Notes under the pieces: generated by a model
Seen by the model: only the letters and a program-made list of their open reading frames with translations
Databases searched by the model: none
Told to the model about the DNA's origin: nothing
Part shown: positions 1 to 50,447 of the stretch, one piece after another
How the letters are laid out: each line of letters begins with the position of its first letter
Position numbering within the stretch: position 1 is the stretch's first letter
From: Haliscomenobacteraceae bacterium
GTDB lineage: Bacteria > Bacteroidota > Bacteroidia > Chitinophagales > Saprospiraceae
DNA length: 50,447 nt
Assembly: GCA_947501115.1 (NCBI GenBank)
Contig: CANMVX010000024.1
Location: 1-50,447, forward strand
Direction of reading: 5' to 3'
Translations under genes and position numbers: made by a program

Positions 1-1143
1 CAGCGAACCGTCAGTATTTAGGTACCAACTCGTCTGGGCGATGTCCTGATTGATACTAACTGAAAAGCCTATAGTCAGAATGCGGGTTATGATTTCTCTG
101 TATATCGGATTGGCAAATTGGATGGGATTACCCGTGCTAATAATACCCAAATCGCGGCAATAGCGGATGGCATCATCTGCTCCATCAAAAGCGGGAGAAT
201 CACCGGTAATAATACTCATGATAATAGGCCGTACCCGGGGATCATCTATTTTGTCCGCTAAGCTATCCAGATGGGTTTGACGCTGTTCGATGAGCCGCTC
301 CTTGGCCAGCTCAATCAAGTCTAAAGTGATCTCGAGGGAATAATCATTTTTGAGCATCTCGCATACCACCTCATTCGCCAGTGCGTTGGTCAACCAGGGC
401 TGTCCGCCTGAATAGGCATATAACTTTTCTAATACCTCTTCAGAAAAAATCTGACCAGTATCGTGCGTATGTTGGTCCAACAATCCACGTACTTCCTCCT
501 TTGAAAATGCAGGTAAGAAAAAAGATTTTGCTTTTATGTTAAATGGCGAACCTGAACCTATCGACGGATTGTCGGCACGAGCCCGCATACGAAAATCACG
601 TATATCCCGCAAGCCTACCAAGGCAATAGATTGAGGAAAATGTTTAGGGCGGGTTTGAAAGCCGTCCCGTAATTGACGTAAAGTAGAAATAAGCACGTCA
701 TCATAAAGCGCATCCACCTCATCAAGCAATAAAACCAATGGTTTATCCAGTGTATCGCACCAATCGGTCAGGTAATTTCTTAGTAATAGGTTACCTGGTA
801 GATAACCATCTGGCACAGGCGGTAAAGCATCGGGCGATAAAAAAACTTTAGACGTCAAATACAAAGATTGTATAAACACCTCATTTGCTGTTTCCACAGT
901 GATACTGTTATAACCCGCTGATTCCAAAGAACATACCACTGATACATAATTCCCTTCCCTATTCAGGCGGTGAGCCAAAGCGTGCAAAAAAGTAGTTTTA
1001 CCCGTTTGCCGGGGCGCATGAATGAGGAAGTATTGCATATTTTCAATCAAAACATGTATGTCGTCATACATATTTCTGAAGGGATCGACCATGTAATGTC
1101 TTTCTGCATTACACAAGCCCGTGGTATTAAAAAATCTTTTCAT
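1..1143 (-). CDS. AAA ATPase, PD-(D/E)XK-type family (copy A, 3' end beyond window)
   Basis: The reading frame runs open from an ATG at 1143 to the window edge (381 codons), so the C-terminus is not visible. It begins MKRFFNTTGLCNAERHYMVD and carries a Walker A motif (APRQTGKTT, about residues 43-51) and a Walker B motif (LVLLLDEVDAL). It is a close paralogue of the gene at 27062-28624, which continues into a PD-(D/E)XK nuclease-like C-terminal domain, so the same is expected here. The ATPase part matches the AAA-like ATPases that are expanded in Bacteroidota genomes; their biological role is not established. The two copies match almost base for base except in a stretch of about 40 residues between the sensor region and Walker B (roughly 780-905). 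The TAnnTTTG promoter seen before copy B is degenerate here (TATCTTCA), so expression may be weaker. Confidence 0.85.
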   Translation of the reverse strand, partial: MKRFFNTTGLCNAERHYMVDPFRNMYDDIHVLIENMQYFLIHAPRQTGKTTFLHALAHRLNREGNYVSVVCSLESAGYNSITVETANEVFIQSLYLTSKVFLSPDALPPVPDGYLPGNLLLRNYLTDWCDTLDKPLVLLLDEVDALYDDVLISTLRQLRDGFQTRPKHFPQSIALVGLRDIRDFRMRARADNPSIGSGSPFNIKAKSFFLPAFSKEEVRGLLDQHTHDTGQIFSEEVLEKLYAYSGGQPWLTNALANEVVCEMLKNDYSLEITLDLIELAKERLIEQRQTHLDSLADKIDDPRVRPIIMSIITGDSPAFDGADDAIRYCRDLGIISTGNPIQFANPIYREIITRILTIGFSVSINQDIAQTSWYLNTDGSL

Positions 1144-1189
1144 TTTGTGAAGATACGCCTTTTTGTTTTGGGATGTACGAGCAAGTAAC

Positions 1190-1228
1190 CTTCTACGAAT
1201 AACCATTACTTCCAAACCAAAGATTGTT
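1190..1228. repeat. fragment of the MITE-like repeat
   Basis: The segment starting TCTACGAATAACCATTAC repeats an internal portion of the ~220-bp element also found at 8986-9209, 23933-24150 and 28708-28929. It lies just outside the full copy at 1272-1488, so a second, decayed copy was probably nested here. Confidence 0.5.
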
Positions 1229-1271
1229 TGCCCTTTCTTCGCAGGAAATTAGGCGCGCAGCAGCCAGTTGT

Positions 1272-1488
1272 TTGAATCAGGATTTACAGGATTTTGAGGA
1301 TTAACCATAACGTCGTTGTTTTGATTCGGAAGATTATTAATACATGCTGCTTTCAATGCCAGGCCTCTCGCCGCTGCGTAACGCAGCGGCGAAAAGAAGG
1401 GTGAAAAGTAATCATTTACAAATAAACATTGCGCTAAAAACGAAGACGTCCTCTGTAATCCTGTAAATCCCGTAAATCCGTGATTCAA
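1272..1488. repeat. MITE-like repeat, copy 1 (217 bp)
   Basis: The ends are inverted: TTGAATCAGGATTTACAGG on the left and an imperfect reverse complement ending in TGATTCAA on the right. The centre holds a near-perfect hairpin TCGCCGCTGCGT / ACGCAGCGGCGA with one spacer base (about 1369-1393). No coding capacity for a transposase. It sits about 130 bp upstream of the AAA ATPase start, the same location as copy 4 relative to AAA copy B. Short frames that open inside it are spurious. Confidence 0.8.
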
Positions 1489-1516
1489 AACCAAGTGTTG
1501 TGGGTAAATTTAAATA

Positions 1517-1694
1517 GAAACCTATCGGGGAAAAAGACGCGAAGCATCGCGTCTCTACAATGATTGCTATTGTATCTTAAATAGGAAAATGTATCTGTAT
1601 CATGGGAGGGCGAATGCAAATCACCCCTACCTCCAAACCGAAGGCCTCCTCTATATCCGTGAAATCCAATAATCCTTAAAATCCGTGATTCAAA
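1517..1694. repeat. composite short repeats next to MITE copy 1
   Basis: Two recurring pieces follow the MITE. The first (1517-1560) reads GAAACCTATCGGGG followed by a palindromic GACGCGAAGCATCGCGTC core and TCTCTACAA. The second (about 1653-1694) is built of ATCCGTGAAATCC / AATCCTTAAAATCC / GTGATTCAAAAC. Both recur at 9236-9410 and 28955-29270 in the same order after a MITE copy, so the whole block appears to move or duplicate together. No gene is seen between 1144 and 1954. Confidence 0.7.
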
Positions 1695-1760
1695 ACAACT
1701 TGCTTGCAAATACCAAAACGAACAAATATTGCATGAAAAAGCGCGTAAATTATTTTAAAA

Positions 1761-1812
1761 TAGAAATACCCGAATAGAGTTAAAAATAACTTTGTATGTT
1801 CGGGTATTTCTA
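1761..1812 (-). terminator. hairpin downstream of FISUMP gene 1
   Basis: A perfect 14-bp stem, TAGAAATACCCGAA paired with TTCGGGTATTTCTA, encloses a 24-nt A/T-rich loop. It lies about 145 bp past the stop of the minus-strand FISUMP gene. Equivalent perfect stems lie about 95-150 bp past two other FISUMP stops (7235-7270 and 4249-4298), which supports a transcription-termination role. Confidence 0.55.
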
Positions 1813-1884
1813 ATATAGCAACACTTGACTTATGTTTATCAATAATTATGTAGAAATTTACCTCAACTTCGACATAAATTAATA

Positions 1885-1954
1885 AGCATTTTCCAAAATT
1901 CTAGCGCCACCCATACGCAAGGCTCGCCTTCGAAATAGACAAAAAGTCAACTAG
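1885..1954 (-). other. conserved 3' flanking element of FISUMP gene (copy a)
   Basis: Read on the minus strand directly after the stop codon, this segment contains GGCGAGCCTTGCGTATGGG, then GTGGCGC and TTTTGGAAAA. The same ordered words follow the stop codons of the FISUMP genes ending at 7367 and 24272. It is non-coding and its role is unknown; a 3' UTR structure or a recombination scar of gene duplication are both possible. Confidence 0.5.
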
Positions 1955-2584
1955 TTAATTCATGAGGCAGCGAACAGAAGCGCCGAACGCCTTACCGCGG
2001 ATGGACATGGGCATAGTGCTAAGAGTGCCGTTCAGGTAGCGGCCCTTGGCGTTTGAGGTGGCAGTCTCATCCTCGGTAGCACTCCACAAGAAAGCGTCGT
2101 AACTTATACTTGAACTAGAAATGTTATCATGATAACCACCTGGGATGGCTGAAAAGCCATAAGCATCAGTTCCATTGTTTGCAGCCCATAAGTTTGATCT
2201 TTCTTTCAACTGAGTACCAGGATTCGTTCCTAGGTAATCGGTCAACTTTATCCAATCCGAGTTTGTTGGCACATGCCAACCTAAAGGACAAATATTTTTT
2301 GTTGATGACCCACTGCCAGTGATAATTCCAGCCGCAGCGTACCAATTGTAAAGGTAACCATACGTTGAAACATAACTAGTTGCTCCAAGATATTCTGTAC
2401 GTGCTCCGGTATTTAACGCTCCCCAACCAGTATTATTGGTTTCATCAGGAATAGGAGTAATACCATCATTGTATAAAGTAGCTTTTAAATTTTTGTTTGT
2501 CCAACATTGGGTGCCAATTACAATGGTATTATAAGTATATAGGGTAAATTGTGCCGCCAGGGGCATAATGATCACAATAGACAT
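1955..2584 (-). CDS. FISUMP-domain protein, N-terminus lost to a repeat
   Basis: Most of the 209 residues form a Fibrobacter succinogenes major paralogous domain (TIGR02145/PF09603): GTQCWTNKNL, YNWYAAAG, NICPLGWHVP, a PGGYHD/LWSATED region and the closing VRCLMN. The family is found on exported proteins of Bacteroidota and Fibrobacter; its molecular function is unknown. Unlike the paralogue at 4407-6719 there is no signal peptide, no N-terminal [14 protein letters not shown] segment and no Ig-like region. The ATG at 2584 and about the first eleven codons (MSIVIIMPLAA) lie in a dispersed repeat (2551-2607), so the start is adventitious. The 5' half was probably removed when the repeat arrived, and the product is likely not exported. 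The AraC-type regulator gene lies 73 bp upstream on the same strand. Confidence 0.7.
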   Translation of the reverse strand: MSIVIIMPLAAQFTLYTYNTIVIGTQCWTNKNLKATLYNDGITPIPDETNNTGWGALNTGARTEYLGATSYVSTYGYLYNWYAAAGIITGSGSSTKNICPLGWHVPTNSDWIKLTDYLGTNPGTQLKERSNLWAANNGTDAYGFSAIPGGYHDNISSSSISYDAFLWSATEDETATSNAKGRYLNGTLSTMPMSIRGKAFGASVRCLMN

Positions 2585-2650
2585 GTGACCCCAAGGGGTC
2601 AGGCATGAAAATATGTCAAAAAACAGACGATGCGTGCATCGTCTCTACAG
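2551..2650. repeat. dispersed hairpin repeats
   Basis: The first part (2551-2607) begins GTGCCGCCAGGGGC and holds the inverted repeat TGACCCC-AA-GGGGTCA. The second (2623-2650) is the GACGATGCGTGCATCGTC core followed by TCTACAG. The same two modules occur together at 7092-7180 and 26874-27018 in the opposite order; the first occurs alone at 17643-17703. The block overlaps the apparent start of the truncated FISUMP gene. Confidence 0.75.
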
Positions 2651-2657
2651 AAATGAA

Positions 2658-3842
2658 TTATGATTTGATATCTCTGATATAATCTTTTGGTAATTTTCCT
2701 GTAATCTGTTTAAAAGTTTGAAAAAAAGCCGAATAAGACTTGAAACCACACTCTTTCCTTAATACTTCAATGGTTTTGTTGTATCCTTCTTGTCTATTAA
2801 TTAAATCAATGGCATATTCGACCCTCAACCTATTACGCCAATAAATATATTTTTCATTACTAATCTGGTTGAAAAAATAAGTTACATGATGAACAGGCAA
2901 ACCGATTTCCCTGGACATAATATGTGTACTTGAATCAGCATTTAAAAATTTATGTTCCTTCTTCCAAATTTCAAGCAACATTCTTATTTTATCTATATAA
3001 TCCTCAGAAAAGGAAAAACTTTCCGTTTCAATAACTATTGGTTCTTTGATTTCATTATTATTCTCTGGTAACTTTAATTTTTCTATTGGAATGCCATATA
3101 GGATTTGAGGAAACAAAACAAGGCCAAGAATTAACATAATTAATCCAATGAAAACCAGTAAAAACAGTATTTTCCCCTCAGATTGAAATGTAATCTTATC
3201 TTTAGTAATTAAAAATAAAAGGACAATAAACACAAAAATAAAAGCTAAAAAGGTAGCCATAATGACAAAAAAGTAAAGCCAGTTTTTAACTATTTTTAGC
3301 TGTTTGCCAACCTTCCCAAAGGAGGATATATTAAATTTATTTTTAAGAATAAGGCCCCAAATAAGGATCAGGTAGAGAAAAAAATGAATTCCCTTTAGGA
3401 CACTATTAATTCTTACAGGTAAAATATTATTTTTATTTGAAAAACTTATACCTTCCCAGGAATGGTTTATAATATCATTGGCTATCCTTAATTTTTCCTC
3501 CCAACCTACCAGATTATAAGGTAGTCGTCCGATAAAATTAACAGCAAAAATAACAAAATGTAAGCCGTCATATTTAGTAAACCTGGCATTATCCCTTAAT
3601 ATAGATCTCACGTAAAGATAAGCCAGCGGACCTAAAGTATAAGCTGAAGGATTAATAGGAATACTCATCACAAAAGCTAAAACTGCTTTAGAATTGCTGA
3701 ATATATGAAGGTAAAGGGATAAAGAAATTAAATTAGATAAATACAAAAACAGACCCAAATATACATTGGCTGATTTATAACCTTTGTTATATACTAATAA
3801 CAAAATCGAAAGGAATATACCTATTCCATTTAATACAAGCAT
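2658..3842 (-). CDS. seven-helix membrane protein with C-terminal AraC-type HTH (copy A)
   Basis: The 394-residue protein has about seven hydrophobic segments in the first ~250 residues (for example 1-19, 26-50, 55-80, and a strong pair at about 190-245) followed by a cytoplasmic AraC/XylS helix-turn-helix in the last ~110 residues, ending FKQITGKLPKDYIRDIKS. Membrane-embedded AraC regulators of this layout are common in Bacteroidota and are presumed to sense an extracytoplasmic signal; no ligand is evident. The paralogue at 25418-26611 has the same layout and, like this one, is followed on the same strand by a FISUMP gene, which suggests it controls that gene. A 15-bp palindrome (ACCATTT-T-AAATGGT) lies 46 bp upstream of the start. 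Confidence 0.85.
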   Translation of the reverse strand: MLVLNGIGIFLSILLLVYNKGYKSANVYLGLFLYLSNLISLSLYLHIFSNSKAVLAFVMSIPINPSAYTLGPLAYLYVRSILRDNARFTKYDGLHFVIFAVNFIGRLPYNLVGWEEKLRIANDIINHSWEGISFSNKNNILPVRINSVLKGIHFFLYLILIWGLILKNKFNISSFGKVGKQLKIVKNWLYFFVIMATFLAFIFVFIVLLFLITKDKITFQSEGKILFLLVFIGLIMLILGLVLFPQILYGIPIEKLKLPENNNEIKEPIVIETESFSFSEDYIDKIRMLLEIWKKEHKFLNADSSTHIMSREIGLPVHHVTYFFNQISNEKYIYWRNRLRVEYAIDLINRQEGYNKTIEVLRKECGFKSYSAFFQTFKQITGKLPKDYIRDIKS

Positions 3843-3887
3843 TACAATATTTACCTGAGAGTAATAAAAAACTAATCGTTGAAACTA

Positions 3888-3902
3888 ACCATTTTAAATG
3901 GT
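3888..3902. promoter_or_regulatory. palindrome upstream of AraC-type gene A
   Basis: ACCATTT-T-AAATGGT is a perfect inverted repeat 46 bp before the start of the regulator gene. It could be an operator. The site before the paralogue (26642-26660) is also an inverted repeat but of different sequence, so a shared autoregulatory site is not supported. Confidence 0.3.
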
Positions 3903-4248
3903 GTTTTATTCATTCTCAACTAATTAACCCAAACTAATTATTATTTGCACCTACAGCTCAAAAGAGTTTTAACCCTTCTGCCCTTTGAAAACGCCATTTT
4001 TCGGTCGTTAGAGGGCGTTTTAAAATTTGTAACCTAACAGTGAGGTTACTAAGACAGCGGGGCTAAGCCCCCTGTATGAAGTATGGCGCCATGAGACATA
4101 CATCTACGAATAACTAATATTTTTAAAACGAAGAGGTACGCCATAATCCGTGAACTACTGTAATCCATAAAATCCGTGATTCAAAACCGAATGTTAGGAA
4201 CGATTTTATATTGAAACCTTTCACGTACAATTTGGTTTTATTCCGTCT
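3903..4248. repeat. intergenic stretch with repeat remnants
   Basis: No gene is visible. The stretch contains a weak stem AAAACGCC / GGCGTTTT (3988-4021), a short GGGGCT-A-AGCCCC hairpin near 4056 and, at about 4102-4187, a decayed right half of the MITE-like element (CATCTACGAATAAC through AATCCGTGATTCAAAACC). The left end of that element is missing. Confidence 0.5.
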
Positions 4249-4298
4249 TAAATAACGCCCAAGTGAATCAATTACTTTATCCACTTGGGCGTTATTTA
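4249..4298 (-). terminator. terminator-like hairpin after FISUMP gene 2
   Basis: A perfect 17-bp stem (TAAATAACGCCCAAGTG and its reverse complement) encloses a 16-nt loop, about 110 bp past the stop codon of the minus-strand gene at 4407-6719. This is the longest perfect stem near any FISUMP gene. Confidence 0.65.
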
Positions 4299-4406
4299 TA
4301 AAATTCTCTACTGACTATCTGTTTTTGTTGAACTATGTATGACGGTTGTTCTAAAAAACATCGTGTAGTCAGAACGATAGCACAACTCACTAAATGGTCA
4401 AATTAG

Positions 4407-6719
4407 TCAATCTTTGAGGCAACGAATGGAGAAGCCATTTTTCAAAGGGTATGGGCTTCTATCAACCGTGCCATTAATATGGCTCAAGTAGCGGTACCAT
4501 GCGGTACAGGTGGTACCAATTCTGGTAGCACTCCAAAATAAAGCCCAAATTTCTACTCCTGCAAATTGACCAGTGCTATCACGCCAACCACCTGGTAGAG
4601 CGGAAAAATTACTAGAATTATTAGTTCCTGCACTTTGAGTAGACCAATAAGTGGTACTAATAGCTTTCATTTTACTCCCCGCTAAAGTTAGCCCCCCAAG
4701 ATAATCCGTTAATACGGTCCATGAAGAATCCGTAGGAACATGCCAACCTGTCGGGCAAATATTTTTTGTCGAGGTTCCACCGTTTGTAATAATTCCAGCT
4801 GCAGCATACCAATTGTATAGATATCCGTAGATAGCAAGATTTCCAGTGGTAGGCGTACTATCGTTTGCATAAATGGTATGAGCACCGACAGTCCAATTAG
4901 ACCAGGTGTCTTGGCTTCCTGCTTGACCAGATGCTCCACCATAATTATCAAACACGATACTTGTACCATCATTATATTTTCTCACCCTTAAATTTTCCTT
5001 TGTCCAACATTGGGTGCCAATAGCCACAATATTATAGCTATTGTTGTCAATATCCCTAATTGTATCTTTACCGTTTGGACAGGCAGGTATCACTGTCATA
5101 ATACCTGTTGCATTTACAGTCCCACATCCTCCTGTTAAGGGAATCGTATAATTGAATGTACCCGATACCGTGGGTGTATCTCTAATTGTTATTTCATTAG
5201 ACATCCAACTAGCGATCACACCGTCAGGTAAGCCCGTGGGTGCCCCAATACCTGTCGCTCCTATTGTCGCAATTTTAATAGGCGTTGCCATTAGGGCGGC
5301 AGAATTCACCACAATCGTTGGACTTGTCAACGGTGTACCCGCTGTGTTTAGAACCGAACAAACCGTGATCGTTCCCGTCGCATTCACGCTACCACAACCA
5401 CCCGTTAACGGAATGCTATAGCTGAACGTGCCCGTTGCTGTCGGTGTTCCGCTAATGGTAATGGTATTACCGGCCCAAGTGGCACTTACGCCAGCTGGTA
5501 AACCATTGGCGCCAGAAGCAGCATCATTTGATATTCCCGTTGCCCCTGTCGTTGCTATCATGATAGAAGTCGTCAAAGCCGTGTTCACCTGAAGCGATGG
5601 ATTTGATGAGGCAGTTCCTGCTATATTGAGGGTACATGTGGTAAAATCTAATTCACTGCCATACGATGTGCCCGACGTATTGGTCGCATAAGACCTCACA
5701 TAATACTTCGTACTTGCTGTCAAGCCACTTATCGTTGAGGTAAATATACCTGTGCCTGTGCCGTCGGTCGTTTTAGTGCTCAAAGATACCGTCGGTAAAG
5801 TGCTCGTTGACCAGACAACCCCTTTGTCTGTAATCGCTGCGCCACCGTCTGCCGTGATGTTTCCTCCACTGCTCGCTCCTATATCCGTAACAACACTTAC
5901 CGCCGTAGTCGTCAGGGTAGCTAACGATACTGCATTTACCGTAATCGTTCCCGTCGCATTCACACTGCCACAACCTCCTGTTAACGGAATGCTAAAGATG
6001 AACGTGCCCGTTGCTGTCGGTGTTCCACTAATGGTAATGGTATTAACGGCCCAAGTGGCACTTACCCCAGCTGGTAAACTGTTAGAACCAGAAACACCTA
6101 CATTTGATATACCCGTTGCACCCATCGTTGCTATCATGATATTCGTTAAAGCAGTGTTCACCACAAGCGTTTGATTTGTCGAGGCCGCTGCGGTATTTAG
6201 GATGCATGGCGTAACAGTAGTGGTGGTAGTAATCGGGGGCGATCCACCAACAGCATTTGTTGCAAGCACAGAAAAAATATAATTTGTACCAAATGACAGT
6301 CCAGTCAATAATATGGGCGAGGATGTCCCAGTAACAATAATAACAGAAGAAGATTTTCGTTTTGCAGGTGCTGAAGAGGTTGGTGTAGCTGTCACAACGT
6401 AACCGGTTATAGGACTCCCTCCGTCATTTGTGGGTGGAACAAACGAAACACTCGCAGAAGATGGTCCCATCGGCGTGGCCAAAATGGTAGTACATGGACC
6501 AGGCACTGAAGAGGTAGGACAGACTACCATGGGACAATTCTCAAGAGCCGCCTTCTTCCAGCGTACCTTAATTTCATCCAAATTATAAAATGTATTTCGT
6601 TTTGGCTCTAATGGCCCCTTCTCACTAGTTTGCTTATTATTCTGTATAGTCACTTTTGAGTTAGACTGTGCAAAACTCAAAAGTGGAAGCAAGGAGAATA
6701 GTAAAATTCTTATTGTCAT
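4407..6719 (-). CDS. exported multidomain FISUMP protein with Fn3 and Ig-like repeats
   Basis: This is the only apparently intact FISUMP gene here (770 residues). Order: Sec signal peptide (residues 1-17, ending LLSFAQ); a linker with [14 protein letters not shown] near residue 50, present in all paralogues that keep their 5' end; a fibronectin-III-like domain (about 75-168); a first Ig-like unit (about 170-260, GTPTATGTF...[17 protein letters not shown]); a different domain (about 260-362, GLTASTKYYVRSYATN); two more Ig-like units (about 362-455 and 455-544); and the FISUMP domain (about 545-770, GTQCWTKENL, YNWYAAAG, NICPTGWHVP, LPGGWRD, RCLKD). It is probably cell-surface or secreted; function unknown. 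Ig-like units 1 and 2 are also near-identical in DNA (about 5350-5520 and 5930-6090), so the gene is prone to expansion or loss by recombination. A conserved hairpin lies 77 bp upstream. Confidence 0.85.
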   Translation of the reverse strand: MTIRILLFSLLPLLSFAQSNSKVTIQNNKQTSEKGPLEPKRNTFYNLDEIKVRWKKAALENCPMVVCPTSSVPGPCTTILATPMGPSSASVSFVPPTNDGGSPITGYVVTATPTSSAPAKRKSSSVIIVTGTSSPILLTGLSFGTNYIFSVLATNAVGGSPPITTTTTVTPCILNTAAASTNQTLVVNTALTNIMIATMGATGISNVGVSGSNSLPAGVSATWAVNTITISGTPTATGTFIFSIPLTGGCGSVNATGTITVNAVSLATLTTTAVSVVTDIGASSGGNITADGGAAITDKGVVWSTSTLPTVSLSTKTTDGTGTGIFTSTISGLTASTKYYVRSYATNTSGTSYGSELDFTTCTLNIAGTASSNPSLQVNTALTTSIMIATTGATGISNDAASGANGLPAGVSATWAGNTITISGTPTATGTFSYSIPLTGGCGSVNATGTITVCSVLNTAGTPLTSPTIVVNSAALMATPIKIATIGATGIGAPTGLPDGVIASWMSNEITIRDTPTVSGTFNYTIPLTGGCGTVNATGIMTVIPACPNGKDTIRDIDNNSYNIVAIGTQCWTKENLRVRKYNDGTSIVFDNYGGASGQAGSQDTWSNWTVGAHTIYANDSTPTTGNLAIYGYLYNWYAAAGIITNGGTSTKNICPTGWHVPTDSSWTVLTDYLGGLTLAGSKMKAISTTYWSTQSAGTNNSSNFSALPGGWRDSTGQFAGVEIWALFWSATRIGTTCTAWYRYLSHINGTVDRSPYPLKNGFSIRCLKD

Positions 6720-6795
6720 TTTATACTTTTTAAAATATTATATAAGCACAAATGTGAACACATTAAAATGATAAACCCAATTTCTCAGCCTCCAC

Positions 6796-6824
6796 TTTCC
6801 TTGGATTCTGAGAATCAAAGGAAA
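6796..6824 (-). promoter_or_regulatory. conserved upstream hairpin of FISUMP gene 2
   Basis: The arms TTTCCTTGGATTC and GAATCAAAGGAAA pair with one mismatch around a 3-nt loop. The centre is 91 bp from the ATG at 6719. Hairpins with the same core (CCTT..GATT / AATC..AAGG), a 3-nt loop and almost the same spacing precede the FISUMP genes starting at 8533 and 25189. There is no T-tract, so a terminator is unlikely. Confidence 0.6.
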
Positions 6825-6984
6825 TTTTCCTCAAAATGTGCCTCAAAAGGGTGGAAAAGTGCGAAATGTCATTTTTTTATTGAAAATAATCGAGTAGATG
6901 CTACCTTGAAAAAGCTATCCAGGTAGAGATTATGCGTTGACATATCGACAAATTGCGAAATAAAAAACGGATATTCTAGAAAAA

Positions 6985-7180
6985 AACGCTCCGTCTAAAC
7001 CAAAGATATCCTCTACAATCCTTAAAAAATTTTCATCCTGATTCAGAAATAGGTAAAAGTGGGAGAAATTTACATTTAACCTTTTTTGTAAAAAAGACGA
7101 GGCGTGCATCGTCTCTACAGGACATTCTGCCGCCAGGGGATAATGATCAATAGCCATGTGACCTCAAGGGGTCAGGTATG
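6985..7180. repeat. repeat remnants between FISUMP genes 2 and 3
   Basis: From about 6985 to 7050 there is a degraded right end of the MITE-like element (CTAAACCAAAGATATCC through ATCCTGATTCAG). At 7092-7120 is the GACGAGGCGTGCATCGTC module, and at 7126-7180 the CCGCCAGGGG module with CCTC-AA-GGGG. A short frame here starting MAIDHYPLAA is repeat-encoded and not a gene. Nothing else is seen in 6720-7366 apart from the two hairpins and the 3' element listed separately. Confidence 0.6.
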
Positions 7181-7234
7181 AAAAGGGTAAATTTATTTTA
7201 GGAAAGGTCAGTTTGATTAATACTACTATGAAAA

Positions 7235-7270
7235 TATCCAATTAGACAATTTAACTTGTCTAATTGGATA
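7235..7270 (-). terminator. terminator-like hairpin after FISUMP gene 3
   Basis: A perfect 14-bp stem, TATCCAATTAGACA with TGTCTAATTGGATA, has an 8-nt loop and lies about 97 bp past the stop of the minus-strand FISUMP pseudogene. Confidence 0.6.
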
Positions 7271-7282
7271 CCTTTATTAATA

Positions 7283-7366
7283 CAACATATTTTCCAAAAA
7301 AGCTATGAACCATTCAACAAATCCAACACCACCCACCTGCAAACCTCGCCGCAAAAAGACGAATAG
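7283..7366 (-). other. conserved 3' flanking element of FISUMP gene (copy b)
   Basis: Read on the minus strand after the stop: GCGGCGAGGTTTGCAGG, TGGGTGG, then TTTTTTGGAAAA. The order of words matches the segments following the stops at 1955 and 24272, with a 20-nt insertion before the last word. Confidence 0.5.
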
Positions 7367-8533
7367 TTAATCTTTGAGGCAACGGACTGAATTACCGAAA
7401 TCCTTCCACCAATTATCATCAATTACATTAGCAAGAGAACCAACTATTTGGAGACGGTGAGCATTGTTGGCATCGAAAGCAGTAGAACTCCAGAAAAAAG
7501 CCGCGAGTCCTCGCGAGGAGAAAGCACCATCGCTACCACGAGTACCGCCGGGGCTGGCATTAAAACCAGTTGTACTATTTCCGTCGTTGTTTGGTGACCA
7601 TAAGGTTATACTTTCTTTCATTTTAATTGCTAATCCTGTTAAACCACCATAATGAGTTGTTAGTTGTGTCCATTCAGCATCCGAGGGTACATGCCACTCA
7701 TACGGGCATATATTATTTGTAGAAGATTCTCCATTTGCAGTAATACCAGCGGCTGCATACCAATTATACAAATATCCGTAATTTGAAAGGCCAGAGGGAG
7801 TACCTATGCTGTCGTGAGCGAAAAGAGTATATGCACCGTAATTAAGTCTTAATCCAGCCCATGTTTGACTACTGCTACCTGAAGAGGTTCCTGATTTATC
7901 AAACCTGATATCCTTACCATCATTATATTTTCTAACCCTTAAATTTTCTTGTGTCCAGCATTGAGTGCCAATTAAAACCGTATTGTAAGAATTGTTGTTT
8001 ATGTCAACTATTGGGTTGCCACAAACAAAAGGCGTAGCAGGTTACCGACGTCGATGCTGCAGAAGGCGCAGAATTTCCCACCGCATTGGTTGCCATTACA
8101 GTAAAAGTATAAGGCGTTCCAACCGTTAACCCAGTTATATTGATAAGAGAACTTATACCCGTTGCAGTAATGCTACCAGGACTAACCATCACCGTATATG
8201 AAGTGATTGGACTTACTCCATTATTTGTTGGAGCGGTAAACACAACGCGTACAGCGCTTGAACCCGCCGTAGCCAACACATTAGTCGGAGAACCTGGCAA
8301 CCCACCCGTCGAAGGACCTGGCGTCGTAATTGTAACACAAGGAACCCCTGTACAATTTTCCAACGCCGCTTTTTTCCATCTTACCTTAATTTCCTCTATA
8401 TTAAAGTTAGATTTTTTTCTACCTTTTCACCGTCCCCCAACCTGCTAGCATTATTTATTGTTTGACCTTCAATTTTGTTTAGAAACAATATTAAAATGAA
8501 ACAAAGTGTTAATCTAAAATTTTTCAAAATCAT
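7367..8533 (-). pseudogene. FISUMP protein with Fn3 domain, two frameshifts
   Basis: Three consecutive frames together make one gene. From the ATG at 8533: a signal peptide (MILKNFRLTLCFILILFL... ending near IEGQ), then a break in an A7 tract (8412-8418), where one extra A restores the family segment [18 protein letters not shown] fibronectin-III-like domain follows (SPTNVLATAGSSAVRVVF ... TNAVGNSAPS). A second break at about 8040-8046 is repaired by removing one base and leads into an otherwise complete FISUMP domain (GTQCWTQENL, YNWYAAAG, NICPYEWHVP, RCLKD). The two shifts cancel: 8533 to 7367 is 1167 nt, exactly 389 codons. Either both are real mutations in a decaying gene or one or both are assembly or homopolymer errors. 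The Ig-like units of the 770-residue paralogue are absent. Confidence 0.75.
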
Positions 8534-8610
8534 GCCGTGTCTATTAGAAATTTTTAAGAATTCTCAAATCTATACAACCTAGTATCAACCGACATCAAAA
8601 TGCACTGTTT

Positions 8611-8643
8611 AATCCTTTTGGATTGTAACAATCCAAAGGGATT
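8611..8643 (-). promoter_or_regulatory. conserved upstream hairpin of FISUMP gene 3
   Basis: AATCCTTTTGGATTG and CAATCCAAAGGGATT form a 15-bp stem with one G-U type pair and a 3-nt loop. The centre is 94 bp from the ATG at 8533. The loop-closing pair is G-C here but C-G in the two related hairpins, a compensating change. The remainder of 8534-8985 is very A/T rich with no gene visible. Confidence 0.6.
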
Positions 8644-8985
8644 ACTTATTATTATAATTCTTTAATATGAATTTTATAATTGAAAAGATCAATATATTTT
8701 ATAAAACATTACAAATCAAATATTTGAAATTATTAGAATTGTAATATTTTAAAAAATAAAACTTTTCTTAACTGTTACGGTGCAACGGTATTTTTGAAGA
8801 TTCAAGATAAGGTTTACCTTCAAATTACCTTTGGAATGTGAATTTTCAATCTTATTTTATACTTATAATCTTGTTGAAATGGATTAATTCTTTAATCAAA
8901 AAGTGCGTCACAACGTCGGAAAGAGTCCATAAACATGGCTGTCGGATTTTTTATTCGTGCAGAACATATTTTATTTTGGTGTACT

Positions 8986-9209
8986 GGTTTTGAATCAGGA
9001 TTTTCAAGATTTCGAGAATTAACCATAACGTCGTTGGTTTGATTGGGAAGATTATATTTAAATGGTGCTTTCATTTCCCTGCCTTTCGCCGATGCATTAC
9101 GCATCGGCGAAAAAAAGTGTAAAAAAACTAATCTACGAATAACCTATTACACCCAAACTGAAAACGTCCACTCTAATCCTCAAAATCAAGAAAATCCTGA
9201 TTCAAAACC
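8986..9209. repeat. MITE-like repeat, copy 2 (224 bp)
   Basis: The ends are perfect 19-bp inverted repeats (GGTTTTGAATCAGGATTTT). The central hairpin is TCGCCGATGC / GCATCGGCGA. There is no coding capacity. The 95 bp to its left (8890-8985) are not repeated elsewhere in the window and show no recognisable gene. Confidence 0.8.
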
Positions 9210-9410
9210 AAGTGTTAGGAGGTAAATTTTATATTGAAACCTATCGGGGAAAAAGAGGCGAAGCATCGCGTCTCTACAATGATTGTTATTGTTTCTTAAT
9301 TAGGGAAATACATCCGTATCACGGGAGGCGAATGCAATTCGCCCCTACAATAACGGCATACTATCATCCGTGAAATCCTATAATCCCTAAAATCCGTGAT
9401 TCAAAAACAA
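9210..9410. repeat. composite short repeats next to MITE copy 2
   Basis: This is the same downstream block as after copy 1: GAAACCTATCGGGG with the GAGGCGAAGCATCGCGTC hairpin core (9236-9279), an ATCACGGGAGGCGAATGC stretch, and ATCCGTGAAATCCTATAATCC ending in GTGATTCAAAAAC (about 9368-9409). Confidence 0.7.
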
Positions 9411-9442
9411 GGGACCTCTCTTCCTTTTCGGTTTTTTATTCC

Positions 9443-9450
9443 TATTTTTG
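9443..9450 (+). promoter_or_regulatory. -7 promoter element for the aldo/keto reductase operon
   Basis: TATTTTTG fits the Bacteroidota -7 consensus TAnnTTTG and lies 35 bp before the start codon at 9486. No clear TTG -33 box is visible at the usual distance. Confidence 0.4.
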
Positions 9451-9485
9451 ATTCTGACCAACCCAATGCAAATTAAAAAGCTGAA

Positions 9486-10541
9486 ATGGAACGCATTTTT
9501 TTAACAAAAGACTATTCTATATCCAACATTATTAAAGGTGGATGGCATTTGTCCGGTGGACATGGACCTGTCAATGAAGCGGAGGCTATTCAAGATATGC
9601 GTTCCTTTGTGGAAGCGGGTATCACCACCTTTGATTGTGCCGATATTTATACCGGTGTAGAGGAACTGATTGGCAAATTCTTACGCACCGAACACGATGC
9701 TTTTGTCTCTGGAAATCTGGATGCTGTCCAGATTCATACCAAATATGTGCCGGATTATGACGTTTTGGGCACTATAAAAAAATCGGATACAGAATCAATT
9801 ATAGACCGATCTTTGAAAAGATTAGGCGTCGAACAACTGGATTTGGTGCAGTTTGCCTGGTGGGATTATCAGTTTCCCCGTTATGTCGAGACCGCTATGC
9901 ATTTACATGAATTGCAGCTGGCTGGGAAAATCAGGCATATTGGTGTGACTAATTTCGATGCAGCTCATTTAAAAGAGATACTGGATGCCGGTGTACCCAT
10001 TATCGCCAATCAAGTGCAATATTCAGTATTGGATCATAGACCAGAAAAGGATATGAATCCACTTGCCAGGGAGGCTGGCTTTCATTATCTGTGCTATGGT
10101 GTTATTGCCGGAGGATTTTTGAGTGACCGATATCTGAACACTTCTTCGCCTTCCGAGCCTTTGGAAAACCGATCTCTTACAAAATACAGGCTCATCATTG
10201 AGGAATATGGTGGTTATGACCTTTTTCAATCTTTACTCACAAAACTGCATGAAATAGCAGAGAAGCATAAAGTAGGGATTGCCGAAGTTGCCGCAAGATA
10301 TATCCTTCAGAAACCTCAGGTGGGTGGCATCATCATTGGCGCACGAAATCGGAATCATCTGGAAAAATTATTAAAAATCGAATCTTTTACCTTAGATCAA
10401 GCTGATATTTCTGCCATCGAAGAGATAACCAAAAAGTCAACAGGTCCTGCTGGGCCCGTTTACGATTTGGAAAGAGATAAAAATGGGCCTCACGGTGCCA
10501 TTATGCGCTACAATCTGAATGGACAAAATACGAAGCGGTAA
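9486..10541 (+). CDS. aldo/keto reductase family protein lacking the catalytic histidine
   Basis: The 351 residues follow the AKR (beta/alpha)8 layout: DCADIY carries Asp50 and Tyr55, Lys86 lies in IHTKY, and the C-terminal NADPH-site motif GAR(N) follows IIIGARNRNHL near residue 280. In the tetrad His position the family word VQ(I/F)HWW reads VQFAWW, giving Ala124. Without that histidine, ordinary carbonyl reduction may be impaired or the reaction may differ; steroid 5-beta-reductases are known to change this residue as well. The frame is clean, so this is not simple decay. The stop overlaps the start of the antiporter gene by one base (TAATG), so the two are co-translated in an operon that also includes the TIGR04076 gene. 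Confidence 0.85.
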   Translation: MERIFLTKDYSISNIIKGGWHLSGGHGPVNEAEAIQDMRSFVEAGITTFDCADIYTGVEELIGKFLRTEHDAFVSGNLDAVQIHTKYVPDYDVLGTIKKSDTESIIDRSLKRLGVEQLDLVQFAWWDYQFPRYVETAMHLHELQLAGKIRHIGVTNFDAAHLKEILDAGVPIIANQVQYSVLDHRPEKDMNPLAREAGFHYLCYGVIAGGFLSDRYLNTSSPSEPLENRSLTKYRLIIEEYGGYDLFQSLLTKLHEIAEKHKVGIAEVAARYILQKPQVGGIIIGARNRNHLEKLLKIESFTLDQADISAIEEITKKSTGPAGPVYDLERDKNGPHGAIMRYNLNGQNTKR

Positions 10542-11920
10542 TGACGGAAAAGGAAGCTTTAAATAAGGAAAATTTATCGTTCTACGGCGGAACAATAGGC
10601 GCCATTTTACCCTTTTTTGTATTTGCCACAGGCGTTGTTTTTCTGGCACTCTCAGGTGCACCCGATGAACGCGGATTTTGGCCCATACTCATTGCAGCCC
10701 TAACCGTAGGTATGTTACTGGCCAAAGACAGAAAAGTTTACAGTGAAACGGTTATAAATGGAATGGCTCAGCCCATCGTAATGATTATGTTAACTGCCTG
10801 GATGTTAGCTTCTACTATTGGTGTATTGATGTCTGAAACGGGTTTTGTCAATGCCTTGCTTTGGGTTGCGAGCCAGTTACAATTATCGGCAGCTGGATTT
10901 ACCGCCGTCACCTTTATCATTTGTTGTTTGATATCCCTCTCTACCGGTTCCAGTTTTGCCACCATACTTATAGGTGGACCCTTACTTTATCCGGCTGGAG
11001 GACTTTTAGGTGCCGATTTACCCCTACTTGCCGGCGCTATATTAGCGGGAGCGACCTTTGGCGATTTTTTTGCTCCCATTTCAGATACCACCATTGCCAG
11101 TGCATTAAGCCAGGAAGCACCCATCGGCGCAACGGTTAAAAGCAGGCTTCGATTTATAATACCATTGGCCATCATTTTATTACCCATTTATTATTTTTTA
11201 AGTAAAGCCTATTCAGGAAATATTTCCGACGGAGAAAAATTAACGGGTGACCCTGCCGGACTTCCCATGTTCTTGATTCCTGCGTTTATCATTTTCCTGT
11301 TTCTAAAAGGTAAACATTTACTCCACGGATTATTATTTGGCCTCCTTGCAGGGGTAATTCTTGGTTGGGGACTTGGCTTATTGCCAATAACAAAAATCAT
11401 ATCTTTAGATTTGGAGAATTTCCGTGCGCAAAGCTTTATCATAGAAGGCATCAACAGAGCCACAGGCATCAGTTTTTTCACCATTCTACTTATGGGTCTT
11501 GTGGAAACATTAAAAGGAAGTGGGTTAATTGACCGCCTGGTTCAATGGGCTGCAAATCATAGCCATAGCCCGCGGCAAGCGGAAAGCTGGATAGCTGCCG
11601 CCGGAAGTATAGCTGTTCTCCTAACCACGCATAGCATTGTAGCGATACTTATGGTGGCTGATTTTACGCGACAAACAGGAGAAAAACAGGGGATTGATCC
11701 TATCAGAAGAGCTAATTTACTTAGCATGGTGGTATGTGTTTTCCCCTTCCTTCTACCCTATTTCATTCCAGTTATTTTAATGGCCAATACAACAAATAGT
11801 GGTAAACCATTTGATATTGCAGCCGTTTCTCCTTTACAAGCTGGCTTGCATAATTTCATTTCCTGGGGTCTGGCTATTATCACTATCGGCTCTCTTTTGT
11901 GGAAAAAGAACAAACAATAA
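10541..11920 (+). CDS. NhaC-family Na+/H+ antiporter-like membrane protein
   Basis: A 459-residue polytopic membrane protein of the Na_H_antiporter/NhaC family (COG1757). The core signature GATFGDFFAPISDTTIASAL (about residues 170-190) corresponds to the conserved G-x-x-F-G-D-x-x-S/P-P-x-S-D-T-T of NhaC. About eleven to twelve hydrophobic segments are visible. Family members exchange Na+ (or an organic anion) for H+ at the cytoplasmic membrane; in this operon, with an aldo/keto reductase, transport of a metabolite rather than Na+ homeostasis is possible. It starts on the ATG overlapping the previous stop and is followed 4 bp later by the next gene. Confidence 0.85.
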   Translation: MTEKEALNKENLSFYGGTIGAILPFFVFATGVVFLALSGAPDERGFWPILIAALTVGMLLAKDRKVYSETVINGMAQPIVMIMLTAWMLASTIGVLMSETGFVNALLWVASQLQLSAAGFTAVTFIICCLISLSTGSSFATILIGGPLLYPAGGLLGADLPLLAGAILAGATFGDFFAPISDTTIASALSQEAPIGATVKSRLRFIIPLAIILLPIYYFLSKAYSGNISDGEKLTGDPAGLPMFLIPAFIIFLFLKGKHLLHGLLFGLLAGVILGWGLGLLPITKIISLDLENFRAQSFIIEGINRATGISFFTILLMGLVETLKGSGLIDRLVQWAANHSHSPRQAESWIAAAGSIAVLLTTHSIVAILMVADFTRQTGEKQGIDPIRRANLLSMVVCVFPFLLPYFIPVILMANTTNSGKPFDIAAVSPLQAGLHNFISWGLAIITIGSLLWKKNKQ

Positions 11921-11924
11921 TAAA

Positions 11925-12281
11925 ATGAGTGAAAACAATTCCTTAAGGTCTGACCAGTTTGAACTTTATGATTTACGCATAGTTGTGGAACAAATTAACG
12001 GACACTGTACCTGCAACATGAATATCGGAGACTGTTTTTACCTTCGCGGAGGTAAATTATCCATGCCCGACAAGGCAGATTTCTGCCTGTATGCCCTACA
12101 ATCAGCTATTCCACTTTTACCCGCAAAACAAAGAAAAAATCACCCCGCAGACTGGATGGAAACCGATGCGCGTGTAACTTGCCCTGACCCTGCCTGTGGT
12201 CTCATTTTAAGGATTGACAGGGAAGAAATACGGGTACTCAATCATGACGATGTAAGCCCCATTCCCTGGGAGGAAGAATAG
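11925..12281 (+). CDS. TIGR04076 family protein
   Basis: A 118-residue soluble protein. An in-frame opening exists upstream inside the antiporter gene, but the ATG at 11925, 4 bp after that gene's stop, gives the family-length product beginning MSENNSLRSDQFELYDLRI. The family pattern is clear: VxxxxGxC (INGHCTC), GDxF (IGDCFYLRG), C-x-(F/Y)-A-L (FCLYALQSAIP), and VTCPDPACGLILRI. Cysteines are frequent and could bind a metal or participate in thiol chemistry, but no function has been established for the family to my knowledge. It is probably co-transcribed with the AKR and antiporter genes. Confidence 0.8.
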   Translation: MSENNSLRSDQFELYDLRIVVEQINGHCTCNMNIGDCFYLRGGKLSMPDKADFCLYALQSAIPLLPAKQRKNHPADWMETDARVTCPDPACGLILRIDREEIRVLNHDDVSPIPWEEE

Positions 12282-12330
12282 TCTACCTTGAGGAAAGTTT
12301 AAACTTTATCTACCATTTGTTATTATTAGT

Positions 12331-12355
12331 TGACATTTCTAATCACCAAATGTCA
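12331..12355 (+). promoter_or_regulatory. inverted repeat touching the DUF2256 start codon
   Basis: TGACATTT and AAATGTCA are perfect 8-bp arms around a 9-nt loop; the right arm ends on the A of the start codon. It could be an operator or an mRNA hairpin limiting initiation. An AAAGTTTAAACTTT palindrome (12294-12307) also lies in this gap and may be a weak terminator of the upstream operon. Confidence 0.35.
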
Positions 12356-12504
12356 TGAAAGCGATAAAGAAGGGAGATTTACCGGAAAAAATATGTGCTA
12401 CCTGTAACAGGCCCTTTTCCTGGCGTAAAAAATGGGAGAAAAATTGGTTGGAAGTAAAATATTGTAGTCAAAAATGCAGCCTTAATAAGACTAAAAATGC
12501 CTGA
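12355..12504 (+). CDS. DUF2256 domain protein (49 aa)
   Basis: A small basic protein beginning MKAIKKGDLPEKI. The family motif is complete: CATC, RPFSWRKKW, NW..VKYCS and KC, i.e. two CxxC/CxxxC-like pairs suited to binding a Zn ion (Cys14, Cys17, Cys37, Cys41). DUF2256 genes are typically found beside cryptochrome/photolyase-related genes, and here the stop codon overlaps the next start by 8 bases (ATGCCTGA), so the two are translationally coupled. The role is unknown; an accessory of the photolyase-like protein is the natural guess. Confidence 0.85.
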   Translation: MKAIKKGDLPEKICATCNRPFSWRKKWEKNWLEVKYCSQKCSLNKTKNA

Positions 12505-13972
12505 TACTGGAATTGTTTTCCCCCACCAACTATTTGAACGTAGTGAAATAATAGATCAATGCCAAACCGTTTTTCTCATAGAAGAATGGCTTTTTTTTCG
12601 GCAATATCGTTTCCATAAAAAGAAGATTGCTTTCCATAGAGCAAGCATGAAATTTTATCAATCTTACTTAGAAAGTCTAAATAAGAAGGTCATTTATATA
12701 GATTCCTTTAATGAACTAAGTGACATTCGGCAGTTAATAGCGCATCTACCTTCCTTAAATATCAGGGAACTGGCCTATATTGACCCTACAGACTATTTGT
12801 TAGCGCGAAGGATAAACACGGCGGCAGAGAAAAACGAGGTAGTTCTGACCTCCTTTTCTTCTCCTCTTTTTCTAAATACGTCTGACGAAAACAAACAGTA
12901 TTTCGCAGATAAAAAGCGGTTTTTTCAGACAGATTTCTACATTCATCAGCGAAAAAAAAGGAAAATACTGGTGGATGATTTTTCAAAACCCATGGGTGGT
13001 AAGTGGTCTTTTGACGATGAAAACCGATTGAAATATCCAAAAGGGAAAATCCCTCCACAAACTACTTTTGAACGCTCGAATTCATTTCACGAGGAAGCTA
13101 TCATTTATACAAACACACATTTCTCAAGTCATTATGGTGAAATAGATGCCGAATATTTATTTCCTGTCACCTACGAAGAGAGTAAAAAATGGTTACTGGA
13201 ATTCTTTCAAACCAGATTTGAAGAATTTGGTAAATACGAGGACGCCATTGTCCAAAATGAAAAGTGGTTACATCATAGCCTATTGACTCCCTTGTTAAAT
13301 GTTGGTTTGCTAAGCCCTTCTTTTGTTATAGATGAAACTTTAAAATATGCCGCTGAACATCAGATTCCCCAAAATTCTCTGGAAGGTTTTATTCGTCAGA
13401 TTGTGGGTTGGAGGGAATTCATCAGAGCGGTTTATGAATTAAAAGGAACCGAAGAACGAACTAAAAACTTTTGGGGCTTTAAACGGAAAATTCCAGAAAG
13501 TTTCTGGAAAGGGGAAACGGGAATTTTACCCATTGACCTGACCATAAAAAAAGTATTGGAAACGGGTTATTGCCATCATATAGAAAGACTGATGGTTCTG
13601 GGTAACTTTATGCTCCTCTGCGAGTTTGACCCAGAGGAGGTTTATCGATGGTTTATGGAGCTATTTATTGACTCCTTTGACTGGGTTATGGTGCCGAATG
13701 TTTATGGAATGAGTCAATTTGCAGACGGTGGTATCATGTCCACTAAACCCTATATTAGCGGCAGTAATTATTTAATGAAAATGAGTGATTATCCTAAAGG
13801 GGATTGGCAGCCAGTGTGGGATAGCTTATTCTGGCATTTTATGGATAAACAACGGGCGTTTTTTCTGGGAAATCCAAGATTAGGCATGTTAGTAAGGACC
13901 TTTGATAAAATGTCGGACGATAAAAAACAAGATCATTTAACAAAAGCTGATTTTTATTTACATAGTTTATAA
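12497..13972 (+). CDS. cryptochrome/photolyase-related protein (DPRP/FeS-BCP family) without Fe-S cysteines
   Basis: A 491-residue protein of the deoxyribodipyrimidine photolyase-related family (PF04244, COG3046). Recognisable parts: an N-terminal alpha/beta antenna domain (MPDTGIVFPHQLFE), GGKWSFDDENR (about 165-175), EGFIRQIVGWREFIRAVY (about 295-315) and the FAD domain HHIERLMVLGNF, WVMVPNVYGMSQFADGG and KPYISGSNYLMKMSDY. Members of this family repair (6-4) photoproducts or act as light sensors with FAD and usually a [4Fe-4S] cluster. Here the cysteine before the HHI segment is replaced (PIDL), and the CxxC...C loop after MSDY is shortened to PKGDWQPVWDSLFW, so none of the four ligands remains. 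Repair activity cannot be judged from sequence. Confidence 0.88.
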   Translation: MPDTGIVFPHQLFERSEIIDQCQTVFLIEEWLFFRQYRFHKKKIAFHRASMKFYQSYLESLNKKVIYIDSFNELSDIRQLIAHLPSLNIRELAYIDPTDYLLARRINTAAEKNEVVLTSFSSPLFLNTSDENKQYFADKKRFFQTDFYIHQRKKRKILVDDFSKPMGGKWSFDDENRLKYPKGKIPPQTTFERSNSFHEEAIIYTNTHFSSHYGEIDAEYLFPVTYEESKKWLLEFFQTRFEEFGKYEDAIVQNEKWLHHSLLTPLLNVGLLSPSFVIDETLKYAAEHQIPQNSLEGFIRQIVGWREFIRAVYELKGTEERTKNFWGFKRKIPESFWKGETGILPIDLTIKKVLETGYCHHIERLMVLGNFMLLCEFDPEEVYRWFMELFIDSFDWVMVPNVYGMSQFADGGIMSTKPYISGSNYLMKMSDYPKGDWQPVWDSLFWHFMDKQRAFFLGNPRLGMLVRTFDKMSDDKKQDHLTKADFYLHSL

Positions 13973-14016
13973 GTATTATCATATAGAATTAGTTAAAGTT
14001 CATCGTACTTTGTCCC

Positions 14017-14024
14017 TACTTTTG
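14017..14024 (+). promoter_or_regulatory. -7 promoter element for the VIT/P-ATPase pair
   Basis: TACTTTTG matches TAnnTTTG and lies 46 bp before the ATG at 14071; no good -33 box is visible. Confidence 0.35.
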
Positions 14025-14070
14025 TTCTAATCAATTTATGCCCTCATTTTTTACTTAAACGAACCCTTTT

Positions 14071-15168
14071 ATGGATTTAAAAAACATTCAAACGGAGATT
14101 GATGCCAGTTATTTATATAAACAACTGAGTAAGGTAGAAAAAGATGCCAATGTAGCTCAGGTTTTTGCTCAAATGAGTGACATAGAAATGAGTCATGCTG
14201 TGGCCTTTGCCAAAAAATTTAATTTAAGCGCAGATCAACTTCCAAAACCATCAGGCAGAGCGAGAATCCTTAATAAAATTGGAGAAATCATTGGTTACGA
14301 TTATGTATTAGGCGTATTGCTTGATACGGAGAAAAGCATTTCATCGGCGGTACAACATGCCCGAAAAAATTCGAATGCTCAAAGCTCCATTTCAGATACG
14401 GCGCATGTGACTATCCTGAAAAATATATTAAATAATCACAAATACATTTCCAGTGATAATGTAGTAAGATTTGAGAAAAAACACCGATCTGTGGGTGGAA
14501 ATGCCTTAAGAGCAGCTGTTTTAGGTGGAAATGACGGCTTGGTTTCCAATTTCAGTCTTGTTATGGGTATCGCGGGAGCAACCAGTGGCCAATCGGAAGT
14601 TTTACTGGCTGGCTTAGCCGGACTATTAGCCGGTGCATTATCTATGGCATTGGGTGAATGGATATCGGTGAAAAGTTCCCAGGAATTATATGAAAATCAG
14701 ATGGATTTAGAAATGGAAGAACTGGAAACAAATCCAGAGGGGGAAGAAAAGGAACTTGCTCTGATTTACATAACGAAAGGGATTCCAGAAGCCCAGGCCA
14801 TTCAAATGGCTAAAGAAATCATGTTAGATAAAGGTCAGGCACACGAAATATTGGTCAGGGAAGAACTGGGTATAAACGTCGATGAAATGAAAGGTTCAGC
14901 GATGGAGGCAGCCGTCACTTCTTTTGTTTTATTCGCTGTTGGCGCTATATTACCCGTTATTCCTTTCTTTTTTGTAGGTGGTATGATGGCTATCCTTTTC
15001 AGTGCTACTTTAAGTGCTATAGGATTGTTTATCATCGGTGCAGCTATCACTTTATTTACAGGTAAAAATGTACTTTTTTCGGGATTCAGACAAGTTGCCT
15101 TCGGATTGATTGCCGCCGCAATAACTTTTGGTATTGGTCATTTTATCGGAATTTCCATAGCAGGTTAA
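14071..15168 (+). CDS. ferritin-like domain fused to VIT1/CCC1-type iron/manganese transporter
   Basis: The first ~150 residues form a ferritin-like (rubrerythrin/MbfA-type) four-helix domain with Glu and His candidates for a di-iron site (TEIDASYLYKQLSKVE; DIEMSHAVAFAK). Residues ~160-365 are a VIT1 membrane domain: GGNDGLVSNFSLVMGIAGA in helix 1, MALGEWISVKSSQELYENQ, the acidic metal-binding stretch MDLEMEELETNPEGEEKEL, and three further hydrophobic helices. The family exports Fe2+ or Mn2+ from the cytoplasm, and the ferritin-like part is thought to sense or deliver the metal. The P-type ATPase gene starts 10 bp after the stop, indicating a two-gene metal-efflux or homeostasis operon. Confidence 0.88.
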   Translation: MDLKNIQTEIDASYLYKQLSKVEKDANVAQVFAQMSDIEMSHAVAFAKKFNLSADQLPKPSGRARILNKIGEIIGYDYVLGVLLDTEKSISSAVQHARKNSNAQSSISDTAHVTILKNILNNHKYISSDNVVRFEKKHRSVGGNALRAAVLGGNDGLVSNFSLVMGIAGATSGQSEVLLAGLAGLLAGALSMALGEWISVKSSQELYENQMDLEMEELETNPEGEEKELALIYITKGIPEAQAIQMAKEIMLDKGQAHEILVREELGINVDEMKGSAMEAAVTSFVLFAVGAILPVIPFFFVGGMMAILFSATLSAIGLFIIGAAITLFTGKNVLFSGFRQVAFGLIAAAITFGIGHFIGISIAG

Positions 15169-15178
15169 CAATCAATAC

Positions 15179-17635
15179 ATGCGAGAATACAACGAACTTC
15201 CCACGGCAAAATCAAAAAATATAGGTCAGATTGCCCTCGAGGTGTTTAAAGAACCTATGTTTATCTTATTATTGGTATGCAGCAGCATTTATCTGTTATT
15301 AGGTGATTATACGGAAGGCATTATGTTGTCCGCCTCCATTTTGATCATTATTTTCATCACCTTTTACCAATATCAAAAAACGGAAAGAGCCATTGAATCT
15401 CTGCGACAGTTATCGTCACCAAAAGCGATGGTCATTAGAAATGGACAAACTTTTAAAATTCCAGGTAGAGAGATTGTTATCGGTGATATTGTACTTATAA
15501 ATGAAGGAGATCGCGTACCTGCCGATGGTATGTTGATCCATGGTACAAATCTTTCTGTCGATGAATCTATGCTTACGGGTGAGTCTATTCCCGTGTCAAA
15601 AGATACCCTGGCATACGAAGGTAGCTCGCAAGTTTTTAGCGGTACATTGGTCGTACAAGGTAGCGGTAAATTGGAGGTAAATGCCATTGGCATTCACACA
15701 GAATTCGGAAAAATCGGCAAATCCTTACAACAAATTGTTCAGGACCCTACCCGTTTGCAAAAAGAAATGAAGGTTCTCATTAGAAATCTATTCATCATTG
15801 GAGGATTTTTAAGTGTTTTAGTCGTCATTGCCTTTTACCTAACCAGAGGAGATTTCATCGCTTCCCTTTTATCTGGGCTAGCATCTGCCATGGCCATTCT
15901 TCCCGAGGAATTTCCCGTTGTGCTAACTATTTTCCTGGCTATTGGCGCCTGGAGATTATCTCAGCAAAATGTCCTGACCCGAAAACCCTCTGCTATTGAG
16001 ACCTTAGGTTCAGCCACCGTTTTGTGTAGTGATAAAACAGGTACGATTACACAAAATAACATGGTATTATCTACCTTAATTAAGGAGCATTTTATCATTG
16101 AAAAAAATGAATTTGAGGAAAATATAGAAAATATTGAGGGGCTTATTTTTACCTCCATTCTGGCCAGTCCCCCTGAAAGTATAGATCCCATGGAAAGGGC
16201 CATTTATGCTGTAAAGAAAACACTTTCTTCCAGTAAGTCCCCCTCTTCTTTTACCTTACTAAAGGAATATCCATTGAGTAAAGATTTGTTTGCTATGACC
16301 AGGGTTTTAGAAGATGAGAATGGTCAACTTTATGTTGGCACAAAAGGGGCACCAGAAGCGATTTTAGAGCTATGTCATATTTCCGACGAGGAGAAAATTC
16401 ATTTACTTTCCAAAGTGAAAATGCTGGCTAAAAGAGGACAGCGGATTTTAGGTGTTGCTAAGGGGAAAGTAGAAAATAGAGAATTTCCAGTGTCTCAAAA
16501 AGATTTTCCCTTTGAATTCATGGGCTTCCTTGGATTTGAAGATCCTATCAGACCCGAGGTTCCGGAAGCTATAAAACAGTGCTATTCTGCTGGCATAAAA
16601 GTGATTATGATAACGGGTGATTATCCGGAAACAGCAAAAAATATTGGGAAGCAAGCAGGGCTCAATGAGCAGGATGAAATTTTAACAGGCCATGACTTAA
16701 AAAATCTGTCGGAAAGTGAATTAAAGGAGAAAATCAGGCATGTCAATATTTTTGCCCGAATTATTCCTGAGCAAAAACTTCAGATCATTAAAGCGCTAAA
16801 AGCAAACGGGGAAGTAGTCGCTATGACTGGTGACGGCGTAAATGATGCGCCCGCTTTAAAAGCAGCTGATATTGGTATTTCCATGGGAGGAAAAGGGACA
16901 GATGTGGCCAGGGAATCATCTTCTCTGGTATTATTGGATGATAATTTCAGTTCCATCGTCATGGCCATAAAATCGGGAAGGAGAATATTTGATAATCTTC
17001 AAAAGGCTATGGGGTACATCATTGCTATACATATTCCGATTATCGGACTCGCCCTTTTACCCGCCTTTTTTCCAGGCTTACCCATTTTACTTATGCCCTT
17101 GCATATTGTATTCATGGAATTAATCATTGATCCGGTATGCTCTATCGCCTTCGAGTCTGAAAAAGAAGAAATTGGGGTTATGAAAAGACCTCCAAGAGAT
17201 CCGAATATGGCCTTTTTTGGACTCAAACAAATATTCAAGAGCTCCCTGGTTGGCCTTATTCTTTTAGCCATGGTATTGACCGTTTATTTTTTCAGCATGC
17301 AGGAAGGACATACGGAAGGAGAAATTAGGGCTATAGCCTTTACCTCCTTAATCATTGGAAATATTTTCCTTATTCTTACTACCCTATCCAAAACCAGAAA
17401 TGCAATTGACGTTCTTTTTGAAGATAATATTTCCTTGAAAATCATCCTTTTCGTTGCCAGTACCATGATGTTTTTACTTATTTCGGTCCCTTATTTGCGT
17501 GAATTGTTTAGTTTTGAATATCCAGGGTATAAACACTTTTATCTGGCCATTGCCGGAGGATTTTCCTTGTTATTCTTGATGGAAATGTATAAATATGTGC
17601 AATTTAGATTAAAATCGGGTATAAATGTTATATAA
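15179..17635 (+). CDS. P-type cation-transporting ATPase (P2-like) with short N-terminus
   Basis: An 818-residue P-type ATPase: actuator TGES at about residue 134, phosphorylation motif DKTGTIT near 285, hinge GDGVNDAPAL near 552, and a C-terminal set of helices. The M4 ion-site motif is PEEFP (about 243) instead of PEGLP of Ca2+ pumps or PEMLP of MgtA, so the ion is uncertain; the neighbouring iron/manganese transporter suggests a divalent metal. The ATG at 15179 is the only usable start because a stop lies 19 bases upstream in frame. The protein begins at the NELP segment, so most of the N-terminal cation_ATPase_N region normally preceding it (about 40-50 residues) is missing. A dispersed repeat and a bidirectional terminator follow. 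Confidence 0.88.
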   Translation: MREYNELPTAKSKNIGQIALEVFKEPMFILLLVCSSIYLLLGDYTEGIMLSASILIIIFITFYQYQKTERAIESLRQLSSPKAMVIRNGQTFKIPGREIVIGDIVLINEGDRVPADGMLIHGTNLSVDESMLTGESIPVSKDTLAYEGSSQVFSGTLVVQGSGKLEVNAIGIHTEFGKIGKSLQQIVQDPTRLQKEMKVLIRNLFIIGGFLSVLVVIAFYLTRGDFIASLLSGLASAMAILPEEFPVVLTIFLAIGAWRLSQQNVLTRKPSAIETLGSATVLCSDKTGTITQNNMVLSTLIKEHFIIEKNEFEENIENIEGLIFTSILASPPESIDPMERAIYAVKKTLSSSKSPSSFTLLKEYPLSKDLFAMTRVLEDENGQLYVGTKGAPEAILELCHISDEEKIHLLSKVKMLAKRGQRILGVAKGKVENREFPVSQKDFPFEFMGFLGFEDPIRPEVPEAIKQCYSAGIKVIMITGDYPETAKNIGKQAGLNEQDEILTGHDLKNLSESELKEKIRHVNIFARIIPEQKLQIIKALKANGEVVAMTGDGVNDAPALKAADIGISMGGKGTDVARESSSLVLLDDNFSSIVMAIKSGRRIFDNLQKAMGYIIAIHIPIIGLALLPAFFPGLPILLMPLHIVFMELIIDPVCSIAFESEKEEIGVMKRPPRDPNMAFFGLKQIFKSSLVGLILLAMVLTVYFFSMQEGHTEGEIRAIAFTSLIIGNIFLILTTLSKTRNAIDVLFEDNISLKIILFVASTMMFLLISVPYLRELFSFEYPGYKHFYLAIAGGFSLLFLMEMYKYVQFRLKSGINVI

Positions 17636-17642
17636 AAAAGAT

Positions 17643-17703
17643 TTGTGCCGCCAGGGGCCTAATGAGGATTTTGGGGAAATCGACCCTGAAGGGGTCGCAT
17701 GTT
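17643..17703. repeat. dispersed GCCGCCAGGGG repeat
   Basis: GTGCCGCCAGGGGCCTAATG through CGACCCTGAAGGGGTCGCATG is a diverged copy of the modules at 2551-2607, 7126-7180 and 26926-27018. The arms CGACCC / GGGGTCG still pair. It lies 8 bp after the P-ATPase stop. Confidence 0.65.
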
Positions 17704-17708
17704 TATAT

Positions 17709-17748
17709 AAAAAAGGGAGGCTATCTTTTTAGGCAGCCTCCCTTTTTT
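17709..17748. terminator. bidirectional rho-independent terminator
   Basis: AAAAAAGGGAGGCT and AGCCTCCCTTTTTT form a perfect 14-bp stem with a 12-nt loop and T-tracts on both strands. It separates the convergent P-ATPase (plus) and cytochrome (minus) genes. Confidence 0.9.
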
Positions 17749-17749
17749 A

Positions 17750-20700
17750 TTAAATGGAAGAAAGATATTCTACCAAATCCCTTATTTCACGTTTTGATAA
17801 AACGGATCCCATGGCCGGCATGGCCGACGGGAAATTTTCTCTACTTTTTATCCTTGAAATGGGCACTCTTAATGGTTCGGCTGCAGAGGTTTTCAATAAA
17901 AGCTCCTCCGCATTTTCCCTCATCAAAACACCACTCACTTCCTGTCCGTCAGCTAAAACAAGGGACACCATACCAAATCCGGGCGCAATACGAGCACTTG
18001 GCTCAATCAAAGACTGGAGAATTTGCTCGCGAGTCAATGATTTACCAATATCTTTTAGATTTGGGCCAACGATACTTCCACCATCACCAATAGCATGACA
18101 GCGAATACATTGAGCTGCCGAATTATTAAGAAAAATATTTCTTCCTTCTCTAACATTGCCACCAAAGAGCGCGTCATTATAATGATCTGTTTCAGACCCT
18201 TTACCTTTAATTTTGTCAACTTTCGCCAATAAATCATTATCTTTTGTAGCCTCTACCGACTCTATGAGGTCAAGTTTAACATTTGGAGAAAGTTTGGCTT
18301 CTGCCATTTTATCAATTAATTCTGACAAAACAACGCGGGTATTATCAATAGGCATTTGGCTCAATACCTTAAAAACCTGTTGCTGCTCTTGAAAACTACC
18401 ATTTTCAAAAACAGGATTTACAATCAGGGAAAGGCCTTCTTTACTGACATTAAGTTTATTTATAAGGCCCAATGAGGTAGTTCTAACTGTTTTGTCCTTG
18501 TCGCTAATCCCTTTTTTTACTAAATCTGCAATCGATGTATATTTTAAATTTGCCAAAGAGGTAATGGTCGCAACCCGGACTTCAGGACTTTCTGATGAAT
18601 TAAAAATGCTTGCCAATGATTCGTTATAGTCTGCAATATTAAGTTCCGACAATAATTTCACAGAAGAAATTAAAACAGCGGGATTATTACTTTGCAGGAA
18701 GCTCACCATTTTATTCTTGATTTTTGCATTGACCAATGCGGCATCGCGCACTAATTCACCACGAAATCTTCCATCCACTCTATCTAGCACAGATGGATTC
18801 GCCCAAGTACCAATGACAGAAAGTGCCTCCGCCTTCAAATCTTCCGGAATATTTTCCTTTTCAGCATAAGCGATAAGCAAATCTAATTCCTTTTCACCCC
18901 CTACTCTCAAACAAGCATTGATGGCACGTCTGATTAACGGTTCATTATTAAAACGAGATTGTCCCAACATATTGGCCAGGGCAGGTAATGCAGAAACGAT
19001 GGACAAATCGTCATTAATAGCCCTTGCTGCTTCAGTAACGATGTATTCATCTTCGTCATTTAAAAAAGAAGCCATTTCCTTATGACTCCATTTTCTAAGA
19101 ACCAAAACCGCCAATAAGCGTAGCGATTTATTTGCATTTGATTTCAACTGTAAGATTGGTTCCACCTCCCCGATTCTGCTTAGCGCTAAAACGGCGGCAT
19201 GTCTCAAATAAACATCCTCATCTTTATTTTTCTCTACCATCGTTAAAATGGCGTTAATTGCCTTTTTATCTTTCATTCGACCAATGGCTTGAGTGGCAAA
19301 AAAACTTACGCGCGGATTTGAGTGATTAATTAGCGGGATAATTTTATCATTTGCAGCAGCAAAACGAACGTCCCCCAATGTTTTTAGGGTTTGTGCAATA
19401 ATTTCCTGATCAGCATCATTTAGCAGGGAAATCAGTGATGAAGCGGCATTTACATCTTTTTGAGCGAATTGACCGATGCCCCAAATGGCATGAATGCGCG
19501 CCAGTTGATTTTTCCTATCTCCAATTACCTGTTTAAATATCTCCAAACCCTTAGGGCCACGAGCGACCAATTCAAATTGCGCTTTAAGTCTGATCCTGTA
19601 ATCCTCGTAAGCTAAAAGACTTGCCAGTTGGGATTCAGCTAATTTATTAAAACGTTGGGTCATCCATTTTTTTGTCTCTAAACGTTTTGCGGCAAAAGCA
19701 TCATCTGTTGATTTAACATCGATTTTCCAGATTCGTCCATAATTTTTGGTATCCCAGCCAGTGACCCAATCGGCAGCGTACAGGGCGCCATCGATACCAA
19801 AACGAATACCTGTTGGCAGGATACCTGTGGTTAACATTTTTTCACCATCCAGTACAAAAGAGGCACCCTTAGGTTTTAGGCCAAAGGAATAGATATGAGA
19901 ACCGGAAGAATTTCCAACAAATTCAACCAGGAAAAATTTATTTAAATATTCTTTCCCCAAAGCGGTTCCAGGATTATACACCATTCCAGTAGGACCGTTA
20001 TGAAAATTTTGAATGGGAGGAATGATGTAGGCAGCTTGTCCTTCCCAGCGGGCGGTATAAAGTTTCTCCTTCATCCAGACATTATATCCATTATTCCGGG
20101 GATCGGTATATTTTCCATATTGCCAGTTGGAACGCCAGCCAGAATCACTACCATCGACCAAATGCACCAATCTTTCACTCTCCCCCTGATGATCGCCATC
20201 ATTATCAGAAGAAATTAGATTGCCATATTCATCGAAAACGAACTCATGATCATTTCTGATACCATGCGCTACGACTTCAAAATCGGTACCATCCGGATTT
20301 GAACGAACTAATACCCCTTCATTGGGATATTCGTGTTTTACCCCTGCTTTATCGACGATATTTGCGCCAATATCACCAATTTGCCAATAAATTTTACCAT
20401 CCGGGCCTTGAATTACCCCCGACATACCGTGGGCACCAAAACCAATATGAACGGCATAACCATGGCTAATTGATTCTTTGGACTCATAAAATCCGTCTTT
20501 ATTTTTATCCGTCAAACGCCACATATCAGGACCAGTGCACCAAAATGCATCATCCTCTCTGACGAGGACACCACCTGCAACGTCAGTAATTTCCTCACTG
20601 GGACCGACGAAAACCTTTGTAGATGTTTCAGCGACACCATCGCCATCTTTGTCTTCGACCCGCCAGATTTCATCTTTTTCAACGGTCAAATCTTTCCAAT

Positions 20701-21127
20701 CATGGCTTCCATCCTCATTTAAATCTTTCAGCCATTTATTTTTTTCAGAATTTTCAGGGGCAAATGTTTTCCTTAAAAAAGCACGTCGATCTTCGACAGA
20801 TTGCAAGCTAATAGATGCCGTCATCCAGTCTCTATGACCCCGAATATCGAATTCAGAATTTTTCTGACGGACGGCACGGGTGATGTAAGCCCGACCCAGG
20901 TTGTCAATTTCTAGGGAAACCGGATCGGGAGAAAGGGAATCTGATGCCCATAAATCCATTTTAAGGCCATCAGCCAATTGAATGGAAGATTTATCTAAAA
21001 CTTGCTTCGTTTTTTGACTGATAAATCCATTATCTAGCTTGATAATGTCCAGATTTTTAACATTCAAGCAAGAAATGAAACCAAGCAATAAAAGAAAAAA
21101 AGCACTTTTGCGAAAAAAAATGGTCAT
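17750..21127 (-). CDS. PVC-type cytochrome: beta-propeller, HEAT repeats and C-terminal heme domain
   Basis: A 1125-residue exported lipoprotein candidate (signal with lipobox-like FISC, Cys20). Layout: a TIGR02604-type glucose/sorbosone-dehydrogenase-like propeller (about 50-490; IDNLGRAYITRA, DKDGDGVAETSTKVF, HGIRNDHEFVFDEYGNL, SGWRSNWQYG), a long array of HEAT-like alpha repeats (about 510-960) and a C-terminal cytochrome c domain with CIRCH at about residues 1007-1011 and a distal methionine region (PGFGMVSLVLADGQEVSG). Proteins of this type (PVC-type heme-binding, TIGR02603) are abundant in Planctomycetes and also occur in Bacteroidota; they probably oxidise sugars or sugar derivatives and pass electrons to the heme. 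It lies next to a heme lipoprotein gene and a secreted FAD oxidoreductase, consistent with a periplasmic oxidation pathway. Confidence 0.88.
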   Translation of the reverse strand: MTIFFRKSAFFLLLLGFISCLNVKNLDIIKLDNGFISQKTKQVLDKSSIQLADGLKMDLWASDSLSPDPVSLEIDNLGRAYITRAVRQKNSEFDIRGHRDWMTASISLQSVEDRRAFLRKTFAPENSEKNKWLKDLNEDGSHDWKDLTVEKDEIWRVEDKDGDGVAETSTKVFVGPSEEITDVAGGVLVREDDAFWCTGPDMWRLTDKNKDGFYESKESISHGYAVHIGFGAHGMSGVIQGPDGKIYWQIGDIGANIVDKAGVKHEYPNEGVLVRSNPDGTDFEVVAHGIRNDHEFVFDEYGNLISSDNDGDHQGESERLVHLVDGSDSGWRSNWQYGKYTDPRNNGYNVWMKEKLYTARWEGQAAYIIPPIQNFHNGPTGMVYNPGTALGKEYLNKFFLVEFVGNSSGSHIYSFGLKPKGASFVLDGEKMLTTGILPTGIRFGIDGALYAADWVTGWDTKNYGRIWKIDVKSTDDAFAAKRLETKKWMTQRFNKLAESQLASLLAYEDYRIRLKAQFELVARGPKGLEIFKQVIGDRKNQLARIHAIWGIGQFAQKDVNAASSLISLLNDADQEIIAQTLKTLGDVRFAAANDKIIPLINHSNPRVSFFATQAIGRMKDKKAINAILTMVEKNKDEDVYLRHAAVLALSRIGEVEPILQLKSNANKSLRLLAVLVLRKWSHKEMASFLNDEDEYIVTEAARAINDDLSIVSALPALANMLGQSRFNNEPLIRRAINACLRVGGEKELDLLIAYAEKENIPEDLKAEALSVIGTWANPSVLDRVDGRFRGELVRDAALVNAKIKNKMVSFLQSNNPAVLISSVKLLSELNIADYNESLASIFNSSESPEVRVATITSLANLKYTSIADLVKKGISDKDKTVRTTSLGLINKLNVSKEGLSLIVNPVFENGSFQEQQQVFKVLSQMPIDNTRVVLSELIDKMAEAKLSPNVKLDLIESVEATKDNDLLAKVDKIKGKGSETDHYNDALFGGNVREGRNIFLNNSAAQCIRCHAIGDGGSIVGPNLKDIGKSLTREQILQSLIEPSARIAPGFGMVSLVLADGQEVSGVLMRENAEELLLKTSAAEPLRVPISRIKSRENFPSAMPAMGSVLSKREIRDLVEYLSSI

Positions 21128-21135
21128 AATAAATA

Positions 21136-21181
21136 GGATTTAGGTTTAAGTACTACAAGTTAAAAATAAAAACCTAAATCC
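21136..21181 (-). terminator. hairpin between heme lipoprotein and PVC-type cytochrome
   Basis: GGATTTAGGTTT and AAACCTAAATCC form a perfect 12-bp stem with a 22-nt loop, 31 bp past the stop of the Tll0287-like gene and upstream of the cytochrome start. Confidence 0.55.
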
Positions 21182-21211
21182 AACTTTTTATTTTTTTGCT
21201 AAAGAAACCTT

Positions 21212-21696
21212 CTATACTCCTCTAGGGTCTTTAATTTTACTAAGCGTAGGAGCGTCTATATCTTTCGCTTCCCCATGACATTTCAAACAAGTAGGCATAC
21301 CAATACGAATAGGTGCATAATAAATAGAGGCATTTTTATTTTGGTAATACTTAATATTCCCTTTCGATAGCGCCTTTAAAGCGACCATGTCCTGTTTCGA
21401 TGGTTTATTCATCGGATTCCTATATTTTTCTGAAACGCGGGTGATAGAAACACCATGAATATTTGAGATACTGTCCAGCAAAGGAAGGGCGTTTTCATTA
21501 CAAAAAGTAATGGCATGAGGTGCTCCATGCTCCGAAATTTTCTGGGAAACTGTTTTTACCAGGGTTTGCTGACTTATGCCAACTATGTTTTCTGCCAGGA
21601 AGAATTACAGGAAATGAGGGTAATCATAAAAAAGGCGATGGATAAAACCTTACCCCAATGACCCAGGAAATTAAAATGTAGGAACATACTTTTCAT
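21212..21696 (-). pseudogene. Tll0287-like (DUF3365) heme lipoprotein, single frameshift
   Basis: An ATG at 21696 opens a lipoprotein signal peptide (MKSMFLHFNFLGHWGKVLS..., lipobox LISC), but this frame hits a TAG after NSSWQKT. One added base near 21590-21595 joins it to SSWQENIVGISQQTLVK and continues to the stop at 21212, giving about 161 residues. The second part holds the DUF3365/Tll0287-like features: HAITFCN, GVSITRVSEKYRNPMNKP, YYAPIRIGMPTCLKCHGEA, i.e. a CxxCH c-type heme site. Such proteins are periplasmic heme proteins, some used as sensor domains. The shift may be a true mutation or a sequence error; the remainder of the coding sequence is well preserved. Confidence 0.75.
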
Positions 21697-21821
21697 TTTT
21701 ACATAAAGATTAAAAAAAGGATTAGAAGTTAAAGTAATATGAATCACATAAGGCATTAAACATCCATTTATTAAAATGGCAACTATTCAGAAAATCTATT
21801 GTTAGCGATAAAAAACAACCT

Positions 21822-22142
21822 ATGAATCGCCGGTATTTTACCCTATTTATCCTTTCTAATCTGTTTTTTCTAGCGAATGGAAACGCTCAGGCCATCCCCA
21901 TGACCTTTCATAATGGCTCCTTGAAATCAATACCTTTACAAATACCAGTTGTAATGAACCCCAATTTATCTCCCTTATCAGATAGCGGAGTTACGTTGGA
22001 GGTAGGGCAAAAAGTATTTTATTTTCCAAATGGTAAAAAGGGAAGGAAAGATTTACTTTTTTCGGTAACCTCAGATTGGAAAAAAGATACTGTTTTTCAA
22101 ATTCATGAGATGATTAGACAAAAGAAGCAGCTTTCCGAATAA
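21822..22142 (+). CDS. small exported protein of unknown function
   Basis: A 106-residue protein with a convincing Sec signal peptide (MNRRYFTLFILSNLFFLANGNAQA), then a basic mature part (VGQKVFYFPNGKKGRKDLLF). No domain recognised. It stands alone on the plus strand between two minus-strand genes; its 3' end is 31 bp from the stop of the FAD oxidoreductase. The family could be specific to Bacteroidota. A cell-envelope or periplasmic location is the only inference I would make. Confidence 0.65.
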   Translation: MNRRYFTLFILSNLFFLANGNAQAIPMTFHNGSLKSIPLQIPVVMNPNLSPLSDSGVTLEVGQKVFYFPNGKKGRKDLLFSVTSDWKKDTVFQIHEMIRQKKQLSE

Positions 22143-22173
22143 ATTTCTAAAATATTCTTTGGCATCTACTTTC

Positions 22174-23847
22174 TTAATTGGTTAAAATCTGATTTTTATT
22201 TTCCAACAACTTTTTTAATTGAATGTAAGAAACGTCTTGAATGGCGCATTTTTCATCAATAGCCAAACAAGCGGCAACAGCTGCCGATTGCCCGAGAATC
22301 ATAAATACGGGTTCCATACGAATGGAGCCATACGCAATATGGCTGCTGGAAACACAAACAGGAACAAACAGATTGGTACATTCCTCTTTTTTGGGAACAA
22401 TTGAACCATAGGAAATACGATATGGCCCTGGCGGTTTAACCCCAATATCTCCCTCATTCTGGACATATCCCTCCGAAGTGACATATCGTTGGGTATTATG
22501 AGAATCAATATGATAAGATCCCATTCCAATGGATTCAGGGGTTTCAATTCTTTGCATCACATCATGTTCTGTCGTAATATAATCACCAATCATTCGTCTC
22601 GACTCCCGAACATAAATTTGGTGTGGCCAATGATTATTATCCTTAAACTCGTCTTTAGCAAGACCATAGGATGCCATTTTCGTTCTAATAGCATCGGGAA
22701 CACGGGGATCATTGGCAACAAACCATAATAAGCCCGCCTGATAATCATAATGTTGCTTAATGATTTCCGCGCGGCGCTGATAATCAGCTTCCGGATAATC
22801 ATAATTCATACCTATAAAATCAGAGCTGAAGGCTCCATGATTATTTGTATCCGTTTTCTTATTGGGGAGAACATCGAACTTGCTGAACCAATCATTCCTG
22901 CCCGTATTAAATTCCCTTAGCAATAATTCATAATTGGAGGCATCATAATTGTCGGGTTTTGGAAATGGCACGCTATTTTCTGGATGATTAGTCATACACA
23001 TTCTAAAACAATAAGCCTGAATTTTTTTGTCCGCAGCACCAAATTCACCAGGAGGTTCTGCTGAAATGTATGGAAGTAATCCGCTAGACGGATCATCCTT
23101 GATTTTATAGGGTGAAATATTAGATTTAAAATGATGATCATGTTGAAAAACACCCGTTTGAACCCCATTAAATGTTTCGTTATACTTAGCGTTACCTTCC
23201 CTACCTACATGAAAATTAATTCCGGCAGCTGCCATCAAATCACCTTCATAAGTAGCATCAATGAACATTTTACCTTTAAAAACCTTACCTGAAAGTGTTG
23301 AAAAAGAAATAATTTCTCCCTTCTTTTTTACCACCCCCTTGTTTCTATCCAGCCGTTCACCCCGAAGAACCTTAATATTATTTTCTCGTACAAAATCCTC
23401 AAAAACCTTTTCTGCAACATGCGGCTCAAACAGCCACATAGTGCGAAATTCACCATCCATAGCGACAGTTCCTTGACCTTTATTTCCAAAATCACTTTGA
23501 TTTTGCCAGTTCCATGCAGCATCATCCTTATAATGCAGCCAGACCCTATGATAAAATTCTCGGGAAAGACCTCCGATAACAGCCTTATTTCCGGTATCTG
23601 TAAATCCCAATCCACCTGAAGTCAGGCCACCGAGATGTTGATCGGGGGAAACAATCAATACCGTTTTACCGGACTTCACAACTTCCACAGCGGCGATGAT
23701 AGCCGCAGAGGTACCCCCATAAATTATAATATCAGCAGTATAAACCTCCTTGAATTCGGGTTGATTGTTTTTAATAATCCTTCCAGCATCGGTGTTTGAC
23801 AGAAAGGTAAAAGCTGCAATAAATATCAATATCCAATTTTTCATCAT
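22174..23847 (-). CDS. secreted FAD-dependent oxidoreductase (PF12831 type)
   Basis: A 557-residue protein with an N-terminal signal peptide (MMKNWILIFIAAFTFLSNTDA). The FAD-binding fold starts at IIIYGGTSAAIIAAVEVVKSGKTVLIV, with QHLGGLTSGGLGFTD and later FIDATYEGDLMAAAG, SYHIDSHNTQRYV and a closing GQSAAVAACLAI that completes the dinucleotide site. This matches the FAD-dependent oxidoreductase family PF12831, widespread in Planctomycetes and Bacteroidota and often co-located with secreted sugar-degradation enzymes. Substrate unknown. The glycine pattern is GGTSAA rather than GxGxxG, which is common in this family. Neighbouring exported cytochromes could accept its electrons. Confidence 0.85.
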   Translation of the reverse strand: MMKNWILIFIAAFTFLSNTDAGRIIKNNQPEFKEVYTADIIIYGGTSAAIIAAVEVVKSGKTVLIVSPDQHLGGLTSGGLGFTDTGNKAVIGGLSREFYHRVWLHYKDDAAWNWQNQSDFGNKGQGTVAMDGEFRTMWLFEPHVAEKVFEDFVRENNIKVLRGERLDRNKGVVKKKGEIISFSTLSGKVFKGKMFIDATYEGDLMAAAGINFHVGREGNAKYNETFNGVQTGVFQHDHHFKSNISPYKIKDDPSSGLLPYISAEPPGEFGAADKKIQAYCFRMCMTNHPENSVPFPKPDNYDASNYELLLREFNTGRNDWFSKFDVLPNKKTDTNNHGAFSSDFIGMNYDYPEADYQRRAEIIKQHYDYQAGLLWFVANDPRVPDAIRTKMASYGLAKDEFKDNNHWPHQIYVRESRRMIGDYITTEHDVMQRIETPESIGMGSYHIDSHNTQRYVTSEGYVQNEGDIGVKPPGPYRISYGSIVPKKEECTNLFVPVCVSSSHIAYGSIRMEPVFMILGQSAAVAACLAIDEKCAIQDVSYIQLKKLLENKNQILTN

Positions 23848-23932
23848 TGACGGAGCGTTTTAAAAATATATTTAAATATATGGAAAAAAGGCGGAAAATG
23901 TATGAAAAATTTGGGTGGGTGGCGGCGTAAAG

Positions 23933-24150
23933 TTTGAATCAGGATTTACAGGATTTCGAGGATTACCTAAACGTCTCCGGTTTGAGGTGGGAAGGTTATT
24001 ATTAAACGGTATATTCATTACTAAGCCTCTCGCCGATGCGTAACGCAGCGGCGAAAAGGATGATAAAAAGTAATCCTCTACGAATGATCATTACATCCAA
24101 ACTGAAGACGTCCTCTTTAATCCTAAAAATCCTGTAAATCCTGATTCAAA
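23933..24150. repeat. MITE-like repeat, copy 3 (218 bp)
   Basis: Perfect 24-bp inverted ends (TTTGAATCAGGATTTACAGG...). The central hairpin has arms TCGCCGATGCGT and ACGCAGCGGCGA with one mismatch: one arm matches copy 4 and the other matches copy 1. No gene is seen in 23848-24271; the right part is the 3' element of the next feature. Confidence 0.8.
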
Positions 24151-24209
24151 AATAATTAATAGGAGAAATTGTCTCATTTTCAAACTTAACCATTTTAAAG
24201 AAAATATCA

Positions 24210-24271
24210 TGATTTTTTCCAAAAACCGCGCCTGCCAACCCGCAAGCCTCGCCCATGAAATATACAAATGG
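24210..24271 (-). other. conserved 3' flanking element of FISUMP gene (copy c)
   Basis: Minus strand after the stop: GGGCGAGGCTTGCGGGTTGG, CAGGCGC, GTTTTTGGAAAA, the same ordered words as after the stops at 1955 and 7367. Confidence 0.5.
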
Positions 24272-25189
24272 TCAATCCTTGAGGCAGCGGACGGAAGCAC
24301 CAATACCCTTTTTGTCGACGCCGTAGTTGCTTCCCCTTCTCACATCGCCTTGGTAGTGGTACAGGTAGCGGCACCAGGCGTCGTTGGTGTTGATCTCGGT
24401 AGAACTCCAAAAGAAAGCGTTCCAATTCTTATTATTGAACCCACCATCGTAATTGCGATAACCACATGGGAGAGCGGAAAAGCCGGAATCGTCAGTTCCT
24501 GGGTTTGCTGTCCATAAGGCATCATTTTTTTTCAGCTTAGTACCCGCCTCCATGCTCTGAACAACAGAAGTAGCAGATGTATCAGCTCCTGAATGTATAA
24601 ATCTTACTAATTTATTCCAATCAGAATCTGTAGGCTGGCACGTGCCAGCCTACAGGGCAGATATTTTTTTATGTCGTGCTTCCAATGGATGCAATACCCT
24701 TTACATTCCAGTAGATGCATTAACTGTGATAGTTCCCGTCGCATTCACACTGCCACATCCCGTTAAGGGAATGGTGTAGTTGAAGGTACCCGCAACAACC
24801 GTTGGTGTGCCACTGATCTTAATCACATTACTAGCCCAAGCAGCTGAAACGCCATTGGGTAAGCCCGACGCAGTTCCAATACCTGTAGCTCCCGTAGTCG
24901 TCGATATAGTAATTGGAGATGTAATTAGAGTACCGGAAGTTAGAATTGTTACAGATGGCGTAGATACAGTACACACATTTGTAATAGTACACGGCACCCC
25001 AGTACAATTCTCCAAAGCCGCCTTCTTCCAGCGCACTTTAATCTCTTCTAAATTAAATAAAGCATTCCTTTTTATTTCTATAGGAACCTTATCATTCAAT
25101 TGGGTATTTTTTGGCATAGCCACTTTTGAGTTAGACTGGGCAAAACTCAAAAGTGGTAGCAAGGACATCAGTAAAATTCTAAGTGTCAT
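24272..25189 (-). pseudogene. decayed FISUMP protein gene
   Basis: From the ATG at 25189: a signal peptide almost identical to that of the 770-residue paralogue ([18 protein letters not shown]), the [14 protein letters not shown] segment and one Ig-like unit ([30 protein letters not shown]). The frame then ends. Family comparison shows three lesions: the N-terminal half of the FISUMP domain (about 110 codons) is deleted at about 24705, where the sequence jumps to [11 protein letters not shown]; a TAA interrupts it at 24669-24671; and a 4-base insertion at 24628-24655 shifts the frame after GWHVP. After that the remaining FISUMP part (KLVRFIHSGADT... to ASVRCLKD) is readable to 24272. The gene lies downstream of AraC-type gene B, mirroring the arrangement at 1955-3842. 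Confidence 0.8.
24628..24655. other. 28-bp perfect palindrome causing a frameshift
   Basis: CTGTAGGCTGGCAC is followed directly by its reverse complement. In the paralogues the same place reads GTAGGAACATGCCAACCTG or similar, an imperfect palindrome 4 bases shorter. The extra bases (CTGG) are exactly those needed to complete the symmetry. Confidence 0.85.
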
Positions 25190-25262
25190 TTTATGATTTT
25201 TAAAATGTTTAATAATCACAAAACTCACCAGGATAATGCCTTAATCCAAAAGTTCAATCCAA

Positions 25263-25297
25263 AAATTCCTTAAGATTCGAGGAATCTTAAGGAATTT
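25263..25297 (-). promoter_or_regulatory. conserved upstream hairpin of FISUMP gene 4
   Basis: AAATTCCTTAAGATTC and GAATCTTAAGGAATTT form a perfect 16-bp stem with a 3-nt loop. The centre is 91 bp from the ATG at 25189, the same as for the gene at 4407-6719. It also lies about 120 bp downstream of AraC-type gene B and has a short T-run on the minus strand, so a terminator role there is an alternative. Confidence 0.6.
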
Positions 25298-25365
25298 GTT
25301 CCAAAATAGATTGAAAAAGGTGGAATTTGAACCTGAGATGATTGAAAAATTAGGTAAACGACCAG

Positions 25366-25410
25366 CGGAACCTGTCGGGGAGAAGACGATGCATGCATCG
25401 CGTCGCTACG
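25366..25410. repeat. dispersed hairpin repeat
   Basis: GGAACCTGTCGGGGAGAAG followed by GACGATGCATGCATCGCGTC: a rearranged copy of the module at 1517-1560, 9236-9279, 26874-26917 and 28955-28998. It ends 8 bp before the AraC-type gene stop. Confidence 0.6.
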
Positions 25411-25417
25411 AAATTGA

Positions 25418-26611
25418 TTAGTTTTTGACTTCCTTAATATAATCTTTGGGCAATTTTCCTGTAATTTGCTTAAAACTTTGAATAAAAGAAGGATAAGACC
25501 TGAAGCCGCTTTCTTTACCTAACCCTTCAATAGTTTTATCATAATCCTTTTGATTATTAATTAATTCAATGGCATATTCAATTCTCAATCTATTTCGCCA
25601 TTCAATATATTTTTCGTTATGGATTTGACTGAAAAAATAAGTTAAATGATGTGTAGGTATATCCATTTCCTTCGACATACTATTAATACTTGTATCAACA
25701 TCTAAAAATTTATTTTCTTTCTTCCAATTTTCGAGTAAAAGCCTTATCGTATCAATATAATCATCCCGAAAAGAAATAACCTCCGTTTCACTACCTACTA
25801 ATTTAGTAGATTCATTTTTTATAGCATCTAACTTAAATTTTTCCAGAGGCAAGCCATAAAGAATCCGGGGAAATAAGACAAGACCGAGAATTAATATCAA
25901 AAATGAGCAGAATATTGAGGCAAACAAAATATTTCCAGCAAAATGAAAATCAATCTTGTCCTCGGCACTTAAAAAAACAAAAAGTAAAACTAATAAAGAA
26001 ACACCTAAAAAGGTAAGGATAACTGCAAAGAAGAATAGCCAGTTGTTAATTATTTTCAACTGATGTAACCCTTTTCCAAAAGATATTATTCTAGATTTAT
26101 TTTTAAAAATAAGAACCCAAATAGCTATTATATAGACAAAAAAATGAATCACCTTTAAGGTATAATTTAATCTATTGGGTAAAATATTATTTAATCTTGG
26201 ATACCTAAATGTTTTTAGGGTGTCGAAAATAATTTCATCAGCTATCTGATATTTCTCATCCCAACTTGCTAAATTATGTGGTAACCTTCCCAAAAAAATT
26301 AGGGCAAACAAAATAAAATGTAACACATCATATTTAGTTAATTTTGGATTATCCGTTAAAATGGATCTTACATAAAAAAAAGCCAATGGACCAATAACAT
26401 AAGCTGAAGCATTGATTGGAATACTCAATACTAAAGCTATGAATTCTCTGGAATTGCTGAATATATAAAGATAATGAGAGACTGTGATGAAATTAAATAA
26501 TAATAAAAACAACCCCAAATAAATATTGGCAGTTCTGTATCCCCTGTTATAAGAAAGCAATAAAATAGAAAAAAAAAAACCCAATCCACTCAAAAAAAAC
26601 ATCATAAACAC
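25418..26611 (-). CDS. seven-helix membrane protein with C-terminal AraC-type HTH (copy B)
   Basis: A 397-residue paralogue of the gene at 2658-3842 with the same plan: about seven transmembrane helices in the first ~255 residues, then an AraC-family DNA-binding domain (YIDTIRLLLENWKKENKFL ... WRNRLRIEYAIELIN ... SGFRSYPSFIQSFKQITGKL). Several methionines are possible starts (MFMMFF); the first keeps the initial helix complete. It is transcribed toward the decayed FISUMP gene 4. This repeats the regulator-then-FISUMP order of the other zone, so the pair was probably duplicated as a unit. A GTGTCTA / TAGACAC inverted repeat lies 31 bp upstream. Confidence 0.85.
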   Translation of the reverse strand: MFMMFFLSGLGFFFSILLLSYNRGYRTANIYLGLFLLLFNFITVSHYLYIFSNSREFIALVLSIPINASAYVIGPLAFFYVRSILTDNPKLTKYDVLHFILFALIFLGRLPHNLASWDEKYQIADEIIFDTLKTFRYPRLNNILPNRLNYTLKVIHFFVYIIAIWVLIFKNKSRIISFGKGLHQLKIINNWLFFFAVILTFLGVSLLVLLFVFLSAEDKIDFHFAGNILFASIFCSFLILILGLVLFPRILYGLPLEKFKLDAIKNESTKLVGSETEVISFRDDYIDTIRLLLENWKKENKFLDVDTSINSMSKEMDIPTHHLTYFFSQIHNEKYIEWRNRLRIEYAIELINNQKDYDKTIEGLGKESGFRSYPSFIQSFKQITGKLPKDYIKEVKN

Positions 26612-26641
26612 AATATTACTCCCAGATAATCTATGATTAAA

Positions 26642-26660
26642 GTGTCTAACTCATAGACAC
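26642..26660. promoter_or_regulatory. inverted repeat upstream of AraC-type gene B
   Basis: GTGTCTA-actca-TAGACAC lies 31 bp before the start codon at 26611 and could be an operator. There is no sequence match to the palindrome upstream of the paralogue. Confidence 0.3.
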
Positions 26661-26828
26661 CCAAATCTATATTCATTAAATTAAATCATAAATATAATTT
26701 TTTTTCCTTAGTGAAATTTTAAATTTAATGACAAAGAGAAATTATCGAACAAAATTATTCTCGTTCCTAACTTACAGGTTATTATTACCAGCTTATAAAT
26801 TCAAATTACTTTTAATAAGTTAAATATC

Positions 26829-27018
26829 AAGGAATTTGTTCCAAAATAGATTGAAAAAACAGGTAAAAGGCCATTGAAACCTTTCGGGGAGAAGACGCGA
26901 TGCATCGCGTCTCTACATTATGACATTCTACCGCCAGGGGCTAAAGGATATTTTGAGGAAATTCGTGCCGCCGGGGGCCTGATGATTAATAAACATGTGA
27001 CCCCAAGGGGTCAGGTAT
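26829..27018. repeat. repeat cluster between AraC-type gene B and AAA gene B
   Basis: At about 26829-26858 there is a copy of the FISUMP upstream sequence AAGGAATTTGTTCCAAAATAG (also at 25290), evidence of a partial duplication of the FISUMP leader. Next come the CGGGGAGAAG module with the perfect palindrome AGACGCGATGCATCGCGTCT (26893-26912) and two tandem CCGCCAGGGG-type modules, the second with TGACCCC-AA-GGGGTCA (26926-27018). The remainder of 26612-27061 shows no gene. Confidence 0.7.
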
Positions 27019-27061
27019 TAAATGGATAATTGTTTAGGACGGGTGCAAATGCCAAGCGCCA

Positions 27062-28624
27062 CTACATAGCATATATTATGATTTCCTTGTTGTTAACTAT
27101 GTGTACCTCCCGACGTATGCGGTCTTCCCATGATAATTCTGCCGCGCTTTTCTTCTCGAGAAATACCATATATCCTGTTTTCTGTCCTAATCTATCCAGA
27201 TAACGGGCTAATTGTTCAATACCCTCAGGTTCTGACCATTTATCGTGGTGCATTTTTATTTCTATCGTAATGACCTGTTCTTTCCAAAAAACAACCAGAT
27301 CTGTCCGTCCATTTCCTGCCGCCATTTCCCTTTCGATTCGTCCTCCCCCATTAATGACCCGTTGTAAAAAAGCCATCAACATTAGCTGGTGTCCTGCCTC
27401 CTTGTATTGATATCTGTCAATCCACGATTCAGCGTTGCGTTGATAAAATTTAGTGAATGCGTCCAGTAATTTGTCCATATTCAGCGTACCATCAAAATTC
27501 AGGTACCAACTCGTCTGGGCGATATCCTGATTGATACCAACGGAAAAGCCAATGGTCAGAATGCGGGTTATAATTTCTCTGTATATCGGATTAGCAAATT
27601 GGATCGGATTTCCCGTGCTGATAATACCCAAATCGCGGCAGTATCTTATAGCATCATCCGCTCCATCAAAAGCGGGGGAATCACCGGTGATGATACTCAT
27701 GATAATAGGTCGCACACGGGGATCATTTATCTTGTCCGCTAAGCTATCCAGATGGGTTTGACGCTGTTCTATGAGCCTCTCCTTCGCCAGTTCAATCAAG
27801 TCCAGAGTGATTTCGAGAGAATAATCATTCTTTAAAATTTCCCTTACTACCTCATTGGCTAGTGCGTTCGTCAGCCAGGGTTGGCCGCCAGAATAGTCGT
27901 ATAACTTTTCCAGAACCTCTTTAGAAAAAACCTGACCAGTATCCTGGGTGTGTTGGTCCAATAATCCACGTACTTCTTCCCTTGAAAATGCGGGTAGGAA
28001 AAAAGATTTTGCCTTAATGTTAAATGGCGAACCTGAACCTATCGACGGATTATCTGCTCGTGCCCGCATGCGAAAATCACGAATATCTCTGAGTCCTACC
28101 AAAGCGATAGACTGAGGAAAATGCTTAGGGCGGGTTTGAAAACCATCCCGTAATTGACGTAAAGTAGAAATAAGTACGTCGTCATAAAGAGCATCCACCT
28201 CATCAAGTAATAAAACCAAGGGTTTATCCAGTTTATCGCACCAATCGGTAAGATAATCACCCAACATAGATGAGCCGGATATATACTTTGCAATATCCGG
28301 AGGTAGATGGTCTGTACCAATAAACAACTTAGACGTTTTAGCTAAGGCCTTGATAAAATTTATATTCGCCGTTTCCACAGATATACTGGTATAACCCGCT
28401 GACTCCAGAGAACATACTACAGCAACATAGTTCCCTTCCTTATTCAGCCGATGAGCCAAAGCGTGCAAAAAAGTAGTTTTACCCGTTTGCCGGGGCGCAT
28501 GAATGAGGAAGTATTGCATATCGTCAATCAAAACATGTATGTCGTCATACATATTCCTGAAGGGATCGACCATGTAATGTCTTTCCGAATTACACAGACC
28601 AGTGGTGTTGAATATTCTTCTCAT
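27062..28624 (-). CDS. AAA ATPase with C-terminal PD-(D/E)XK nuclease-like domain (copy B)
   Basis: The frame extends upstream to 28825, but those 67 codons translate a MITE-like repeat; the ATG at 28624, just after a TATCTTTG promoter and matching the start of copy A, is preferred (520 residues, MRRIFNTTGLCNSERHYMVD). Walker A is APRQTGKT (residues 43-50); Walker B LVLLLDEVDAL near 140; a winged-helix-like middle region follows. The C-terminus has GNGRTDLVV (about 434-442) and ITIEIKM (about 450-456), the D...ExK pattern of PD-(D/E)XK nucleases as in DUF1703-type proteins. Such ATPases are present in many copies in Bacteroidota; the function is unproven, and defence, mobile-element or DNA-repair roles have all to be considered. 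Copy A at 1-1143 is a near-identical paralogue. Confidence 0.87.
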   Translation of the reverse strand: MRRIFNTTGLCNSERHYMVDPFRNMYDDIHVLIDDMQYFLIHAPRQTGKTTFLHALAHRLNKEGNYVAVVCSLESAGYTSISVETANINFIKALAKTSKLFIGTDHLPPDIAKYISGSSMLGDYLTDWCDKLDKPLVLLLDEVDALYDDVLISTLRQLRDGFQTRPKHFPQSIALVGLRDIRDFRMRARADNPSIGSGSPFNIKAKSFFLPAFSREEVRGLLDQHTQDTGQVFSKEVLEKLYDYSGGQPWLTNALANEVVREILKNDYSLEITLDLIELAKERLIEQRQTHLDSLADKINDPRVRPIIMSIITGDSPAFDGADDAIRYCRDLGIISTGNPIQFANPIYREIITRILTIGFSVGINQDIAQTSWYLNFDGTLNMDKLLDAFTKFYQRNAESWIDRYQYKEAGHQLMLMAFLQRVINGGGRIEREMAAGNGRTDLVVFWKEQVITIEIKMHHDKWSEPEGIEQLARYLDRLGQKTGYMVFLEKKSAAELSWEDRIRREVHIVNNKEIIIYAM

Positions 28625-28628
28625 TTGG

Positions 28629-28636
28629 CAAAGATA
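28629..28636 (-). promoter_or_regulatory. -7 promoter element directly before AAA gene B
   Basis: TATCTTTG on the minus strand matches TAnnTTTG and ends 4 bases before the ATG. Transcription would start at or within a few bases of the start codon, suggesting a leaderless or nearly leaderless mRNA. Confidence 0.55.
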
Positions 28637-28707
28637 CGCCTTTTTGGTGTGGGGTGTGCAATCAAGTTGAGGCGGTGGTGGGGAATTGGGTGCGCAGCAG
28701 CTTATGG

Positions 28708-28929
28708 TTTTTGAATCAGGATTTACAGGCTTTCGAGGATTAATTATAACGTCTCTGGTTTGGGTGGGAAGGTTATTATAAATTGGTTCTTTTATTTCCA
28801 TTCTTTTCGCCGATGCGTTACGCATCGGCGAAAAGGATGATATAAAGTAGTACTCTACGAATAATCTTTACAACCAAACCGAAAACGTACTCAGTAATCC
28901 TCAAAATCCTGTAAATCCTGATTCAAAAC
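28708..28929. repeat. MITE-like repeat, copy 4 (222 bp)
   Basis: Ends GGTTTTTGAATCAGGATTTA and a near-perfect inverted copy ending GATTCAAAACC. The central hairpin is perfect: TCGCCGATGCGT-T-ACGCATCGGCGA (about 28807-28831). It lies immediately upstream of the promoter of AAA gene B. Confidence 0.8.
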
Positions 28930-28954
28930 CAGGCGTTAGGAGTAAATATTAAAT

Positions 28955-28998
28955 CAAAACCTATCGGGGAGAAGACGCGAACCATCGCGTCTCTACAA
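28955..28998. repeat. dispersed hairpin repeat after MITE copy 4
   Basis: CAAAACCTATCGGGGAGAAG with a GACGCGAACCATCGCGTC core and TCTACAA, as after MITE copies 1 and 2. Confidence 0.65.
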
Positions 28999-29014
28999 CA
29001 CATACCTCCTGTTT

Positions 29015-29270
29015 AATCCGTGAAATCCTATAATCATTAGAATCCGTGATTCAGAACCCCACGATACAGTCCGCAACGTCGAATAATCATTATGTTTATA
29101 ACATGTAGGTACACGCTAAAATCCGTGAAATCCTATAATCCTTAAAATCCGTGATTCAGATCCCCACGATACAGTCCGCAACGTCAAATAATCATTATGT
29201 TTATAACATGGAAGTACATGCTAAAATCAGTGAAATCCTATAATCCTTAAAATCCGTGATTCAAAACACC
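29015..29270. repeat. 105-bp tandem repeat, about 2.4 units
   Basis: Units start at 29015, 29120 and 29225, exactly 105 bp apart. Each begins AATCCGTGAAATCCTATAAT, runs through GTGATTCAG and CCCACGATACAGTCCGC, and ends in AATCATTATGTTTATAACATG. The third unit stops after GTGATTCAAAAC. The first ~42 bp of the unit are the dispersed module also seen at 1653 and 9368. No gene is seen in 28625-29305. Confidence 0.85.
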
Positions 29271-29305
29271 TACTACATGAAATTTGGCAACCTCAATTAT
29301 TACCC

Positions 29306-30598
29306 CTACTTGATTTTTGAAACCAACCAATTCGTCAACTTTTCGCCTTGCTCTGGGTAAGTCCAATGTCCTGTTTCCAAGGCTAAAAACAATTCTTTAG
29401 GGGAGGAAATCAGATTATATGCGGCATACATGGAAGTAGGCGGGCAAGTTTCGTCATTGAAGCCCCAGGTGTACATACCAGGAACTGTTAATCTTCGGGC
29501 AAAGTTAACTACGTCATAATAACCCAAGGTTTGCATAACGGCGGGAAAATCATGCGCAGATTTATTGTTTTTATCAAAATAATGTGGCCAGCCTCCCGCT
29601 CTGTTCTGGAGATAACCAGTAACATCGGAAAGGGCAGGATATAACGCAGCCAGATATTGAACCCGCTTGTCCAATGCTGCGGTAACAATACTCAAGGCGC
29701 CTCCCTGGCTTCCCCCGGTTACTACCAGATTTTTACCATCGTACTGAGGTAATGAGGTTAAAAAATCATTAGCACGAACACAACCCAGATAAACTCTTTT
29801 ATAATAGAATCTATTTTTATCCTGAATATTAAAGCTTGGATAACCTTTTAAGGCACCACCTACCATATCATTGTAAACAAAAGGCTCCATATTTACTGGA
29901 ATACCGTGAATACCTATTTGGAGGGTAATAATTCCCTTTTCGGCATTATTTATATCTCCCGCATAAGGTCTGACGCCAGCCCCAGGAACATGAAGGATGG
30001 CTGGATATTTTCCTTCTTTTTTAGGAACACATAAAATACCATACAATCGGGCACCTGGAGCATTATTCTGAATATTTACATGGTAAACCAAGGTTTTTTC
30101 TGTACATCTTTCAGGGATTAGGGTCATTTTGGCATCCATAGGGATTTTTGCCAGATCCTGCAAAGCAGTAGCCCAGAAAGAATCAAAATCGGAAGGATTC
30201 TGCACGGTAGGTTTAATTTCCTCCGGACTAAAAGCAGCTGTTGCCAGATTTCTATATTCCTTTCCATCAACTTCAGCTATAGCGGTCAGACGAAGAAAAC
30301 CTGCCTTGTTCAAAGTACCACCATTAATTTGTTGCATGCCACTGGCAAGAATTATAGTTTCGGACTTCAAAGGTTCCATTTTCTCCTCTCCCAGTTCGTA
30401 TTTGACCTTAGCATTAGGTACATAATTACCATTTTTCAACACAGAAATGGTAAACTTAACGGGTTCCCCCTTTTTGTACATCCAATCACTATGATCAGGA
30501 GCGACCAAAACCTTAATGAATTTTTCAACAGGCTGCCCAATGAGAATATTTAAAAAAAGGAATAATGGTAAAAAAATAAGAAAAGGTCTGGTTTTCAT
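29306..30598 (-). CDS. secreted acetylxylan-esterase-like alpha/beta hydrolase (AXE1 family)
   Basis: A 430-residue protein with a signal peptide (MKTRPFLIFLPLFLFLNILIG). After an N-terminal beta-rich region (about 25-130) comes an AXE1/cephalosporin-C-deacetylase-type hydrolase: the nucleophile elbow GGSQGG near residue 293, the acid in WGFNDETCPPTS and the histidine in LETGHWTYP near the C-terminus. Family members remove acetyl groups from xylan-derived oligosaccharides or related esters. The adjacent genes for sugar oxidation and glycoside hydrolysis suggest plant or algal polysaccharide use. Only a 47-bp gap separates it from the bestrophin gene upstream, so co-transcription is possible. 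Confidence 0.85.
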   Translation of the reverse strand: MKTRPFLIFLPLFLFLNILIGQPVEKFIKVLVAPDHSDWMYKKGEPVKFTISVLKNGNYVPNAKVKYELGEEKMEPLKSETIILASGMQQINGGTLNKAGFLRLTAIAEVDGKEYRNLATAAFSPEEIKPTVQNPSDFDSFWATALQDLAKIPMDAKMTLIPERCTEKTLVYHVNIQNNAPGARLYGILCVPKKEGKYPAILHVPGAGVRPYAGDINNAEKGIITLQIGIHGIPVNMEPFVYNDMVGGALKGYPSFNIQDKNRFYYKRVYLGCVRANDFLTSLPQYDGKNLVVTGGSQGGALSIVTAALDKRVQYLAALYPALSDVTGYLQNRAGGWPHYFDKNNKSAHDFPAVMQTLGYYDVVNFARRLTVPGMYTWGFNDETCPPTSMYAAYNLISSPKELFLALETGHWTYPEQGEKLTNWLVSKIK

Positions 30599-30645
30599 GT
30601 TTCAAGATTTTAGATGTATATTAAAGATAGTAAAATTTAAAATTT

Positions 30646-31551
30646 CTACCCAAAAAATATTTCCCTCGTGCTTTTTCCAATGTTTTTTACAATGGCGTCA
30701 AGAGGTAAATCACTTTCATCGCCATTAAACGGATTTTCAATTTCTTCCGCAATTAATTCTATGGACGCCAGAACATAAAGGATAAACATGGTCACGGGAA
30801 TGATAAAAAAGAATAGTTGGGTGCTATACACAATAGGAAAAAGCATAACATACATAAATATGAATTTCTTGATGAACACACTATAAGTAAAAGGAATAGG
30901 CGTATTTTTTATACGTTCACACCCCCCGGAAACTTCCATAAATTTGTTTATTTCCATTCTATACAGCTCTAAGTCATGAATAGAAAATAAACCGTGTCGA
31001 ACATCTGCTTTTAAAGCAAGCAATAGCAGTTTGACTATACTCTGTGGTTGGTGATTTGAGCTGAGTATAGTACTTTTTTCCTCAAGAATGGGATTATTCT
31101 CTTCAAATATTTCAAAATGGTTGGCATGCAACCTTTTATCTTGCAAATGCTGCTTTAATGAGATAGAAAAAAGATGCATTAAAGCGCTATAATACGCTCT
31201 TCTTTTTTCATTCTCAATAGGTAAACTGCTGTGTAAATGAATGCAGATATTTTTAATGGCATTCGTTAAATCGCCCCACAATCTTCTTCCCTCCCACCAG
31301 CGGTCATAAGCTGTATTTGTTCTGAATACTAAAAAGAGAGAGAGAGTAAATCCTAGAATAGAATAAACAATCCCAATATTATTAAACAAATCAACGGTTT
31401 TATTATCTGCAAAAAAAATATTTTCAATATAAGCCCAGGAACCTGCATATACACCTACGCCGAGTAGCAACGGAAGAAGGCGTTGCAGCGTTTCTGTTTT
31501 ATGTATTTTAAATATAAATGTAAACCAATCTTTAGCATTATATGAAATCAT
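30646..31551 (-). CDS. bestrophin-family anion channel (YneE/UPF0187)
   Basis: A 301-residue membrane protein. The N-terminus MISYNAKDWFTFIFKIHKTET and the hallmark LFLVFRTNTAYDRWWEGRRLWGDLTN (about residues 70-100) identify the bestrophin family; a hydrophobic pair around residues 215-250 (FMYVMLFPIVYSTQLFFFIIP) and GDESDLPLDAI near the end also fit. Bacterial bestrophins form pentameric ion channels in the inner membrane. There is no obvious functional link to the esterase next to it. Confidence 0.88.
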   Translation of the reverse strand: MISYNAKDWFTFIFKIHKTETLQRLLPLLLGVGVYAGSWAYIENIFFADNKTVDLFNNIGIVYSILGFTLSLFLVFRTNTAYDRWWEGRRLWGDLTNAIKNICIHLHSSLPIENEKRRAYYSALMHLFSISLKQHLQDKRLHANHFEIFEENNPILEEKSTILSSNHQPQSIVKLLLLALKADVRHGLFSIHDLELYRMEINKFMEVSGGCERIKNTPIPFTYSVFIKKFIFMYVMLFPIVYSTQLFFFIIPVTMFILYVLASIELIAEEIENPFNGDESDLPLDAIVKNIGKSTREIFFG

Positions 31552-31557
31552 AACTTA

Positions 31558-31597
31558 ATATTTGTTGCCCTTAAACTATTTTAAGGGCAACAAATAT
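31558..31597 (-). terminator. strong hairpin terminator after the OMP gene
   Basis: An 18-bp perfect stem (ATATTTGTTGCCCTTAAA with its complement) and 4-nt loop, starting 3 bp after the stop codon of the outer-membrane protein gene. Confidence 0.75.
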
Positions 31598-31599
31598 AA

Positions 31600-32127
31600 T
31601 TAAAATGCGTAACCTACAGCGACTGTAATCCCTGGCAGTAAAATGCTTGCTTTTGCATTATCCAAACCATCAAATTCGAGCTGATCAAAACTTCCGAAAA
31701 AGGTCGTATATTTTGGTCCAATACCTACATCAAAAACCACCCCTTTTTTTGAGCCAATTTGATAACCAATTTCACCTCCTACCACAAAGGTGCCGTATTT
31801 AAATTCGCCCGAAGAACCTGTATTGTAGGCAATTTCCGGATTTACATAAAAGCCGCCAGGTGCCGGCTTTTTAGCATGGGAGAGATAATAGCGATAACCC
31901 GCACCTACGCCAGCAACATTTACCTTAAGTCCTAAAAACCTGTAAGTATATTTTGCTTTAACAATAATAGAGGATGATTCACTTAAAACCTTTTCATAGG
32001 CAAGATTGAAATTACCAAAAGCTAATCCAAAAGGATTTGTTTTGATAATCGAACCGGGAAGATCATCCTGTGCAGTTAAAAGGCTTGCATTCAAACCCAG
32101 GAACAATAAAAAACACCATTTTCGCAT
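31600..32127 (-). CDS. outer-membrane beta-barrel protein, unknown function
   Basis: The ATG at 32127 gives a Sec signal peptide (MRKWCFLLFLGLNASLLTAQ) and a 175-residue product; an upstream in-frame methionine would put 31 hydrophilic residues before it and is less likely. The mature part has alternating-hydrophobicity strands (FNLAYEKVLSESSSIIVKAK, VGAGYRYYLSH, GFYVNPEIAY, VVGGEIGYQIG, VVFDVGIGPKY) and ends in an aromatic residue (VAVGYAF), as outer-membrane barrels do. Similar to DUF3575-like small barrels. It starts 26 bp after the PQQ-dehydrogenase stop on the same strand. Confidence 0.75.
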   Translation of the reverse strand: MRKWCFLLFLGLNASLLTAQDDLPGSIIKTNPFGLAFGNFNLAYEKVLSESSSIIVKAKYTYRFLGLKVNVAGVGAGYRYYLSHAKKPAPGGFYVNPEIAYNTGSSGEFKYGTFVVGGEIGYQIGSKKGVVFDVGIGPKYTTFFGSFDQLEFDGLDNAKASILLPGITVAVGYAF

Positions 32128-32153
32128 AAGTAATGATTTTTTAGTTAGAAAAA

Positions 32154-34343
32154 TTAATCTGGTATGGCAAAAGTTACATAAGCATCCCCAGACATTGTTT
32201 TTAGTTTTCCACCCCCGCAAGCTACGGTTATAAATTGTTTATCACCTATTTTATACATTGCAGGCGTGGCAAAAGCGGCAAATGGTAATTCATACGACCA
32301 TACTAATTTTCCATTCATTTTATTAAAAGCCCTAAACATCTTATCGGGCGTACCTGCTATAAAAACCAAACCTCCAGCTGTTACCACTGGCCCTCCATAA
32401 TTTTCTGTACCTGTTGGAGGTACTCCCTTTTTTTTCAATTCCGGGTAATCTCCTAATGGCACTTTCCATAATAGTTTCCCAGTTTTGAGATTTATAGCAT
32501 TTAACGAACCCCAGGGCGGAGAAATTGCAGGATTTCCCTTTGGCGTTAAAAATTTATTATAACCAGCCATTTTATATGGAACCTTGTCATAAGCGGTTTC
32601 TTTTCTTTTGTCCCTTTCAACATACGCTTGCTTTCCATTTGGTAATGCTAATAAATAAGAAGCAATGGCTTCCTTTTCAGCATCGGGAAGTCTTTTAAAA
32701 GAAGGCATCATTCGTCGGCCACTATTCAAAAGAGTGGTTAAGGCTGATTGATTATATCTCGATGTTATATTTTCCAAAGAAGGATTATTTCCCAAACCCT
32801 TTTTATTTTCCCCGTGACAGACGGCACATTGTTCCTCGAACAGTCGTTTTCCGGCTGCATAAATGGTTTCCTTTTTAACCTCCCTCTTTTTTACTGCTTT
32901 CATTTCCATAATCCAGGGCATTTCATTGCTATTCACCCATAAAATATCCTCCTGAGGGTCAACGGCAGAACCTCCCCATTCTCCGCCACCATCGAATCCT
33001 GGATAGATTAACGACGGGGTTTTTCCCGGCAAAACAAAAGCATGCCCATACCGTAAAGTAGCCATTTTCTCTTCAACCCAAGTTCTTTCTTCCTCATCCA
33101 GATAAGGATTTATTTCTGATTTTGTCAATGTCTGCCTCGAGAATGGTTCGGGAAGAGAAGGAATGGGTTGGGTAGGCCAGGGCTTCTCCCCTTCCAAATC
33201 GGAATTTGTGGGAACCTTAGTTTCTACAATAGGAAAAAAGGGCTTTCCATTCTCTCTTTCAAAAACGAATATCTGCCCATTTTTAGTGGTTTGAATGACC
33301 ACATCTACCGGTTTTCCATTTCTCTCCAGGGAGGTAAGCACGGGCGGAGTAGGTAAATCCTTGTCCCAAACATCGTGATGAATAAATTGAAAATGCCATT
33401 TTCTTTTACCTGTATTCGCATCAATAGCTAAGAGACAATTAGCAAATAAATTGGAACCCTTCCTGTTTCCACCGTAAAAATCATAAGCGGCCGAACCTGT
33501 TCCTGCAAAAATCACCCCTTTTTTCTCATCCAGTGAAAATCCACTCCAAACATTGGCACCCCCTGCATATTTATAGGCATTTTTATCTTCCCAGGTATCA
33601 TATCCATGTTCTCCAGGTTGGGGAATGGTATGAAAAATCCATTTCATCTTACCTGTCCGCACATCGTACGCCCGAATATGACCGGGAGCTGCAGGAGAAT
33701 TTTCGTCAACCCGTGTTCCCAAGATTAACAAATCGTTATAAATAACGCCTGGTGAGGTATTTACAACAATCAAATCGGACACCTCTCTCCCCAGATTTTC
33801 ATGTAAATCGATGGCTCCACCCTCACCAAAAGAAGTCATCGGTTTTCCTGTTTTTGCATCTATGGCGATGGTAAAAGAACCGACGGTATAAAATAATCGT
33901 TCCTCCCCTTTATTATCCGTCCAGTAACAAAGTCCACGGGCATTTATCATGTTATGAAAAGACGCCCTGTCAGCTGGTCCGTTTTTCCACTCCTTTGTCG
34001 GATCAAAAACCCATATATTTTTTCCAGTTTCTGCCCTCAAGGCAAAAAGCTTTAATTGAGGGCTGATACCATAAAGGACATCATTTATAACGATTGGATT
34101 TGTCTGAATCTGAGATCGTGCCGCGGTGTCAGCATCCCCTGTTTGATAAGTCCAGATGGGTTGTAAGGAAGATATATTCAGGGTATCTATTTCTTTGAGT
34201 GAAGAATATTTTAATGCCCCTGGCGTACCATTATAATATTTCCAGGTAGTATAATCTGTTGAATTTTCATTCTTACAAGCGCTTTGTAAGATGACCATCA
34301 GGCAAAATACCTTGAAAAAAAGAAGAGAATTAAAAGTTTTCAT
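32154..34343 (-). CDS. PQQ-dependent dehydrogenase lipoprotein with inserted cytochrome c domain
   Basis: A 729-residue lipoprotein (lipobox LQSAC, Cys23). Residues ~30-470 form a PQQ-type eight-bladed propeller (tryptophan-docking words such as PIWTYQTGDAD, TGKNIWVFDP, GKMKWIFHTIP, GKRKWHFQFIHHDVWDKDLP). A c-type cytochrome domain with CAVCH near residue 505 and PSFKRLPDAEKEAIASYLLAL is inserted before the last blades (GKLLWKVPLGDYPEL, NYGGPVVTAGGLVFIAGTPD). This resembles quinoprotein glucose-dehydrogenase-like enzymes of Bacteroidota and Acidobacteria that oxidise sugars in the periplasm and pass electrons via the heme. Substrate not determinable. PQQ biosynthesis genes are not in the window. 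Confidence 0.85.
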   Translation of the reverse strand: MKTFNSLLFFKVFCLMVILQSACKNENSTDYTTWKYYNGTPGALKYSSLKEIDTLNISSLQPIWTYQTGDADTAARSQIQTNPIVINDVLYGISPQLKLFALRAETGKNIWVFDPTKEWKNGPADRASFHNMINARGLCYWTDNKGEERLFYTVGSFTIAIDAKTGKPMTSFGEGGAIDLHENLGREVSDLIVVNTSPGVIYNDLLILGTRVDENSPAAPGHIRAYDVRTGKMKWIFHTIPQPGEHGYDTWEDKNAYKYAGGANVWSGFSLDEKKGVIFAGTGSAAYDFYGGNRKGSNLFANCLLAIDANTGKRKWHFQFIHHDVWDKDLPTPPVLTSLERNGKPVDVVIQTTKNGQIFVFERENGKPFFPIVETKVPTNSDLEGEKPWPTQPIPSLPEPFSRQTLTKSEINPYLDEEERTWVEEKMATLRYGHAFVLPGKTPSLIYPGFDGGGEWGGSAVDPQEDILWVNSNEMPWIMEMKAVKKREVKKETIYAAGKRLFEEQCAVCHGENKKGLGNNPSLENITSRYNQSALTTLLNSGRRMMPSFKRLPDAEKEAIASYLLALPNGKQAYVERDKRKETAYDKVPYKMAGYNKFLTPKGNPAISPPWGSLNAINLKTGKLLWKVPLGDYPELKKKGVPPTGTENYGGPVVTAGGLVFIAGTPDKMFRAFNKMNGKLVWSYELPFAAFATPAMYKIGDKQFITVACGGGKLKTMSGDAYVTFAIPD

Positions 34344-34414
34344 CGATTTGTATTGAAATGATACCCTTAATTTAACTATTTATTTATAACTTAAGGCTAA
34401 AATTATTCCATAAT

Positions 34415-35824
34415 ATGATGAATTCACTGCGTTTAAAACTTTTGATCATAATTGCCTTAGGCAATCTTTCCGTTTGTGTTATGGCTCAGCAGGAAGGCCT
34501 TTCCATAAAAATGGATGCATTATTTAAGGAAATAGCTCATACAAAGCATCCCGGATTTTCACTTAGTATTATTACGAATGGTAATGTTTCTTTCAGAAAT
34601 AGTTATGGTATGGCTAATCTTGAAAATGGAACTCCTTTTAGGGAATCGACCGTTTCAGACCTGGGATCTGTAGCTAAACATATCACCAATTATGCCATTC
34701 TTCATTTGATTAAAGAGAAAAAATTAGCCTTCTCAGATAAGCTTTCAACCTTTTTTCCAACCCTTAAAAATAAGTCGAGCGGAGATATAACCATTCTTCA
34801 ACTGATGCAGCATACCAGTGGATTAAGGGAAATATACAGTAAACTTGCCCTTCAGGGAGGTAGAATGGGCCATCCTATTTTTCAAGAAGATGCCCTGCAG
34901 TTGGTAGAGATGTCAGAAGGTCAAAATTTTCCCGCTGGTTCTGCCTTTAGTTACTGTAACACCGGATATATGCTACTGGCGGAAATCATCCAAAAAGTAA
35001 GTAATTTATCCTATGAGGCGTATTTGAATGAAAAAATATTTAAACCTTTAGGTATGAGCAAATCTTTTGTCATGGATATACAAGGTGAAATTTTTCCAGA
35101 TATGGCAAATTCCTATAGTCCTTCAAATAAGCAATGGACTGCTGTATATGACAATAGCACTGCCTTTGGACAAGGGGGCATTTATATGTCTCTCGACGAT
35201 GTCGAAAAATGGTTTATACATTTAACCAAAGCAGGAGAACACGGGGAAATACCTATTTATTCCTTACTTAAAAAAGCCGTTCTGACCAATGGCGACACCC
35301 TTAATTATGCTTTAGGCATTGAAAATGATATTTTTAAAAACATTAACTTTTGGCAACATACCGGGTCAAGTGCTGGCTACCGTACCGCGTTTACCTGGAT
35401 ACCCTCAACGAATCAGGTGATTATACTTAAAAGTAATTATAGCTCCTTTGATGCCATAAAAACAACTCAAGAAATCATGTCCATCTTATTTTCTATTCCT
35501 CTGGAAAATGAAATGCCAAAGACAACTACTACAAAGGCAACCGATGCTTTGCCGATGAGCATCCAAGATGCACAGGCATGGCTGGGCGATTATTTTTGTA
35601 AAGAAATGGATGTCCGATATTCATTTCAGCTTTTAAATAATACTTTATACTGTACCCATCCTATTCTGGGTCAGGCGGAGGTGAAAAAGACTTCCGATGG
35701 AAAATATTCCGCCCGTCCCTTTTTCACTTCCTTACGCCCTATAACAGATAAAAAAGGAAACATTACCCACATTTTTATGGATACCTCAGATTTAATTCAT
35801 TTAAAATTCGAAAAAATGAAGTAA
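34415..35824 (+). CDS. secreted serine hydrolase (class C beta-lactamase/penicillin-binding family)
   Basis: A 469-residue protein with a signal peptide (ending VCVMAQ). The beta-lactamase fold (PF00144) spans about residues 30-360: SxxK motif S85-V-A-K88, YCN motif (FSYCNTGYMLLAE, about 187) and the HTG motif (HTGSSAGYRTAF, about 315). A C-terminal ~100-residue beta-rich domain follows. Members include D-aminopeptidases and esterases as well as AmpC-type enzymes, so resistance cannot be inferred. It is divergent from the PQQ dehydrogenase gene across a 71-bp gap; the stop is 3 bp from the convergent GH65-like gene. Confidence 0.83.
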   Translation: MMNSLRLKLLIIIALGNLSVCVMAQQEGLSIKMDALFKEIAHTKHPGFSLSIITNGNVSFRNSYGMANLENGTPFRESTVSDLGSVAKHITNYAILHLIKEKKLAFSDKLSTFFPTLKNKSSGDITILQLMQHTSGLREIYSKLALQGGRMGHPIFQEDALQLVEMSEGQNFPAGSAFSYCNTGYMLLAEIIQKVSNLSYEAYLNEKIFKPLGMSKSFVMDIQGEIFPDMANSYSPSNKQWTAVYDNSTAFGQGGIYMSLDDVEKWFIHLTKAGEHGEIPIYSLLKKAVLTNGDTLNYALGIENDIFKNINFWQHTGSSAGYRTAFTWIPSTNQVIILKSNYSSFDAIKTTQEIMSILFSIPLENEMPKTTTTKATDALPMSIQDAQAWLGDYFCKEMDVRYSFQLLNNTLYCTHPILGQAEVKKTSDGKYSARPFFTSLRPITDKKGNITHIFMDTSDLIHLKFEKMK

Positions 35825-35826
35825 TC

Positions 35827-37875
35827 TTATTCCACTACATACGTTTTCCCCAAAACACCAGTGATTATTAATTTTTCCCAATGCTTAGGAAGGGTTGACT
35901 TTACTTGATTGATACCTTTGTCTGTCAGATCGAGTCCACCAAATCCCATTAAAACTGCTTGCAAAACACCGCCTGCTCCTGTGCCAAAATAAGGATTCGT
36001 TCCCCCTTTTGTTTCGGCAATGACGCGAAACGGAGGATTTAAATTAGGCTCGTAAGATTCTTTAAAAAATTGATATGCTCTATTTGATTCTCCAAGTCTG
36101 GAGGACAATAACGAGAAAATGGCATGTGTCATGGCAGGCGTACCCGAATCGGGAACTCTTTTGGCATAATAATATAAATCTCTGCGTATTTGGGCAGTAT
36201 CGGTAATAAACTTTAAGGGAAATGCGAGCAGATTTACGTCCGCTTGCTTGATTCCTTCTCCTTTATACGTTGCATGTTCCTGCGTAATGATTTTTCCTGA
36301 TGCCTCGTCTTTCATTTGAAGGATTGGGATATTCTGAGCAACAAGAGACCAATCTGCATCGGGAACGATTCCAAGTAAAAGCGCCGCTTTGGTTGCTGCT
36401 TTCAAGTTGGTAATGGCGACCGCGTTGGTAAATGCATTATTATCGACATTTTCAGCCCATTCATCGGCGGCAACGACATTATTAATTTCATATTTTCCAG
36501 GCCCTTTTCGCTCTACCCTACTGGCCCAAAAATCAGCTGTTTCCTTTAACAGAGGCCAGCCAATGTTCCTCAACCACTCTTTATCTTGCGTCATCGCGTA
36601 ATAATTCCATGCAGCAAAACCGACACAACCGGTAATATGATGTTCAAAAGGGCCACTTAACGCCCAAACAGGCGTTTCTTCTACCCCAGTCCCTGCGCTT
36701 TCCCAGGGAAACATAGCACCTTTGTAACCATGATTAAAAGCATTGCGTCGTGCGGCTTCCAAACGGTCAAACCTGTATTGAATCATGGATTTTGCCATTT
36801 TTGGTTGCATAACCAATAGAGCGGGGTACATCCATAATTCAGAATCCCAAAAAATATGGCCGTTATACCCCAATCCAGAGAGCCCCATTGGGGAGATACT
36901 CATATTTGAACCTTCCCTCACAAAAGAATACAAATGATAGAGCATACTATGAACATCTTGCTGAGCCTGTTCATCGCCAACAATCTGAATATCACTTTTC
37001 CATAGTTCCTGCCAGGCGGCTTTATGATTATTTATCAATCTGTCTTTCCCTTCCAGTTTCGAAAAAATGGTTAATCTTTCTGCTTCATTCAGCGGGTCAT
37101 CATGATGAGCAGAGGTGATGGAGCTCCCGGTAATCGCAAAAGAATAAGTCTCCCCTGCTTTTAATTTTTTTGAAAATTTCATGAGATGCATATTATTGTC
37201 CCACATTTCATGAATCACTCTGGGCTCGTTACCATGATGTTCTGAAAAAAGAAACGAAGTAGAAGCAGCCATTTCTAACTTCCCCGTTGGACTTTTTGCT
37301 AAAGAAGTAAGCAAACTGATGACCACATGAGGTCTATCTATTTCATTATAATAATTTTGGACCTCTTTCAGTGCATCAGGAGCCTCCATGACACTCGACG
37401 CACCTATGGTAATGTCCTTTTTGGCCGTAATTGACACATCCATCAGGACACAAAAAGGTAATTGTCGCAGTGCATAATAAGAATAAGTAATAAAGGCTTT
37501 GTCACCAAAATCAAGTTGAACACTAAAGCGACCATTTTTCATGTCCAGTGTTTGCTTCAAATGTTGAATATTCCCCTTGTTAATCTGTTCCCCGTCTATG
37601 CCCACCTGCATATTCAAAAGATTAAAACTTCTTAGGAAATTGCTGACCCTACCTCTGCCATATAAATCATAAGCACCTGATAAAACGACATCTTTCACCT
37701 TAAAAGGTTCCTGAGAAGAAACAATGCCAATCATACCATTGGCCACCGTCACGCCGGCATATTTCTCCTTATCCCAATTTTCTGCTGCTATCACCCAGGG
37801 GTCAATACCTTGAGCATTTAGGTAAGCAAATATTTGATTTATATACAATAGTGTAAAAATGATAAAAATCCTCAT
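35827..37875 (-). CDS. secreted glycoside hydrolase family 65-like protein
   Basis: The frame opens at 37902, but MFIFVKKVD is encoded by a TATATTTG promoter; the next ATG at 37875 gives a proper signal peptide (MRIFIIFTLLYINQIFAYLNAQ) and a 682-residue product. The (alpha/alpha)6 barrel shows WDSELWMYPALLVMQPKMA, FPWESAGTGVEETP and DEWAENVDNNAFTNAVA, resembling GH65 proteins, closest in pattern to the acid trehalase/protein-glucosylgalactosylhydroxylysine-glucosidase type rather than the phosphorylases. A glutamate in the DEWAE segment is the likely general acid. The substrate is probably an alpha-glucoside released outside the cell. Confidence 0.82.
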   Translation of the reverse strand: MRIFIIFTLLYINQIFAYLNAQGIDPWVIAAENWDKEKYAGVTVANGMIGIVSSQEPFKVKDVVLSGAYDLYGRGRVSNFLRSFNLLNMQVGIDGEQINKGNIQHLKQTLDMKNGRFSVQLDFGDKAFITYSYYALRQLPFCVLMDVSITAKKDITIGASSVMEAPDALKEVQNYYNEIDRPHVVISLLTSLAKSPTGKLEMAASTSFLFSEHHGNEPRVIHEMWDNNMHLMKFSKKLKAGETYSFAITGSSITSAHHDDPLNEAERLTIFSKLEGKDRLINNHKAAWQELWKSDIQIVGDEQAQQDVHSMLYHLYSFVREGSNMSISPMGLSGLGYNGHIFWDSELWMYPALLVMQPKMAKSMIQYRFDRLEAARRNAFNHGYKGAMFPWESAGTGVEETPVWALSGPFEHHITGCVGFAAWNYYAMTQDKEWLRNIGWPLLKETADFWASRVERKGPGKYEINNVVAADEWAENVDNNAFTNAVAITNLKAATKAALLLGIVPDADWSLVAQNIPILQMKDEASGKIITQEHATYKGEGIKQADVNLLAFPLKFITDTAQIRRDLYYYAKRVPDSGTPAMTHAIFSLLSSRLGESNRAYQFFKESYEPNLNPPFRVIAETKGGTNPYFGTGAGGVLQAVLMGFGGLDLTDKGINQVKSTLPKHWEKLIITGVLGKTYVVE

Positions 37876-37889
37876 ATCAACTTTTTTTA

Positions 37890-37897
37890 CAAATATA
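37890..37897 (-). promoter_or_regulatory. -7 promoter element of the GH65-like gene
   Basis: TATATTTG on the minus strand lies 14 bp before the ATG at 37875 and inside the apparent N-terminal extension, which argues for the downstream start. Confidence 0.5.
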
Positions 37898-37901
37898 AAC
37901 A

Positions 37902-37929
37902 TTGTAAACCCTTTAAACCATTATATTTG
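37902..37929 (+). promoter_or_regulatory. promoter of the SdpI-like gene
   Basis: TTG at 37902-37904 and TATATTTG at 37922-37929 (17-bp spacer) fit the Bacteroidota -33/-7 pattern. It is divergent from, and only about 25 bp away from, the opposite-strand TATATTTG. Confidence 0.5.
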
Positions 37930-37959
37930 ACTATTGGAAATAATCAAAACAACATAGTT

Positions 37960-38607
37960 ATGTCAAAAAAAGTATATCGCGAACTGATATTGTGGTTATT
38001 TTTAATCATACCTTATGTTTACTTGTTTAAAATCTGGAACCAATTGCCCGATATTGTACCTACTCATTTTAATCTGGCAGGCGAGGCAGACGGCTGGTCA
38101 TCCAAACAATTCCTTATTTTTTTGCCAGGCAGTCTGGGTATAGGCATTTATTTTTTAATGTTGGTCCTTCCGCAAATGGATCCTAAACACAACCTTTCGT
38201 TGGAGGATAATAAATATTATGCCATCAGATTTTTTATGGCGGTTTTCTTCTCTATTCTATGCACCTATATTTTATATACCAGTCTGGCAGGAAAAATTTC
38301 AAACTATTCCATACTTTTTGGATTTATCGGTGGTTTATTTGCCTTGTTGGGTAATTATTTTAGGGATATGAAACCCAATTATTATATAGGCATACGAACA
38401 CCATGGACTTTAGAGGATGAACGTGTTTGGTATAATACCCATAAATTAGGATCAAAAGTTTGGATTATTGGAGGTTTAGGCCTGCTATTAGGCTCTGTTC
38501 TTATAAATAATAATGAAAGAGTTTTTCTTCTTTTCATTATAATCCTTCTGATCATCGTATTTATTCCCATTATTTATTCATACATCGATTATAAACGAGG
38601 TAAATAA
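37960..38607 (+). CDS. SdpI/DUF1648-family membrane protein
   Basis: The ATG at 37960 (MSKKVYRELILWLFLIIPYV) is preferred over an upstream in-frame codon that would lie in the promoter; this gives 215 residues. The DUF1648 signature is clear (QLPDIVPTHFNLAGEADGW) followed by helices and the SdpI-type MKPNYYIGIRTPWTLEDERVWYNTHKLGSK (about 155-185). About six transmembrane segments. SdpI is the immunity protein and signal receptor for the SDP toxin of Bacillus subtilis; in other bacteria the function is unknown. The next gene starts 2 bp after the stop. Confidence 0.85.
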   Translation: MSKKVYRELILWLFLIIPYVYLFKIWNQLPDIVPTHFNLAGEADGWSSKQFLIFLPGSLGIGIYFLMLVLPQMDPKHNLSLEDNKYYAIRFFMAVFFSILCTYILYTSLAGKISNYSILFGFIGGLFALLGNYFRDMKPNYYIGIRTPWTLEDERVWYNTHKLGSKVWIIGGLGLLLGSVLINNNERVFLLFIIILLIIVFIPIIYSYIDYKRGK

Positions 38608-38609
38608 AG

Positions 38610-39143
38610 GTGAAAAAAATAGTTCCCTTTTTTTTCATGGTTCTTTTCATTGCCCCATTTTATGGGACCTATTTGTATTTATCTCTTCAACAAAAGGTTA
38701 TTCAAGAAGCCGTACAACGTAAACTAGAGGAAGGAATACCTGAAAATGAATTGGTTAAGTTAACCTTTTTAAAAAAAGAAATTCCTACGTTATTAAAGTG
38801 GGAACATGATAAAGAATTTGAATACAATGGCCAAATGTATGATGTGGTAGAAGTCACCGATGTTGGGGATTCATTACAATACCTTTGTTGGTGGGATAAA
38901 GCTGAAACGGCAACTAAGAAAAATAAGCAAGATCTGCTACATGCCAAGATAGATACTTCGAACCCTGCAAACCATTTTCCATTTACATTTTCAGATTATT
39001 ATAAATCAATCTATTTTATATTTAATCCGTTTAACGGGGTAGAAACCTCTGAGAATGGGCGTAATAAACCTATTACAAGCAGTACATTTACTGGCCTCTT
39101 ATTAGTACAATCTCTTAGTCCGCCTCCCCGATTACGTTATTAA
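38610..39143 (+). CDS. conserved membrane-anchored protein, unknown function
   Basis: Starts with GTG 2 bp after the SdpI-like stop, so it is translationally linked. The 177 residues comprise one N-terminal transmembrane or signal segment (PFFFMVLFIAPFYGTYLYL), a charged helix (EAVQRKLEEGIPENELVKL) and a beta-rich part (EFEYNGQMYDVVEVTDVGDSLQYLCWWD). The C-terminal tail includes SPPPRLRY. I recall similar proteins from many Bacteroidota, usually before a TonB receptor as here, but no function. Likely periplasmic, anchored in the inner membrane. Confidence 0.7.
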   Translation: MKKIVPFFFMVLFIAPFYGTYLYLSLQQKVIQEAVQRKLEEGIPENELVKLTFLKKEIPTLLKWEHDKEFEYNGQMYDVVEVTDVGDSLQYLCWWDKAETATKKNKQDLLHAKIDTSNPANHFPFTFSDYYKSIYFIFNPFNGVETSENGRNKPITSSTFTGLLLVQSLSPPPRLRY

Positions 39144-39188
39144 ACCATTTGTACCATTTATCATTTTAGTAACGTTTAAATCATTTCC

Positions 39189-41609
39189 ATGAGGATAATC
39201 TTATCATGGTTTTTGGTTTTTGGCTTCATCCATATCGGACATAGTCAAACTGCCACCATATTAAGTAAAGAGGGAAAAATACCGTTGGAATCGGTTCTTC
39301 TCCACAGTGAAAATCCAAATATTCAGGGAATAACCAACAAAAATGGACAGGTAGATCTCTCCCCATTTATGTCCGTTGAAAAAATTGATATCCGTTACCT
39401 TGGATATAAGCCCGTTATAGTAAGTTATTCATCTATAAAGGAAAAAAAATTCATTATATACCTGGAAGAAGCAGGTATAACTTTGGATGAAATGGTGATT
39501 TCAGCCTCCAGATGGCAGGAATCGTCAAAAGGTATTCCGTCAAAAATACGTACCATTTCAACAAGTGACGTTCAATTATTACAACCTCAAACGGCGGCTG
39601 ATTTACTGGGAATATCTGGTGAAGTTTCCATTCAAAAGAGTCAGCAAGGTGGTGGAAGCCCTATGATTAGAGGCTTTGCTACGAACAGATTGCTTTATGT
39701 CATTGATGGAGTCAGAATGAATACATCCATTTTCAGAGCGGGTAATCTTCAAAATGTTATTTCACTGGATCCATTTACTATTGAGAATACGGAGGTTATA
39801 TTTGGACCCGGATCAGTAATTTATGGCAGTGATGCCATTGGAGGTGTAATGAATTTTCAGACCATTAAACCGCGATTATCTGTTGACAAAAAATGGGATA
39901 TCCATGCCAATATAAGTTCGAGATATTCCTCCGCAAATAAAGAAGAAACCACACATGGAACACTTCATATTGGGACAAAGCAACTTGCTTCCGTTACCAG
40001 TTATAGTTTCAACCAATTTGGAGATTTAAAAATGGGAAAATATGGCCCAGATAGTTATCTGAGGCCATACTATGTAGATCAGGTCGAAAATATGGATAAA
40101 ATTATTCAAAATGCTAATCCACGAATACAAGTACCTTCCGGCTATGATCAACAAAATGTAATGCAAAAATTTTTGTATAAGCCTTCAGAAAGATGGGAAA
40201 TTCAATATGGATTTCATCGTTCTGCTACCACTTCCTATCCACGTTATGACAGGCTGATAGAGGTAAATACTGCCGGAATGCCTGTTTCAGCTGTTTGGAA
40301 TTATGGGCCACAGATTTGGCAAATGAATCATTTTTCAGTTCAGCATTTTGGGGATAATCTCTTGTATGACGCTTTAACATTTCGAATGGCCCATCAATAT
40401 TTTGAAGAAAGCAGAATAGACAGAAATTTTTCGGGAAGCAACAGATATAGATTAAGGACGCAAGTTGAAAAGGTAAATGCCCTTTCTATCAATATCGATT
40501 TGAAAAAAACGTTAAAAAAAGGCATTCTTTATTATGGTTTGGAATCTGTTGGGAACAAAGTCAGTTCTCAGGCAACGGCTAAAAACATACAAACAGAAGC
40601 ACCTATTTTAGTCGCCGACCGGTATCCTCAGGCACGGTGGAATAGCTACGCCATTTTTGGAAATTACCAATATCCTGTTTCAAAAAAATATACCGTACAA
40701 CTGGGTATTCGGTATAATTTATTCAACATGGAGGCTGATTTTTCGCGGAATCTTGCCTTTTTCCCTTTTGCATTTAAAACAACGAATATCCAGAACGGAG
40801 CCTTTAGTGGTAATGCAGGACTTGTCATTTCACCTGATGATAAAACCAAAATAAGCCTCAATGCAGCAACAGGTTTTCGGGCACCCAATGTTGATGATAT
40901 GGGTAAATTATTCGATTTTGTATCGGGTGAAGTGGTTGTTCCCAATATCGATTTAACGGCTGAAATAGCCTATAATGGTGAAATTAACCTATCAAAATTA
41001 ATTGGTAATTCACTAAAAATAGATCTTACTGGATATTATACTTATCTCCAAAATGCGATGGTTCGCAGGGCAACTAAAGTGGAAGGAAAAGATAGTATCC
41101 TTTATAATGGCAAAATGAGTAAAGCCTACAGCATACAGAATGCCGCTTTTGCAGAAATTTATGGTTTTCATGCCGGTTTCGAAATCGATTTACCATTGGG
41201 TTTTTATCTCTCCAGCAGATATAATGTCCAGATTGGTAAAGAAGAACTGAACAATGGCGCAACAACTAATTCCCGACATGCAGCACCTGCTTTTGGATTG
41301 AGTACATTAGGTTATAAAAAAGGAAAAATACATCTTCAATTTTATGCAGCTTATAGCGCCTCCGTCCCTTATGAAAATTTAAACGAGGAAGAGCGTCAAA
41401 AACCTGCCATATATGCCAGAGATGAAAATGGAAAACCATATTCACCCAGTTGGTACACTTTAAATATGAAAGGAACCTTTCAGCTCAAAAAATTCGCCAC
41501 ATTGAATGTTGGATTAGAGAATATCACGAATCAAAGGTATAGAACCTATAGTTCTGGCATAGTAGCACCAGGTATCAATGCCATTGTTGGGTTTTCTGTT
41601 TTGATCTGA
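39189..41609 (+). CDS. TonB-dependent outer-membrane receptor (hemin-receptor-like)
   Basis: An 806-residue receptor: signal peptide (ending GHSQ), a carboxypeptidase-regulatory-like domain (about 20-95), a plug domain with QQGGGSPMIRGFATNRLLYVIDGVRM (about 150-175) and VIFGPGSVIYGSDAIGGVMNF, then a long barrel ending in an aromatic-type strand (NAIVGFSVLI). The plug words resemble hemin/hemoglobin receptors of Bacteroidota, but ligand assignment by sequence is unreliable. It is the first large gene of a cassette with two cysteine-motif proteins, another receptor and a PepSY membrane protein, which suggests iron, heme or copper uptake. Confidence 0.87.
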   Translation: MRIILSWFLVFGFIHIGHSQTATILSKEGKIPLESVLLHSENPNIQGITNKNGQVDLSPFMSVEKIDIRYLGYKPVIVSYSSIKEKKFIIYLEEAGITLDEMVISASRWQESSKGIPSKIRTISTSDVQLLQPQTAADLLGISGEVSIQKSQQGGGSPMIRGFATNRLLYVIDGVRMNTSIFRAGNLQNVISLDPFTIENTEVIFGPGSVIYGSDAIGGVMNFQTIKPRLSVDKKWDIHANISSRYSSANKEETTHGTLHIGTKQLASVTSYSFNQFGDLKMGKYGPDSYLRPYYVDQVENMDKIIQNANPRIQVPSGYDQQNVMQKFLYKPSERWEIQYGFHRSATTSYPRYDRLIEVNTAGMPVSAVWNYGPQIWQMNHFSVQHFGDNLLYDALTFRMAHQYFEESRIDRNFSGSNRYRLRTQVEKVNALSINIDLKKTLKKGILYYGLESVGNKVSSQATAKNIQTEAPILVADRYPQARWNSYAIFGNYQYPVSKKYTVQLGIRYNLFNMEADFSRNLAFFPFAFKTTNIQNGAFSGNAGLVISPDDKTKISLNAATGFRAPNVDDMGKLFDFVSGEVVVPNIDLTAEIAYNGEINLSKLIGNSLKIDLTGYYTYLQNAMVRRATKVEGKDSILYNGKMSKAYSIQNAAFAEIYGFHAGFEIDLPLGFYLSSRYNVQIGKEELNNGATTNSRHAAPAFGLSTLGYKKGKIHLQFYAAYSASVPYENLNEEERQKPAIYARDENGKPYSPSWYTLNMKGTFQLKKFATLNVGLENITNQRYRTYSSGIVAPGINAIVGFSVLI

Positions 41610-41643
41610 ACGTTATTTTAAATAATCTTTGAAATAAAATATT

Positions 41644-41651
41644 TATATTTG
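41644..41651 (+). promoter_or_regulatory. -7 promoter element before the first cysteine-motif gene
   Basis: TATATTTG lies 4 bases before the ATG at 41656, the same nearly leaderless spacing as for AAA gene B. Confidence 0.4.
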
Positions 41652-41655
41652 GGCG

Positions 41656-42030
41656 ATGAAAATTTTACCAACTAGTTTAATCATGCTTATCATGACTATG
41701 TCAGCAAGAAATTTGCTGACCTGGGCTAGTTTTAATTTTCATCAGGAATATATAGAAAATACTTATTGTATCAATATAACAAACGCCACCCTAGATTGTG
41801 GTGGTGTTTGTTACTTTAATAATCAAATTAAAGAAAATACAGAAAAGGAGTCCTCTCCTATTTCCAATAGGTCTTTAAATAAAATAACTCAAATCATATT
41901 TCTTATTCCTAAAATTGAAATAATCGATTATCAAAATTTTACTTCTACTACTTTAAAAATTCAAATTCCAGTCATACTTTTTATTGATAATCCTTTTGTT
42001 AAAGGTATTTTTCATCCTCCCTTAGTCTGA
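41656..42030 (+). CDS. small exported cysteine-motif protein 1
   Basis: A 124-residue protein with an N-terminal hydrophobic signal, then FNFHQEYIENTYCINI and LDCGGVCYFNNQI, a C-x(~12)-C-x3-C arrangement, and a C-terminal tail GIFHPPLV. The pattern (hydrophobic start, [FY]xxxQEYI, CIN, xCxGxC, ending near FxPP) matches a family I recognise from many Bacteroidota genomes beside TonB receptors, to my knowledge without a characterised function. The three cysteines could hold Cu or Fe in the periplasm. A TAnnTTTG element lies 4 bp upstream. It is followed by the related protein 2. Confidence 0.7.
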   Translation: MKILPTSLIMLIMTMSARNLLTWASFNFHQEYIENTYCINITNATLDCGGVCYFNNQIKENTEKESSPISNRSLNKITQIIFLIPKIEIIDYQNFTSTTLKIQIPVILFIDNPFVKGIFHPPLV

Positions 42031-42078
42031 TAACCTTTTTTCTTGAATTAATATTATTTATTTTCAAAGGTTATTGTT

Positions 42079-42468
42079 TTGAAACTAAGCAGTGTATCAG
42101 GATTAATTATCCTGTTATTATTCCATTCCTTCAGTAATACGGCTATTTTCGTAAGGTTTAAATTCAATCAAGAATTTATAGCCTCAACTCTTTGTATTAA
42201 TAAAGATATAGAGAAAACTTTATGCTTTGGACATTGCCAGTTAAAGAAGGCCCTTGAAGAAAATCAGGAAAACAATCGACACATTCCTATTCCAAACGGA
42301 TTAAAGGATATTAACTTCATATTTACTCCTAATACTTTAGCCATTATTATCTCCAATACTGACTTCCATAAACCTGAACTATCTTGTTTTCAAAAATCAG
42401 AACGGAGTTCTAAATGGATTTTGAGCTTATTTAAACCACCTAAAATATTCGTTTTATCAAGTATTTGA
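42079..42468 (+). CDS. small exported cysteine-motif protein 2
   Basis: A 129-residue paralogue of the preceding gene, starting with TTG at 42079. It has an N-terminal hydrophobic segment, FKFNQEFIASTLCINKD and LCFGHCQLKKALEEN, and a C-terminal LFKPPKIF. The alignment with protein 1 keeps QE[YF]I, CIN, C.G.C and the terminal PP while the remainder differs, as expected of an old duplication. Probably transcribed with the TonB receptor 37 bp downstream. Confidence 0.68.
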   Translation: MKLSSVSGLIILLLFHSFSNTAIFVRFKFNQEFIASTLCINKDIEKTLCFGHCQLKKALEENQENNRHIPIPNGLKDINFIFTPNTLAIIISNTDFHKPELSCFQKSERSSKWILSLFKPPKIFVLSSI

Positions 42469-42505
42469 ATTTATTCCATTCTTTAAAAACGAAATTTTAA
42501 CAACA

Positions 42506-44860
42506 ATGAATTTTAATAAGTTTATTATTGCCATACTATGCATGGCTGTCAATTATATGCATGGACAAACCGTTATTAACGGTAAAATTTACGATAAAGA
42601 AAATCAAGAACCGTTAGTAGGTGCAAACATTCAATTAGTTAGTGATTTGAATATTGGTACAATTACTAATTCCTCAGGCTATTTTGAATTGAAAACATCT
42701 GAAACAAATCCATCCATATTAATCAGTATGATGGGTTATACCTCAAGGGAGGTAAAATACCAGGGAAAATCCTTATTGATAGATATGACAGGAAATGCAC
42801 AGGAATTACAAGCGATTGTGGTTACTGGAAGTAGAGAAGCTGCACTTAGAACGCAACTTCCTATGGCTATTTCACGACTTTCAGCAAAATTGATTGATGA
42901 AAGTAAGATTACTTCCGTTGTTGAAGTAATAAATAAGACGCCGGGGGTATTAATGCAAAATCTTAATAATGAGCAACATGGCATGTCCATAAGGCAACCA
43001 ATGGGAACCAGTGCCTATTATTTGTATATGGAAGATGGATTACCTATCAGACCGTTAGGTATTTTCAATCATAATGCATTATTAGAAATAAATCAATTTG
43101 CCATTAGCTCTATTGAAGTGGTAAAGGGACCCGTTTCTTCGATTTATGGTCCAGAGGCAGTAGGTGGTGCCATCAATTTCATTTCACAAAGACCTACTGC
43201 TGTACCAACGGCAAAAGTTGGGGTACAATTCGATAACTGGGGATTCAGAAGGGTACAATTTGGAACAGGTGCAACCCTTGGCAAATTTGGATTTTATGTA
43301 GGAGGTTTAACCAGTAAACAAACCGATAGTTGGATTACTGGCTCCGATTATGATAAGACAACCATCAGTAGTCGTCTTGAATATAAGATATCTGATCAAA
43401 CTAAATTAGTTGGTACTTTTGTTTATGGGACTTATTATTCTCAGATGAGTGGAAGTATTGATAGCATTGCCTTCTTTAAAAGAGAATATATAAGCACCTC
43501 TGATTTTACCTATAGAAAATCTGATGCCTTCCGATCACGTCTATCCCTTGAACATGATGGGAAAAATGGATCAAAATCATTCATTACCTTATTTCAAAGA
43601 AATAATAAGCATGGTCAAAATCCAAGTTATGCTATTCGCTGGAATCCAATTGCCAATGCAACCAATAATCCTAAAACAGCCAGAGGTGAAGTAAATTCCA
43701 ATAATTTTGAAAGTTATGGTATCGTAGCTCAGCATAGTCAAAAATTTAAACTGTTGAACTCAAAATTAATTATTGGAGGATTGTATGATTATTCCCCGCA
43801 GGATTATTGGTCATATCTTGTAGAACTGAATGCAAACTTAAGACCTGACGGAAAGTCTGTTGAAAAATATACCATTTCAAAAGAAAGACCCGATGTTAAG
43901 ATTGCCAATTACGATGCAATCATATTGAATTCGGCCATATATATGCAATATGATATGAAACCCACCGAAAAATTAAACATTTCTATGGGGGCCCGATTTG
44001 ACAATATGTCATTCACCTATAACAATTATATTAATAATTCTTCAGGTGATAAAGGCTATAAACAATGGACACCAAAATTAGGCTTGACCTATTCCATAAG
44101 TGATAACAAAGGTCTATATATGAATTATTCACAAGGTTTTGCACCTCCGGGGTTAACCGCTGTGTTCAGACCAAGACCAAACACAAATCCTGTCGAATTT
44201 TACACAAATCTGGAACCAGCTACCTTTCAAAATTATGAGATAGGTGGATGGGCCTCCTTTTTTAATAATAAAATATTTGCAGATATTGCTGTTTATCAAA
44301 TGAATGGAAAAAATGAATTACTAAATATTAGACAGCAAGATAATTCCTTTGACTATCAATCTGCAGGAAAAACACTACATAGAGGGGTTGAATTTGGATT
44401 AACTTATAAACCAGGTGAATCCCTTTTCTTCCGATTTGGTGGAAGTAATGCTTTGCACAGATTTGAGGATTTTCAAGTAAGTACCAAAACAACGGATGCT
44501 TTAAAAAATTTGGGAGGTTATGAAATGCCAAGTTCTCCTCGTTGGGTGTGGAATACAGAATTGTCCTATTATCCAACAAGGGCAAAAAATCTGAGAACAT
44601 CTTTAGAATGGCAACATTTATCGGGTTGGTTTCAAAATCAAATTAATACAGTGGAAGCAGAAGGATATGATGTTTTCAATTTCAGGATAGGGTACCAATT
44701 TAAAGGCATTGAATTATATACCAATATCATGAATTTAATGGATGAACTATATGCAACTGGTGCTTCACGGGGAAACAATCTAACGGATAGGACAAATTAT
44801 ACCCCAGCTGCCCCACGTACAATCATTTTAGGTATCCAATATAATTTTATCAAGGAATAA
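42506..44860 (+). CDS. TonB-dependent outer-membrane receptor, PepSY-associated
   Basis: A 784-residue receptor: signal peptide (ending MHGQ), a carboxypeptidase-regulatory-like domain (INGKIYDKENQEPLVGANIQL, about 24-100), a plug (AIVVTGSREAALRTQLP; INKTPGVLMQN; IEVVKGPVSSIYGPEAVGGAINF) and a C-terminal barrel with the final strand AAPRTIILGIQYNFIKE. The immediate downstream PepSY gene (24 bp gap) is typical for siderophore or metal receptors in this phylum. The exact ligand is unknown. Confidence 0.87.
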   Translation: MNFNKFIIAILCMAVNYMHGQTVINGKIYDKENQEPLVGANIQLVSDLNIGTITNSSGYFELKTSETNPSILISMMGYTSREVKYQGKSLLIDMTGNAQELQAIVVTGSREAALRTQLPMAISRLSAKLIDESKITSVVEVINKTPGVLMQNLNNEQHGMSIRQPMGTSAYYLYMEDGLPIRPLGIFNHNALLEINQFAISSIEVVKGPVSSIYGPEAVGGAINFISQRPTAVPTAKVGVQFDNWGFRRVQFGTGATLGKFGFYVGGLTSKQTDSWITGSDYDKTTISSRLEYKISDQTKLVGTFVYGTYYSQMSGSIDSIAFFKREYISTSDFTYRKSDAFRSRLSLEHDGKNGSKSFITLFQRNNKHGQNPSYAIRWNPIANATNNPKTARGEVNSNNFESYGIVAQHSQKFKLLNSKLIIGGLYDYSPQDYWSYLVELNANLRPDGKSVEKYTISKERPDVKIANYDAIILNSAIYMQYDMKPTEKLNISMGARFDNMSFTYNNYINNSSGDKGYKQWTPKLGLTYSISDNKGLYMNYSQGFAPPGLTAVFRPRPNTNPVEFYTNLEPATFQNYEIGGWASFFNNKIFADIAVYQMNGKNELLNIRQQDNSFDYQSAGKTLHRGVEFGLTYKPGESLFFRFGGSNALHRFEDFQVSTKTTDALKNLGGYEMPSSPRWVWNTELSYYPTRAKNLRTSLEWQHLSGWFQNQINTVEAEGYDVFNFRIGYQFKGIELYTNIMNLMDELYATGASRGNNLTDRTNYTPAAPRTIILGIQYNFIKE

Positions 44861-44884
44861 TCATATTCCATAATTCACCTTAAA

Positions 44885-46432
44885 ATGAAAAAAGCAACTC
44901 AGAATATTTTTAGTAAAATCTATAAATGGCACAAATTTATTGGATTAATCACTGTTATTCCTGTTATATTCTGGACTTTATCAGGTTTTATGCATCCTTT
45001 TTTATCTCATTGGTTCAAACCAACTATTCCAAGGGAATTTATGATTCCTTCTGTCATTGATAAAAGTCAACTTAAAGTGTCTCTGCATCAGGTTTTAGTA
45101 AACCATGATATCGAAGATTTTAAGAAGTTAAGGCTTGTCCAATTTAATGATAATACCTTTTATCAGATAAAGCAATCAAATGATGAATTAGCCTATTTTA
45201 ACACGTTTAGCGGGAAAATCCTAGCGCAAGGTGATAAAAAATATGCTGAATGGATGGCAAGGTTTTTCCTGGGTGATTCCATTAGCCCAATTCATAGCAT
45301 CGAACAGGTAAAAGAATTTTCCCAACAATATAAATACATTAATAGATTGTTGCCTGTTTGGAAAGTAACCTTTCACAGACCAGATGCGATGGATGTTTAT
45401 GTGGAAACAGCTTCGTCAAGACTAGGTACTTTTAATCCTACTTATAGAAAAGCATTTCTATGGATTTTTGATAATTTCCATAACTGGAATTTTCTAAACG
45501 CCATTAGTTCTAATAGTATTCGAATCATTGTCATGATTACCCTATTGTCCATAGTTTTGATATCCTCCTTAAGCGGAATCATTATTTATGGATTTTTATG
45601 GAAAAAGTTCCAAAAACCAAATGCTGATGATAAGGTAGGCCTTTTACGAAAATACCACAGACAAGTTGGTATTGCCGTTGCCTTAGTTTCATTTACTTTT
45701 GCTTTTAGCGGAGCCTATCACGCAACACAAAAGTGGGAACCCGATGTATTACCATATTTATCTTATGAACCCATCATTAAAGCTTCTGAGGTAAGCCATT
45801 CCTTTTTGAATTTTCCCATAGAATGGGATAGATTGGTAAATATTTCATTGGTTAAACCTGAAAATGGATTATTTTATCAAGCATTTTATCTTCCTAAAAT
45901 GAATATTCAGTCAGAAATGTCTTGTCATGTTCCTTCCTCCCCAAAGGAGGAAAAAACGGTTGGTTCAAAAATGAAGCCAGAACCTGAGGTTATCTATTAT
46001 AATATAGAGAATACCAATATCTGGAAAAATGGTGATGTAAAATATGCACAATTTATTGCGGAATTTCTAACCGAAAAGTTTAAACTTTTTAAACAGGAAA
46101 ATCCAACTAAAGCAAGATTAATTGAAACTGCAAAATTACATAAATTTGAAAGCAGGGAATATGGATTTGCATTTAAACGTTTACCAGTGATAAAGTTAGC
46201 TTTTGAAACACCACAAAAAACAAGTATTTTTATAGAAACTGCTACCTCAAGAATAGCTGCAAAAATAGAAAATGCGGATCGTTTGGAAGGTTATTCTTTT
46301 GCTATATTCCATAAATTTCTACTAATGGATTGGGCTGGTAAAAATGCGCGGGACATAACTATGATGTTTTCTGCCATGGGACTTTTGTCCATTTCAATTT
46401 TAGGTTTGATTTTATTCATTAAAAAACCATAA
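44885..46432 (+). CDS. PepSY-associated membrane protein (iron-regulated, reductase-like)
   Basis: A 515-residue protein with four transmembrane segments: one near the N-terminus (FIGLITVIPVIFWTLSGFMHPF), a pair in the middle (IIVMITLLSIVLISSLSGIIIYGFLW and VGIAVALVSFTFAFSGAYH) and one at the C-terminus (MMFSAMGLLSISILGLILF). PepSY-like periplasmic regions lie between. Histidines in the helices (KWHKFIGL, KYHRQVGI, FDNFHNWN, IFHKFLL) are those proposed to bind heme in related ferric-reductase-like proteins. It probably reduces the imported metal or siderophore complex. A terminator follows. Confidence 0.85.
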   Translation: MKKATQNIFSKIYKWHKFIGLITVIPVIFWTLSGFMHPFLSHWFKPTIPREFMIPSVIDKSQLKVSLHQVLVNHDIEDFKKLRLVQFNDNTFYQIKQSNDELAYFNTFSGKILAQGDKKYAEWMARFFLGDSISPIHSIEQVKEFSQQYKYINRLLPVWKVTFHRPDAMDVYVETASSRLGTFNPTYRKAFLWIFDNFHNWNFLNAISSNSIRIIVMITLLSIVLISSLSGIIIYGFLWKKFQKPNADDKVGLLRKYHRQVGIAVALVSFTFAFSGAYHATQKWEPDVLPYLSYEPIIKASEVSHSFLNFPIEWDRLVNISLVKPENGLFYQAFYLPKMNIQSEMSCHVPSSPKEEKTVGSKMKPEPEVIYYNIENTNIWKNGDVKYAQFIAEFLTEKFKLFKQENPTKARLIETAKLHKFESREYGFAFKRLPVIKLAFETPQKTSIFIETATSRIAAKIENADRLEGYSFAIFHKFLLMDWAGKNARDITMMFSAMGLLSISILGLILFIKKP

Positions 46433-46437
46433 ATGAA

Positions 46438-46472
46438 AAAGAGGCTATCCTGAAGGTCAGGGTAGCCTCTTT
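46438..46472. terminator. bidirectional terminator
   Basis: AAAGAGGCTATCCTG and CAGGGTAGCCTCTTT form a 15-bp stem with one G-U type pair and a short loop, between the convergent PepSY and sulfatase genes. Confidence 0.85.
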
Positions 46473-46489
46473 CTTTAATGGTTATTCTG

Positions 46490-48115
46490 TTAATAAGTTC
46501 CTATTTCACTCGATTCATATCCAATTCTCATGGCTATAAATTCTATGGTTTGGGTTGGCGTATTTATAGGTTCGCTATAAACATTCCAACTTTTTTCCCC
46601 TTTATTTCTCCAACCTATAGAGGCAGCAGCTGTTGGGCAAATAATTTGTAGTTTTCCATTTTTTTTCGTCACCTTGGGTAATGCGGTGATGGGAGGCTTA
46701 TTATCGCCATTCCACCATTCTTTTATCAGCTCCTTTTCAGGTACCCCACCCTTATCAGGGAATTTTTGTTGCCATTCATCCATCTGCTGACGCATTTTCT
46801 TGAGAATACTTGCATATTTTGGATCATCCGCCAAATTAACTAATTCAAAAGGATCCTTTTCCCAATCGTATAATTCTTCTTTAGGTTTAGTTTTTTCAAA
46901 CCATAGATTTTGAAAATCTGTCAAGGTACCTTCCTCTCTCATTTTTAGAATATTTCGCATTAATGGTTGTTGTTTCCTATATTCCAAATCCATATAGCGG
47001 GGTAATTCAGGAAAATAATTCCTAACATATTGATATTTTGGAGCAAGTACCGTTCTCACCCGGTCGTAATGAGAATCCAGACGATCTCTGGCGGCAAAAA
47101 CCATTTCTCTGCCCTTTGTTTTAGCATATTTACCTAAAAATGGTATGCCTGCCAAACCCTTTGGCGTCTTGATACCCGCCAGTGAAAGAACCGTTGGCGC
47201 AAAATCAATCGAACTGATCCAACGAGAATCTCTTACACCGCCTCCTTTTCCGTTGGGAAATCTAATGATAAGCGGGACATGCAAGCCTCTCCTATAAATT
47301 TCTCTTTTATAGAAGGGTAAACCATCACCATGATCTGTCCAGAAAAAAATAATGGTATTATCAAGGAGCCCATCCTCTTCCAACTTTTTTAATAACACAC
47401 CTATTTCATCGTCCAGGGTAGAAATATTAGAATAATGCCTGGCTACTTCTGTTCTGGCGACGAGATTATCAGGATAAAATGGAGGTAACAACACTTTTAA
47501 GGGATCAACCCGCAAAGGTTTATCTGCATTCGCCCAAATCTGCGATTCGTGCGTGGTATTAAAATTAAAGACACTAAAAAATGGCTTTCCTTTGGGTCTG
47601 TTTCGCCAGGTAGCTTTGTTAGAAACCTCGTCCCACGCGGTTGGCGGTGCTTCAAACTGGTAATCCGTTTTATTATTATTGGTTGTATAATAGCCTTGCT
47701 GCCTTAAATACTCCGGAAAACAACGTATTTCAGCAGGCATGACCGCACTATACGATTTGGGAAGACCTGTTTGTTCCGGGTAAGTATTATTTAAGGTTCG
47801 CATATTATGTCCACCATTATAAGTTTGGTAGGACCCCGTAATGATGGCATTTCGACTTGGCGCACATACACCTGCGGTAGTATAAACATGATCATAAATG
47901 ATACCTTCCTTTGCCAATCGGGAAATATGAGGTGTTTTAATGGTTGAATCGCCGTAAGCCGGTAATCTTGGGCTCATATCTTCTGCAGAAATCCAGATAA
48001 TATTGGGTTTATCCTGTCCAAAAAGCTTGGCTTCAAAGGAGAAAATCAAATAAAAGAGGCAAAGAATTCTACCGGAGTAAAGAGCAGTTTTGTGAAAATT
48101 CATATTAAAAATCAT
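46490..48115 (-). CDS. secreted sulfatase (type I, formylglycine)
   Basis: A 541-residue sulfatase. Either ATG (48115, or 48103 with MNFHK) leaves a usable signal peptide ending near LFGQ. The active-site motif CAPSRNAIITG puts the formylglycine precursor at Cys84; IIWISAEDMSPRLPAYGD near residue 45 and FFWTDHGDGLPFYKRE (about 260) supply metal and substrate ligands. The AEDMSP variant is typical of a sulfamidase-like subgroup common in Bacteroidota. A maturase for the formylglycine is not in the window. It probably acts on sulfated polysaccharides, consistent with the downstream-strand sugar-acid genes; the gap to the dehydratase holds two palindromes. Confidence 0.87.
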   Translation of the reverse strand: MIFNMNFHKTALYSGRILCLFYLIFSFEAKLFGQDKPNIIWISAEDMSPRLPAYGDSTIKTPHISRLAKEGIIYDHVYTTAGVCAPSRNAIITGSYQTYNGGHNMRTLNNTYPEQTGLPKSYSAVMPAEIRCFPEYLRQQGYYTTNNNKTDYQFEAPPTAWDEVSNKATWRNRPKGKPFFSVFNFNTTHESQIWANADKPLRVDPLKVLLPPFYPDNLVARTEVARHYSNISTLDDEIGVLLKKLEEDGLLDNTIIFFWTDHGDGLPFYKREIYRRGLHVPLIIRFPNGKGGGVRDSRWISSIDFAPTVLSLAGIKTPKGLAGIPFLGKYAKTKGREMVFAARDRLDSHYDRVRTVLAPKYQYVRNYFPELPRYMDLEYRKQQPLMRNILKMREEGTLTDFQNLWFEKTKPKEELYDWEKDPFELVNLADDPKYASILKKMRQQMDEWQQKFPDKGGVPEKELIKEWWNGDNKPPITALPKVTKKNGKLQIICPTAAASIGWRNKGEKSWNVYSEPINTPTQTIEFIAMRIGYESSEIGTY

Positions 48116-48328
48116 ATTAAGCGTTTATTGCAAAGTCATTAAGAAAGGCATAGCTTTATTTCAGCATTACTAAAAAAGCAGCCACGAATTCCCTTAAGTC
48201 CTCATTAAAATCCCTGTTAGATTGTCAAAACACTATAGACTGAAATGGGAAAGAAAATCCCGACAAATAAAATACCCTACAATATTTCAAAAATAAAGCT
48301 ATCTTCCATTATACCTCCAACCATACCA

Positions 48329-48344
48329 TTTCAATATATTGAAA
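48329..48344. promoter_or_regulatory. palindrome 1 before the sulfatase gene
   Basis: TTTCAATATATTGAAA is a perfect 16-bp palindrome just upstream of the candidate -33 box of the sulfatase promoter. The same arms recur at 48448-48467, 121 bp away centre to centre. Confidence 0.5.
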
Positions 48345-48447
48345 AATATAAATTCAATACACAGGGCTACAGCTATTTATAAACCGACCTTTAAAACGCT
48401 TCATCAAAACTGCATCAAAACAGGTATAAAAACATAAAAATAAGTAG

Positions 48448-48467
48448 CATTTCAATACATTGAAATG
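48448..48467. promoter_or_regulatory. palindrome 2 before the sulfatase gene
   Basis: CATTTCAAT-AC-ATTGAAATG is a perfect palindrome apart from the 2-nt centre, with the same arm sequence as palindrome 1. The pair suggests an operator for a dimeric regulator such as a GntR, MarR or LacI type. Confidence 0.5.
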
Positions 48468-48526
48468 TCATAAATACAATAAACAAGGTGACAAATATCT
48501 ATTCAAAGAGAGATATAAAAATTTAT

Positions 48527-50242
48527 TTAATGTGAATCTCTCGTTACCTTACTTCCTGAGCCTCCTTTTAGAAAATCAAGATCTGCCCCCAGGTGGGCTT
48601 GTTCCACGTGCGTTTGATGTAAACGAACGTATCCACGATCTACGATGCCGTTAAACTGAGGCGCTTTGGCCAAACGCTCATTAATCTCTTCCTGACTGAT
48701 CAACAAATTCAGACTCCGCGCGGAAACGTCCAGTTCAATCCAATCGCCGTCTTGTACGATAGCTAAAGGACCACCAACTGCTGATTCAGGCGAAACGTGT
48801 AAAATGCAGGTACCAAAACCTGTTCCACTCATCCTTCCGTCAGAAATACGAACCATATCCCTTACCCCTTCAAGCAATAATTTGGGAGGGAGACCTAAAT
48901 TTCCCACCTCTGGCATGCCCGGATAACCCACTGGACCTACCTGTTTAAGTACAAGCACACTGTCAGCGGTTGCTGGCAACTCAGGGTCATTAATCCTATT
49001 TTTATAATCGTCAATATCTTCGAATACTATTGCCTGCCCCTTATGTTTCATCAATTCAGGACTTGCCGCAGAAAGTTTTAACACGGCACCATCAGGACAT
49101 AGGTTACCTTTGAGCACGGCCACGCCAGAAACCGTATTAACGGGTTGATCTATAGGGCTGATAACACGATCATTATATGATTTTGCCGAGCTGAAATTTT
49201 CCTTCATCGTATGACCATTAACGGTAATTACCTGTCCACGAAGATGTTTGTCCAATTCCTTTAACACAGCTGGAAGTCCGCCGGCGTAATAAAAATCTTC
49301 CATGAAATATTCTCCGGAAGGTTGTAAATTCAGCAATAACGGAATATCCTTTGCTAAATTATTCATATCATCTAAGGTCAAATCGACGCCAATACGGCCC
49401 GCGATAGCCAGTAAATGCAGAACAAAATTAGTAGAACCACCAATGGCTGTATTCACAATGATCGCATTTTCAAAAGCCTCTCTGGTCAATATTTTTTTAA
49501 GCGTCAGATTTTCCTTTACCATTTCGACAATGCGCATACCAGAATGATGCGCCAGAACTCTTCTATTGGAGTCCACGGCCGGAATGGCAGCATTTCCAGG
49601 CAGGGTAAGACCCAGAGCCTCCACCATACAAGCCATCGTTGAGGCAGTGCCCATAACGCCACAGTGACCTGCACTTCGGCACATGCCCGCTTCCACCTCC
49701 TGCATATCCTTTTGAGTGATCTCCCCCATCCTCTGGGCTTCACTGAAACGCCATAAATCGGAAGTACTAATATTTGTCCCTTTATATTTTCCTGTTAGCA
49801 TAGGACCTCCACTCACCACTATGGTTGGAATATCAACGCTGCAAGCCCCCATAACCAAAGATGGTGTCGTTTTATCGCAACCGCAAAGTAAAACTACTCC
49901 ATCTAAGGGGTTTGCGCGAATACTTTCCTCCACGTCCATGCTCACCAGATTTCGATAAAGCATGGCGGTAGGTTTAATTAAAGTTTCCCCTGTTGACATG
50001 ACAGGAAACTCGACGGGAAAACCTCCGGCCTCGTAAATGCCATTTTTAACTTTTTGTGCCAATTCTCTGAAATGCGCATTGCAAGGCGTCAATTCGCTCC
50101 ATGTATTACAAATACCAATGACCGGCTTACCTTCAAAATGATGTGCTGGTATCCCCTGGTTTTTCATCCATGCCCTATAGATGATGCCATCCTTACCTTC
50201 CCTGGCGAACCAGTTTCTACTTCTCAAATTATTTACTTCCAC
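48527..50242 (-). CDS. IlvD/Edd-family sugar-acid dehydratase
   Basis: A 571-residue dehydratase of the IlvD/Edd family. The N-terminal SRNWFAREGKDGIIYRAWMKNQG is typical of the sugar-acid (arabinonate/xylonate-type) branch rather than of the branched-chain amino-acid enzyme. The likely [2Fe-2S] ligands are Cys54 (ELTPCN), Cys122 (LLCGCDKTTP) and Cys194 (AGHCGVMGTAST). It converts an aldonic acid to a 2-keto-3-deoxy acid. The preceding gene encodes a sodium/solute symporter (40-bp gap), so uptake and dehydration of a sugar acid are probably linked. The aldonate might come from the periplasmic dehydrogenases encoded elsewhere in the window, which is inference. Confidence 0.88.
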   Translation of the reverse strand: MEVNNLRSRNWFAREGKDGIIYRAWMKNQGIPAHHFEGKPVIGICNTWSELTPCNAHFRELAQKVKNGIYEAGGFPVEFPVMSTGETLIKPTAMLYRNLVSMDVEESIRANPLDGVVLLCGCDKTTPSLVMGACSVDIPTIVVSGGPMLTGKYKGTNISTSDLWRFSEAQRMGEITQKDMQEVEAGMCRSAGHCGVMGTASTMACMVEALGLTLPGNAAIPAVDSNRRVLAHHSGMRIVEMVKENLTLKKILTREAFENAIIVNTAIGGSTNFVLHLLAIAGRIGVDLTLDDMNNLAKDIPLLLNLQPSGEYFMEDFYYAGGLPAVLKELDKHLRGQVITVNGHTMKENFSSAKSYNDRVISPIDQPVNTVSGVAVLKGNLCPDGAVLKLSAASPELMKHKGQAIVFEDIDDYKNRINDPELPATADSVLVLKQVGPVGYPGMPEVGNLGLPPKLLLEGVRDMVRISDGRMSGTGFGTCILHVSPESAVGGPLAIVQDGDWIELDVSARSLNLLISQEEINERLAKAPQFNGIVDRGYVRLHQTHVEQAHLGADLDFLKGGSGSKVTRDSH

Positions 50243-50282
50243 GGATATTATTTTTACTCAAAATAACCTTTTTCCGTCTTAA

Positions 50283-50447
50283 TTACAATTTTTTTGAGGC
50301 AGGAACCAATATTTTATTTAAAATCCATGAAATAAGCATGACTAAGCTACATCCAATAAGATTCAACCAGAGATAGCCAATATTTACCACAATTTCTTTC
50401 CCTCCAAAGGAAATAGGTGTACCCGTTTCATTCAGATAAAATAGAAG
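50283..50447 (-). CDS. sodium/solute symporter C-terminus (partial)
   Basis: The last 54 residues of a protein reading into the window: FYLNETGTPISFGGKEIV, then a transmembrane helix (NIGYLWLNLIGCSLVMLISWIL) and a basic tail (PASKKL). This fits the last helix of SSS-family Na+/sugar symporters. The 5' part is beyond the window edge. The dehydratase follows 40 bp later. Confidence 0.6.
   Translation of the reverse strand, partial: LLFYLNETGTPISFGGKEIVVNIGYLWLNLIGCSLVMLISWILNKILVPASKKL

Follow-up and report, generated by a model that had tools for sequence, protein, structure and literature searches.

The DNA-binding domain of AraC/XylS proteins, of which AraC and ToxT are examples, is a C-terminal double HTH of about 100 aa, and the footprint of one AraC domain is about 17 bp. 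In Bacteroidota, membrane-linked regulators with AraC-type domains are found beside their target genes, as described for the hybrid two-component systems (HTCS) of Bacteroides in the accessible part of one report (PMC3878776), and according to the same excerpt the AraC-type domains of these proteins have direct-repeat motifs. As far as that excerpt goes, an inverted repeat is therefore not the default expectation for such a regulator, and this counts against reading an inverted repeat as its operator. A different line of work, on quasipalindrome correction in yeast coding DNA, describes template switching, by which the arms of an inverted repeat are homogenised and its spacer is inverted (PMC8604942, from the part available).

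Here, we report on three inverted repeats in a 50,447-nucleotide stretch (the window) of contig CANMVX010000024.1 from a Haliscomenobacteraceae bacterium, a member of the Saprospiraceae with a genome assembly of 4.70 Mb in 175 contigs. The evidence comes from draft MAGs, in which many contigs end inside target genes. All three repeats are on the minus strand and had been predicted as hairpins with 3-nt loops, which our analysis bears out. The first (6796..6824) has 13-bp arms with one mismatch around the centre TCA and lies upstream of a FISUMP gene (4407..6719, minus strand), the proposed target, which encodes an fn3 and FISUMP protein with a signal-peptide-like start and a terminal segment (14 protein letters, not shown). 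The second (8610..8644) has 16-bp arms, also with one mismatch, around TTA, and the third (25263..25297), located between an AraC-type gene and a FISUMP gene, has perfect 16-bp arms around CTC. The loop-closing pair is C-G in two of the hairpins and G-C in one, as first read. FISUMP genes do follow all three, but those behind the second and third (7370..8533 and 24275..25189, both minus strand, proposed targets that are described only) are frame-broken. The distance from repeat centre to ATG is 90, 93 and 90 nt by our counting versus 91, 94 and 91 by another way of counting.

A covariance model built from eight copies of the repeat recovered 16 sites in this genome, and the repeat family is thus beyond chance. 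Across the eight copies, 93.0% of 128 cells were paired and nine were unpaired; 16 cells carried two-sided changes and there were no one-sided changes with pairing kept. Neither the pairing percentage nor the covariation score was reached by any of 500 shuffles, which carried no correction for relatedness. In a search of 40 genomes, strong matches were found in the genome itself and in five of six genomes of the same genus, and matches outside the genus were weak (eight genomes, best E 0.02). We retained 36 of the 37 listed sites, all in six genomes of the genus, and dropped G005:C65:241803 (E=7e-4) as probably unrelated. The related repeats are 29-35 bp long with a 3-nt centre, and when starts are assigned mechanically from the longest ATG frame, 23 of the 36 sites have a start codon 86-94 nt downstream of the centre.

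Behind the 16 sites of the genome are 12 genes with the terminal segment, one cut after four codons, three genes for another type of secreted protein, one of these with a CHU_C type IX signal domain, and one regulator gene. Conversely, 11 of the 19 IKVRWKK genes, a group of related secreted-protein genes, carry a site and eight do not, at least one of the eight being frame-broken. The original prediction considered that the hairpin might be specific to the FISUMP family, a view with which intact FISUMP genes lacking it would conflict. The hairpin leads just 8 of 48 FISUMP (TIGR02145) matches, some of the 48 being cut by contig ends, and given also the eight related genes without a repeat and the other genes with one, it is neither a mark of the FISUMP family nor specific to it. 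As judged from gene neighbourhoods, what the repeat tracks is a membrane protein with an AraC-type HTH, and not FISUMP genes as such.

Two such proteins are encoded in the window. The gene beside the third repeat (25418..26611, minus strand) is the proposed regulator, and a paralogous gene (2658..3842, minus strand) lies downstream of the FISUMP gene at 4407..6719. Both proteins (394 and 397 aa) show several hydrophobic stretches in a simple hydropathy scan, match HTH_18 above cut-off in Pfam and have the C-terminal double HTH of AraC/XylS proteins; there was a profile match to the AraC DNA-binding domain 2k9s at 1.8e-6, and ToxT (3gbg) was also matched. A structural model of the 25418..26611 protein (mean pLDDT 78.2, pTM 0.61, from a 12-row alignment) has seven long helices in residues 2-246, followed by a helical domain at 283-396. 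There are seven regulator genes in the genome at E<=1e-10, and 18 at E<=1e-25 in the 40-genome search, every one of them within the genus. Fifteen of the 18 are on a contig that bears a repeat, and the other three (C66, G001:C89 and G001:C185) are each next to a FISUMP gene that runs off the contig at its 5' end. The order of genes is either repeat-target-regulator or regulator-repeat-target, and two repeats (C22:61361 and G001:C171:3997) stand before a regulator gene. A regulator of this clade is found on 14 of 28 repeat-bearing contigs; its absence from the other 14, of which seven end within 1.4 kb downstream of the repeat and seven do not, counts against the repeat being its operator.

Each repeat of the window is followed on the minus strand by a putative -7 box: CACATTTG at 6749..6756 and GAGTTTTG at 25219..25226, both with their A at +54 from the repeat centre, and TAGATTTG at 8565..8572, with its A at +55. 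We compared spacing over 20 non-redundant sites, defined as having +18..+95 stretches less than 70% identical; site C52:26881, with a loop shorter by one base, was moved by one position here and in loop comparisons. The -7-like ANNTTT is found at +54 or +55 in 18 of the 20, and ANNTTTG at +54 in 27 of all 36 sites and 13 of the 20. With identity thresholds of 55% and 45%, TTTG is at +57 in 8 of 14 and 5 of 8 sites, respectively, and the best-offset maxima for TTTG in 2000 shuffles were 4 of the 20, 3 of the 14 and 3 of the 8. The box is similar to TAnnTTTG, the -7 element of Bacteroidota, which occupies -12 to -5 in Flavobacterium psychrophilum according to the accessible part of the report (PMC9723704). 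Matching the box to that position implies a repeat centre near -65 and thus a repeat that is probably located upstream of the promoter. No -33 element is apparent, in that every column from +21 to +53 stays at or below 0.8 bits across the 20 sites, as would be expected of an activated promoter. Sequence further upstream, originally noticed in two of the window copies, is by our reading of the site alignments a block at about -80 to -18 that is readily seen at 6796, faint at 25263 and missing at 8610, and that is present in many sites of the family and not just two. This block has a TTTG at -26 in 10 of the 20 sites, always with the downstream box (upstream TTTG by itself, 0 of 20); the downstream box occurs alone in eight, and the two sites with neither count against the operator reading.

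Across 14 loci, which share ancestry by duplication and for which the pairing of repeat with regulator involved choices, HTH distance correlates with repeat distance (r=0.50, p=0.0001), and does so once the membrane part is controlled for (r=0.43, p=0.0004). The membrane part alone also correlates with the repeat (r=0.33, p=0.002), but no correlation is seen across these loci when the HTH is given (r=-0.15, p=0.92). Removing the two most divergent loci leaves a partial r of 0.46 (p=0.0009, 12 loci). The spelling of the repeat covaries with the HTH of the regulator beyond what the membrane part explains. As for the choices made, the C48 regulator was not assigned to C48:27801, whose own regulator presumably lies beyond the contig end; C24:8606 was given no partner, loci with two repeats were represented by the smaller distance and the partial C46 regulator was excluded. 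The G004:C91 regulator was included with the stop at codon 20 of its aligned stretch entered as X; this gene may be broken or may have a later start.

Paired two-sided changes are also what a conserved RNA structure would give, and a structured leader RNA was one of two readings originally offered. The 27 distinct repeats, compared at 16 pairs, give 406 Watson-Crick, 3 G-T and 23 other cells, and within the inner 14 pairs the 3 G-T among 14 non-Watson-Crick cells are no excess. The 12 distinct 3-nt loops include five reverse-complement pairs (simulated chance 0.00005 to 0.00055), and at G005:C148 two copies with flanks 100% and 96% identical have the central 5-mer exactly inverted. Among 76 pairs of sites sharing 75% identity in one or both flanks, counted between related sites and thus non-independent, the loop is the same in 27, the reverse complement in 8 and otherwise different in 41, indicating that inversion is not the sole kind of change; that other changes outnumber inversions is a point against this account. 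Two-sided changes together with loop inversions are as template switching predicts, and the RNA-like covariation is therefore better explained by DNA.

Homologs of the regulator occur in other genera at 26-31% identity to the window protein, and a class-wide search gave matches in 28 of 395 genomes. We considered 33 distant loci, leaving out the partial regulators L196 and L197; 11 have no downstream ORF to score. Among the 22 scored, seven (G831, G874, G826, G279, G286, G263 and L159, the last identical to G828:C160) have a repeat between the regulator and the next gene. At G826 the repeat is perfect (16+3+16), unrelated in spelling and located 86 nt upstream of the ATG, and those of G279 and G286 are weak taken alone (reached by 2 and 4 of 100 shuffles, respectively). 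A clear repeat is absent at the other 15, where the best one was reached by at least 5 of 100 shuffles, and this counts against the operator reading; among them is G224, where a large gene with a signal-peptide-like start comes next. Two spacing classes of TTTG, about one helical turn apart, are seen behind the repeats: at +58 in G279, G286 and G826, which has a second one at +46, and at +47.5 to +48.5 in G263, G831 and L159, which also has one at +69.5. G874 has no TTTG anywhere from +35 to +75. The palindrome of L161 (4200-4240) was set aside as the probable terminator of the preceding gene, given its T-run. Palindromes of score at least 8 are present in 29 of 196 upstream regions of distant loci. 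Among the eight best matches repeats are enriched by Fisher's test at 6 of 8 versus 16 of 192 (p=2e-5), or at 4 of 8 when a repeat no more than 200 bp from the ATG is required (p=0.004), a test weakened because four of the eight had been part of the search alignment and were to some extent already known, and by controls fixed at 200 bp. More strictly, three of four new matches at E<1e-100 have a repeat (p=0.003), or two of three by genus (p=0.02). A pairing of regulator and repeat beyond the genus is thus suggestive.

How else might these observations be accounted for? A structured 5' leader RNA, in which a transcribed hairpin would control translation or stability of the mRNA, is consistent with the strong pairing, and the TTTG at -26 could belong to a second promoter upstream of the hairpin. 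We nevertheless regard it as distinctly unlikely, since the likely promoter is the box downstream of the repeat, common to nearly all sites and never replaced by the upstream one, G-T pairs are not enriched, the loop is not conserved, Rfam gave no match at gathering threshold in the whole window, eight of the 19 related genes do without the repeat and other genes have it. An intrinsic terminator was rejected, the stems being AT-rich and, by reading of the window copies, only that at 25263 being followed by a T-run, in agreement with the earlier remark that two lack it. A REP-like dispersed palindrome was likewise rejected in view of the fixed distance to the promoter-like box. A separate REP-like palindrome is present.

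It is unlikely, too, that the repeat is an operator for some other, unlinked DNA-binding protein, with the AraC-type gene merely carried along in a duplicated locus. Palindromes suit many dimeric regulators and half of the repeat-bearing contigs are without a regulator of the clade; however, in the linked regulator it is the HTH, not the membrane part, with which the repeat changes, and some distant regulators have differently spelled repeats of like geometry. More improbable is a site of recombination or of a mobile cassette, at which the modules on either side are swapped. In many pairwise alignments, made between related and hence non-independent sites, similarity breaks off at +14 to +17 or sets in at -15 to -22, C173 combines a C104-type upstream half with a C52-type downstream half, and C6 and C85 share only -76..+16, yet the distance to the promoter-like box is constant across dissimilar leaders; exchange of modules may well occur as a side effect. 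It is hardly credible that the repeats are chance inverted repeats without function, kept perfect by template switching. Such a process yields loop inversions and two-sided changes (PMC8604942, accessible part), but leaves unexplained the fixed box distance, the linkage and the covariation with the HTH.

The reading we favour, and hold to be quite likely, is that the repeat is a local operator, bound as DNA by a dimer of the membrane AraC-type activator encoded in the same locus. The original prediction had named this as its other possibility, and it is supported by the linkage, by the fixed spacing of the -7-like box and by the covariation of repeat and HTH, and more weakly by the repeats of distant homologs. 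The hairpin would then be a one-strand view of two inverted half-sites of about 13-16 bp with a 3-nt centre, which the AraC-type DNA-binding domains of two membrane-embedded regulators would occupy as a dimer, centred some 65 bp before the predicted start of transcription. From the position of the operator we infer that the regulator probably activates, presumably in response to a signal sensed at the membrane, a promoter lacking a conserved -33 element. The regulator would act on genes for secreted surface proteins, many of which contain FISUMP domains, and in some cases on its own gene. The arms would copy each other by template switching during replication, giving symmetric changes, and the spelling of the repeat would follow the HTH of the regulator.

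Set against the described systems, the candidate regulator is like AraC and ToxT in its C-terminal domain, and the arm length of the repeat is near the footprint of one AraC domain. It differs in that the N-terminal part is a membrane domain and in that the half-sites are inverted and near-perfect, with a 3-nt centre and a spelling that varies by locus. With the HTCS, so far as the accessible text describes them (PMC3878776), it shares a membrane-linked AraC-type regulator beside its target in Bacteroidota, but the repeat is inverted instead of direct, the two window proteins have HTH_18 and no kinase or receiver domain in Pfam, and the targets are FISUMP and other secreted proteins. Arm homogenisation and spacer inversion are features in common with quasipalindrome correction, which the available portion of that study describes for yeast coding DNA (PMC8604942) and which here would act on a proposed bacterial operator.

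More tentatively, and with less conviction than doubt, we suggest that these are private operators that symmetrise themselves. As this clade of membrane AraC-type regulators expands in Bacteroidota along with surface-protein genes, template switching would copy a mutation from one arm to the other, respelling the operator in one step, so that regulators and operators could diversify together into mutually insulated pairs. No title among the open-access literature matches listed dealt with the regulation of FISUMP and related surface proteins. If the operator reading is correct, a group of membrane AraC-type regulators would gain an identified DNA target, and the control of FISUMP and related surface proteins could be approached from sequence. 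Template switching at a DNA operator could then produce RNA-like covariation, by which covariation screens might be misled, and the family would offer many natural regulator-operator pairs from which the AraC recognition code might be read.

Two of the three FISUMP genes that stand behind the hairpin in the window are frame-broken (7370-8533 and 24275-25189), and the repeats ahead of both are still intact or almost so. In the repeat-adjoining regulator gene at 1250-2419 of the extracted locus L137 (G004:C91), codon 20 of the part that aligns is an in-frame stop. Genes for AAA_35-type ATPases lie close to membrane AraC-type genes at three loci, namely at 27062-28825 in the window, at 1487-3049 in L142 and at 4577-6139 in L119. 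By reading, L121 (G000:C106) holds at 640-1026 a short secreted-protein-like frame, and after it comes a second short frame, AraC-like HTH but of another type.

A second type of palindrome is present in the genome besides the hairpin that precedes FISUMP genes. This REP-like sequence, TCGCCGATGCGTNACGCATCGGCGA, is located in the window at 1368-1392, 9086-9110, 24030-24054 and 28807-28831, and is found at 42 places genome-wide when up to three mismatches are allowed; symmetric variants occur, and some copies are spaced approximately 300 bp apart.

The IKVRWKK segment is encoded at 6510-6602 in the window and at 18 further genomic places, and the C-terminal parts attached to it vary, being either FISUMP or fn3 alone (for example, L119 2147-2920). 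At two repeat sites, G000:C173:2783 and G000:C6:124233, the repeat forms the junction between upstream and downstream modules of unlike types, an arrangement of sequence which suggests that promoters have been exchanged at the repeat.
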